The translations under genes and the position numbers were made by a program. Of a stretch of DNA of 64,000 nucleotides, positions 1-64,000 are shown one piece after another. Numbering within the stretch: the stretch's first letter is position 1; each line of letters starts with the position of its first letter. A model generated the notes under the pieces. It did not search any database and was not told the DNA's origin. It saw only the letters and a list, made by a program, of their open reading frames with translations. The DNA lies in NCBI RefSeq assembly GCF_964204645.1, contig NC_134033.1, positions 13,394,155 through 13,458,154 on the forward strand. The letters run 5' to 3'. This stretch comes from Tubulanus polymorphus (Eukaryota; Nemertea; Palaeonemertea; Tubulaniformes; Tubulanidae).

Positions 1-1340
1 ATACACATCTTCCGCTTGTTTCGCTCTACAATTCTACTGTGAAAGCTGTGATAACAATCTAAACTTCTGCCTCAATTTTTCAAACACATTCAACCCGAAT
101 TCCATCTGATTTAAATACAGTTTTCCAAACAAACGAATTCTAATCAAAATATCGAGGTTACCTATCCATCGAAACGGAAGCATATTTACAGTAAAATTCG
201 GTTAACTCCATATCGGAATCGTCTAAAATAGTCGGTGAGTAATTCTAACATTTTAAAGCTCGCGAATGATATTTCAACTGAAAGTTTTAGCGCGGAAAAA
301 ATTCGAAAGCTTCATATCGGATGCAGAGTATAGATCAGATTACTTAACAAACTACCTGAGTCCAACACGATCAAACTCTCTTCGACCCAAATCCGGATAG
401 ACTTAATCCAGACAATATTCGCGGCCCATTTGTTCATTAATATACCAGAAAATGACTTTGAATCCGGATTTCCCGTAAACCGGATGAACTTTGTCGGCCC
501 AGAATGCTCCGAATTAAGCGGACTTACTAACTTAACTTATAGAGAAAAAATACCTAATATTTCAACGCCAACAAATCCCACTTTTTCATGGATAGATTTA
601 GGGCGATTGATTTAAAGAAACAATTTTTTATCTTTACGCGAAAAAGAATGACCGGACAATTCCCGTATCGTAATGAGAAATCTATAAACACCGAACAGAG
701 AACAACGTGGAGGGAATAGAACTAAATCCAGAATGATAATCCGGTACACACAGCCACGCGCGCGCGAGTTTATCCTGATTAATCCTACACGAGAGTTAGT
801 GCCGGTAACAACACTGCTTTATACTGAAACGGCTAACAGCACCGTACACAGTATTATACCGCACTACACTACTGCCCTCTCAATTTCATTCCCGGAACTC
901 GGCGTAGAATTCATAAATATTGATCCTCCGTCAGTCTCCCCGCTAGGAAAAATACTCAACTATTTTACACCCGATATATATTTCTTAATTAGGTATGGAG
1001 CAGACGTAACAACGAGAAACGCTTACTCCGAGGGGATGCTTACAATACGCATTGTGTTATGCTTAAAAAAGGAAGTGAACGCGTTGTTTCCTTTCGTGTA
1101 CGGTTACCCGACCGAAATTCAAGTGTGTACCGATCAGATTCTTTTGATTCCGTATCGTGCTGCCGTCTGTGTGTTTTCGTAAACACCCATCAGGTGGCGT
1201 TCCGGTCGAAGATAAGGGGTTCGAGTAAACTAGGACGCCTTGAAAAACATGTCGATATTAGTTAATTATCTACAACAAATGACATGACATAGATAACATA
1301 AAACAGATCATCGATAAAGTTCTTTTGGATATCAATACCG
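1..1340. other. No gene recognised
   Basis: Both strands carry only short open frames, the longest about 150 codons on the plus strand at 733-1182, with no recognisable domain. The stretch lies downstream, in the minus-strand sense, of the run of phase-2 exons at 1740-10617. It is therefore probably the next intron of that gene or its approach to further exons beyond the left edge. No TSC box, the leucine-zipper domain expected at the end of a TSC22 gene, was found here. Confidence 0.5.
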
Positions 1341-1596
1341 ATAATTGAATTGAATCGACCGGCAACCAGTCCAGCCCTGATATATCGATGATGTAAATCT
1401 TCTCAAAAAAGTTATCAAAAATTTGTCAAACAGAAAATAAGTCACGAAATATATCTAACGCCAATAATCGCCAAAATTCACAATTGTAATCGTTATTTTG
1501 ACATGCCTATATTGATGACGTAGTGCATATCAACTCACACAGAACCCGTTTAAATAACGCATAGTCGATATCAATGTATATAAACATCATTGTAAC
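1341..1596. repeat. Dispersed repeat, copy 1 of 2
   Basis: About 255 bp that aligns by eye, in the same orientation, with 31105-31350. Shared blocks in order include an AATTGAATTG head, AGTCACGAAATATAT, TAATCGTTATTTTGA, a GACGTAGTGCA-like block and a TATCAAT-GTATA end. The copies differ by substitutions and small indels, so the family is old. No terminal inverted repeats or coding frame are visible, so the class is unknown. Confidence 0.6.
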
Positions 1597-1739
1597 GGTT
1601 TTTACAGCGTCAAAAAACCCAACATTCACCGAAATGCAAAAATTTGATCAAGCCATCGTACTAAGAATATCAGTAATCAATGCATCATTATACTAACTTG
1701 AACGAGTTGATTAAATATGAGAGGTTGTTTGTAACTTAC

Positions 1740-2072
1740 ACAGTCGCCTCTACAACATCATACGAGCTATAACTGAAAATAGCATCATTCGACCGATCGT
1801 CCGAATCAGTGAACCGCGAGTCTTCATTCGTGAAACAATCCTGGTAACTCGTCGGGTCGTAGCCGATCGGCGTCAACGGCGACGACGACAACCTTTTAGT
1901 GCCCAGTTGATCGGTGAGCAGCTGTTCTAACTCGGAAGAATCGGACCCGATCGAAAAACTACGAATTCGTAAGCATTGGCGTTTTTTCGTCACCAACGTC
2001 ACCGGTGAATTCATCATTCTTCGTTTACGCACGCTTTCAAACTTGTTAGTCGGGACACCACCAAACTGTTGC
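1740..2072 (-). CDS. Internal exon, phase 2-2, unidentified gene (possibly TSC22 locus)
   Basis: A 333-bp exon on the minus strand, bounded by an AG at 2074-2073 and a consensus GTAAGT donor starting at 1739. It starts with one base completing a codon and ends with two, so it is symmetric in phase 2 like every other exon of this series. It encodes about 110 residues: a basic first third with a KRR run, then a Ser/Thr-, Asp- and Gly-rich tail ending in YSSYDVVEATV. The upstream pyrimidine tract is weak, so the acceptor is the least certain part. No domain was recognised. The last exon of the gene must lie left of the window. Confidence 0.6.
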
Positions 2073-2458
2073 CTTCACCAATAAGAGTTCAGTTTATATC
2101 GCTTTCAACTTGAAATCCGTAATCATATTATTTCGTAATATGCCCAAATCCCGCTGTCGTGAAAAGATTATTCAAATCATCGTTTAAGCTTAATACTCGT
2201 ACACGCTACCAGTCTTATTTGTTTAAATAACAATAAACATACAAGATATGTGCCAGGTAATTCAAATCACTTCTATCACATCTATCGACCCATTTTGTTT
2301 TATCGTTATCAACAATTAGCTATAGACGTAGAAGAACCTTTGCCCACAGATAGTACACATATAGACTTCGAGAACAATCTAAACGAAGATTGGAAAGTTT
2401 TAGAACCTGGGAAATCAAATGATTAATGGATATCGCAAAGAAATAAAACTTTTCAGCG

Positions 2459-3078
2459 CGATACCTCGATAGGTAGGTACCTCGATAGGTAGGTACCTCG
2501 ATAGGTAGGTACCTCGATAGGTAGATACCTCGATAGGTAGATACCTCGACAGGTAGATACCTCGATAGGTAGATACCTCGATAGGTAGATACCTCGACAG
2601 GTAGATACCTCGACAGGTAGATACCTCGACAGGTAGATACCTCGACAGGTAGATTCCTCGACAGGTAGATATCTCGATAGGTAGATACCTCGACAGGTAG
2701 GTACCTCGACAGGTAGATACCTCGACAGGTAGACACCTCGACAGGTAGGTACCTCGATAGGTAGATACCTCGATAAGTAGATACCTCGACAGGTAGATAC
2801 CTCGATAGGTAGGTACCTCGATGGGTAGATACCTCGACAGGTAGATACCTCGACGGGTAGGTACCTCGATAAGTAGATACCTCGATAAGTAGATACCTCG
2901 ACAGGTAGGTACCTCGATAGGTAGATACCTCGATAGGTAGGTACCTCGACAGGTAGATACCTCGACAGGTAGATACCTCGATAAGTAGATACCTCGACAG
3001 GTAGGTACCTCGATAGGTAGATACCTCGATAGGTAGGTACATCGACAGGTAGATACCTCGATAGGTAGATACCTCGAT
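2459..3078. repeat. 16-bp minisatellite, about 39 copies
   Basis: A tandem array of the 16-bp unit GATACCTCGAYAGGTA with transitions at a few fixed positions (GATACC/GGTACC, GATAGG/GACAGG, occasional AAGTAG). Because 16 is not a multiple of 3, three units make a 16-codon pattern. This keeps a long antisense frame open, but that frame is a by-product of the repeat. The array sits in the intron between the exons at 3971-4021 and 1740-2072. Confidence 0.95.
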
Positions 3079-3970
3079 CATGAATCTACTAAAACCTAGG
3101 ACCCAAAAGGGACACGGATCCTATGACCATTTGGTGACTATTAATATCCTATCACAAATTAATTACCTACTATTTTTTCTACCTTAAGTGCTTAATTCAA
3201 ACGAGACCTTTTTGAAAATATCAAAAACTTTAAACCGGTTACGTTCAACAACTAAAAATGAAGCTAAAATAATCCACGTATGATTTGAATGGAAATATAT
3301 ATTGATAAAACTGATAACGACAAAGATGAAAAATTTGAATATAATATATATAAACATATATCTAACAATTATACGTTTATTTTTCGGTTTTAACTCTTTG
3401 ACTACAAATACAACCAACGATGTCTACCATCATATCAGCAAACACACAGCAGCATTTTCAATTCAATAATGAATTGCGATCAATAAATACAAATCTCACG
3501 GTAGTAGGAACTTCAAATATGTCAAGTGAAATCTGATATCGGGTGTAATGAAGCAGCATCTCGAGATCACGACATTCAGCGGAGATTGTCAGTTGTAGTC
3601 GAAGAGTTAAAAAGAAGATGCTGATAAATTCATAAACTGGGGGAGATATTTTACACTAATAGAAAGTTAGATGGTGAAGAATTAATAAAAGATTCTGCGT
3701 GCCTTCGAGATCGTGAGCATTCTAATTCAAACGTTCGAAAGTATCAAATATCATTCAGTATCTCACGAAGCTTCAATTCAAAACTTGTCAAAATCAAAAA
3801 CAAATCTAAGTTAAGAGAGTTTAAAATGAATTTACTATTGTCACATCAATCGAGAAAGATTAATAAACAAAAAACACACACACACAAAATTCATATACGG
3901 TAAACAAAATACGATAAAACTACGAGGGTCAAATACTGAATACGGACGGGCTCTATTTACGGGCACTTAC

Positions 3971-4021
3971 CCAATAGACGCATCAAAACTCTCGAGGAAA
4001 GTCTCAGAGAAAGGAGCTGGT
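3971..4021 (-). CDS. 51-bp candidate exon, phase 2-2
   Basis: A small minus-strand exon with a good pyrimidine tract and AG at 4023-4022, and a consensus donor GTAAGT starting at 3970. It runs one base plus sixteen codons plus two bases and encodes PAPFSETFLESFDASIG. Its symmetry matches the neighbouring exons, so it can be skipped or included without a frameshift. It has no sequence similarity to the four RRLS exons. Its reality rests on splice sites and phase only. Confidence 0.5.
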
Positions 4022-4446
4022 CTTTAATAAAAGGAATAAAAAACATAATTCGCTCGATTATAACATCAATTTCAAATATATATATGTCGACGATAAAATG
4101 ACGCATGACTTCGAAAATGCGGGACACGATGGAATACACAAGAGATAAAAATGACGATATATTCATCGCAAAAACAACAACGAAGCCTTTCAACGCATTC
4201 AGTCTAGATTTACTCGTCGAGTACCCTGTAAATCGTGAATGAAATGACTGGCAGGTCGAGTCACTGATATCAATCTTAATATTTCAGAGTTAATAAGTAA
4301 AAATTTACAGTTGATGATTTAAATATATATGCATAATGTTTAAATGTGGTATGGGTGAGGGAGCGTTTGAATCTCATGGCGTTATACGTCCTCTCTCAAC
4401 GCACCATCATTCATAAAACTCTATATCCGCGTGATGACGATAATCT

Positions 4447-4587
4447 ATAGAGAATCACACAATAATATCGAAAAAATATTAAGTCCAGGGTTTTCCTTGA
4501 TTTTGAAGATGTCAAATAAACTACAAGATCAAGGAAACATTTCTGGACTTTTTATATGTTTTCGTTATTATTGCGGAATTCTCTGAC
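4447..4587. repeat. Foldback element with roughly 60-bp arms
   Basis: The two halves are imperfect reverse complements. The left arm runs from AGAGAATCACACAATAATA through AAGTCCAGGG to TTCCTTGATTTTG. The right arm, read in reverse complement, gives AGAGAATTCCGCAATAATA, AAGTCCAGAA and TTCCTTGATCTTG. The loop is about 20 bases. It could be a short foldback transposon or a hairpin RNA source; the sequence alone does not separate these. It lies in an intron of the phase-2 exon gene. Confidence 0.75.
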
Positions 4588-5737
4588 AGATTTCCTCCTC
4601 TCTGCACGTATTTTTATTTAGACGCTGCTACAATATGCAGTCCCTGGGCAAGACACTATCCTAATTTCCTCTTTTCACTCCGGTGCCTAGTCTTAAAGAT
4701 GGCTCTTAAAGCGCTTGTAGTGGCTGAGATGTCACTTCTATCCAGCGCACCCCCAGGAGATGATTGACGCACAATTAGTCGAGAAGCTAGAGGTAATGAC
4801 ACGATGATACGTAATAATTATACCGGACGGATGTCATATAAAAAAAGTCGCTATAAAAAAAGTCGACGTAAATGTGGATATTGGCCCAATAAACATCAGT
4901 CTTCAGATAATCTACAAGCACCTGAAACTTGAAACTAACCCCAGGCTATACAAGACAATTGCATCATTTCAGAATATATATAGCATGTTACGCGATTACT
5001 ATCAACTAAATCATTGATATCAATGGTAAAATTTAAAACCTAAAATTCCCACCAGTGCGATAATTTCCAAAGGCGAGGCGAATTATCGTGAAATCAAGTG
5101 AATTGAAAATGATTGGTTGATTGAGCTAGTATTCTCACAGTATTCTCAAAACGCCTGATCAATCGACTCCTAACATCCGGGAAAAGTTAAAAACAAGGAT
5201 ATAGAAGTAGTAAGTAATAACTTGTATTCCTGACGATACCAAATATGCCAACATTCACAACTAACAATATTCTCACTCAGATTGAGATCAAAATGCTGTA
5301 CGCCACTTTTTACATTCACTTTTAGTAATTCAGCAGAAACAGTGAATTTGAAACCAAAGACACAAGTCATAAACAGGAGCGCATGAGAATTTCTGTCATC
5401 GTAAGGACAGTGCGAAATTTATGCACAAATTAATTTTCATGCTTTGTGCGTAATTCATGAGAAGGTGGAAAGATAAGGAATTAAACGCAAAAAAGGGTTC
5501 GTTGCGTGTTCGATCAGTGCAAGATTAAAATGCCTGATGGATTTGATGGAAAAGTGCATGGCATTGATAATTAACTCATCGTTTGATAGCTGCATAGCGT
5601 TAGGTGAGGCTAATGCCACAACCAGCGGGTAATCAAAAAATTGAATCGCATCTGATTTTAACATGACTTGAAGCTATGTACGATGCAGGTGCAATGCTGA
5701 CTGTGAGATCATCCGAACTAAATGGTGCTTAACTCAC

Positions 5738-5842
5738 CGGCGTTCCGAACACATACTGCTATCATCATCCCATTCATGTACCTCTTTCATGCTGTCGCCC
5801 CAAAACTGAGTTGACAACCGTCGCCACAAATTACCATCAGGA
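5738..5842 (-). CDS. RRLS cassette exon D, phase 2-2
   Basis: A 105-bp minus-strand exon with AG at 5844-5843 and donor GTGAGT starting at 5737. It encodes 34 full codons, beginning PDGNLWRRLSTQFWGD and ending SSMCSERR. It is clearly homologous to exons A (10531-10617) and B (7222-7305) and more distantly to C (6919-7002): all carry R-R/R-L-S followed by Q and aromatic residues, and A, B and D end in ERR before a GTGAGT donor. RRLS also fits a basophilic (PKA-type) kinase consensus. The parent protein is not recognised. Confidence 0.75.
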
Positions 5843-6111
5843 CTACGAGTGAATATAGAAGCAGCTTTGTGGTATTAGTTCAAGAAATAAAGTGTATAAA
5901 GTGATTCAGATAGACAACTAAACTATATGCGGTATGTATAATGACTGGTTTGTGATAGAACTGTATAAAGACAAAATGCCCTGTAAACGTGTGCAATGCT
6001 GTAAGGACAATGGTTTTGGCCAAAAAATTCCCTGATTCTTCATACCATCTTTTATATGGTTCATGATTTCAGCTTTCAATTGTATTAAGTGGTACATGTA
6101 GGAGCTTGTAA

Positions 6112-6175
6112 AAGGTGTTTCCTTTCAGTAGATATTTCTTGACTCTCTCCCACCAATCAGGAAAAAGGAAACACC
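6112..6175. repeat. Short inverted repeat
   Basis: GGTGTTTCCTTT is followed about 38 bases later by its reverse complement AAAGGAAACACC. The stem would be 12 bp. It is intronic and not followed by a T-run. Probably part of a decayed small transposon. Confidence 0.5.
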
Positions 6176-6918
6176 AAACAGGTCCATATCATCTGAGCAC
6201 TCAGTGGCTTAAGGAAATGAAAAGAATCATCCAATTTCATTGGCAGTGAGTGATGACCCACAATTGTTACAGACTAAAAAGTTTATCTAAAATACAGCTA
6301 GAAATATTTCGGCTGGTTCCTACCACCCAAAATATTTCTGGTATTTTGAAAAAAACCTTCTAATCCTTAACAATTGTGGGATTTTTACATCTACTGTTTC
6401 ATCATATTGTGATCCTACTGATTCATCGCATGTTGATCCTGGCCATAGACATAATAGCCATTACTCGAAGGAGGGCTGATACTGAGACTAGGCAACAAAT
6501 CCTCATTGAGCTCATAAGATTCCTATCAACGAATTCAGATCCATCCAATTGTTCACGCATAATATATGTCCGAGAAGCAGACAATAAGTGCTGTACAAGC
6601 TTTGCCACTGTTGTGTTAAATATCTGCCAACACCTTTCACCAGCTCTGCAATAATCAGCTGTCTCCAGCAATGGCGCCAAACAACAATATCTATTTCTTC
6701 ACATTCGCATCTTCGCTGTGATTGAAATCCACCATTTTCCAATTCTTCATCTTCGACAAATGTCCATGATCAAAGTCCATAGAAATCACGCGCAAATTAA
6801 CAGAAGTATGGCGGGATGTAAGGAGACAAAAGCGACAATTTTCATCAAACACGTCATTTGACGAGATCTACCAATTCCGATATAATAGAACCGACGCAAC
6901 CAATCCAAATGAACTTAC

Positions 6919-7002
6919 CCGGATTCAGACACTACATGATCTACACGAATTTGTTCATCCAAACATTGCTGTGACAAGCGACGCAAGAATTCGGCTCCAG
7001 CT
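6919..7002 (-). CDS. RRLS cassette exon C, phase 2-2
   Basis: An 84-bp minus-strand exon with AG at 7004-7003 and donor GTAAGT starting at 6918. It encodes 27 full codons, AGAEFLRRLSQQCLDEQ then IRVDHVVSESG. It is the most divergent member of the cassette family: the FLRRLSQQ core aligns with the FRRLSRQ and LWRRLSRQ cores of the other three, but its C-terminal part lacks the ERR ending. It lies 219 bp downstream of exon B on the minus strand, a short intron. Confidence 0.7.
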
Positions 7003-7221
7003 CTGAATTACGTAAATACCAACATGTTAGAAAAACGACTGATATGCCTTTTGTGCATCAGCAGTTTTTGTCAGGTTTTCAAGATTTGCATATTCAAAAC
7101 GGGTAATGATTTAGTGACAGGCACTTCAACTATCACAGGTTATATGGGCTTAATGAAAGCATACCTTACGTCTAGCGCATGATGCTATGACAAGAAAAAT
7201 ACATGATGATAGACTACTCAC

Positions 7222-7305
7222 CGTCTTTCACTGCTATCCAAATTACTACTTTCATTCAAATACTGTCTTGACAGACGTCTAAACAACAGGTCAGCATGAA
7301 CTGGA
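7222..7305 (-). CDS. RRLS cassette exon B, phase 2-2
   Basis: An 84-bp minus-strand exon with AG at 7307-7306 and donor GTGAGT starting at 7221. It encodes 27 full codons, PVHADLLFRRLSRQYLNE then SSNLDSSERR. It shares RRLSRQY and the ERR ending, plus the same donor, with exon A at 10531-10617. The equal phase, similar length and shared core point to tandem exon duplication, and such sets are often spliced mutually exclusively. Confidence 0.75.
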
Positions 7306-7950
7306 CTAAAGAATACGATAACAGCTATCACAAATCTATTATCAGCCGAAGTATGTTCATATTTTTTTAAAGGGTCATACATTTATTGAAAGAGTACCGT
7401 GGCATTTTATGAAGATCAAATGAAGCAAAGAAGCGTCATTCGATCGGCGAAATGATTCAGGCAGAGCAGAGTTCAACGATTGCGACGATTTGCCTCAATA
7501 TTAGTAAGCGAAAATCTTAAACGGCAGAGAGAACTGAAGAAGCGTTCACGCGAAAAACTAATCGTCGATATTCTTATTTCGGGAGCCAAAGATGAATGGA
7601 GCCAAAGATGATGGGCCATGCTTAAATGTCGAATACTCATGCAGCGATGTGGACAAGAAAAAACATAAGGCGTAAAATGTAAAATCAAAAGACAAACCAT
7701 TTCAGCAATATTCCTTTGCTTGCAACGAGCACGATTGCATAATAATCCTCGATGAGATACATTTAACCAAATTACGAGAATCGGCGAACTTAGAGAAATG
7801 ACCACGAATAACCTGAGCAAAAAATTCCAAAATCAATAGAGAATCAATAATGCCAAAACCAATGGAAGAATCCGCGATGCAACTTGCTATACAGAGTACC
7901 AACGGTAAAATACGTTTCATGAATGCGGTATATGCTGAATATTGACTTAC

Positions 7951-8322
7951 TGCTGTTCTGAGCCAAACTGAGGAGAAACGCTGCGCTCTCTTTTCTCAAC
8001 TTGGAGATAATGAGGATCTGAAATACCTCGCCTCGGTGTTCGGTCAAATTTACAAAGTTCTTGCAGATGAAATGGAGAAATGTCACTTTTCCTCATATCA
8101 TCGCCGCCAAAGGCAACCGGGGACATGCTATGGCTCTGATTAGTCCACGTATCTGGTTCCAAATAGCTAGTTAGTTGAACAGTTGGTACAGATGGGTTCC
8201 AAGCCGATCCAGTACGTCTGTTATGTTCGTCGCTGTCGTCAATTGTTGTATGCAATTCATCGCGTGCAGGTGCAATTAATTGTCTTATAGGACCACACAA
8301 AATCTGACGAACAGCCATAGAT
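7951..8322 (-). CDS. 372-bp internal exon, phase 2-2, unidentified
   Basis: Minus-strand exon with AG at 8324-8323 (TTTGCTAG) and a consensus donor GTAAGT starting at 7950. It encodes about 123 residues starting SMAVRQILCGPIRQLIAP and ending SVSPQFGSEQQ. The middle contains WNPSVPTVQLTSYLEPDTW and several RxxS and SP sites. No domain is recognised and the exon looks largely disordered. It shares phase 2 at both ends with the cassette exons around it. It contains an ATG near its start, so it could also serve as a first coding exon, but the acceptor in front of it argues for an internal one. Confidence 0.65.
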
Positions 8323-8974
8323 CTAGCAAAATGTAATTACATGTGTATTGAAAAGAAGTTATGAGCTGCACGACTCATTACATCTTCAATTCGTAGTGAA
8401 AATGGTGTGTTATTTTGTTGTCTAATATTGATATAGTTACAATAACCGTTTCAAGGAATATTTCTGGTGGTTAGAATGCCTATATCCACAACCCCACTTA
8501 CCTGGTGTCATAGTTTATCTGCTGGCTCCATAACCCACACAGCAAATTGGCTAGCTACTCACCCACCTAGTGCACTCACTATCTGTGCTTAGTTCTACCA
8601 AATGATTAAATATAATGACAAAAGCTTTTTTTTATTAGATTCCCAATGGCCAGGATAACTGGGGGATCATCCCACAAAGCAGCACGCAGCATTCTAAGAT
8701 ATATGTCAAGGAGACCAATGCACCTACTATGCACAGATTGGCCCGTAGCTTGACTGACCAAAACATTTACAAAATTTCATTCTCACAGATAGAATGTTTA
8801 TGACACTAAAACAAAGATGGCTGCTAGAGGTTGGTATTTCACAATCAAAAAAAAAAAAGAAGAGAAACATATCATTATTCCATAAGAATATATGTATAAT
8901 TTATATGCAAGTGTTAACTACTAATGCACCGAACGTCAGGCCTACTATCACATCATCAATACTAATAATAAATA

Positions 8975-9184
<210 letters not shown>

Positions 9185-10530
9185 GTAAAAGTTTGACTGA
9201 TTGACGAGAAAAACATCAACTCAATCTGTAAATGACAAGTAATGACAATCAACCATCTCTATGAGCATTCGTATACAGGATAAAGTGATGCAGCAGGGAA
9301 TAAGAAGTGTGAAGTGTATGGAATATATATGCAGGAATTTAGAAGAGTAAGCGTAAGCGTATTCTAACTATCCTTATAGCACAACATGCCACATCTCTTT
9401 TAATTTCAATCATAGGTTCTTCGTTTTGTTCGATAGAACGTGTCAGTGAATCTCTGAGGAGATTTCATTCATCGAATCTGAAACGCGACTAAACTACTGT
9501 CGGAAAATGCCTAATTTCATCATCAATGTGGCACGATGTGCGGTGAATGAAAATACTTTTGGGATGGTAAAGATGGTTCCCCTTAAAAAGCCGAATACAA
9601 AACTAATAGCTACGTTCACGCAATGATTTCATTAATTAACATTATTCGTTATAAACTCCTTGTAATAATAATGCGTACAGGTATACTTATAAGCAAGCGA
9701 GTTTATAAGTGGAACTTCCATTTTAATATAGAGTTCAGTTCGAGTTAAGCCTGTCAAATAGATTACTATACGCTTAATGAATGAATGAATTGTCTACACC
9801 TAGTAAACCTTTCAAGCAACTGCGTCGGATTTCATCAGTTACGCGAAGTAAATCTCGAGTCAATCTGAATCGTATCGTCCTTGCAATCCGAAGGAAGGCT
9901 TTTCGAGCCTATTACTATAATTATTATGAAATACATGTATGCTTTATACGTAAAGCGTAACTAATACTAGGATAAACATGTCTGAAAAAAAATAAACGCG
10001 AACATTTGCAAATTGATCGTAAACCATATATGGTTAATGATGTTGTGCGCGAGATAAACAGCTTGTCCTACGCACATGGAGAAGTCTAGGATATGTTAGA
10101 TAATGTATACTGCTAGTGGATATTGGATTTGTCTGCATACTTGAAACCTTGTAGTAACATAATATAAAACTTGTCACGAGCCACTAATTTTCAGTTGAAT
10201 ATCGTCTAGAAATTTCACTGTCGTTGTCGATGACAGTGAGCAAAGAAAAATAACCGTCTGTCGGCCATTTTGAGCGTTTAATCTCGGTTCTCTTTGGTGC
10301 GGACTTACAAGAAAAAATGAATGTAATTTCAAGGCCTAACACCTTCTCCCGGGTATAGTTTATCAATTAGGGCCTCGAAATGGCCCGATTTATAGATTAA
10401 CCAAACATGGCCGCCGATCGGCCGTGCGGTACAACAGACGCCCGAATCTTGAGTGAACGCAGCTAACCTAATCATTTGATTTCGATCGCTAAAGCGGGAA
10501 CCAACTTTCTCTCGGTAAACAGTAACTCAC

Positions 10531-10617
10531 CGTCGTTCCGCATTATTGATACCAGACTCGTCCCATTCACCACCCCAATACTGACGAGATAGGCGGCGCC
10601 ACAAATTACCACTGGCA
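10531..10617 (-). CDS. RRLS cassette exon A, phase 2-2
   Basis: An 87-bp minus-strand exon with a strong pyrimidine tract and AG at 10619-10618, and donor GTGAGT starting at 10530. It encodes 28 full codons, ASGNLWRRLSRQYWGG then EWDESGINNAERR. It is nearest in sequence to exon D (shared GNLWRRLS) and exon B (shared RRLSRQY and ERR). It is the first of the series downstream of the TSC22-like exon, whose donor is also in phase 2, so the two could be joined in frame. Confidence 0.75.
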
Positions 10618-11499
10618 CTACGAGAGGCAGAGCAAAGAACAATGACAGATAGCGAAATAGCAATTTTGGTTTGCGATATAGCTATTGGCTGGATATATAC
10701 GGTTTAGGTGTCGTGTGTGTTTCAATAATCAGCAATTGATGAAAGCGTATAACTCTATATAAGAATCATAAAACTAACTGATTTGTCCAGAGGGTCTTAT
10801 AATCTAAGGTGACAACTAACAGCCCATCAATGATTATTTGTCGGATACCGGTGAACCAGGTACAAAACACCTCTTCCAGTACTCAAAATCAATCCTTATT
10901 CTTTCCATTCACCAGATCCGTTAAGAATCGTAAAACTACACAGCAGATCTAGAGCGCTGTGACAAGGGAATCGGCACGTATGGAACCAGTAAGAAAGAAA
11001 GTAAGATGTATCCCCAACTTAAAGACCCTTAATTTTTGGTAGCTCTAATATCAGGGATTATATAATCATACTATTACTAGTCTGTCCTAGGCATTTATCT
11101 TTCCAAAGCGAGAGAATGCTTCGCGACAAATGGTGTGTTCCAGGGCCTTCATGCTAAACCCATTGAAGCTATGTACAGCTGCTTATATACAACCGTTTTA
11201 TTCACAATGACTTCAACTAAATCATTTCTATCATAATTAACGTGACATGATATCATTAAAACTCAACCGAGGTCATCGTCATTTACTTCTGTTTTATGCG
11301 TGAATATCTCTGTATAAAAGGCTCCGGTATCATGCCACAAAGCAAGAGTGTGAGTTTCAAGTAGAAAATGTGAAGGAAAAATAGAGTACTATTGCTTTCC
11401 TCTAGATAATATAGCGAACTAACATCTGTGCTAACCTGGAACAAAAGTATGCATTTATGCAGACAAAAGCTAAGCCAGTGTTGCATTCCTAATCTGTAA

Positions 11500-12003
11500 C
11501 AAAAACTTAATAATTCCTTGATAGAAGAGTTTCCTCAATGAAATTAAGTCAGATGAAACAAAATGATCCGAACCACCACGTAATTATAGTATTCCAGAAT
11601 AAGGTAAAACGTTTTAAGATTGTATTTCTAAGCAGTCCCACAGTCAGTCAAAAATGAATCTGAAAACTCGGCATCAGTCTATGAGTCTCAATTCAATTCA
11701 GGACATAAGAAATGGTAACAAATTTTTAAAAGGTTTAAAATAAGTTCCTAACTTCTCCGATAAAGGTAGTCATTAGTGCCGAGTAAAGCCGCGCCCGGGC
11801 CTCTACATAGTCACTCGCCAAGGGTGGCGTTTAACCCCGAGTCAAGCCGTATAGTCGCTACACCCCTTCAAACTAGGTAATAAACTACTGCTCCGGTTTG
11901 ATTTACCCCCTGGGTTTACGGATAAATGTTGCCCTCTCTGATATCACCTCACAGATAATGCCCTAGACTTATCCCGAAATGGGTAAGCCTGAAAACAACA
12001 TAC
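11500..12003. other. Intron after the TSC22-like exon, nothing else seen
   Basis: The open frame of the exon upstream runs on through this stretch on the minus strand to a stop at 11949, but the consensus GTATGT donor at 12003 makes this intronic read-through. A partial direct repeat of GAGTAAAGCCG / GAGTCAAGCCG occurs near 11780 and 11837. No other feature is supported. Confidence 0.5.
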
Positions 12004-13772
12004 CTTTCTTCCTTATCATCCTTCGTATCGCTGTCTTTCTTCGGACTACCGAGCGCTTCTGGAATGCCGACCATGCTCTCCAACAAATGAGCCGAACTGA
12101 GCGAGCCGCCGGTAGCGCCCATTAAAGCCTCCATCGATAACACCGATTGTTTTTCGGAACTACCTCCTGCGGCTCCTCCGCTCGCGCCGGTCGTGAATGC
12201 GCTCATATCGACGTTCAGATTGTTCACGTTAACGGTCGTCTGCTGCGATTGTTCGCTCGATTCGTTCAACGACGCGATCTTATCGCGTAACGACGCCAGC
12301 GCGCTCGTACCCGGGTTGGAATGAACGTATTCTAAAAGTTCTTTCAGTTGGTCCGGCGTCGACGGCAACATCTGCTCGAAACCGACGCCGCCTTGAGGCG
12401 GATTATTCGCCATCTTCGCCGACGTCTGGCCTCCTCCGCCGGTTTTCGACTGTTCTTGTTGCTGAGGTACTTGCAGATTCTGTTGCGGGTTATTATTCTT
12501 GGTCATGGATGCTTTGCTACTTTCCGAGTCGCCCGGTATCTGACTAGCGAGGCCGGTGTTCGAATTCACCGGAACGGCAACCGCCGGACTCGGACTGCCG
12601 GCGTTCGCGTTGTGCTGTTGTTGTTGCGCGGCGGATATATCTTGTTTCGTGACGCTCGTCTTTTTCGCGATATCCGCGACCGAAGACGAAGCGCTGACGT
12701 ATTCGACCGAATTCGAATTGCTAACATTCACCGACGTGCCGGATAAATGACCGGCATCCGATGTAGAAACAGTCACCGTAGTCGGTTTATTGTAAACAGT
12801 CTCACCGCCGGAAGGTTGCGCCGACTGACTGGCACCGAGTACGGAATTACTATCGCCGCTGTTTAGAGCGTAATCTTGAAGACTCGTTTGCGTCGTGAAG
12901 ACGACGTCTGACGGCCGGACGGACGCCCCGTGCGCGTTCGTGTACAATTCACAATTCTGTTGGGTATAATCGGGCGTCGTTATCGGAATAAAATCGCTAA
13001 CGTTAGTTAATGTTTTCGATTGAGATATATAATCGGCAACCGAATTCGACTGATGATTCGGTCCGTTCTGGTAACCTACACCGGCGCCACCGTCGGCTAG
13101 ATTGTTCACATCCAACGCCGGAACTATTATCACATGTTCGCAGTCAGTAAACGCGGGTAAATTCGTGAGGAGCGGATTCTTACTCGGATCGTCGACGCCG
13201 TGAACGAAATGAATCGAACTCGACGCGCTTGAATTACCCGACCCGCCGACCTCGCGATCGGTATCCATTCCGCCGCGACTCTCGCTACTCTTATCGGACG
13301 GCGGGTCGAAAAAATCGAAACACACCCAGCGTCCACGTTTGAACGGTTCTTTGCTCTCGATTTTCACGACTCGGAATCGAGATTGAGGGTCGGCAACAGC
13401 CGTCGACGGCTTGCTACCGAGTTGCAGCGTATCTTCCGACGACGGATCCAATTCCATGTCGGTCGTCTTCGACCAATCTAAAATCTCCGAACTGATATCC
13501 TCGGTATGAGTATCGTCGAGATCGTCCATACTGTCGGCGTCCGGGTCGTCGCGGAGATGTTCTAACGCGACGGCTCCACGCGTCGTCACGCTCGTTATTT
13601 GAAAAGCGCTACGTTTCTTCGTCGTCGCTTCGAGTAGGTGTTTATTTTGACTGAAGAATCGTTCTTCGTTCTCTCGAATCTGATCGACGAAAGGGACACC
13701 TTGACCTTCGATAGTGGTGTTTGCCGCCATTTTTTCAGATTCTGGTCTTCTACCGAGTGGTATATCAGCCAT
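12004..13772 (-). CDS. TSC22 domain family protein, long-isoform first coding exon (partial)
   Basis: Encodes the first 589 residues of a long TSC22-family transcriptional regulator. Two family motifs are visible: KKRSAFQITSV at residues 52-62, matching the conserved FQITSV motif, and RFRVVKIESKEPFKRGRW at 132-149, matching the second conserved motif of long isoforms. In between is an acidic stretch. The rest is low-complexity, rich in Ser, Gln, Asn and Gly. An in-frame TAG lies four codons before the first ATG. A second ATG, codon 15 at 13730, has a better start context (AAAAATGG). The exon ends at a GTATGT donor in phase 2. The leucine-zipper TSC box is not in this exon and was not found in the window, so the gene is incomplete. 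In flies the long form (bunched A) promotes growth with Madm/NRBP; the same role here is inference. Confidence 0.85.
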
Positions 13773-16290
13773 AGGATACGACTAGAAATGCCAACAATTC
13801 TGAAGACCTACCTTTACGAGCGAGTGAAGCCTTGCGTGGATGTTATTCCGATGGCGATTGATAATGGATGATGGCTTCTCTCCACCCCACACACTGATAC
13901 GCGTTTTCTCACCCAATGTCAGTGTATTCTCGCTGCACCAATTCCATTTCCAAATGCTGTAGTATTTCAGTGTCACACAGGTTCAAACTCCGATAATCCG
14001 TCGTCGATATTAGGGACAAATTGTAAAAATCTTGTTTTCTTCATGTGTTAGAGGCGAACCTTTTCACTGAAACTTGCAGACACTAGTTCGTAGGCGTCAG
14101 ATTATCGGTGACGTCACTGTAACGTTTCGGGAAACAATAACATTAGCACGTGTAGGTTCACGAGACGTGTATATTTTTAGGTTTTAAGACACGAATGGTT
14201 GCAGTGTCAAAAATAGACTTGTCGTATCCTATTTTGATTTGTATAATTTATCAAACTATGAAAATATATTTTGGATTAGAGCTCATTAACGCGCGGTTCC
14301 GGTCATGTCTAGTGACGTATCGACATTCGTGTCTAGGATCTAATAATGACCAGCTAAAGCTAGCAGCCATTTTGTAAGTGATGCATTGTGGGAATGGAAT
14401 TACCTCATATTTCCGGTGGGTTCGTCTGCTAAAATGTCAACCACAACCTACCGAAACAGGGTTATATTTCTGATTGCATCCACAAATATGTCTCCGTGAT
14501 GCTGATGAAAAAAGCTATAAACAATTCAAATAAATCGGGATTCGAACTCAAAATTTGATCTTGCAATTTTAGTACTGGATGAAATGTAAAAGGAATTTTC
14601 GTTTCGTTTTCCGAAGTTCAATTAATTTTGAGCAATCTACAATCTTGCTAACCTGTATCATATGTATATTTCTAATTTTCTATGTCTCGTAATTTCTTTC
14701 TGGAGAATTTGTAAAGGTCCCCGCCGCGCATCTTGGGGACGGGGACTTCGTGAGTTTCTTTATCGCACAGAACGTTACGTTACTCATATTGTTATTATAA
14801 CAAAGACTGTACTTACTTTGTTTTTTTTTCGCCGAATTTTCTGTAGTTTTTTTCCCACAGAAAACTATCGAGATTCGAACTCTAATCTTGCCAAAACGAG
14901 GAAACCAGACATTGACAAAAAATTAAAAAATTATTTCCTGACGTTAATCCCGAGTTTGCAATTACGTTTTCTTTGTTTTGAGTATTTCTGTGAGTTATTT
15001 GCTAACAGAAATCTAACCTAGACTATATTTTTGACAAATCTAAGTCCCTGGTGAAATTGCAAAATAAAGCGCGTCTCCCGAGGACAGGAAATTTGGACTT
15101 TTTCTGGAATGCTTTTTCTCGTTGTTCAGGCCTTACCTAGGCCTATATACTTTTTTCCGGAGAAAAATGAATACCTTAATGTATTCTGTTATGAGGCTTT
15201 TGTTCAACTTGATGTGATTTGACTAAAAGGAAGGGCGATTGATGTTGCTTTAAACTTTTATCAAGTGCATGGCGAGTATAAATTCATCTCGCAATTTTTA
15301 TTCATGATAATTTAATGAACCCTCAACGTTTGTCTATATAAATAAATCCATTACGCTGACAAATATAATTGCTGTCAACGCGCGACAGTAAACGCGCGCT
15401 CGTGGTTTCCAGTCAGGGCTGTTTGTAGTGGTAGGTCGTAGCAACGGCTGGTTTTACTGGGATATATATCATAGGAAATCTACCCACCGTTCTAGAGGAT
15501 TATTCTCAAAGAAAGGTATTGCTTTTTGAACTAATGCGCAAAATGATTACTCGATCAAAATGTTCATTGTTTTAGCGGCTTAACGCAAGGGTATATTCAC
15601 GGATGACTGCACAAAATTATTTTTGAATACGTTAAGTTCTCAATGCATGATACATGTATAGCAATACCGGTAATGGCGGCAAAGATAATAAAGTAAATCG
15701 ATATTCTGTTTTAAAAAATGACCGCGTTTACGTAGGACTTCTTGTATATACAGTGTAAGTCTGTATATTATATAAAGAGGATGTAGGCATTTCCCGATTT
15801 CAGGAGATACATCATAATTTCTAATGTCTATGCGCTCGTAGAACCGAATCTACTAAGCCGGAATTTGGGTTTATTGCCATGAGTGCGAGGAATGATAAGC
15901 GTACGCCAAAATTAAAAATGTGTATTTAATCTATGGATATCAGCCTGACAAGATTTTTTTCGCACCAGTGTTCGCCGTATGAAAATGTATGTTGTGTGTG
16001 TGTGTAAATGTTCTAGAATAAAACCGCCTTTCACCGTGAAGTGATGTTTGTTCGCGTTTAGAAACGACAAAGAAAACTCGTTTCCAATTCTACAATGATT
16101 TGACGAGCTCGAATTTTATCACGATTTCTAAAAATTACCATTTGCATTCAAAATAAAGTATTCAAAAACAGAAATTCATTACATTCGCTGTTATTCCAAC
16201 TGACATCGAGTTTTTATTCGTCAAATTCTTTACATATATATGCATAATTTTCAACGGATTGGTAGCTCTGAAGGCCTAACAGATAACAGA
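13773..16290. other. Upstream region of the TSC22-like gene, no gene seen
   Basis: Contains the presumed 5' region of the minus-strand TSC22-like gene and, further right, upstream sequence of the plus-strand DUF1330-like gene. That gene begins with an acceptor at 16694 and so must have an upstream non-coding exon, which was not located. Two minus-strand patches near 14530-14590 and 14865-14905 share a GAGTTCGAATC core beside a TTG-CAAGAT block, resembling decayed tRNA-derived B boxes. No coding frame here looks conserved. Confidence 0.4.
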
Positions 16291-16294
16291 TTCA

Positions 16295-16553
16295 TGGGTG
16301 GATCCAGGAATTTGGGCAGAGGGGACCAAGCGCGCAGTTTTTTCCCAGGTATATTTAGATACAATTTATATCAAGGAAAAATGTATTCATAAACATTTGT
16401 GCATTACATACAGTAATTTCTGGTAGACACCGAAACAGAAATCGATACAGATTTAAATTGTGGTTAGTTCCATCATTAATATGATTCAGAACATTTTCGA
16501 ACACGGAGCAGGGGGTCGAGACCCGCTAAAACCCCCCTTTGTCCGCCCCTGTG
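16295..16553. repeat. Probable decayed inverted-repeat element
   Basis: The left end reads TGGATCCAGGAATTTGGGCAG and the right end, in reverse complement, CAGGGGCGGACAAAGGGGG. G-rich/C-rich ends like these recur in invertebrate intergenic DNA. A similar C-rich end fragment appears near 28110-28140. The ends match only loosely, so this is a weak call. Confidence 0.35.
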
Positions 16554-16702
16554 ATTTCTGATGTTTTTCCCATTCCCGCCCGCATCGGGACTCATTTCAT
16601 CATTGAACTCAAAATAAGTTTTCATGACGCCACATCATACTCCTAAACAAGTCGTCTTTTGGCCATAATGGCTACTCATCTATTATATTTACAGTAACAA
16701 CA

Positions 16703-19296
16703 ATGTCTCGACACGTGGCTACACAGGTTTATGAGGACGAAAGTCGTTTGACATCTCATCGAGGAAGCGTAAATGGTGACGAGTGCGGCTCGGTCAGCTC
16801 ATACGGGCACAAACACGAACACAAAACCGCCGCCGAATGTTTCAGGGTATGCACGTATTCATTTTACTTATATATACCTCGAAAAATTGATAAAGACTAG
16901 TCTTTATGAATTTTTGATACCTCGAATAGTTGAGTTTTGTTTTCAAAGAAAGTAGAATACGTAAACACAATCATATTGATTTAATGAGAACGGCTAGTGG
17001 GGTTCCTATAGAATCCAATTCGTATCTTCGGTGTTTTTATTTCTAATGGTCGGTATAGTTTATTTTCAATCAATACCTTTAAGTGGCTTCACAAACATGT
17101 GATTTAGGCTTCAAATCATTATATGATCGATAAGGATTGTGTGTGAACTTGTTTGAATTTTTTAACCATCATTCTAAAACTGCCACGGAAAGAACCCCTT
17201 CCCGTAAGATATCAGCTGTACGGGGACATTTCTTCTAACATTTGAATTTTATACACACATTTTCAATAAAACTCAGAATCGTCACGAAATTATATTACAG
17301 TGAATCCGGGGATATATTTGCGCCAAAATCTAACACGTATCCAACACAACAGTCCAATAATCTTTTTCGCAGGGACTTATCACAATATTGACACTGAATG
17401 GATAAAACCAGTATCAATGACCAACCCCTGCAGTATCCCTATATATATATGTAGTTAGTTACCTAATCGGCGGTGGTAAACTTTTATAGTCTGTTTATAG
17501 CTTTTACCAACTTTACGTGGAATGGTTTGTGATAATACCCGATCGTGAAACTAAACCGCAGACTACCCTGTATCACAGTTGCAGGGATACTGGTGCCCCG
17601 ATCATTGGTCTCATACATAATCAAGTTCCTGTGATATTTTTGGCTTCGTTATTGTAACAATTCATTTCTTAAATTTCTAAGATGCCGTCGTTTTTCGTGT
17701 ATTTTTTGTTGTTGACTGTAGCCACCGACGAGGCAGACGGACGAAGTGCTGGTAATCATCTTATTCGGTTCGTCATACTACAATAGATTCAGGAACTCCG
17801 TCATTCGAGAAAGATCGATCATCAAGAACTACGGCGGTCAGATCGTCGGTATCTCAGCCGAGGTATCACCGAGCTTATATACAACACAAAGTTTTATACA
17901 TTGTGCGAATAATAAAAAAATTCTAACTGGATTGATTGCTTATTTTCAGACAACAGTCGAGGAGGGAAACTGGCCGAAAGATAAGGCTATGGGTTTGCTG
18001 AAGTTTCGAAGTTTAAAGGACGCACGTATGTGGTCTGTATGTGACCCGATATGCAAGCAACAGGATTGGTTGGACAGCGTCGATGTGGTTGTAATTCCGC
18101 TTTATCAGCCTATGAATCCTATCAGAGGCACGCATTTATTCCGATTACAGTTTAACAACCGGTGTAATATTCGATACCAATTGTTTCTCCTAAATCGGCC
18201 CGGGTTATTTTGTAAATCGCAATCAAATTTGTAATCAGTTCATTTCTATTGCAGCCGGGTCTGTAATTGTTAGCTTAATAAAAATTAATAATACAGGCTA
18301 TAGTTAGGTGGCCGGCCAGATCAACTTTTAAGCAGGAGAAACAAGGTATCAATTTTTAGCCTAATATACGTTTATAACATTATACATTACAGATGATAAC
18401 AGAGTATTTATCGAGTTGGTTGACGTAGGAGTTCAAGACGCTGATACCTTCTACAAAGGTTATCTAGGACCAGCAATTTCTATTTTGGCCGAAACCAAAG
18501 GAAAGAATATTTCGAACTGCGAAAGTGGTGAAACGGTGAAATTTCGCGGACTATGGGAACCGGGTCACGTGATCATACATCAATGGGATAACCACACCGA
18601 TTTTAGGTGTTTCTACGATTCCGGTATGTACTGCTTGCTCAAACCTGGTTAAACCCTGCCATTCTAGTGCCCGTTCATTAGATCAAGAACATACTTCATT
18701 TTGCCCTATGCAAATTAACACATATAAACACGTATACGTATATGATATACACATACATTTTCAAAAAATAGTATTAACCTCGATCACCTAACTCGACATA
18801 CTGGGCGAACTTCGGTTTTCGTATTCGGTAGTCGTCGACAACCTAACGCGCTGGGAACATCTTGGAACTAGGTCTGAACTACAGCGACCGTGGCTCAGTT
18901 GCGTGGTTCCTGTGAGCAATTATCTAGTTAGATAATTGCTCGTAGGTGGTTCCTACTTCTGGACCATAGTTCCGACTAACTGACATGACATTCGGTTTCA
19001 TTTGGTACGCAAATAGTCGACTTAACTGAAGTTCGCCCCAGGAGCGCGGTTCTAGTTAAGCGAGGTCCGAGTTGAGGAATGGAAGAAATATGTCGGAAGT
19101 CAGAAAATAGTTTTTCGCTTTTTGTCCGAGTTCGGTGTGTTATAACTGATTGTTATAACTGATTACACATTTATTTTCTACAATCATCGACGCAGGTTAA
19201 TCTCTTTCAGATGCATACAGAGATTACAAAAAATGTCGCCAGTCTGCTACTGAATCATCGGTGATCACGTGTGAACTCGTGGCTGTTATGCAATAA
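16703..19296 (+). CDS. Two-domain DUF1330-like protein
   Basis: Five coding exons: 16703-16846, 17722-17862, 17950-18163, 18393-18623 and 19211-19296, giving 816 bp and 271 residues. Residues 1-48 form a polar, His-containing leader. About 55-155 is the first domain, with an NYGGQIVGISAE segment and a DVVVIPLYQP strand. About 173-271 is the second, with YKGYLGPAISILAETKGKNI, then FRGLWEPGHVIIHQWD, then FYDSDAYRDYKKCRQSA. The order of a glycine-containing strand, a W-P-hydrophobic strand and a (W/F)Y-x-S-x-x-Y helix is that of the DUF1330 dimeric alpha/beta-barrel fold. No enzymatic role is assigned and no catalytic residue is evident. The ATG lies 8 bp after an AG at 16694, implying a non-coding first exon. 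The exon 3 donor is the least certain: GTAATA at 18164 fits the phase-1 acceptor at 18392, with GTGTAA two bases earlier as an alternative. Confidence 0.75.
17395..17625. repeat. Weak foldback in intron 1 of the DUF1330-like gene
   Basis: The left side reads GACCAACCCCTGCAGTATCCCT. The right side, in reverse complement, reads GACCAATGATCGGGGCACC followed by AGTATCCCT. The arms pair only in part and the inner region is unpaired. Probably an old foldback element. Confidence 0.35.
18173..18350. mobile_element. Small inverted-repeat element (MITE), copy 1
   Basis: 178 bp. It begins GATACCAATTGTTTCTCC and ends GGAGAAACAAGGTATC, which are terminal inverted repeats apart from a 2-base insertion. 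The interior (CGGGTTATTTTGTAAA, then GCCGGGTCTGTAATTGTTAGC) aligns with 31627-31788. It has no coding capacity. It lies in intron 3 of the DUF1330-like gene, starting 9 bp after the proposed splice donor. Confidence 0.75.
18777..19067. repeat. Large imperfect palindrome with a perfect 28-bp centre
   Basis: At the centre, 18914-18941 is a perfect palindrome of 13-bp arms (GAGCAATTATCTA) around GT. Pairing continues outward in patches: GGTTCC near the centre, GGAACTA and GTCGAC in the middle, and GGGCGAACTTC with ACCTCG at the ends. The whole occupies about half of intron 4 of the DUF1330-like gene. It is most simply a foldback transposon remnant. Confidence 0.7.
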
Positions 19297-19297
19297 A
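19292..19297 (+). terminator. Poly(A) hexamer overlapping the stop codon
   Basis: AATAAA spans the TAA stop (19294-19296) of the DUF1330-like gene. If used, it would leave a 3' UTR of only a few bases to tens of bases. No better AATAAA is seen before the element at 19391; the next clear one is near 19767. Confidence 0.35.
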
Positions 19298-19390
19298 CTG
19301 CGGGGGATGACGAGTTCAATGGTCGCAGGTGCCACTCGTATTAAACTCGTCAGCTGTGTATTACAAATTACCCGCTCGTCTCGTGAATTA

Positions 19391-19683
19391 CGGTAGAACC
19401 TCGTTACAACACGGTCCAGTTTCACGAAAAAGTTCAACTCAAAAAATCTTTGTTTTTACGGTCCTTTTGGTTACTTCACGTTTTCGGATCAAACCTTAAA
19501 TGTTTTCAGCTTAAAACTTTTTTCCGTGGAACGGGACCCAGAAAATACGCTCATTCATACTGATAGTTCGTTATATCCAGTATGAAATCATTAGAATTAT
19601 GCTATTCGGGAGGATATTATATTCTAGGTTTGTAATAACCGATAAATCGGTATCCGAGGTGGTTATAACGGGGTTCCACTCCG
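19391..19683. mobile_element. Pogo-like inverted-repeat element, 293 bp
   Basis: Flanked on both sides by TA. The left end reads CGGTAGAACCTCGTTACAAC and the right end, in reverse complement, CGGAGTGGAACCCCGTTATA. Ends of the AACCTCGTTA type with TA target duplications are typical of pogo/Tigger-like Tc1-mariner elements. There is no transposase frame, so it is non-autonomous. It lies just downstream of the DUF1330-like gene. Confidence 0.65.
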
Positions 19684-19699
19684 TATCTGTATCCGTCCT

Positions 19700-20782
19700 C
19701 TCAAAATATTGTTAATTAAGTAAAGTTGACAAAGTAATTCTTCACAATAACGTTTTCTATTTTTGTTAAATAAACGAATTACGAAAGAAAAAGAATTATC
19801 GATCAACTTTGAAAGATTTATGTATTTATCGACACAAAATTCAATAAAAGTAATGTTTAGAATTCACAACAGTATTTTCATTTATTTACAATTTTTGTAC
19901 AAGCAAGTATATAATATTATGGTACAATATATATCTCTGGCTTTTCACAGTTCAAACGATACTTTTCAGTTTGTCTCAATTAAGTCCCTCAATACTAAAA
20001 CTCAGCCCATTTAGATATTCCAGAAACACGTTTCCACGTTTTCGGTTTCCGATGAGCACACTGCATATGCACGATGTTTAAAAAATATTTGACAATTGAA
20101 ATATATAATCATCGTATCTACATCATACTGGTTCATAGAATTACAGCAAAATAAACTGAAATAAGAAGTGTGAAGTATTACAGCGAAAGCACAGGTGTTA
20201 TATAATTACTGAGTGTCACAATGAACGTATCAATCGGTCAAGATTTTAGTTTCACTAATACAGTGTATATTCAAAACCAGTTCATCGTTTTTACATAAGT
20301 AGTTATTTAGATGTATAGCAATATAAGTACTATACGATAATATTGTATTGGTACATTTAGTTATTGACATTTTTACAAAAATTGAGTACGCATACCTTTA
20401 CAATAAATACATGCCGTGCTCGGTTTAACTGTGTTGCAGGTACAAGTATCTGTGTTGCAGATACGCTATACTTCCTACGAAAGTTTGGAACAGTAATCTT
20501 ATTAAATGTACTTCACTTCAACGTCGATTACAATTATCTTAATACTCCATATATTCACGGACTCTATTCGTTTTTAGAGTCCAAAATCTATATTTACAAC
20601 TGAATCACAAAAAAGGTACACGTAGTAGTTCTATTGAGAAATAAGCACCGTTTAACACATTCAATCATTCAATCAAATTCTCACGACACAGATCGATCAC
20701 CACTGTTTAATATTGCACAGCTCCTAATTCACACGTATCACAATATAGTCTGATCACCATGTAATCGCCTCGTTGATCCTTA
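19700..20782. other. Intergenic, between two 3' ends
   Basis: AT-rich sequence between the convergent 3' ends of the DUF1330-like gene (plus) and ATG4 (minus). A minus-strand ATTAAA near 20709 is a possible variant poly(A) signal about 75 bp after the ATG4 stop. The open frames are short and have no recognisable content. Confidence 0.5.
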
Positions 20783-23700
20783 TCATAACAGTTCAAATTC
20801 TTCATCCGTGTCATAATGCCTCTCATCAACATAGGTGAACTCTACAAAAAAAAAAACAAACGTTGCTCAACCAAAATGTGTACGAATGATAGATATCTAT
20901 TTACAAATACAATCAACCCCCGATATACTGCCCTCCCATTCACCGACACCTCTGCCTACCGCCAGGTTTTCTCGATGTACATCTCTATACAAATACATAG
21001 TAAACACCCCCGATATACCACCATACTCTCTATACCGCCAAAACCGTTCTGCACCGATATGGGCGGTATATCGAGGGTCGACTGTACAACTAGCTTCCAG
21101 AAAAATAGATGTTTGCAAATGATATACGGTAAATAAAATTGACACTGAAAATTAATCCCCCTCCAAATTAATGCCGTTTCTCTTTGTTAAGTTTAAATAC
21201 AAACCTGTCTTAGTACCGGACTGGTCAGGATAGGGCTCAAACGGAGGCCAGTGTCCCGGTCTGGTCTGATGAATCTCAAACATCGGCGTCTTCCTCGGGT
21301 TTACAACGTGCAACATCAAATCCCGACATAAACTATCGAAATCTTCCTCAGTGCCGCAATAAAAACCCTGCAAACAATACATTTCATACGTTACAAATCA
21401 AATAATATCGGTAAACCTAACCCGGGATTCCAACTCATCTCCAATACAGAAAACTGAGTACAGTTGAACCTCGTTAATACGATTCTGTTTAAGAGACTGA
21501 TAATTTCCAGCATGTCGCAGCCAACATGTTTATATCTATCATGATTCAAATACAAAATCCGTTTAATACAACAATTTCAGATTCGCATTAACGAGGTAAA
21601 GGGGAAAATAGCAAATTATAGTTTTGGCACCGCAGTAACCGTTCAGTTTGGTTCAGATAAGACTTACTAAAGCTATGGATGGATCCAACAACGTGATCTT
21701 CATACGACTCGCAAATTGACAGTGATATGATTCATCATTATCTTTTGTATCGGATGAGAACAGATTCGCAACGGGTTGAGTAGTATGTGGGTCCAGGTAG
21801 ATAAGTTCATCGCCGACGTGGCCAATAAACCAGTGCGCATGGTTCGGCTTGCCGCCGATTATACCGACCGATTGAGGAAGGGTGAATGTATACTAGAAAG
21901 AGACAAAACAAACGTCTGTCGATTTTGAGGATGAAATACGGTTGATGTATTAAGGTTTCCAGGAAATGTTTCACGGTTCATACAGAAATTTCAGTTTCCA
22001 TACCTATGCCAACCTAGAACAGGCAATGTGGGCCCATTCAAAGAAAATGAGTGCCAATTATCAATACCACTGATAAAGTGTTTTCATAAAGATTTTTATC
22101 AAATGTGTAATGGCTATGAACAATGCCTTATCTAGAAAGTGACAACTTCCTGTTGTCGTGATCAAAATTGTTGTTAATAAGACAATTAGGCATAAAATTC
22201 TAAATAGAAGGAAATTTTATTTCAAGACCATTTTTGACTCCCCATACAGAAAAAACAAAATTTCCATAGCTTTTAATAAAAGGGCCCGGAAAAAGTCCCA
22301 TTTTCAAAAACTTGTAAGAACCCTGTGTCATTTTTGGTGCATATACGAGATAAATAAACCTCACCTTTACGCTTTCTACATAAACTGAATTCATCTCTGA
22401 TAATCCGAGACGTAAAGGGACGATTAGAAACAGAGGTCGCCACGATGATTTATGCGTCGCGCCGACGTATAGGTCACCGTTAGTTACACCGGAACGCTTC
22501 GATATTGTTTTCGCTCGTCGATCAACAGTATGATTGACGACGACATCGTCAGGCGTGTTCGGATGTGACTTGCACATCAGTTCTACAAGAGAAATTGTAA
22601 TAATTCATCGAAAATGAAAATATGGTCGCGGGTTGAATGTAATCTTCAATATCTCTCACAGTAGAGTCCTACTCAGTACTGGAGTACTTCGTAAACCTCT
22701 CAAGTCTGTGATGATGAAATAATATTTATTTAGCGCCAATTTGACTGATTCAATGTTCAAAGTAATCCAGTACACAGGCATGTTTTAAAGAGTCTTTTGA
22801 ATCTTTCCAAATCAGGTTCATGACGAATGTTTGTGGATAAAGCATTCTCTAGGGTGGGAGCAAGAAATGTGAAAGATTGTCCGACAAAGAAACTATGTTT
22901 TGGTGTAATAAGCAAATTGTCCGATCGAGATCTTAGTTGATGAACAGGTGAATATTTGGGAGAAGTTTGCTGCAGAGTCAATCAGGAGCCAATCCATGGT
23001 AGCTCTTGAAAGTGAGCAGCAACAGTTTAAATTCTGTGAATTTTACTGATAATCCTTTGGAAACACCTTTATTTCGCTGATTCTCAACTCAATGAAATAG
23101 TTTAATTCCCAACTGAAGGAAGTGTATCAATGTACCTGAATTTTTTGACAGTTAAAACTTACTAATATCATCGATGATTACTGTATTGTCTAAAGCGACA
23201 TGAATCGATAATGAACTCCATTCATCATAAACAGATAATTTTCTGCAAAAGAAAATGAAATGATTGGCTATTAGTTGAAGAGTAAGTCAGCTACTGGAAA
23301 ACAGATTTCAATTGATCAAATGACACAGTGATATCAATTCAGATTGATTGCGTTGTTATTCATTTAATTTGCTATCAATGAAAGACAACGTAACTTACTT
23401 TAAAACCTGAGCAACTGTATTTGGTCCGAACCACTGGCCTACTGATTTACCTTCTGACACACCCATAGATGCTGGAAAATATTACAGAATACAATGAAAC
23501 TCACCTCAATTGAAACTTGATGGGACAGCTCATTGTTCAGAGCTTTGTCATAACTGAAACTTGATGGGACGGCTCATTGTTCAGAGCTTTGTCATAACTG
23601 AAACTTGATGGGGTGGCTCATTGTTCAGAGCTTTGTCATAACTGAAACTTGATGGGACCGCTCATTGTTCAGAGCTTTGTCACAACTAAAACTTGATGGG

Positions 23701-26700
23701 ACGGCTCATTGTTTAGAGCTTTGTCATAACTGAAACTTGATGGGACAGCTCATTGTTCAGAGCTTTGTCATAACTGAAACTTGATGGGACAGCTCATTGT
23801 TCAGAGCTTTGTCACAACTGAAACTTGATGGGACGGCTCATTGTTCAGAGCTTTGTCACAACTGAAACTTGATGGGACAGCTCATTGTTCAGAGCTTTGT
23901 CACAACTGAAACTTGATGGGACGGCTCATTGTTCAGAGCTTTGTCACAACTGAAACTTGATGGGACGGCTCATTGTTCAGAGCTTTGTCACAACTGAAAC
24001 TTGATGGGACGGCTCATTGTTCAGAGCTTTGTCACAACTGAAACTTGATGGGACGGCTCATTGTTCAGAGCTTTGTCACAACTGAAACCTGATGGGACGG
24101 CTCATTGTTCAGAGCTTTGTCATAACTGAAACTTGATGGGACGGCTCATTGTTCAGAGCTTTGTCACAACTGAAACTTGATGGGACAGCTCATTGTTCAG
24201 AGCTTTGTCACAACTGAAACTTGATGGGACGGCTCATTGTTCAGAGCTTTGTCACAACTGAAACTTGATGGGACGGCTCATTGTTCAGAGCTTTGTCACA
24301 ACTGAAACTTGATGGGACGGCTCATTGTTCAGAGCTTTGTCACAACTGAAACTTGATGGGACAGCTCATTGTTCAGAGCTTTGTCACAACTGAAACTTGA
24401 TGGGACGGCTCATTGTTCAGAGCTTTGTCACAACTGAAACTTGATGGGACGGCTCATTGTTCAGAGCTTTGTCACAACTGAAACTTGATGGGACAGCTCA
24501 TGGTTCAGAGCTTTGTGACAACTGAAACTTGATGGGACGGCTCATTGTTCAGAGCTTTGTGACAACTGAAACTTGATGGGACAGCTCATTGTTCAGAGCT
24601 TTGTCACAACTGAAACCTGATGGGACAGCTCATTGTTCAGAGCTTTGTCACAACTGAAACTTGATGCGACGGCTCATTGTTCAGAGCTTTGTAACAACTG
24701 AAACTTGATGGGACAGCTCATTGTTCAGAGCTTTGTCACAACTGAAACTTGATGGGACGGCTCATTGTTCAGAGCTTTGTAACAACTGAAACTTGATGGG
24801 ACAGCTCATTGTTCAGAGCTTTGTCACAACTGAAACTTGATGCGACGGCTCATTGTTCAGAGCTTTGTAACAACTGAAACTTGATGGGACAGCTCATTGT
24901 TCAGAGCTTTGTCACAACTGAAACTTGATGGGACGGCTCATTGTTCAGAGCTTTGTAACAACTGAAACTTGATGGGACAGCTCATTGTTCAGATAAGCTC
25001 AAGTTGAATTTACATGACTGTATTCTAACTGGAGCCAAAAAGTAATGGTACTCACCGATCTGATGTATGGAATAATAAGCTCCTTTAACATCTTGAAATA
25101 GGCGTAATATATCGAGATATTTACCAGTCGAAAGGTTTTTATGGATCCATCGCCAATCTGAAATAAGAGCCATCGCTTATTATACAGTGACATTGCTCAC
25201 AGGAAATATCGGCCATGTAGGTCTAAGATCCACTGGTCTCCAGCACAGGAAACCAAGCAAATTCTGCTCAAACATACAACCCTGCCTAAATGATAAAATA
25301 GCAATATCTAAGATTGTAATGGCCACTGAATGATTGATACCAACTTAAACTCCAATGCAATCAACATATCAAACTGTAAAGATACCTCTTCCTAGATGTC
25401 TGTTAACCAAAGCTTGCGCTAATATCATTTGTCCGCATCGAAGCATACATCCCCATCCTGCATCCGTCGTTGGACCAGTACCACCTGTAAAACGGAGTAG
25501 ATTAAATCAGGTAGGTCTTTCAGCATCAGGAAGCAAGTTTAACCACAATCAGATTTGAAGGGATTTCATCGCATTTCAACATTGTCAATGCCACAAATAT
25601 GGGCCAATTTCATTGATTTGAAAAAATGCTCCCAACGTAGCAGAGCTTGTGTCACTGAACCATATCATCGCTCAGAGTGGAAATGTCAATATTTTACAAC
25701 AATCCTAAATTCAATTCTTAGGATCCTGCGGCCAGTTGCATAGTCATGGCTTAGACTTAAGACCAGTCTAAGACCCGCTTAGTTCTATAGCCAATCTAAC
25801 AACTTGAGACCAGTCTTAAGATTTAAGACCACTTTTGGACTTAAGTTACGACTGTGAAACAGGCCCCTGGGGTTAGAGTTTAGATTCTGAACCTCAGCTA
25901 TACCGGTATGCAACATGTGCCCTCGAAAGGTCACCAATGTTAAGGTATGTAATACTAACCAATAGGACTGAATCCTTTTCTGTATGTTAACCATATTTTT
26001 GAGAGAATATCGTTTCGTAGCTCCTCGCGATCTGAAATTAATCGATATGAATCAGAATGTTGGCAGGTAATACTGGATGATTCACACAGTAAGCTACCTT
26101 CTTTTAAACCCCTTACCATAGAGAGCGCTGTAACATTTTCCTAATATATAAACGGGATCTTCGGTCTGGGGAAAATCCTCATATTCCAAACCACCTCCAC
26201 TTTCATATGTCAGAACCGAATGTATTGAGGCTAAAATAGAGGAGGTTGAATCTCTAAAAAAAAGGGATCTTCCACAGGGGCAGATTTAATAATCATAATG
26301 ATCAGTTATTCGCTTGTAAAGCGTAGAACTATTGAAAATAATCTCTGTGCTTTATTTAATACATCACATGAGAAAATAAAAGACATTTTAAAACAAACCA
26401 TGAAAACGTCAAGGATAGTTTAAAAAATAAACCAATTTGGAAAAATGAGTTTTTAGTTCGGATTTAAAACAATGAACTGATGGGCATTCCCTAATTAACA
26501 GGGGAAGGGAATTCCATAGACTTAGTGCATAATTTATGTTTTATTAAAACATAAAAGCCCTAGAGCCACAAACGAGTTTAAGAAACATGAACAGCAAAGC
26601 CAAAGGGAGCCAATCTTTGTATGTTAATTTTTGACAACTCCTTTCATCTTTCTGTAGGTTCTGGTTGATCTACCCTTTTGCTACTAATTTTTTTTACAGC

Positions 26701-26874
26701 CTTGTGAGGTTGTAAGAGGATTAATCACTCAAATCAACCTAAACTCTTTCCCCTTGACAACGTTTGAGGTGAAAAATTTAACCACCACCACGATTGATTT
26801 AAATTGAATTTGTTTGAGTTTCGACACATATTTAGATTACCAGACATCATATTTGGGTTGATTCCCAGCGCCAT
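20783..26874 (-). CDS. ATG4 cysteine protease
   Basis: Complete gene with eleven coding exons: 26874-26841, 26230-26117, 26031-25960, 25484-25386, 25157-25056, 23471-23399, 23242-23163, 22582-22365, 21892-21668, 21367-21205 and 20841-20783. They give 1,239 bp and 412 residues, with every junction phase agreeing. ATG4 cleaves the C terminus of ATG8/LC3 proteins so they can be lipidated, and later delipidates them in the cytosol. Visible family motifs in order: [36 protein letters not shown] with the nucleophile Cys (residue 86 in this model), [28 protein letters not shown], and YLDPHTTQ with the catalytic Asp and His. The C-terminal FELL is an LC3-interacting-type motif. HWPPF near the end resembles ATG4A. 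The first exon ([11 protein letters not shown]) is the least certain: it was chosen because it has an ATG, a GTAATC donor and the required phase 1. Confidence 0.92.
20910..21084. mobile_element. Pogo-like inverted-repeat element, 175 bp
   Basis: Flanked by TA. The left end reads CAATCAACCCCCGATATACT and the right end, in reverse complement, CAGTCGACCCTCGATATACC. An extra internal copy of CACCCCCGATATACC is present. It is non-coding and lies in the last intron of ATG4. Confidence 0.7.
21461..21600. mobile_element. Degenerate pogo-like element
   Basis: The left end CAGTTGAACCTCGTTAATAC follows TA. An inverted but truncated partner, ATTAACGAGGTAAA, lies near 21587-21600. The right terminus is lost. 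It lies in the intron between ATG4 exons 9 and 10. Confidence 0.5.
23511..24993. repeat. 44-bp minisatellite, about 34 copies
   Basis: Unit CTGAAACTTGATGGGACGGC then TCATTGTTCAGAGCTTTGTC plus four bases. Copies are near-identical, varying mostly at GGACGG/GGACAG, TCATAA/TCACAA/TAACAA and a few single bases. The variant types are arranged in runs, for example alternating TCACAA and TAACAA near the right end, which suggests recent expansion of multi-unit blocks. It fills most of the intron between ATG4 exons 5 and 6. Confidence 0.97.
25725..25872. mobile_element. Foldback element in an ATG4 intron
   Basis: The left arm contains GGCCAGTTGCATAGTCATGGC followed by TTAGACTTAAGACC. The right arm, in reverse complement, reads GGGGCCTGTTTCACAGTCGT then AACTTAAGTCC. 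Internal AAGACCAGTCT blocks are repeated. Non-coding, in the intron between ATG4 exons 3 and 4. Confidence 0.65.
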
Positions 26875-27842
26875 TAGCTGCACTAACTATCACAGATTAT
26901 CCTCGCTTATTGTTTGAAAGAAAAACAAATGTCGAAACAATTATAGCATGAATCATGTGAATTGGGCGACTTTGGTTTATTCGAGTCGCATATCTGTCAA
27001 AGAGTGACCCGTACGCTGGCGCCATCTGTATTTACATTCGCTTGCCAGGGATTGTAGCCGACCTTACCCTGGCAAGTGGATTGACAATGGGGTGAAATGA
27101 ATTAGAAACGAATTCAAAATGATATAAATTTGAAAAAAATAGATTTGAATCTAAACATTACTTACAGATGAATATAGTTGTTTTTTTTAATTTAATGGAT
27201 TGATATTTTGTGGGATTCGAACCCTCGCAAGTGTAGAGGAGATTGACATTTTAGTCAACTGACTCTTCTCGGCACTGGACTCTACTGACAGGAGCTGGAA
27301 AATTATTCTGTGTATATAGTGTATTAGCGGTTTGACAGTTAAGAATAGGCTCCATACTAATTGATTGGAGGTAAGGTGGATTGGGGCTAATTGTGGACTA
27401 TCATTATTAAACTAAAAAACATCGATCCACGTGTAACTCTAACTTGTTTGTGAGTTGTTTGTTCATGTTGTAATGCATTTTATCAGTGTTTGTATGTAGC
27501 CCTCTACATGTCAGTTGTAAATCGAAGGCCAGAACAAGAAGGGCAAGGAGGTTAAGTTTTGGCAAGGTTTAAGATAAGCAATATGTCAGTGATGTTACCC
27601 ACTCCTCCACTACGTGCTGTTTCTAGTTTTTCGTGGCTCGATGGATGAATTGAGGAGGCACATCAAAACTTTTTTGTTGCATTAAATGCTAGCTATGACA
27701 GTAAATAAATGCACATTTGACGTTGGTACTGGGAACTAGCTTTGCACAGAGATCAAACCATTTTGTAAAAAGTAGTTTTTTCCTATTTACTTGTTTCCAG
27801 ACATTAATTGAGATCATTTGGTGATTCAGTCTTAACATCAGG
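26875..27842. promoter_or_regulatory. Divergent intergenic region between ATG4 and RagA/B
   Basis: 967 bp separate the proposed ATG4 start (minus) from the RagA/B start (plus), so both 5' regions and promoters must lie in it or in upstream non-coding exons. There is no TATA box at a convincing distance. A minus-strand AGATGGCGCC near 27021 resembles a YY1-type core element. A SINE occupies 27178-27295. Confidence 0.5.
27178..27295 (-). mobile_element. tRNA-derived SINE
   Basis: On the minus strand, a tRNA-like body with AGTCAGTTGACTAAAATG (A-box side) is followed after about 30 bases by a perfect B box GGTTCGAATCC and a CCCAC stem end. After that come about 20 AT-rich bases and an A-run (TTAAAAAAAAC). 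The acceptor stem and D arm are decayed, so it is not a working tRNA gene. It lies in the ATG4/RagA spacer. Confidence 0.6.
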
Positions 27843-30353
<2,511 letters not shown>

Positions 30354-30380
30354 ATGATCATCCGTCGTTATTTATAGCGG

Positions 30381-30386
30381 AATAAA
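30381..30386 (+). terminator. Poly(A) signal of the RagA/B gene
   Basis: AATAAA, 28 bp downstream of the stop codon, followed by T-rich sequence. Confidence 0.6.
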
Positions 30387-31104
30387 CACTTTTAAAATTC
30401 GTGAGTCAGCGTAAGGCAATCGCCGTGACGCACGACGTGAAAGACTTCAACAATACTCGAGATTCGCTCAAACGTTTTTTATCGCTGATAATGAAAATCG
30501 TGGTGATGATTTATATTCAATATGTAAATTGATTTCACTCTCAGAATATGTTGGAGACATTAATCGAACTTAGCATCGTCAATTACGATGAATTCTGTGC
30601 TGAATGAAATACTGTAGATCCTGGTTTATTATGACAGCTCCTCATTACACATGGTATTTTATATGAATTAATGTTCGAATGGACGATACTATCCTGATTA
30701 GAGGTGGATTAAGCAGAGTTTACCGCAGTTTAATTCTAGATACAATCATGTTCGTTGAGTTGTATATATATATATCTGTCTCGGTGGAATTTATGAATTT
30801 GATTGCAGTAATTATAAAAGACAACTAGAGCTGCAAACTCATAGTAACGTTATATATACATTGTATATTATGTTAACTAGGTACCTGAGATATTTGCTTA
30901 CGCTCTATTTTTCTAATACACGTAAAAATTCTATTGAAATTTATTATTTTTCTCTCAATTGTTTGTATTATGGTTCGTTTCTTTGTTTTGGAATTTCGTC
31001 GCTTGGATCTTGGTTTTCCAAGACTAACCCTATTGGATTATTCATGATGATTATGTGATAATATTATCGAAAATGAATTATATGAATATGGGTCAAAGTT
31101 ATTT

Positions 31105-31350
31105 CAAATTGAATTGACCGGTAAACTAGCCGCAATATTGATGACGTAGCGAATTATAATAAAACACGAAACTTTATTAAATAGAAAATATAGTCACGAA
31201 ATATATTGAATTACAGAATGAACCCTGAAATTGTGTATAATCGTTATTTTGAAACGTCAATATGATTACGTAGTGCACACTATCGATCGACTCGCACAGT
31301 ACTAAATAACACATAGCCGTAGTATCAATTGTATAAAGACATTGTTGTCA
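31105..31350. repeat. Dispersed repeat, copy 2 of 2
   Basis: Same-orientation relative of 1341-1596, sharing AATTGAATTG, AGTCACGAAATATAT, TAATCGTTATTTTGA and a TACGTAGTGCA block. No terminal inverted repeat is seen. Confidence 0.6.
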
Positions 31351-31626
31351 CGTGGTTATTAAAAACATAAGAAAACAAAAAAAAAAACAAAACATTAACA
31401 CTTTATAACAATAAATCAGAATGTGGAATTTTAGTATTATGTATCAACATTTTCTGATAACGGGATACTTATTGCATTAGACCCATTGCAGCCCTGAAGG
31501 GTCCATCTCGTGACAACGCCATATAATTACGTAACTATCAATACAATTAGTGATTTCAGGGTCACCAGAAATGTGTGAACGACCATAAGGCATATTATCA
31601 AAAATACATTAGGCTGAAAAAAACAC

Positions 31627-31788
31627 GATACCTTGTTTCTCATAATGGGTCGGGTCATTTTGTAAACTACAATACAATTTGTAATCAAAACTGCCGGGTC
31701 TGCTATGGTTAGCGTTTTATGATATGAAAAAAGTAATGTACAGGGTAGATAGGCGGGCTACCGGGGAAACTTACAACGTACATGTATC
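31627..31788. mobile_element. Small inverted-repeat element (MITE), copy 2
   Basis: Begins GATACCTTGTTTCTC, the exact terminal repeat of the copy at 18173-18350, and keeps the interior blocks TTTTGTAAA and GCCGGGTCTG. Its right terminus is eroded (GGGGAAAC and GTATC separated by extra bases). Confidence 0.6.
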
Positions 31789-32187
31789 AAATTTTCTAGC
31801 CTTCTAAGATGAATTTTTTGCTATGTACTACTAGTCTTCAACCGTCAGTGCTGGTTCCACAAAGGTCGTCACGTTAAAAAGGCGTTCCACGTTCCTATTC
31901 AGCCCGTGGAAAAAACGCGTACAGGAACATATGAACGTCTACATGTAGTACACAACACAGACAAGAATGGACGGTATTTTGAAGTATATGCAACTTTGAA
32001 TTGGAAATTAATGACAAACATTTTCATTTACAATCGATCACAGTAAAACTCGCATTAGAATCTTTGGTCATGTAATATTTTAGATACAGGGTAGAAATAG
32101 TGATATTGTGGCCATTAAGCTATCTAAACTTTCTAAACAAGACAAATTATTTTGATGATTTTGTTCTTGAACTAATTTGGTGTGCAT

Positions 32188-32193
32188 TTTATT
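32188..32193 (-). terminator. Possible poly(A) signal of the mucin gene
   Basis: Minus-strand AATAAA about 330 bp after the mucin stop codon; the first full hexamer noticed downstream. Confidence 0.4.
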
Positions 32194-32524
32194 GAATGTC
32201 TCCCTCAGAATTGAGAGCAATGAAATGGGAGTTCTTTGATCGTTTCTATTACCGTTTACAATTTACTCGATGTATACGCATTCATTGGGGATAGAAAAAT
32301 CTGCACTTCTTACGGACGAGTTTGTCTCCTCGGAAATCATGATATAAACATAATACTGTTACGAAAAAAGATAATTGAAACAAGATATGTATAACAATTA
32401 ACAGAAAAGACTAGAAGTCTGACATAACTTCTAGTTTTCACGAAATTTAGGCCTGTCACGGATTGGGCAAATACAACAAGCTTCATAATCGCACGTCTAG
32501 TACGTCTTCAAAGACTAGATCAAT

Positions 32525-33280
32525 CTATATTGTATTCGTATCCGCTTCATCCTTCTCCAGGCGAAACAGTCCTCCAGGTTTGGGGGGCGAAACTTTGGGC
32601 CTCTTAATTTTGAACTGGAAAGAAATGAAAAAGGTGTAAATACCTGTCATCGGCATCGTCAGGTGTTAATACCTGTTTCATCCTGTTTCATACCTGTTCC
32701 TTTCTATCCACCGAAGAAGATTCCACCCCACCAAACAGAGTATCGAAATAGTTATACATATCGGAATCGGCGTCATCGTCGATTTCACGGGGTAACGAAG
32801 GTGAAGGTCGTCGTGTTTGGCGTGACGATGCCATAGAGTACCACGAAAAACGACTGAACGACATCCGGCCCATATCGCGTTCCAGCGATAAACTGCTTGC
32901 ATCCGTATTGACATGCTTTGAAAAATAGAAGGATAAAAACGGACGTGTATTTTTAAGGCTGTTATTAAAAGCTCATTTAAGCACATATAGATTACGCACT
33001 GGAGACAAATGCCACAAAAGGCATCGACAAAATTACTCAAAACTGAATCGAAATACATGTATATCTTATTACAAAATTTACACACCAACGGCAGATTGTA
33101 ACGACCTGTAGTGGAAAGTTGAGGTCTGGGAATTCTTGTTTCTTCATTGATTTGTCTCCAGAATAATGCTTCCACGGAAAGTGGATCCCGATGAAGGTTA
33201 CTGAAACAAAACCGATTAATAGGTTATACGTAGATAACATTTAAAAGAAACATTGCTATCAAAATAGAATGATGGTCACC
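32525..33280 (-). other. Mucin cytoplasmic tail exons
   Basis: The tail begins in the transmembrane exon with the stop-transfer sequence RRRKKRQQ and continues through three exons (33200-33086, 32915-32694, 32614-32525) to a TAG at 32527-32525. Its roughly 150 residues include a basic, Ser/Pro-rich stretch (RQTRRPSPSLPRE), an acidic one (DDDADSDMYNYFDTLFGG) with two tyrosines, and a proline-rich end (RPKVSPPKPGG). These are candidate phosphorylation and SH3-type binding sites, but no named signalling domain is present. The donor of exon 33200-33086 was chosen as GTGTGT at 33085, which keeps phase 0 into the next exon. Confidence 0.75.
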
Positions 33281-36200
33281 TGGATTGTTGTCGTTTCTTC
33301 CTACGTCGTACGAAAATGATGATAACAGTAAATATGATGGCAATTAGTAGAACACCGAAAACTGCACCGAGAGAAATGGCTATCACGTTCTGTTCTGATG
33401 AGGCAACTACAGATTGAGCGGAACACTCAGATCCTGTATATGATTCGTTACATCTGCAAATTATACAAATAATCGATGATAAATAGACGGAGGTGATTAA
33501 TGAACCCCAGAATGCCCGTAGAAAATTATGCTTAAATTCAATCATAATAAATCACGAATTGCTTTGATCAATGATTATTGAATTCCTGATCAAGCCGATC
33601 AACTTACACACAGTACGGTTCACCAGACGCATGGGACGTATAGCATGCACCGTTTCCGCTACATGTGACTCCGTAACATCTATCTTCGCATTTTATATTC
33701 AATTGTGTTGATCTATTTGCGGGGTTGGCACACTTATATCCGAGCGGACATAGTGCCGGATTTACACGATAACACGGATCAATCGGATTCGATTTGTGTG
33801 ACTCTACGAATCAAGATAATGAATAACGATAACATAATATATTTTGATCGCACATCGTGTAATTAAAAGCTGTCGAAAAAACTTACTGATGAAATTTTTT
33901 TTCGTCCAATTCCTGTCAACCTTATACTGTTCGATACTGAAGTTATTACTAATAAGCCTTGGTAATACTTTATTATCGAGGTATTCAATAAGATTGACAT
34001 TATCGTTATCCTTAAGATACCTCAGCAAAACTGATGTGTTATACTCAACAATGTATTGATAAATAACGCTTCCATTCCTGCCAAGAACAGAAAATTTATG
34101 TGTCAGTAGTAAACCAAGAATAGATCTACAAATGAAATGTATCCACTTACGATAATCCTAACGTAACAATTCTCGATATAGGTGGACTTAAACCAAAGTG
34201 TTCATTTCCTACCTGAAATTTTTAGAAAGGGAGTAAACCGAACAGCGAAAGTGGCTTATTAGATAAATTCATTTTAAAATCACAAAATAAGAAAACTCAC
34301 CGCATGTCGTGCAATGTGCTCCAAAACATCAAACTCTCTTGATGTGTTGTCCGAAAAAGCTGGATTCCAGGAACGATTGATCTTTACAGAGAATGGCCCG
34401 ACGCTAGTTGTTTGTAAGTAACCTGAATTCAAAGAGCCGTAGATGTTTTGAATACTTATTAGTTAAGTAAAATGCAATTCATCATGATTCTACCAGTACT
34501 AACTTTTATCTGATATCGGTACATAGCGAGGACTAGGTGTTTGTGTGTCCACCATAGTGGAGCTGAGAGTCGAAAATGAAGTAGACGAATCGGTTGGTGT
34601 GGAACTCTCGGTGCTCATCGAGGAAACTACCGTAGTTGAGCTGACAATCGAGGATGAAGTAGACGAAGCCGTTGTGAAGGTCGTATCGGTGCTTGCCGAT
34701 GTCGATGTGTCTACCGTGGTGGATGTGTCAGTCGAGAACGAAGTAGACGAATCCGTTGCTGATGTCGTCTTGGTTCTTGCCGATGTCGATGTGTCTTCCG
34801 TTGTGGAGCTGGCAGTCGAGGACGAAGTAGACGAATCCGTTGGTGATGTCGTCACGGGGCTCGCCGATGTCGATGTGTAAACCGTAGTGGAGCTGACAGT
34901 CGAGGTTGAAATAGACGAATCTGTTGCTGATGTCGTCTCGGAACTCGCCGATGTCGATGTGTCTACTACCATGGTGGATGTATCAGTCGAGGACGATGTA
35001 GACAAATCCGTTGTTGAGGCCGTCTCTGTGCTCACCGAGGTTGATGTGTCCACCGTAGTGGAGGTGTCAGTCGAGGACGAAGTAGACGAATCTGTTGGTG
35101 ATGTAGTCTCGATGCGCAACGAGGTAGATATGTCTAACGTTGTTGAGCTGACAGTCGAAGATGAAGTAGACGAATCCGCTGGCGATGTCGTATCGGTGCT
35201 TGCCGAGGTCGATGTGTCTACCGTAGTGGAGGTGTCAGCCGAGGACGAAGTAGACGAATCCGTTGTGAAGGTCGTATCGGTACTCGCCGATGTCGATGTG
35301 TCTCCCGTAGTGGAGGTGTCAGTCGGCGACGAAGTAGACGAATCCGTTGGTGATGTCGTCACAGTGCTCGCCGAGGTCGATGTGTCTACCGCAGTGGAGG
35401 TGTCAGTCGAGGACGAAGTAGACGAATCCGTTGGAGATGTCGTCTCGGTGCTTGCCGATGTCGATGTGTCTACCGTAGTGGAGCTGAAAGTCGAGGATGA
35501 AGTAGACGAATCCGTTGGTGATGTCGTCTCGGTGCTCACCGAGGTCGATGTGTCTACCGTAGTGGAGGTGTCAGTCGATGACGAAGTAGACGAATCCGTT
35601 GGTGTTGTCGTCTCGATGCTCACCGAGGTCGATGTGTCTACCGTAGTGGATATGTCAGTCGAGGACGAAGTAGACGTATCCGTTGCTGATGTCGTCTCGG
35701 TGCTCGACGAGGTCGATGTGTCTACCGTAGTTGAGCTGACAGTCGAGGACGAAGTAGACAAATCCGTTGTTAAGGTCGTATCGGTACTCGCCGAGGTCGA
35801 TGTGTCTACCATAGTGGAGCTGACAGTCGAGGATGAAGTCGACGAATCCGTTGGTGTTGTCGTCTCGGTGCTCACCGATGTCGAAGTGTCTACCGTAGTT
35901 GATGTGTCAGTCGAGGATGAAGTAGACGAATCCATTGGAGATGTCGTCTTAGTGCTCACCGATGTCGATGTGTCTACCGTAGTGGATGCGTCAGTCGCGG
36001 ATGAAGTAGACGAATCCGTTGGTGATGTCGTATCGGTATTCGCCGAGGTCGATGTGTCTACCGTAGTGGATGTGTCAGTCGAGGATGTAGTCGACGAATC
36101 CGTTGGTGATGTCGTATCGGTACTCGCCGAGGTCGATGTGTCTACCGTAGTGGAGGTGTCAGTCGAGTATGAAGTAGTCGAATCCGTTGGTGATGTCGTC

Positions 36201-39200
36201 ACGGTGCTCGCCGACGTCGATGTGTCTACCGTGGTAAAGGTGTCAGTCGAAGACGAAGTAGACGAATCTGTTGTTAAGGTCGTATCGGTTCTCGCCGATG
36301 TCGATCTGGTCATCGAAGTGGGGCTGGTAGTTGAGGACGATGTAAATGAATCCGCTGATGAGGTCGACTCGGTGCTCGACGAGGTAGATCTGTCTATCGC
36401 AGAGGATGTGTCAGGTGAGGACGAAATTGACGAATCCGTTGGTGATGTCGTCTCGGTGCTCGCCGAGGTCGATGTGTCTACCGTAGTGGATGTGTCAGTC
36501 GAGGACGAAGTAGACGAATCCGTTGGTGATGTTGTCTCGGTGCTCGCCGATGTCGATGTATCTTTCGTAGTGGAGCTGACAGTCGAGGACGAAGTTGACA
36601 AATCCGTTGTCAAGGTCGTATCGGTACTCGCCGAGGTCGATGTGTCTACCGTAGTGGAGCTGACAGTCGAGGATGCAGTCGACGAATCCGTTGGTGTTGT
36701 CGTCTCGGTGCTCGCCGAGGTCGATGTGTCTACCGTAGTGGATGTGTCAGTCGAGGATGAAGTAGACAAATCCGTTGGTGATGTCGTATCGATACTCGCC
36801 GAGGTCGATGTGTCTACCGTAGTGGAGCTGACAGTCGAGGATGTAGTCGACGAATCCGTTGGTGATGTCGTCTCGGTGCTCGCCGATGTCGATGTGTCTA
36901 CCGTAGTTGATGTGTCAGTCGAGGATGAAGTAGACGAATCCGTTGGTGATGTCGTGTCGGTGCTCGCCGAGGTCGATGTGTCTACCGTAGTGGAGGTGTC
37001 AGTCGAGGACGAAGTCGACGAATCCGTTGTTAAGGTCGTATCGGTGCTCGCCGAGGTCGATGTGTCTACCGTAGTGGAGGTGTCAGTCGACGACGAAGTA
37101 GAAAAATCCATTGTTAAGGTCGTATCGGTAATCGCCGAGGTCGAAGTATCTGCCGAAGTGGATGTGTCAGTCGAGGACGAAGTAGACGAATCCGTTGCTG
37201 ATGTCGTCTCGGTGCTCGCCGATGTCGATGTGTCTACCGTAGTGGCGGTGTAAGTTGAGGATGAAGTAGACGAATCCGATGGTGATGTCGTCTCAGTGCT
37301 CGCCGATGTCGATGTGTCTACCGAAGAGGCGCTGACAGTCGAGGATGAAGTAGACGAATCCGTTGGTGATGTCGTCACGGTGCTCGCCGAAGTCGAAGTG
37401 TCTACCGTAGTGGAGGTGTCAGTCGAGGACGAAGTAGTCGAATCCGTTGGTGTTGTCGTTTCGGTGCTCACCGAGGTCGATGAGTCTACCGTAGTGGAGG
37501 TTTCAGTCGAGGACGAAGTAGACGATTCCGTTGCTGATGTCGTCTCGATGCTCGACGAGGTAGATGTGTCTACCGTAGTGGAGGTGTCAGTCGTGGACGA
37601 AGTTGACGAATCCGTTGGTGATGTCGTAACAGTGCTCGCCGAGGTCGATGTGTCTACCGTAGTGGAGGTGTCAGTCGAGGACGAAGTAGACGAATCCGTT
37701 GGTGATGTCGTCTCGGTGCTCGCCGATGTCGATGTGTCTACCGTAGTGGAGCTGAAAGTCGAGGATGAAGTAGACGAATCCGTTGGTGATGTCGTATCGG
37801 TGCTCACCGAGGTCGATGTGTCTACCGTAGTGGAGGTGTCAGTCGACGACGAAGTAGAAAAATCCGTTGGTAAGGTCGTATCGGTAATCGCCGAGGTCGA
37901 AGTATCTGCCGTAGTTGTGTCAGTCGAGGACGAAGTAGACGAATCCGTTGCTGATATCGACCCGGTGCTCGACGAGATAGATGTGTCTACCGTAGTTGAG
38001 CTGACAGTCGAGGACGAAGTAGACAAATCCGTTGTTAAGGTCGTATCGGTGCTCATCGAGGTCGATGTCTCTCCCGTAGTGGAGGTGTCAGTCGAGGACG
38101 AGGTAGACGAATCCGTTGTTAAGGTCGTATCGGTGCTCGCCGAGGTCGATGTGTCTACCGTAGTGGAAGTGTCAGTTGGGGACGAAGTAAACGAATCCGT
38201 TGGTGATGTCGTCACAGTGCTCGCCGAGGTTGATGTGTCTACCGTAGTGGAGGTGTCAGTCGAGGATAAAGTAGACGAATCCGTTGGAGATGTCGTCTCG
38301 GTGCTCACCGAGGTCGATGTGTCTACCGTAGTGGAGGTGTCAGTCGATGACGAAGTAGACGAATCCGTTGGTGATGTCGTCTCGGTGCTCGCTGAGGTCG
38401 AGGTGTCTACCGTAGAGGCGCTGACAGTCGAGGATGAAGTAGACGAATCCGTTGGTGATGTCGTCACGGTTCTTGCCGAGGTCGAAGTTTCTACCGTAGA
38501 GGCGCTGACAGTCGAAGATGAAGTAGAAAAATCCGTTGGTGATGTCGTCACGGTGCTCGCCGAGGTCGATGTGTCTACCGTAGTGGAGGTGTCAGTCGAG
38601 GACGAAGTCGACGAATCCGTTGTTAAGGTCGTATCGGTGCTCGCCGAGGTCGATGTGTCTACCGTAGTGGAGGTGTCAGTCGACGACGAAGTAGAAAAAT
38701 CCGTTGTTAAGGTCGTATCGGTAAGCGCCGAGGTCGAAGTGTCTACCGTAGTGGATGTGTCAGTCGAGGACGAAGTAGACGAATCCGTTGCTGATGTCTT
38801 CCTGGTGCTCGACGAGGTAGATGTGTCTACCATAGTCGAGCTGACAGTCGAGGATGAAGTCGACGAATCCGTTGGTGTTGTCGTCTCGGTGCTCACCGAG
38901 GTCGATGTGTCTACCGTAGTTGATGTGTCAGTCGAGGATGAAGTAGACGAATCCGTTGGTGATGTCGTCTCAGTGCTCGCCGATGTCGATGTGTCTACCG
39001 ATGAGGCGCTGACAGTCGAGGATGAAGTAGACGAATCCGTTGGTGATGTCGTCACGGTGCTCGCCGAGGTCGAAGTGTCTACCGTAGTGGAGGTGTCAGT
39101 CGAGGACGAAGTAGACGAATCCGTTGGTGATGTCGTCACGGTGCTCGACGAGGAAGATGTGTCTACCGAAGTTGAGCTGACAGTCGAGGACGTAGTAGAC

Positions 39201-42200
39201 AAATCCGTTGTTAAGGTCGTATCGGTACTCGCCGAGGTCGATGTGTCTACCGTAATGGAGCTGACAGTCGAGGATGAAGTCGACGAATCCGTTGGTGTTG
39301 TCGTCTCGGTGCTCACCGAGGTCGATGTGTCTATCGTAGTGGATGTGTCAGTCGAGGATGAAGTAGACGAATCCGTTGGTGATGTCGTATCGGTACTCGC
39401 CGAGGACGATGTGTCTACCGTAGTGGAGCTGACAGTCGAGGATGAAGTAGACGAATCCGTTTGTGATGTCGTGTCGGTGCTCGCCGAGGTCGATGTGTCT
39501 ACCGTAGTGGAGGTGTCAGTCGAGGATAAAGTAGACGAATCCGTTGGAGATGTCGTCTCGGTGCTTGCCGATGTCGATGTGTCTACCGTAGTGGAGCTGA
39601 CAGTCGAGGATGAAGTCGACGAATCCGTTGGTGTTGTCGTCTCGGTGCTCACCGATGTCGAAGTGTCTACCGTAGTTGATGTGTCAGTCGAGGATGAAGT
39701 AGACGAATCCATTGGAGATGTCGTCTTAGTGCTCACCGATGTCGATGTGTCTACCGTAGTGGATGCGTCAGTCGCGGATGAAGTAGACGAATCCGTTGGT
39801 GATGTCGTATCGGTATTCGCCGAGGTCGATGTGTCTACCGTAGTGGATGTGTCAGTCGAGGATGTAGTCGACGAATCCGTTGGTGATGTCGTATCGGTAC
39901 TCGCCGAGGTCGATGTGTCTACCGTAGTGGAGGTGTCAGTCGAGTATGAAGTAGTCGAATCCGTTGGTGATGTCGTCACGGTGCTCGCCGACGTCGATGT
40001 GTCTACCGTGGTAAAGGTGTCAGTCGAGGACGAAGTAGACGAATCTGTTGTTAAGGTCGTATCGGTTCTCGCCGATGTCGATCTGGTCATCGAAGTGGGG
40101 CTGGTAGTTGAGGACGATGTAAATGAATCCGCTGATGAGGTCGACTCGGTGCTCGACGAGGTAGATCTGTCTATCGCAGAGGATGTGTCAGGTGAGGACG
40201 AAATTGACGAATCCGTTGGTGATGTCGTCTCGGTGCTCGCCGAGGTCGATGTGTCTACCGTAGTGGATGTGTCAGTCGAGGACGAAGTAGACGAATCCGT
40301 TGGTGATGTTGTCTCGGTGCTCGCCGATGTCGATGTATCTTTCGTAGTGGAGCTGACAGTCGAGGACGAAGTTGACAAATCCGTTGTCAAGGTCGTATCG
40401 GTACTCGCCGAGGTCGATGTGTCTACCGTAGTGGAGCTGACAGTCGAGGATGCAGTCGACGAATCCGTTGGTGTTGTCGTCTCGGTGCTCGCCGAGGTCG
40501 ATGTGTCTACCGTAGTGGATGTGTCAGTCGAGGATGAAGTAGACAAATCCGTTGGTGATGTCGTATCGATACTCGCCGAGGTCGATGTGTCTACCGTAGT
40601 GGAGCTGACAGTCGAGGATGTAGTCGACGAATCCGTTGGTGATGTCGTCTCGGTGCTCGCCGATGTCGATGTGTCTACCGTAGTTGATGTGTCAGTCGAG
40701 GATGAAGTAGACGAATCCGTTGGTGATGTCGTGTCGGTGCTCGCCGAGGTCGATGTGTCTACCGTAGTGGAGGTGTCAGTTGAGGACGAAGTCGACGAAT
40801 CCGTTGTTAAGGTCGTATCGGTGCTCGCCGAGGTCGATGTGTCTACCGTAGTGGAGGTGTCAGTCGACGACGAAGTAGAAAAATCCATTGTTAAGGTCGT
40901 ATCGGTAATCGCCGAGGTCGAAGTATCTGCCGAAGTGGATGTGTCAGTCGAGGACGAAGTAGACGAATCCGTTGCTGATGTCGTCTCGGTGCTCGCCGAT
41001 GTCGATGTGTCTACCGTAGTGGCGGTGTAAGTTGAGGATGAAGTAGACGAATCCGATGGTGATGTCGTCTCAGTGCTCGCCGATGTCGATGTGTCTACCG
41101 AAGAGGCGCTGACAGTCGAGGATGAAGTAGACGAATCCGTTGGTGATGTCGTCACGGTGCTCGCCGAAGTCGAAGTGTCTACCGTAGTGGAGGTGTCAGT
41201 CGAGGACGAAGTAGTCGAATCCGTTGGTGTTGTCGTTTCGGTGCTCACCGAGGTCGATGAGTCTACCGTAGTGGAGGTTTCAGTCGAGGACGAAGTAGAC
41301 GATTCCGTTGCTGATGTCGTCTCGATGCTCGACGAGGTAGATGTGTCTACCGTAGTGGAGGTGTCAGTCGTGGACGAAGTTGACGAATCCGTTGGTGATG
41401 TCGTCACAGTGCTCGCCGAGGTCGATGTGTCTACCGTAGTGGAGGTGTCAGTCGAGGACGAAGTAGACGAATCCGTTGGTGATGTCGTCTCGGTGCTCGC
41501 CGATGTCGATGTGTCTACCGTAGTGGAGCTGAAAGTCGAGGATGAAGTAGACGAATCCGTTGGTGATGTCGTATCGGTGCTCACCGAGGTCGATGTGTCT
41601 ACCGTAGTGGAGGTGTCAGTCGACGACGAAGTAGAAAAATCCGTTGGTAAGGTCGTATCGGTAATCGCCGAGGTCGAAGTATCTGCCGTAGTTGTGTCAG
41701 TCGAGGACGAAGTAGACGAATCCGTTGCTGATATCGACCCGGTGCTCGACGAGATAGATGTGTCTACCGTAGTTGAGCTGACAGTCGAGGACGAAGTAGA
41801 CAAATCCGTTGTTAAGGTCGTATCGGTGCTCATCGAGGTCGATGTCTCTCCCGTAGTGGAGGTGTCAGTCGAGGACGAGGTAGACGAATCCGTTGTTAAG
41901 GTCGTATCGGTGCTCGCCGAGGTCGATGTGTCTACCGTAGTGGAAGTGTCAGTTGGGGACGAAGTAAACGAATCCGTTGGTGATGTCGTCACAGTGCTCG
42001 CCGAGGTTGATGTGTCTACCGTAGTGGAGGTGTCAGTCGAGGATAAAGTAGACGAATCCGTTGGAGATGTCGTCTCGGTGCTCACCGAGGTCGATGTGTC
42101 TACCGTAGTGGAGGTGTCAGTCGATGACGAAGTAGACGAATCCGTTGGTGATGTCGTCTCGGTGCTCGCTGAGGTCGAGGTGTCTACCGTAGAGGCGCTG

Positions 42201-45200
42201 ACAGTCGAGGATGAAGTAGACGAATCCGTTGGTGATGTCGTCACGGTTCCTGCCGAGGTCGAAGTTTCTACCGTAGAGGCGCTGACAGTCGAAGATGAAG
42301 TAGAAAAATCCGTTGGTGATGTCGTCACGGTGCTCGCCGAGGTCGATGTGTCTACCGTAGTGGAGGTGTCAGTCGAGGACGAAGTCGACGAATCCGTTGT
42401 TAAGGTCGTATCGGTGCTCGCCGAGGTCGATGTGTCTACCGTAGTGGAGGTGTCAGTCGACGACGAAGTAGAAAAATCCGTTGTTAAGGTCGTATCGGTA
42501 AGCGCCGAGGTCGAAGTGTCTACCGTAGTGGATGTGTCAGTCGAGGACGAAGTAGACGAATCCGTTGCTGATGTCTTCCTGGTGCTCGACGAGGTAGATG
42601 TGTCTACCATAGTCGAGCTGACAGTCGAGGATGAAGTCGACGAATCCGTTGGTGTTGTCGTCTCGGTGCTCACCGAGGTCGATGTGTCTACCGTAGTTGA
42701 TGTGTCAGTCGAGGATGAAGTAGACGAATCCGTTGGTGATGTCGTCTCAGTGCTCGCCGATGTCGATGTGTCTACCGATGAGGCGCTGACAGTCGAGGAT
42801 GAAGTAGACGAATCCGTTGGTGATGTCGTCACGGTGCTCGCCGAGGTCGAAGTGTCTACCGTAGTGGAGGTGTCAGTCGAGGACGAAGTAGACGAATCCG
42901 TTGGTGATGTCGTCACGGTGCTCGACGAGGAAGATGTGTCTACCGAAGTTGAGCTGACAGTCGAGGACGTAGTAGACAAATCCGTTGTTAAGGTCGTATC
43001 GGTACTCGCCGAGGTCGATGTGTCTACCGTAATGGAGCTGACAGTCGAGGATGAAGTCGACGAATCCGTTGGTGTTGTCGTCTCGGTGCTCACCGAGGTC
43101 GATGTGTCTATCGTAGTGGATGTGTCAGTCGAGGATGAAGTAGACGAATCCGTTGGTGATGTCGTATCGGTACTCGCCGAGGACGATGTGTCTACCGTAG
43201 TGGAGCTGACAGTCGAGGATGAAGTAGACGAATCCGTTTGTGATGTCGTGTCGGTGCTCGCCGAGGTCGATGTGTCTACCGTAGTGGAGGTGTCAGTCGA
43301 GGACGAAGTAGACGAATCCGTTGGTGTTGTCGTCTCGGTGCTCACCGAGGTCGATGTGTCTACCGTAGTGGATGTGTCAGTCGAGGATGAAGTAGACGAA
43401 TCCATTGGTGATGTCGTATCGGTACTCGCCGAGGTCGATGTGTCTACCGTAGTGGAGCTGACAGTCGAGGATGTAGTCGACGAATCCGTTGGTGTTGTCG
43501 TATCGGTACTCGCCGAGGTCGATGTGTCTACCGTAGAGGAGCTGACAGTCGAGGATGAAGTCGACGAATCCGTTGGTATTGTCGTCTCGGTGCTCACCGA
43601 AGTCGATGTGTCTACCGTAGTTGATGTGTCTGTCGAGGATGAAGTAGACGAATAGATTGGTGATGTCGTATCGGTGCTCACCGAGGTCGATGTGTCTATC
43701 GTAGTGGAGGTGTCAGTCGAGGACGAGGTAGACGAATCCGTTGTTAAGGTCGTATCGGTGCTCGCCGAGGTCGATGTGTCTACCGTAGTGGAAGTGTCAG
43801 TCGAGGACGAAGTAGACGAATCCGTTGGTGATGTCGTCTCGGTGCTCGCCGATGTTGATGTGTCCACCGTAGTGGAGGTGTCAGTCGAGGACGAAGTAGA
43901 CGAATCCGTTGGTGATGTCGTCTCGGTGCTCGACGAGGTCGATGTGTCTACCGTAGTTGAGCTGACAGTCGAGGACGAAGTAGACAAATCCGTTGTTGAG
44001 GTCGTATCGGTACTCACCGAGGTCGATGTGTCTACCGTAGTGGAGCTGACAGTCGAGGATGAAGTAGACGAATCCGTTGGTGATGTCGTCACGGTGCTCG
44101 ACGAGGTCGATGTGTTTACCGTAGTTGAGCTGACAGTCGAGGATAAAGTAGACAAATCCGTTGTTGAGGTCGTATCGGTACTCACCGAGGTCGATGTGTC
44201 TACCGTAGTGGAGGTGTCAGTCGAGGACGAAGTAGACGAATCCGTTGGTGATGTCGTCTCGGTGCTCGCCGATGTTGATGTGTCCACCGTAGTGGAGGTG
44301 TCAGTCGAGGACGAAGTAGACGAATCCGTTGGTGATGTCGTCTCGGTCCTCGACGAGGTCGATGTGTCTACCGTAGTTGAGCTGACAGTCGAGGACGAAG
44401 TAGACAAATCCGTTGTTGAGGTCGTATCGGTACTCACCGAGGTCGATGTGTCTACCGTAGTGGAGCTGACAGTCGAGGATGAAGTAGACGAATCCGTTGG
44501 TGTTGTCGTATCGGTACTCGCCGAGGTCGATGTGTCTACCGTAGAGGAGCTTACAGTCGAGGATGAAGTCGACGAATCCGTTGGTGTTGTCGTCTCGGTA
44601 CTCGCCGAGGTCGATGTGTCTATCGTAGAGGAGCTTACAGTCGAGGATGAAGCAGACGAATCCGTTGGTGATGTCGTATCGGTACTCGCCGAGGTCGATG
44701 TGTCTACCGTAGTGGAGCTGACAGTCGAGGATAAAGTAGACGAATCCGTTGGTGATGTCGTGTCGGTGCTCGCCGAGGTCGATGTGTTTACCGTAGTGGA
44801 GGTGTCAGTCGAGGACGAAGTAGTCGAATCCGTTGGTGTTGTCGTTTCGGTGCTCACCGAGGTCGATGTGTCTACCGTAGTGGATGTGTCAGTCGAGGAT
44901 GAAGTAGACGAATCCGTTGGTGATGTCGTATCGGTGCTCACCGAGGTCGATGTGTCTACCGTAGTGGAGGTGTCAGTCAAGGATGAAGTAGACGAATCCG
45001 TTGGTGATGTCGTATCGGTACTCGCCGAGGTCGATGTGTCTACCGTAGTGGAGCTGACAGTGGAGGATGAAGTAGACGAATCCGTTGGTGATGTCGTCTC
45101 GATGCTCACCGATGTCGATGTGTCTACCGTAGTTGATGTGTCAGTCGAGGATGAAGTAGACGAATCCGTTGGTGATGTCGTCTCGGTGCTCGCCGATGTG

Positions 45201-48200
45201 GATGTGTCTACCGTAGTTGATATGTCTGTCGAGGATGAAGTAGACGAATCCGTTGGTGATGTCGTCTCGATGCTCGCCGATGTCGATGTGTCTACCGTAG
45301 TTGATGTGTCAGTCGAGGATGAAGTAGACGAATCCGTTGGTGATGTCGTCTCGGTGCTCACCGATGTGGATGTGTCTACCGTAGTTGATGTGTCAGTCGA
45401 GGATGAAGTAGACGAATCCGTTGGTGATGTCGTCACGGTGCTCGCCGAGGTCGATGTGTCTACCGTAGTTGATGTGTCAGTTGAGGATAAGGTAGACGAA
45501 TCCGTTGGTGATGTCGTCTCGGTGCTCACCGAGGTCGATGTGTCTACCGTAGTTGTCGTGTCAGTTGAGGATGAAGTAGACGAATCCGTTGGTGATGTCG
45601 TCACGGTGCTCGCTGAGGTCGAAGTGTCTACCGTAGTTGATGTGTCAGTTGAGGATAAGGTAGACGAATCCGTTGGTGATGTCGTCTCGGTGCTCGCCGA
45701 TGTCGATGTGTCTACCGTAGTTGATATGTCTGTCGAGGATGAAGTAGACGAATCCGTTGGTGATGTCGTCTCGATGCTCGCCGATGTCGATGTGTCTACC
45801 GTAGTTGATGTGTCAGTCGAGGATGTAGTAGACGAATCCGTTGGTGACGTCGTCTCGGTGCTCGCCGATGTCGATGTGTCTACCGTAGTTGATGTGTCAG
45901 TCGAGGATGAAGTAGACGAATCCGTTGGCGATGTCGTCTCGGTGCTCGCCGATGTCGATGTGTCTACCGTAGTTGATGTGTCAGTCGAGGACGAAGTAGA
46001 CGAATCCGTTGGTGATGTCGTCTCGGTGCTCGCCGATGTTGATGTGTCCACCGTAGTGGAGGTGTCAGTTGAGGACGAAGTAGACGAATCCGTTGGTGAT
46101 GTCGTCTCGGTGCTCACCGATGTGGATATGTCTACCGTAGAGGCGCTGACAGTCGAGGATGAAGTAGACGAATCCGTTGGCGATGTCGTCTCGGTGCTCG
46201 CCGATGTCGATGTGTCTATCGTAGTGGAGGTGTCATTCGAGGACGAGGTAGACGAATCCGTTGTTAAGGTCGTATCGGTGCTCGCTGAGGTCGATGTGTC
46301 TACCGTAGTGGAGGTGTCAGTTGAGGATGAAGTAGACGAATCCGTTGGTGATGTCGTATCGGTACTCGCCGAGGTCGATGTGTCTACCGTAGTTGATATG
46401 TCTGTCGAGGATGAAGTAGACGAATCCGTTGGTGATGTCAAATCGGTGCTCACCGTGGTCGATGTGTCTATCGTAGTGGAGGTGTCAGTCGAGGATGAAG
46501 TAGACGAATCCGTTGGTGATGTCAAATCGGTGCTCGCCGAGGTCGATGTGTCTACCGTAGTGGAGCTGACAGTCGAGGACGAGGTAGACGAATCCGTTGT
46601 TAAGGTCGTATCGGTACTCGCCGATGTCGATGTGTCTACCGTAGTTGATGTGTCAGTAGAGGATGAAGTCGACGAATCCGTTGTTGATGTCGTCTCGGTG
46701 CTAGCCGATGTCGATGTGTCGACCGTAGTGGAGCTGACAGTGGAGGATGAAGTAGACGAATCCGTTGGTGATGTCGTCTCGATGCTCACCGATGTCGATG
46801 TGTCTACCGTAGTTGATATGTCAGTCGAGGATGAAGTAGACGAATCCGTTGGTGATGTCGTTACGGTGCTCGCCGATGTCGATGTGTCTACCGTAGTTGA
46901 TGTGTCAGTCGAGGATGAAGTAGACGAATCCGTCGGTGTTGTCGTCACGGTGCTCGCCGAGGTCGAAGTGTCTACCGTAGTTGATGTGTCAGTTGAGGAT
47001 GAAGTAGACGAATCCGTTGGTGATGTCGTCTCGGTGCTCACCGAGGTCGATGTGTCTATCGTAGTGGAGGTGTCAGTCGAGGACGAGGTAGACGAATCCG
47101 TTGTTAAGGTCGTATCGGTGCTCGCCGAGGTCGATGTGTCTACCGTAGTGGAGGTGTCAGTCGAGGACGAAGTAGACGAATCCGTTGTTGAGGTCGTATC
47201 GGTACTCACCGAGGTCGATGTGTCTACCGTAGTGGAGGTGTCAGTCGAGGACGAAGTAGACGAATCGGTTGGTGATGTCGTCTCGGTGCTCGTCGATGTT
47301 GATTTGTCCACCGTAGTGGAGGTGTCAATCGAGGTCGAAGTAGACGAATCCGTTGGTGATGTCGTCTCGGTGCTCGACGAGGTCGATGTGTCTACCGTAG
47401 TTGAGCTGACAGTCGAGGACGAAGTAGACAAATCCGTTGTTGAGGTCGTATCGGTACTCACCGAGGTCGATGTGTCTACCGTAGTGGAGGTGTCAGTCGA
47501 GGACGAAGTAGACGAATCCGTTGGTGATGTCGTCTCGGTGCTCGCCGATGTTGATGTGTCCACCGTAGTGGAGGTGTCAGTCGAGGACGAAGTAGACGAA
47601 TCCGTTGGTGATGACGTCTCGGTGCTCGACGAGGTCGATGTGTCTACCGTAGTTGAGCTGACAGTCGAGGACGAAGTAGACAAATCCGTTGTTGAGGTCG
47701 TATCGGTGCTCACCGAGGTCGATGTGTCTACCGTAGTTGATGTGTCAGTTGAGGATGAAGTAGACGAATCCGTTGGTGATGTCGTATCGGTGCTCGCCGA
47801 TGTCGATATGTCTACCGTAGAGGCGCTGACAGTCGAGGATGAAGTAGACGAATCCGTTGGTGATGTCGTCTCGGTGCCCGCCGATGTCGATGTGTCTACC
47901 GTAGTTGATATGTCTGTCGAGGATGAAGTAGACGAATCCGTTGGTGATGTCGTATCGGTGCTCACCGAGGTCGATGTGTCTATCGTAGTGGAGGTGTCAG
48001 TCGAGGACGAGGTAGACGAATCCGTTGTTAAGGTCGTATCGGTGCTCGCCGAGGTCGATGTGTCTACCGTAGTTGATGTGTCAGTCGAGGATGAAGTAGA
48101 CGAATCCGTTGGTGATGTCGTCACGGTGCTCGCCGAGGTCGAAGTGTCTACCGTAGTTGATGTGTCAGTTGAGGATGAAGTAGACGAATCCGTTGGTGAT

Positions 48201-51200
48201 GTCGTCTCGGTGCTCGCCGATGTCGATGTGTCTACCGTAGAGGCGCTGACAGTCGAGGATGAAGTAGACGAATCCGTTGGTGATGTCGTCTCGGAGCTCG
48301 CCGATGTCGATGTGTCTACCGTAGTTGATATGTCTGTCGAGGATGAAGTAGACGAATCCGTTGGTGATGTCGTCTCGATGCTCGCCGATGTCGATGTGTC
48401 TACCGTAGTTGATGTGTCAGTCGAGGATAAAGTAGACGAATCCGTTGGTGATGTCGTCTCGGTGCTCGCCGATGTCGATGTGTCTACCGTAGTTGATGTG
48501 TCAGTCGAGGATGAAGTAGACGAATCCGTTGGTGATGTCGTATCGGTACTCGCCGAGGTCGATGTGTCTACCGTAGTGGAGCTGACAGTGGAGGATGAAG
48601 TAGACGAATCCGTTGGTGATGTCGTCTCGGTGCTCGCCGATGTGGATGTGTCTACCGTAGTTGATATGTCTGTCGAGGATGAAGTAGACGAATCCGTTGG
48701 TGATGTCGTCTCGATGCTCGCCGATGTCGATGTGTCCACCGTAGTTGATGTGTCAGTCGAGGACGAAGTAGACGAATCCGTTGGTGATGTCGTCTCGGTG
48801 CTCGCCGATGTCGATGTGTCTACCGTAGTTGATGTGTCAGTCGAGGATGAAGTAGACGAATCCGTTGGTGATGTCGTATCGGTGCTCACCGAGGTCGATG
48901 TGTCTACCGTAGTTGATGTGTCAGTCGAGGATGAAGTAGACGAATCCGTTGGTGATGTCGTATCGGTACTCGCCGAGGTCGATGTGTCTACCGTAGTGGA
49001 GCTGACAGTGGAGGATGAAGTAGACGAATCCGTTGGTGATGTCGTCTCGATGCTCACCGATGTCGATGTGTCTAACGTAGTTGATGTGTCAGTCGAGGAT
49101 GAAGTAGACGAATCCGTTGGTGATGTCGTCTCGATGCTCGCCGATGTCGATGTGTCTACCGTAGTTGATGTGTCAGTCGAGGATGAAGTAGACGAATACG
49201 TTGGTGATGTCGTCTCGGTGCTCGCCGATGTCGATGTGTCTACCGTAGTTGATGTGTCAGTCGAGAATATAGTAGACGAATCCGTTGGTGATGTCGTATC
49301 GGTGCTCACCGAGGTCGATGTGTCTACCGTAGTTGATGTGTCAGTCGAGGATGAAGTAGACGAATCCGTTGGTGATGTCGTCTCAGTGCTCGCCGATGTC
49401 GATGTGTCTACCGATGAGGCGCTGACAGTCGAGGATGAAGTAGACGAATCCGTTGGTGATGTCGTCACGGTGCTCGCCGAGGTCGAAGTGTCTACCGTAG
49501 TGGAGGTGTCAGTCGAGGACGAAGTAGACGAATCCGTTGGTGATGTCGTCACGGTGCTCGACGAGGAAGATGTGTCTACCGAAGTTGAGCTGACAGTCGA
49601 GGACGTAGTAGACAAATCCGTTGTTAAGGTCGTATCGGTACTCGCCGAGGTCGATGTGTCTACCGTAATGGAGCTGACAGTCGAGGATGAAGTCGACGAA
49701 TCCGTTGGTGTTGTCGTCTCGGTGCTCACCGAGGTCGATGTGTCTATCGTAGTGGATGTGTCAGTCGAGGATGAAGTAGACGAATCCGTTGGTGATGTCG
49801 TATCGGTACTCGCCGAGGACGATGTGTCTACCGTAGTGGAGCTGACAGTCGAGGATGAAGTAGACGAATCCGTTTGTGATGTCGTGTCGGTGCTCGCCGA
49901 GGTCGATGTGTCTACCGTAGTGGAGGTGTCAGTCGAGGATAAAGTAGACGAATCCGTTGGAGATGTCGTCTCGGTGCTTGCCGATGTCGATGTGTCTACC
50001 GTAGTGGAGCTGACAGTCGAGGATGAAGTCGACGAATCCGTTGGTGTTGTCGTCTCGGTGCTCACCGATGTCGAAGTGTCTACCGTAGTTGATGTGTCAG
50101 TCGAGGATGAAGTAGACGAATCCATTGGAGATGTCGTCTTAGTGCTCACCGATGTCGATGTGTCTACCGTAGTGGATGCGTCAGTCGCGGATGAAGTAGA
50201 CGAATCCGTTGGTGATGTCGTATCGGTATTCGCCGAGGTCGATGTGTCTACCGTAGTGGATGTGTCAGTCGAGGATGTAGTCGACGAATCCGTTGGTGAT
50301 GTCGTATCGGTACTCGCCGAGGTCGATGTGTCTACCGTAGTGGAGGTGTCAGTCGAGTATGAAGTAGTCGAATCCGTTGGTGATGTCGTCACGGTGCTCG
50401 CCGACGTCGATGTGTCTACCGTGGTAAAGGTGTCAGTCGAGGACGAAGTAGACGAATCTGTTGTTAAGGTCGTATCGGTTCTCGCCGATGTCGATCTGGT
50501 CATCGAAGTGGGGCTGGTAGTTGAGGACGATGTAAATGAATCCGCTGATGAGGTCGACTCGGTGCTCGACGAGGTAGATCTGTCTATCGCAGAGGATGTG
50601 TCAGGTGAGGACGAAATTGACGAATCCGTTGGTGATGTCGTCTCGGTGCTCGCCGAGGTCGATGTGTCTACCGTAGTGGATGTGTCAGTCGAGGACGAAG
50701 TAGACGAATCCGTTGGTGATGTTGTCTCGGTGCTCGCCGATGTCGATGTATCTTTCGTAGTGGAGCTGACAGTCGAGGACGAAGTTGACAAATCCGTTGT
50801 CAAGGTCGTATCGGTACTCGCCGAGGTCGATGTGTCTACCGTAGTGGAGCTGACAGTCGAGGATGCAGTCGACGAATCCGTTGGTGTTGTCGTCTCGGTG
50901 CTCGCCGAGGTCGATGTGTCTACCGTAGTGGATGTGTCAGTCGAGGATGAAGTAGACAAATCCGTTGGTGATGTCGTATCGATACTCGCCGAGGTCGATG
51001 TGTCTACCGTAGTGGAGCTGACAGTCGAGGATGTAGTCGACGAATCCGTTGGTGATGTCGTCTCGGTGCTCGCCGATGTCGATGTGTCTACCGTAGTTGA
51101 TGTGTCAGTCGAGGATGAAGTAGACGAATCCGTTGGTGATGTCGTGTCGGTGCTCGCCGAGGTCGATGTGTCTACCGTAGTGGAGGTGTCAGTTGAGGAC

Positions 51201-54200
51201 GAAGTCGACGAATCCGTTGTTAAGGTCGTATCGGTGCTCGCCGAGGTCGATGTGTCTACCGTAGTGGCGGTGTAAGTTGAGGATGAAGTAGACGAATCCG
51301 ATGGTGATGTCGTCTCAGTGCTCGCCGATGTCGATGTGTCTACCGAAGAGGCGCTGACAGTCGAGGATGAAGTAGACGAATCCGTTGGTGATGTCGTCAC
51401 GGTGCTCGCCGAAGTCGAAGTGTCTACCGTAGTGGAGGTGTCAGTCGAGGACGAAGTAGTCGAATCCGTTGGTGTTGTCGTTTCGGTGCTCACCGAGGTC
51501 GATGAGTCTACCGTAGTGGAGGTTTCAGTCGAGGACGAAGTAGACGATTCCGTTGCTGATGTCGTCTCGATGCTCGACGAGGTAGATGTGTCTACCGTAG
51601 TGGAGGTGTCAGTCGTGGACGAAGTTGACGAATCCGTTGGTGATGTCGTCACAGTGCTCGCCGAGGTCGATGTGTCTACCGTAGTGGAGGTGTCAGTCGA
51701 GGACGAAGTAGACGAATCCGTTGGTGATGTCGTCTCGGTGCTCGCCGATGTCGATGTGTCTACCGTAGTGGAGCTGAAAGTCGAGGATGAAGTAGACGAA
51801 TCCGTTGGTGATGTCGTATCGGTGCTCACCGAGGTCGATGTGTCTACCGTAGTGGAGGTGTCAGTCGACGACAAAGTAGAAAAATCCGTTGGTAAGGTCG
51901 TATCGGTAATCGCCGAGGTCGAAGTATCTGCCGTAGTTGTGTCAGTCGAGGACGAAGTAGACGAATCCGTTGCTGATATCGACCCGGTGCTCGACGAGAT
52001 AGATGTGTCTACCGTAGTTGAGCTGACAGTCGAGGACGAAGTAGACAAATCCGTTGTTAAGGTCGTATCGGTGCTCATCGAGGTCGATGTCTCTCCCGTA
52101 GTGGAGGTGTCAGTCGAGGACGAGGTAGACGAATCCGTTGTTAAGGTCGTATCGGTGCTCGCCGAGGTCGATGTGTCTACCGTAGTGGAAGTGTCAGTTG
52201 GGGACGAAGTAAACGAATCCGTTGGTGATGTCGTCACAGTGCTCGCCGAGGTTGATGTGTCTACCGTAGTGGAGGTGTCAGTCGAGGATAAAGTAGACGA
52301 ATCCGTTGGAGATGTCGTCTCGGTGCTCACCGAGGTCGATGTGTCTACCGTAGTGGAGGTGTCAGTCGATGACGAAGTAGACGAATCCGTTGGTGATGTC
52401 GTCTCGGTGCTCGCTGAGGTCGAGGTGTCTACCGTAGAGGCGCTGACAGTCGAGGATGAAGTAGACGAATCCGTTGGTGATGTCGTCACGGTTCTTGCCG
52501 AGGTCGAAGTTTCTACCGTAGAGGCGCTGACAGTCGAAGATGAAGTAGAAAAATCCGTTGGTGATGTCGTCACGGTGCTCGCCGAGGTCGATGTGTCTAC
52601 CGTAGTGGAGGTGTCAGTCGAGGACGAAGTCGACGAATCCGTTGTTAAGGTCGTATCGGTGCTCGCCGAGGTCGATGTGTCTACCGTAGTGGAGGTGTCA
52701 GTCGACGACGAAGTAGAAAAATCCGTTGTTAAGGTCGTATCGGTAAGCGCCGAGGTCGAAGTGTCTACCGTAGTGGATGTGTCAGTCGAGGACGAAGTAG
52801 ACGAATCCGTTGCTGATGTCTTCCTGGTGCTCGACGAGGTAGATGTGTCTACCATAGTCGAGCTGACAGTCGAGGATGAAGTCGACGAATCCGTTGGTGT
52901 TGTCGTCTCGGTGCTCACCGAGGTCGATGTGTCTACCGTAGTTGATGTGTCAGTCGAGGATGAAGTAGACGAATCCGTTGGTGATGTCGTCTCAGTGCTC
53001 GCCGATGTCGATGTGTCTACCGATGAGGCGCTGACAGTCGAGGATGAAGTAGACGAATCCGTTGGTGATGTCGTCACGGTGCTCGCCGAGGTCGAAGTGT
53101 CTACCGTAGTGGAGGTGTCAGTCGAGGACGAAGTAGACGAATCCGTTGGTGATGTCGTCACGGTGCTCGACGAGGAAGATGTGTCTACCGAAGTTGAGCT
53201 GACAGTCGAGGACGTAGTAGACAAATCCGTTGTTAAGGTCGTATCGGTACTCGCCGAGGTCGATGTGTCTACCGTAATGGAGCTGACAGTCGAGGATGAA
53301 GTCGACGAATCCGTTGGTGTTGTCGTCTCGGTGCTCACCGAGGTCGATGTGTCTATCGTAGTGGATGTGTCAGTCGAGGATGAAGTAGACGAATCCGTTG
53401 GTGATGTCGTATCGGTACTCGCCGAGGACGATGTGTCTACCGTAGTGGAGCTGACAGTCGATGATGAAGTAGACGAATCCGTTTGTGATGTCGTGTCGGT
53501 GCTCGCCGAGGTCGATGTGTCTACCGTAGTGGAGGTGTCAGTCGAGGACGAAGTAGACGAATCCGTTGGTGTTGTCGTCTCGGTGCTCACCGAGGTCGAT
53601 GTGTCTACCGTAGTGGATGTGTCAGTCGAGGATGAAGTAGACGAATCCATTGGTGATGTCGTATCGGTACTCGCCGAGGTCGATGTGTCTACCGTAGTGG
53701 AGCTGACAGTCGAGGATGTAGTCGACGAATCCGTTGGTGTTGTCGTATCGGTACTCGCCGAGGTCGATGTGTCTACCGTAGAGGAGCTGACAGTCGAGGA
53801 TGAAGTCGACGAATCCGTTGGTATTGTCGTCTCGGTGCTCACCGAAGTCGATGTGTCTACCGTAGTTGATGTGTCAGTCGAGGATGAAGTAGACGAATAG
53901 ATTGGTGATGTCGTATCGGTGCTCACCGAGGTCGATGTGTCTATCGTAGTGGAGGTGTCAGTCGAGGACGAGGTAGACGAATCCGTTGTTAAGGTCGTAT
54001 CGGTGCTCGCCGAGGTCGATGTGTCTACCGTAGTGGAAGTGTCAGTCGAGGACGAAGTAGACGAATCCGTTGGTGATGTCGTCTCGGTGCTCGCCGATGT
54101 TGATGTGTCCACCGTAGTGGAGGTGTCAGTCGAGGACGAAGTAGACGAATCCGTTGGTGATGTCGTCTCGGTGCTCGACGAGGTCGATGTGTCTACCGTA

Positions 54201-57200
54201 GTTGAGCTGACAGTCGAGGACGAAGTAGACAAATCCGTTGTTGAGGTCGTATCGGTACTCACCGAGGTCGATGTGTCTACCGTAGTGGAGCTGACAGTCG
54301 AGGATGAAGTAGACGAATCCGTTGGTGATGTCGTCACGGTGCTCGACGAGGTCGATGTGTTTACCGTAGTTGAGCTGACAGTCGAGGATAAAGTAGACAA
54401 ATCCGTTGTTGAGGTCGTATCGGTACTCACCGAGGTCGATGTGTCTACCGTAGTGGAGGTGTCAGTCGAGGACGAAGTAGACGAATCCGTTGGTGATGTC
54501 GTCTCGGTGCTCGCCGATGTTGATGTGTCCACCGTAGTGGAGGTGTCAGTCGAGGACGAAGTAGACGAATCCGTTGGTGATGTCGTCTCGGTCCTCGACG
54601 AGGTCGATGTGTCTACCGTAGTTGAGCTGACAGTCGAGGACGAAGTAGACAAATCCGTTGTTGAGGTCGTATCGGTACTCACCGAGGTCGATGTGTCTAC
54701 CGTAGTGGAGCTGACAGTCGAGGATGAAGTAGACGAATCCGTTGGTGATGTCGTATCGGTACTCGCCGAGGTCGATGTGTCTACCGTAGAGGAGCTTACA
54801 GTCGAGGATGAAGTCGACGAATCCGTTGGTGTTGTCGTCTCGGTACTCGCCGAGGTCGATGTGTCTATCGTAGAGGAGCTTACAGTCGAGGATGAAGCAG
54901 ACGAATCCGTTGGTGATGTCGTATCGGTACTCGCCGAGGTCGATGTGTCTACCGTAGTGGAGCTGACAGTCGAGGATAAAGTAGACGAATCCGTTGGTGA
55001 TGTCGTGTCGGTGCTCGCCGAGGTCGATGTGTTTACCGTAGTGGAGGTGTCAGTCGAGGACGAAGTAGTCGAATCCGTTGGTGTTGTCGTTTCGGTGCTC
55101 ACCGAGGTCGATGTGTCTACCGTAGTGGATGTGTCAGTCGAGGATGAAGTAGACGAATCCGTTGGTGATGTCGTATCGGTGCTCACCGAGGTCGATGTGT
55201 CTACCGTAGTGGAGGTGTCAGTCAAGGATGAAGTAGACGAATCCGTTGGTGATGTCGTATCGGTACTCGCCGAGGTCGATGTGTCTACCGTAGTGGAGCT
55301 GACAGTGGAGGATGAAGTAGACGAATCCGTTGGTGATGTCGTCTCGATGCTCACCGATGTCGATGTGTCTACCGTAGTTGATGTGTCAGTCGAGGATGAA
55401 GTAGACGAATCCGTTGGTGATGTCGTCTCGGTGCTCGCCGATGTGGATGTGTCTACCGTAGTTGATATGTCTGTCGAGGATGAAGTAGACGAATCCGTTG
55501 GTGATGTCGTCTCGATGCTCGCCGATGTCGATGTGTCTACCGTAGTTGATGTGTCAGTCGAGGATGAAGTAGACGAATCCGTTGGTGATGTCGTCTCGGT
55601 GCTCACCGATGTGGATGTGTCTACCGTAGTTGATGTGTCAGTCGAGGATGAAGTAGACGAATCCGTTGGTGATGTCGTATCGGTGCTCACCGAGGTCGAT
55701 GTGTCTACCGTAGTTGATGTGTCAGTCGAGGATGAAGTAGACGAATCCGTTGGTGATGTCGTCACGGTGCTCGCCGAGGTCGAAGTGTCTACCGTAGTTG
55801 ATGTGTCAGTTGAGGATGAAGTAGACGAATCCGTTAGTGATGTCGTATCGGTGCTCACCGAGGTCGATGTGTCTATCGTAGTGGAGGTGTCAGTCGAGGA
55901 CGAGGTAGACGAATCCGTTGTTAAGGTCGTATCGGTGCTCGCCGAGGTCGATGTGTCTACCGTAGTTGATGTGTCAGTTGAGGATGAAGTAGACGAATCC
56001 GTTGGTGTTGTCGTCACGGTGCTCGCTGAGGTCGAAGTGTCTACCGTAGTTGTCGTGTCAGTTGAGGATGAAGTAGACGAATCCGTTGGTGATGTCGTCA
56101 CGGTGCTCGCTGAGGTCGAAGTGTCTACCGTAGTTGATGTGTCAGTTGAGGATAAGGTAGACGAATCCGTTGGTGATGTCGTCTCGGTGCTCGCCGATGT
56201 CGATGTGTCTACCGTAGTTGATATGTCTGTCGAGGATGAAGTAGACGAATCCGTTGGTGATGTCGTCTCGATGCTCGCCGATGTCGATGTGTCTACCGTA
56301 GTTGATGTGTCAGTCGAGGATGTAGTAGACGAATCCGTTGGTGACGTCGTCTCGGTGCTCGCCGATGTCGATGTGTCTACCGTAGTTGATGTGTCAGTCG
56401 AGGATGAAGTAGACGAATCCGTTGGCGATGTCGTCTCGGTGCTCGCCGATGTCGATGTGTCTACCGTAGTTGATGTGTCAGTCGAGGACGAAGTAGACGA
56501 ATCCGTTGGTGATGTCGTCTCGGTGCTCGCCGATGTTGATGTGTCCACCGTAGTGGAGGTGTCAGTTGAGGACGAAGTAGACGAATCCGTTGGTGATGTC
56601 GTCTCGGTGCTCACCGATGTGGATATGTCTACCGTAGAGGCGCTGACAGTCGAGGATGAAGTAGACGAATCCGTTGGTGATGTCGTCTCGGTGCCCGCCG
56701 ATGTCGATGTGTCTACCGTAGTTGATATGTCTGTCGAGGATGAAGTAGACGAATCCGTTGGTGATGTCGTATCGGTGCTCACCGAGGTCGATGTGTCTAT
56801 CGTAGTGGAGGTGTCATTCGAGGACGAGGTAGACGAATCCGTTGTTAAGGTCGTATCGGTGCTCGCCGAGGTCGATGTGTCTACCGTAGTTGATGTGTCA
56901 GTTGAGGATGAAGTAGACGAATCCGTTGGTGATGTCGTATCGGTACTCGCCGAGGTCGATGTGTCTACCGTAGTTGATATGTCTGTCGAGGATGAAGTAG
57001 ACGAATCCGTTGGTGATGTCAAATCGGTGCTCACCGTGGTCGATGTGTCTATCGTAGTGGAGGTGTCAGTCGAGGATGAAGTAGACGAATCCGTTGTTAA
57101 GGTCGTATCGGTGCTCGCCGAGGTCGATGTGTCTACCGTAGTTGATGTGTCAGTTGAGGATGAAGTAGACGAATCCGTTGGTGATGTCGTCTCGGTGCTC

Positions 57201-60200
57201 GCCGATGTCGATATGTCTACCGTAGAGGCGCTGACAGTCGAGGATGAAGTAGACGAATCCGTTGGTGATGTCGTCTCGGTGCTCGCCGATGTCGATGTGT
57301 CTACCGTAGTTGATGTGTCAGTTGAGGATGAAGTAGACGAATCCGTTGGTGATGTCGTATCGGTGCTCACCGAGGTCGATGTGTCTATCGTAGTGGAGGT
57401 GTCAGTCGAGGACGAAGTAGACGAATCCGTTGTTGAGGTCGTATCGGTACTCACCGAGGTCGATGTGTCTACCGTAGTGGAGGTGTCAGTCGAGGACGAA
57501 GTAGACGAATCGGTTGGTGATGTCGTCTCGGTGCTCGTCGATGTTGATTTGTCCACCGTAGTGGAGGTGTCAATCGAGGTCGAAGTAGACGAATCCGTTG
57601 GTGATGTCGTCTCGGTGCTCGACGAGGTCGATGTGTCTACCGTAGTTGAGCTGACAGTCGAGGACGAAGTAGACAAATCCGTTGTTGAGGTCGTATCGGT
57701 ACTCACCGAGGTCGATGTGTCTACCGTAGTGGAGGTGTCAGTCGAGGACGAAGTAGACGAATCCGTTGGTGATGTCGTCTCGGTGCTCGCCGATGTTGAT
57801 GTGTCCACCGTAGTGGAGGTGTCAGTCGAGGACGAAGTAGACGAATCCGTTGGTGATGACGTCTCGGTGCTCGACGAGGTCGATGTGTCTACCGTAGTTG
57901 AGCTGACAGTCGAGGACGAAGTAGACAAATCCGTTGTTGAGGTCGTATCGGTGCTCACCGAGGTCGATGTGTCTACCGTAGTTGATGTGTCAGTTGAGGA
58001 TGAAGTAGACGAATCCGTTGGTGATGTCGTCACGGTGCTCGCCGAGGTCGAAGTGTCTACCGTAGTTGATGTGTCAGTTGAGGATGAAGTAGACGAATCC
58101 GTTGGTGATGTCGTCTCGGTGCTCGCCGATGTCGATGTGTCTACCGTAGAGGCGCTGACAGTCGAGGATGAAGTAGACGAATCCGTTGGTGATGTCGTCT
58201 CGGAGCTCGCCGATGTCGATGTGTCTACCGTAGTTGATATGTCTGTCGAGGATGAAGTAGACGAATCCGTTGGTGATGTCGTCTCGATGCTCGCCGATGT
58301 CGATGTGTCTACCGTAGTTGATGTGTCAGTCGAGGATAAAGTAGACGAATCCGTTGGTGATGTCGTCTCGGTGCTCGCCGATGTCGATGTGTCTACCGTA
58401 GTTGATGTGTCAGTCGAGGATGAAGTAGACGAATCCGTTGGTGATGTCGTATCGGTACTCGCCGAGGTCGATGTGTCTACCGTAGTGGAGCTGACAGTGG
58501 AGGATGAAGTAGACGAATCCGTTGGTGATGTCGTCTCGGTGCTCGCCGATGTGGATGTGTCTACCGTAGTTGATATGTCTGTCGAGGATGAAGTAGACGA
58601 ATCCGTTGGTGATGTCGTCTCGATGCTCGCCGATGTCGATGTGTCCACCGTAGTTGATGTGTCAGTCGAGGACGAAGTAGACGAATCCGTTGGTGATGTC
58701 GTCTCGGTGCTCGCCGATGTCGATGTGTCTACCGTAGTTGATGTGTCAGTCGAGGATGAAGTAGACGAATCCGTTGGTGATGTCGTATCGGTGCTCACCG
58801 AGGTCGATGTGTCTACCGTAGTTGATGTGTCAGTCGAGGATGAAGTAGACGAATCCGTTGGTGATGTCGTATCGGTACTCGCCGAGGTCGATGTGTCTAC
58901 CGTAGTGGAGCTGACAGTGGAGGATGAAGTAGACGAATCCGTTGGTGATGTCGTCTCGATGCTCACCGATGTCGATGTGTCTAACGTAGTTGATGTGTCA
59001 GTCGAGGATGATGTAGACGAATCCGTTGGTGATGTCGTCTCGATGCTCGCCGATGTCGATGTGTCTACCGTAGTTGATGTGTCAGTCGAGGATGAAGTAG
59101 ACGAATACGTTGGTGATGTCGTCTCGGTGCTCGCCGATGTCGATGTGTCTACCGTAGTTGATGTGTCAGTCGAGAATATAGTAGACGAATCCGTTGGTGA
59201 TGTCGTATCTGTGCTCACCGAGGTCGATGTGTCTATTGTAGTGGAGGTATCAGTCGAGGACGAGGTAGACGAATTCGTTGTTAAGGTCGTATCGGTGCTC
59301 GCCGAAGTCGATGTGTCTACCGTAGTTGATGTGTCAGTTGAGGATGAAGTAGACGAATCCGTTGGTGATGTCGTCACGGTGCTCGCCGAGGTCGAAGTGT
59401 CTACCGTAGTTGATGTGTCAGTTGAGGATGAAGTAGACGAATCCGTTGGTGATGTCGTCTCGGTGCTCGCCGATGTCGATGTGTCTACCGTAGAGGCGCT
59501 GACAGTCGAGGATGAAGTAGACGAATCCGTTGGTGATGTCGTCTCGGTGCTCGCCGATGTCGATGTGTCTACCGTAGTTGATATGTCCGTCGAGGATGAA
59601 GTAGACGAATCCGTTGGTGATGTCGTCTCGGTGCTCGCCGATGTCGATGTGTCTACCGTAGTTGATGTGTCAGTCGAGGATGAAGTAGACGAATCCGTTG
59701 GTGATGTCGTCTCGGTGCTCGCCGATGTTGATGTGTCTACCGTAGTTGATGTGTCAGTCGAGGATGAAGTAGACGAATCCGTTGGTGATGTCGTCACGGT
59801 GCTCGCCGATGTCGATGTATCTACCGTAGAGGCGCTGACAGTCGAGGATGAAGTAGACGAATCCGTTGGTGATGACGTCACGGTGCTCGCCGAGGTCGAT
59901 GTGTCTACCGTAGTGGAGGTGTCAGTCGAGGACGAAGTCGACGAATCCGTTGTAAAGGTCGTATCGGTGCTCACCGATGTCGATGTATCTATCGTAGTGG
60001 AGGTGTCAGTCGAGGATGAAGTAGACGAATCCGTTGGTGATGTCGTATCGGTGCTCACCGAGGTCGATGTGTCTACCGTAGTTAATGTGTCAGTCGAGGA
60101 TGAAGTAGACGAATCCGTTGGTGATGTCGTATCGGTACTCGCCGAGGTCGATGTGTCTACCGTAGTGGAGCTGACAGATGAGGATGAAGTAGACGAATCC

Positions 60201-63200
60201 GTTGGTGATGTCGTCTCGATGCTCACCGATGTCGATGTGTCTACCGTAGTTGATGTGTCAGTCGAGGATGAAGTAGACGAATCCGTTGGTGATGTCGTCA
60301 CGGTGCTCGCCGATGTCGATGTGTCTACCGTAGTTGATGTGTCAGTCGAGGATGAAGTAGACGAATCCGTCGGTGTTGTCGTCACGGTGCTCGCCAAGGT
60401 CGAAGTGTCTACCGTAGTTGATGTGTCAGTTGAGGATGAAGTAGACGAATCCGTTGGTGATGTCGTATCGGTGCTCACCGAGGTCGATGTGTCTACCGTA
60501 GTTGATGTGTCAGTCGAGGACGAGGTAGACGAATCCGTTGTTAAGGTCGTATCGGTGCTCGCCGAGGTCGATGTGTCTACCGTAGTTGATGTGTCAGTTG
60601 AGGATGAAGTAGACGAATCCGATGGTGATGTCATCACGGTTCTCGCCGAGGTCGAAGTGTCTACCGTAGTTGATGTGTCAGTTGAGGATGAAGTAGACGA
60701 ATCCGTTGGTGATGTCGTCTCGGTGCTCGCCGATGTCGATATGTCTACCGAAGAGGCGCTGACAGTCGAGGATGAAGTAGACGAATCCGTTGGTGATGTC
60801 GTATCGGTGCTCACCGAGGTCGATGTGTCTATCGTAGTGGAGGTGTCAGTCGAGGACGAGGTAGACGAAACCGTTGTTAAGGTCGTATCGGTGCTCGCCG
60901 AGGTCGATGTGTCTACCGTAGTGGAGGTGTCAGTCGAGGACGAAGTAGACGAATCGGTTGGTGATGTCGTCTCGGTGCTCGTCGATGTTGATTTGTCCAC
61001 CGTAGTGGAGGTGTCAGTCGAGGACGAAGTAGACGAATCCGTTGGTGATGTCGTCTCGGTGCTCGACGAGGTCGATGTGTCTACCGTAGTTGAGCTGACA
61101 GTCGAGGACGAAGTAGACAAATCCGTTGTTGAGGTCGTATCGGTACTCACCGATGTCGATGTGTCTACCGTAGTGGAGGTGTCAGTCGAGGACAAATTAG
61201 ACGAATCCGTTGGTGATGTCGTCTCGGTGCTCGCCGATGTTGATGTGTCCACCGTAGTGGAGGTGTCAGTCGAGGACGAAGTAGACGAATCCGTTGGTGA
61301 TGTCGTCTCGGTGCTCGACGAGGTCGATGTGTCTACCGTAGTTGAGCTGACAGTCGAGGACGAAGTAGACAAATCCGTTGTTGAGGTCGTATCGGTACTC
61401 ACCGAGGTCGATGTGTCTTCCGTAGTGGAGCTGACAGTCGAGGATAAAGTAGACGAATCCGTTGGTGATGTCGTCACGGTGCTCGCCGAGGTCGATGTGT
61501 CTACCGTAGTTGATGTGTCAGTCGAGGACGAAGTGGACGAATCCGTTGTAAAGGTCGTATCGGTGCTCACCGAGGTCGATGTGTCTACCGTAGTGGAGGT
61601 GTCAGTCGAGGATGAAGTAGACGAATCCGTTGGTGATGCCGTCACGGTACTCGCCGAGGTCGATGTGTCTACCGAAGAGGAGCTTACAGTCGAGGATGAA
61701 GTCGACGAATCCGTTGGTGTTGTCGTCTCGGTACTCGCCGAGATCGATGTGTCTACCGTAGAGGAGCTTACAGTCGAGGATGAAGTAGACGAATCCGTTG
61801 GTGATATCGTATCGGTACTCGCCGAGGTCGATGTGTCTACCGTAGTGGAGCTGACAGTCGAGGATAAAGTAGACGAATCCGTTGGTGATGTCGTGTCGGT
61901 GCTCGCCGAGGTCGATGTGTCTACCGTAGTTGATGTGTCAGTCGAGGATGAAGTAGACGAATCCGTTGGTGATGTCGTATCTGTGCTCACCGAGGTCGAT
62001 GTGTCTACCGTAGTTGATGTGTCAGTCGAGGATGAAGTAGACGAATCCGTTGGTGATGTCGTATCGGTACTCGCCGAGGTCGATGTGTCTACCGTAGTGG
62101 AGCTGACAGTGGAGGATGAAGTAGACGAATCCGTTGGTGATGTCGTCTCGGTGCTGGCCGATGTGGATGTGTCTACCGTAGTTGATATGTCTGTCGAGGA
62201 TGAAGTAGACGAATCCGTTGGTGATGTCGTCTCGATGCTCGCCGATGTCGATGTGTCTACCGTAGTTGATGTTTCAGTCGAGGATGAAGTAGACGAATCC
62301 GTTGGTGATGTCGTCTCGGTGCTCGCCGATGTCGATGTGTCTACCGTAGTTGATGTGTCAGTCGAGGATGAAGTAGACGAATCCGTTGGTGATGTCGTAT
62401 CGGTGCTCACCGAGGTCGATGTGTCTACCGTAGTTGATGTGTCAGTCGAGGATGAAGTAGATGAATCCGTTGGTGATGTCGTCTCAATGCTCGCCGATGT
62501 CGATGTGTCTACCGTAGTTGATGTGTCAGTCGAGGATGAAGTAGACGAATCCGTTGGTGATGTCGTCTCGATGCTCGCCGATGTCGATGTGTCTACCGTA
62601 GTTGATGTGTCAGTCGAGGATGAAGTAGACGAATACGTTGGTGATGTCGTCTCGGTGCTCGCCGATGTCGATGTGTCTACCGTAGTTGATATGTCAGTCG
62701 AGAATATAGTAGACGAATCCGTTGGTGATGTCGTATCGGTGCTCACCGAGGTCGATGTGTCTATTGTAGTGGAGTTGTCAGTCGAGGACGAGGTAGACGA
62801 ATCCGTTGTTAAGGTCGTATCGGTGCTCACCGAGGTCGATGTGTCTACCGTAGTGGATGTGTCAGTCGAGGATGAAGTAGACGAATCCGTTGGTGATGTC
62901 GTATCTGTGCTCACCGAGGTCGATGTGTCTACCGTAGTTGATGTGTCAGTCGAGGATGAAGTAGACGAATCCGTTGGTGATGTCGTATCGGTACTCGCCG
63001 AGGTCGATGTGTCTACCGTAGTGGAGCTGACAGTGGAGGATGAAGTTGACGAATCGGTTGGTGATGTCGTCTCGGTGCTGGCCGATGTGGATGTGTCTAC
63101 CGTAGTTGATATGTCTGTCGAGGATGAAGTAGACGAATCCGTTGGTGATGTCGTATCGGTACTCGCCGAGGTCGATGTGTCTACCGTAGTGGAGCTGACA

Positions 63201-64000
63201 GTCGAGGATAAAGTAGACGAATCCGTTGGTGATGTCGTATCGGTACTCACCGAGGTCGATGTGTCTACCGTAGTTGAGCTGACAGTCGAGGATGAAGTAG
63301 ACGAATCCGTTGGTGATGTCGTCACGGTGCTCGCCGAGGTCGATGTGTCTACCGTAGTGGAGGTGTCAGTCGAGGACGAAGTCGACGAATCCGTTGTAAA
63401 GGTCGTATCGGTGCTCACCGAGGTCGATGTGTCTATCGTAGTGGAGGTGTCAGTCGAGGATGAAGTCGACGAATCCGTTGGTGATGTCGTATCGGTACTC
63501 GCCGAGGTCGATGTGTCTACCGTAGTGGAGCTGACAGTCGAGGATAAAGTAGACGAATCCGTTGGTGATGTCGTGTCGGTGCTCGCCGAGGTCGATGTGT
63601 CTACCGTAGTGGAGGTGTCAGTCGAGGACGAAGTAGTCGAATCCGTTGGTGTTGTCGTTTCGGTGCTCACCGAGGTCGATGTGTCTACCGTAGTGGATGT
63701 GTCAGTCGAGGATGAAGTAGACGAATCCGTTGGTGATGTCGTATCGGTGCTCACCGAGGTCGATGTGTCTACCGTAGTTGATGTGTCAGTCGAGGATGAA
63801 GTAGACGAATCCGTTGGTGATGTCGTATCGGTACTCGCCGAGGTCGATGTGTCTACCGTAGTGGAGCTGACAGTGGAGGATGAAGTAGACGAATCCGTTG
63901 GTGATGTCGTCTCGATGCTCACCGATGTCGATGTGTCTACCGTAGTTGATGTGTCAGTCGAGGATGAAGTAGACGAATCCGTTGGTGATGTCGTCTCGGT
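32525..64000 (-). CDS. Giant membrane-tethered mucin (5' end beyond window)
   Basis: Nine exons are visible: a repeat exon 64000-34504, still open at the window edge, then 34422-34301, 34212-34151, 34077-33887, 33803-33608, 33453-33280, 33200-33086, 32915-32694 and 32614-32525. All junction phases agree. The in-window protein is over 9,800 residues of Ser/Thr-rich repeats plus a 390-residue C-terminal part: SEA domain, one EGF-like domain, a transmembrane helix and a cytoplasmic tail. This order is that of vertebrate membrane mucins such as MUC3, MUC12 and MUC17. Such proteins form heavily O-glycosylated surface coats on epithelia, which is the likely role here. The signal peptide and N terminus are off-window. 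Arthropod and molluscan mucins often arise independently, so no orthology to a named mucin is claimed. Confidence 0.9.
33281..33803 (-). other. Mucin EGF-like domain and transmembrane helix
   Basis: Two exons (33803-33608 and 33453-33281 and on). After a Cys-containing linker comes CYGVTCSGNGACYTSHASG, then EPYCVCNESYTGSEC. The six cysteines are spaced C-x4-C-x5-C-x10-C-x-C-x8-C, a regular EGF pattern. A membrane helix follows (VIAISLGAVFGVLLIAIIF, then TVIIIFV), ending in a basic cluster. The EGF domain is split by a phase-2 intron just before its fifth cysteine. Confidence 0.88.
33887..34422 (-). other. Mucin SEA domain
   Basis: Three exons encode a SEA module: GPFSVKINRSWNPAFSDNTS (first strand and helix), ISRIVTLGL, NGSVIYQYIVEYN, and a C-terminal part with VLPRLISNNFSIEQYKV. 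SEA domains of membrane mucins cut themselves at a G|SVVV turn. The aligned NGSVIY keeps the Gly-Ser pair, so self-cleavage into two non-covalently held chains is likely but not certain. At least six N-x-S/T sites lie in the domain (NRS, NTS, NGS, NTS, NFS, NWT). Confidence 0.85.
35815..43303 (-). repeat. Tandem segmental duplication, 3,777-bp period
   Basis: The sequence from about 35815 to 39525 recurs almost base for base at +3,777 (about 39592 to 43303). Landmarks: a diverged unit with TCGATCTGGT at 36301 and 40078, and an antisense TAA at 37251 and 41028. 3,777 equals 45 units minus 3 bp, the missing codon being part of the block. Single-base differences are rare (for example GTTCTTGCC at 38469 against GTTCCTGCC at 42246). 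Confidence 0.9.
38887..59300 (-). repeat. Tandem segmental duplication, about 10.2-kb period
   Basis: The sequence from about 38,890 to 49,300 recurs from about 49,300 onward. The offset is 10,413 bp on the left (TCGATCTGGT at 40078 and 50491), changing to 10,245 bp after a two-unit (168-bp) loss just before 51275. Further whole-unit indels shift it to about 9,909 bp near 59171. The second copy includes a third copy of the 3.7-kb block. Confidence 0.85.

Follow-up and report, generated by a model that had tools for sequence, protein, structure and literature searches.

We identified an uninterrupted exon of approximately 70,000 bases in the nemertean Tubulanus polymorphus and predict that it encodes nearly all of a cell-surface mucin of approximately 23,600 amino acids. 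Sequence analysis also supported the conclusion that natural selection holds this huge reading frame open. The DNA analysed (the window) was a stretch of 64,000 nucleotides (C9:13394155-13458154), and the exon was traced past the window edge in the genome assembly. Minus-strand frame 0 contained no stop over positions 34502-64000 (29,499 nt), in agreement with the original prediction of a frame open from the donor at 34503 to the window edge across about 350 units. In the assembly this frame extended as far as the ATG at 104278 in continued coordinates (C9:13498432), placing the end of the exon far beyond the window edge and not near it. The complete exon (exon A) comprised 69,775 coding nt, or 23,258 codons, with 0 stops, which bore out the expectation of a single uninterrupted mucin-repeat exon cut by the window. 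It began with a signal-peptide-like N-terminus, contained 1 Cys codon, and encoded a computed backbone of approximately 2.27 MDa for the exon 1 part only. Together with the downstream exons, the encoded protein was approximately 23,648 aa. On this evidence and that described below, exon A probably opens the coding sequence of a membrane-tethered mucin and is kept in frame by purifying selection.

The body of the array was a long tandem-repeat domain of the Pro/Thr/Ser type, consisting of 826 units of approximately 28 codons. Ser and Thr together accounted for 73.3% of the 23,258 codons of exon A, giving roughly 17,000 Ser/Thr residues in the chain, while Pro accounted for approximately 3%. The window portion held 351 units, with a spacing of exactly 28 codons in 345 of 350 cases, and Tandem Repeats Finder reported a period of 84, 350.8 copies and 88% matches in the window. 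Judged by eye, the length changes in the array fell into about ten distinct kinds. A Pfam scan of 1,999 array residues identified no family, and the exact repeat pattern had 0 matches among viral contigs.

It had been proposed that such an open frame in itself implies selection for coding. The frame is indeed more open than chance would give, but an 84-nt period (3 x 28) preserves the frame by default and openness alone is therefore weak evidence. The naive argument is further overstated because the array units are not independent: only 422 of the 826 unit sequences in A were distinct, and many units were copies of others. We considered the alternative that the array is a non-coding 84-nt satellite whose frame stays open simply through a period divisible by 3. 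The repeat consensus also lacked stops in one antisense frame, which was nearly open with only 9 stops across the whole of exon A, and open runs on the plus strand reached 33 kb, as such a satellite would allow. However, the sense frame was depleted of stops both in A and in a tandem paralogue (B) lying upstream, which had the same layout and a first coding exon of 38,623 nt. In a reachable-codon test, 18 stop codons were reachable in A and 9.83 were expected, with 0 seen (P(0)=2.6e-7); in B, 20 were reachable and 7.18 expected, again with 0 seen (P(0)=1.1e-4). These P values are approximate, as variants are non-independent events. Site shuffling produced on average 7.64 stops for A and 15.84 for B, against 0 observed in both. 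Variants losing Ser or Thr were depleted when stratified by mutation type (odds ratio 0.26 in A and 0.22 in B), and variation in A was concentrated at third codon positions (0.037, 0.062 and 0.120 at positions 1, 2 and 3). In recent duplicated blocks, nonsynonymous changes were about as frequent as synonymous ones. A base-level test of stop variants against the consensus gave 0/9 in the window, but 2/9 in A and 5/8 in B on the full arrays. This test ignores the remainder of the codon; we therefore dropped it and do not rely on its P values. Despite these base-level variants, there were 0 in-frame stops in exons A and B.

Spacings taken from a translated frame are whole codons by construction, and gaps were therefore checked at the nucleotide level. 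In A, 12 of 825 unit pieces had a gap relative to the consensus unit and every gap was a multiple of 3, upholding the claim that the array is without frameshift. In B, 43 of 455 pieces had gaps, 41 of them with multiples of 3 only; the 2 exceptions (units 0 and 453, at the array ends) carried gaps that cancel inside the unit. Stop depletion, Ser/Thr conservation, third-position bias, the lack of net frameshifts and the exon/intron divergence described below thus supported the proposed selection, if not by the argument first offered for it. Taken with the signal-peptide-like start in both A and B and a spliced tail with conserved exons, these features make a non-coding satellite extremely unlikely.

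Even a real, coding array could have been given the wrong length in the assembly through duplicated or collapsed blocks. Exon A contained repeated blocks of 4,464, 3,758 and 2,003 bp at 0.2% divergence, and 35% of it lay in near-identical blocks that were 1.5 kb or longer; with such blocks reaching 4.5 kb, the exact copy number is exposed to assembly error. However, the longest exact repeat within exon A was 1,969 bp, which usual long reads exceed, and about half of the units were distinct. The assembly consisted of 77 contigs for 268 Mb, and no N was present in the 204 kb read. The 24-nt repeat core had 497 exact matches in the genome, all at the C9 locus and two C4 loci, and thus no other contig has the core. 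We therefore regard an inflated or otherwise wrong length as unlikely.

The coding array might instead be broken by introns or exitrons built of repeat units. Exon A did contain 238 donor-like GGTRAG sites, which fit units with Val at unit position 27, but candidate acceptors were scarce: in 69.8 kb TTTTCAG occurred 0 times and TTTCAG only 4 times, with no long pyrimidine acceptor. GC content was even, with 84-nt GC never below 0.45, in contrast to the AT-rich introns of 73-170 nt that separate the exons of the tail. Internal introns are thus very unlikely, in keeping with a single uninterrupted exon.

Eight short exons were found downstream of the array, separated by introns bounded by GT...AG (Table 1). 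The first three would encode a SEA-like domain. The spliced domain piece matched Pfam SEA best, at 15.5-15.8 bits, below the cut-off of 26.4; it was not reported in a scan of the whole 390-aa tail, and one of nine shuffled controls matched an unrelated family at E 0.019, so the match taken alone is weak. The SEA domains that tethered mucins carry near the membrane have a self-cleavage motif of the type G-S-V-V-V, and NGSVIY lies at the corresponding place. The spliced tail also contained, as read by eye from the sequence, the six-Cys EGF-like pattern C-x4-C-x5-C-x10-C-x-C-x8-C. EGF-type Pfam models scored below their cut-offs (best E 0.0011), and a PDB search with the ectodomain gave nothing beyond weak matches, for the most part to EGF modules (best E 0.035). 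EGF-like modules are present in many tethered mucins, although not in all. A single predicted transmembrane helix followed by a basic stretch and a cytoplasmic tail was identical in the paralogue across the hydrophobic segment and RRRKKR. At the other end of the protein, hydropathy predicted a signal peptide in both paralogues: in A a polar start leads into the hydrophobic core VTLIVIWIAYCL, and in B the hydrophobic core is VTLLVIWIACCL. An Rfam scan of window positions 1-34600 at the gathering threshold gave no match.

Table 1. Predicted features of gene A at and downstream of the repeat array, in window coordinates
Feature	Position	Strand	Remarks
Giant first coding exon, 3' 29,497 nt in window	34504..64000	-	28-codon Ser/Thr repeats
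Intron 1	34423..34503	-	GTTAGT...ATTCAG; site conserved in paralogue B
Exon 2	34301..34422	-	SEA-like domain, first part
Exon 3	34151..34212	-	SEA-like domain, middle; phase-0 intron before, phase-2 after (by eye)
Exon 4	33887..34077	-	SEA-like domain, second half
NGSVIY	34059..34076	-	At place of SEA self-cleavage motif
Exon 5	33608..33803	-	Cys-rich linker; EGF-like module, first part
Exon 6	33280..33453	-	EGF-like module, end; transmembrane segment; basic RRRKKR
Predicted transmembrane segment	33309..33386	-	VIAISLGAVFGVLLIAIIFTVIIIFV; hydropathy 3.28 over 19 residues
Exon 7	33086..33200	-	Cytoplasmic tail; 3' end less certain
Exon 8	32694..32915	-	Cytoplasmic tail; weak acceptor TTTTTCAAAG, 5' end less certain
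Exon 9	32525..32614	-	C-terminus ...DEADTNTI and stop TAG

If intron 1 were not removed, the frame would run through its donor and meet a TAG at 34499-34501. The product would then be a secreted mucin without the SEA-like, EGF-like and transmembrane tail, made either as the sole form or as an isoform that retains the intron. Both A and B have this stop immediately inside intron 1, and intron 1 had 0 substitutions in 81 positions between them. However, the eight downstream exons were in phase and jointly less diverged than the introns: between the A and B tails, 22 of 1272 exon positions differed (1.7%), compared with 64 of 786 intron positions (8.1%), with 0 gap columns in exons and 32 in introns, and GT...AG was kept at 8 of 8 introns. 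Codon differences in the tails were 13 nonsynonymous and 7 synonymous, which is not a strong dN/dS signal. In-phase, conserved downstream exons fit use within the same gene as the array, and a secreted form is accordingly improbable compared with the membrane-tethered one.

As a membrane-tethered mucin, the chain would enter the ER, and its Ser and Thr residues may become densely O-glycosylated. The SEA-like domain would self-cleave between NG and SVIY, with the two halves remaining non-covalently joined. The product would then be a very long hydrated bristle projecting from the epithelial surface, several micrometres in length if each residue contributes approximately 0.25 nm, the figure on which this estimate is based. 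The array itself may have grown by duplication of blocks of tens of units through unequal exchange in the 84-nt register, while purifying selection would have purged frameshifts, stops and changes losing Ser or Thr.

Tethered mucins are already known; the size found here is extreme. In human MUC12, MUC3A and MUC17, a giant exon of Ser/Thr tandem repeats precedes the membrane-proximal modules and the transmembrane segment, and in the MUC3/MUC12/MUC17 subgroup an EGF module stands before SEA as well as after it. Human MUC16 is a very long tethered mucin with multiple tandem SEA domains, while gel-forming mucins are characterized by VWD, CysD and cystine-knot domains. The gene described here resembles MUC12 (and MUC3A/MUC17) in the order of repeat exon, membrane-proximal modules and transmembrane segment, but has one SEA-like and then one EGF-like module, with no Cys-rich module between the array and the SEA-like exons, and its signal peptide and whole array share one exon, which distinguishes it from these human mucins. 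It resembles MUC16 as a very long tethered mucin with a SEA-type (here SEA-like) domain, but the tail has one such domain and not several. The Pfam scan of the 390-aa tail contained no VWD, CysD or cystine-knot domain.

The size comparison first proposed was with MUC16, and the exon is indeed longer than the MUC16 exon of approximately 22 kb. However, MUC12 is the better yardstick: a preprint predicts human MUC12 alleles of up to 23,080 aa and describes the MUC12 repeat exon as the largest of all human coding exons in some individuals, while the MUC16 repeat size ranks third among the mucins compared (PMC13345508). If the assembly is right, the 69,775 nt of exon A by itself are more than the whole coding sequence of the longest human MUC12 allele in that preprint (3 x 23,080 = 69,240 nt; PMC13345508). 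The spider aggregate glue protein AgSp1 likewise has a repetitive coding sequence of extreme length, at 42,270 bp, with stretches of Ser/Thr that are likely glycosylated (PMC6553539). AgSp1 differs in being a secreted spidroin with two similar-sized exons and with other repeats and termini. We tentatively suggest, with less than even confidence, that this 69.8 kb exon, holding signal peptide and full array of a selection-kept, block-duplicated tethered mucin of approximately 23,650 residues, may be the longest single animal coding exon yet described. Among 40 of 278 papers on exon-size records, titles and abstract openings mention no exon of this size, although a longer one may be in print. 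Such a gene puts to the test how an exon of 70 kb is defined in the cell, how its repetitive 70-kb frame stays intact, and how a chain above 2 MDa is translated and glycosylated. The two tandem paralogues, whose first coding exons measure 69.8 and 38.6 kb, and the two C4 loci with the same repeat together form a natural experiment on the growth and spread of repeat exons under protein-level selection.

The mucin-like genes on C4 in the same genome had the same 28-residue repeat in short arrays. They had SEA-like sequence, recognized by eye, and VWD-bearing ORFs nearby; Pfam at E 0.01 identified no family in the ORF with the SEA-like part. The SEA-like domain of gene A shared its phase-0/phase-2 intron layout with a mucin-like gene on C4. 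It shared the phase-2 intron ahead of x-G-S with a mucin-like gene on C8, in which the first half of SEA passes the Pfam cut-off (phases by eye in both cases). Weak matches to exon 4 on C3 and C5 (E 0.1-0.3; two of three inspected) were rejected as relatives. A nematode origin, which the short introns might suggest, was rejected as unsupported: neither SL1 RNA nor cuticle collagen gave a match, although the control genomes gave none for either, so that both may still be present. The Cys-loop receptor domain had 145 matches, suggesting an animal with many such channels. The CpG observed/expected ratio in the flank was 1.16.

The frame on the minus strand of the window is free of stops from 34502 to 64000 (29,499 nt), where an 84-nt tandem repeat runs for 350.8 copies, confirming the original prediction of a frame open from the donor at 34503 to the window edge. 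This donor, GTTAGT, ends the open frame, with an in-frame TAG just past it. The exon had also been predicted to be incomplete at the window edge. In the region read (the window, at C9:13394155-13458154, the next 100 kb and 40 kb more of contig C9, in an assembly of 267.8 Mb and 77 contigs), the frame of this putative membrane-tethered mucin gene, gene A, indeed extends to 104287 (coordinates continued past the window); the first ATG in it, at 104278, lies three codons past a stop. From this ATG, the first coding exon (exon A) has 69,775 coding nt and 23,258 codons with no stops. The predicted N-terminus reads MGTYVQTNKNLRVTLIVIWIAYCLNETTRA and contains a hydrophobic core whose hydropathy averages 2.57. 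The array comprises 826 units with consensus TETTSPTDSSTSSSTDTSTTVDTSTSAS (271 distinct by amino acid, 422 by nucleotide), which decay at the low-coordinate end, with mismatches at 29% and 30% of sites in the last two. A single predicted exon is thus the carrier of both a signal-peptide-like start and the entire array.

A tandem paralogue, gene B, has a related start and a stop-free first coding exon of 38,623 nt (12,874 codons), followed by tail exons. A 24-nt repeat core had 497 exact matches genome-wide, all of which lie in gene A (367), gene B (102) or two loci on contig C4, near 0.6 Mb (23) and near 1.51 Mb (5). The repeat DNA is common to more than one contig (C9 and C4). At both C4 loci VWD-bearing ORFs lie within ~10 kb of the short array, and at 1.51 Mb a SEA-like sequence, identified by eye, adjoins it.

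The original prediction had also held that the frame is kept by selection for coding. Its argument from openness is weak, since an open frame is cheap evidence in an 84-nt repeat, but the conclusion was supported by tests of stops, Ser/Thr content, codon positions and gaps. The non-coding frames of gene A contain 9 stops in one antisense frame and 552-1892 in four others. We scored codons one change from common codons as seen or unseen: in gene A, 190 of 343 non-stop codons and 0 of 18 stops were seen (9.83 stops expected, P(0)=2.6e-7), and in gene B 147 of 409 non-stop codons and none of 20 stops (7.18 expected, P(0)=1.1e-4), these P values being approximate because units share ancestry. Per-site shuffling among units gave means of 7.64 (A) and 15.84 (B) in-frame stops, against none observed in each. 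Within each mutation type, changes losing Ser/Thr were depleted relative to the rest (odds ratio 0.26 in A, 0.22 in B), and third codon positions were the most variable in both genes. These tests omit units that match the consensus at under 17 of 28 positions (7/826 in A, 30/456 in B). The predicted lack of frameshifts held when units were aligned to the consensus as DNA: gaps were present in 12 of 825 pieces in gene A, all multiples of 3, and in 43 of 455 in gene B, 41 with multiples of 3 only; in two pieces at the array ends the gaps cancel within the unit. On the plus strand at 34881-64000, the antisense of the array is open in long runs; its translation is acidic and rich in Val, and the openness probably follows from the 84-nt period together with constraint on the sense frame.

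Adjacent units of the window were 87.9% identical, barely above the 87.2% of random pairs. Blocks of 4,464, 3,758, 2,539, 2,345, 2,003 and 1,671 bp recur in exon A, 3.8-14.8 kb apart with 0.2-0.7% divergence; such near-identical blocks make up 35% of exon A and 10% of exon B, and no out-of-frame block of at least 700 bp was found in the window part of the array. This pattern fits recent in-register duplication of segments tens of units long. The alternative is that the blocks are assembly errors. The longest exact repeat, 1,969 bp, is within the span of usual long reads.

Rare exitron splicing may take place inside the array: under a looser criterion, the window part has 16 acceptor-like sites (pyrimidines at 11 or more of 14 positions), and exon A has 238 donor-like GGTRAG sites. 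However, array A contains no TTTTCAG and no long pyrimidine acceptor (TTTCAG occurs 4 times), and in none of its 84-nt windows does GC fall below 0.45, above that of the tail introns (73-170 nt, GC 0.29-0.39).

Eight further exons follow exon A in phase by GT...AG splicing, to a stop at 32525-32527. The exon 7/8 junction, with a weak acceptor, is the least certain of this predicted tail. Between genes A and B, the eight tail exons together with the final 103 nt of exon 1 differ at 22 of 1272 positions and show no gap columns, while the tail introns differ at 64 of 786 and show 32; GT...AG pairs are kept at 8/8 introns. The contrast varies along the tail: introns 1, 2 and 4 carry no excess of substitutions over the exons (intron 2 also shows 9 gap columns), and exon 9 has 11 differences in 87 positions. 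Counted by codon, 13 differences are nonsynonymous and 7 synonymous. In the encoded tail, SYLQ...NGSVIY... is followed by a Cys-rich linker, an EGF-like module with six Cys, a hydrophobic segment of 26 residues, and RRRKKR, with which the cytoplasmic part counts ~150 residues. Read-through of intron 1 would stop the protein at once, giving a predicted secreted form. Predicted protein lengths, as exon-1 codons plus 390 further residues (gene B tail by alignment), are ~23,648 (A) and ~13,264 (B).

SEA was the family expected for the tail before any domain scan. It was not among the families listed by a Pfam scan of the whole tail, and the domain piece of gene A matched it weakly (E 0.019 and 0.016, below cut-off); 1 of 9 shuffled sequences matched another family equally well. 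In gene A a phase 2 intron precedes NGSVIY and the preceding intron is phase 0. The C4 1.51-Mb gene has two introns of the same phases around ...QGSVIV... (domain read by eye), its ORF matching no Pfam family at E 0.01. In a C8 gene with a SEA match above cut-off (41.2 bits, profile 2-59), a phase-2 intron lies where the match ends, and PGSIV is in frame past the next acceptor (by eye). These resemblances in intron phase and position support SEA homology, which is likely, not proven; the suggested SEA and EGF assignments combine weak scores with gene structure.

From its sequence, the predicted gene A product would work like a membrane-tethered mucin. In published accounts, human MUC12 alleles are predicted to encode up to 23,080 aa, their repeat exon being described as the largest coding exon that some humans have, MUC4 repeat alleles reach 27,843 bp (PMC13345508), and spider AgSp1 spans 42,270 bp, divided between two exons of similar size (PMC6553539). 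Exon A is longer than these human and spider yardsticks. By term counts, neither 'SEA domain' nor 'transmembrane mucin' appears in a C. elegans review (PMC11304992).

Features of the window and related loci elsewhere in the genome
Feature	Position	Strand	Basis or remark
RagA/Gtr1 GTPase gene exons	window 28331-29265	+	Pfam
Atg4-type (Peptidase C54) gene exons	window 21656-22604	-	Pfam
610-codon ORF, higher GC	window 11952-13781	-	
Minisatellite, 44-nt unit, 33.8 copies, 96% matches	window 23507-24993		
Minisatellite, 16-nt unit, 38.7 copies	window 2460-3078		
ORF with sub-threshold DUF1330 match, E 0.045	window 18365-18649	+	Pfam
Gene B first coding exon region	C9:13506338-13544960	same as gene A, upstream	outside window; near-identical tail exons
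Short arrays of the 28-residue repeat of genes A and B, within further mucin-like ORFs	C4:595779-600542 and C4:1508952-1518051		
Ser/Thr-rich gene region, two SEA matches above Pfam cut-off	C8:8874784-8882001		second match with TAA inside matched stretch

The 610-codon ORF had no TSC22-type Pfam match; we take it to resemble the N-terminal part of TSC22-family proteins. A search with exon 4 gave a chance match to transposase-like ORFs on contig C3 near 15.33 Mb, which resemble piggyBac. The Cys-loop receptor ligand-binding domain had 145 matches (exons counted separately) on C5, C4, C1, C7, C11 and other contigs, many clustered, which suggests a large Cys-loop receptor family in this animal.
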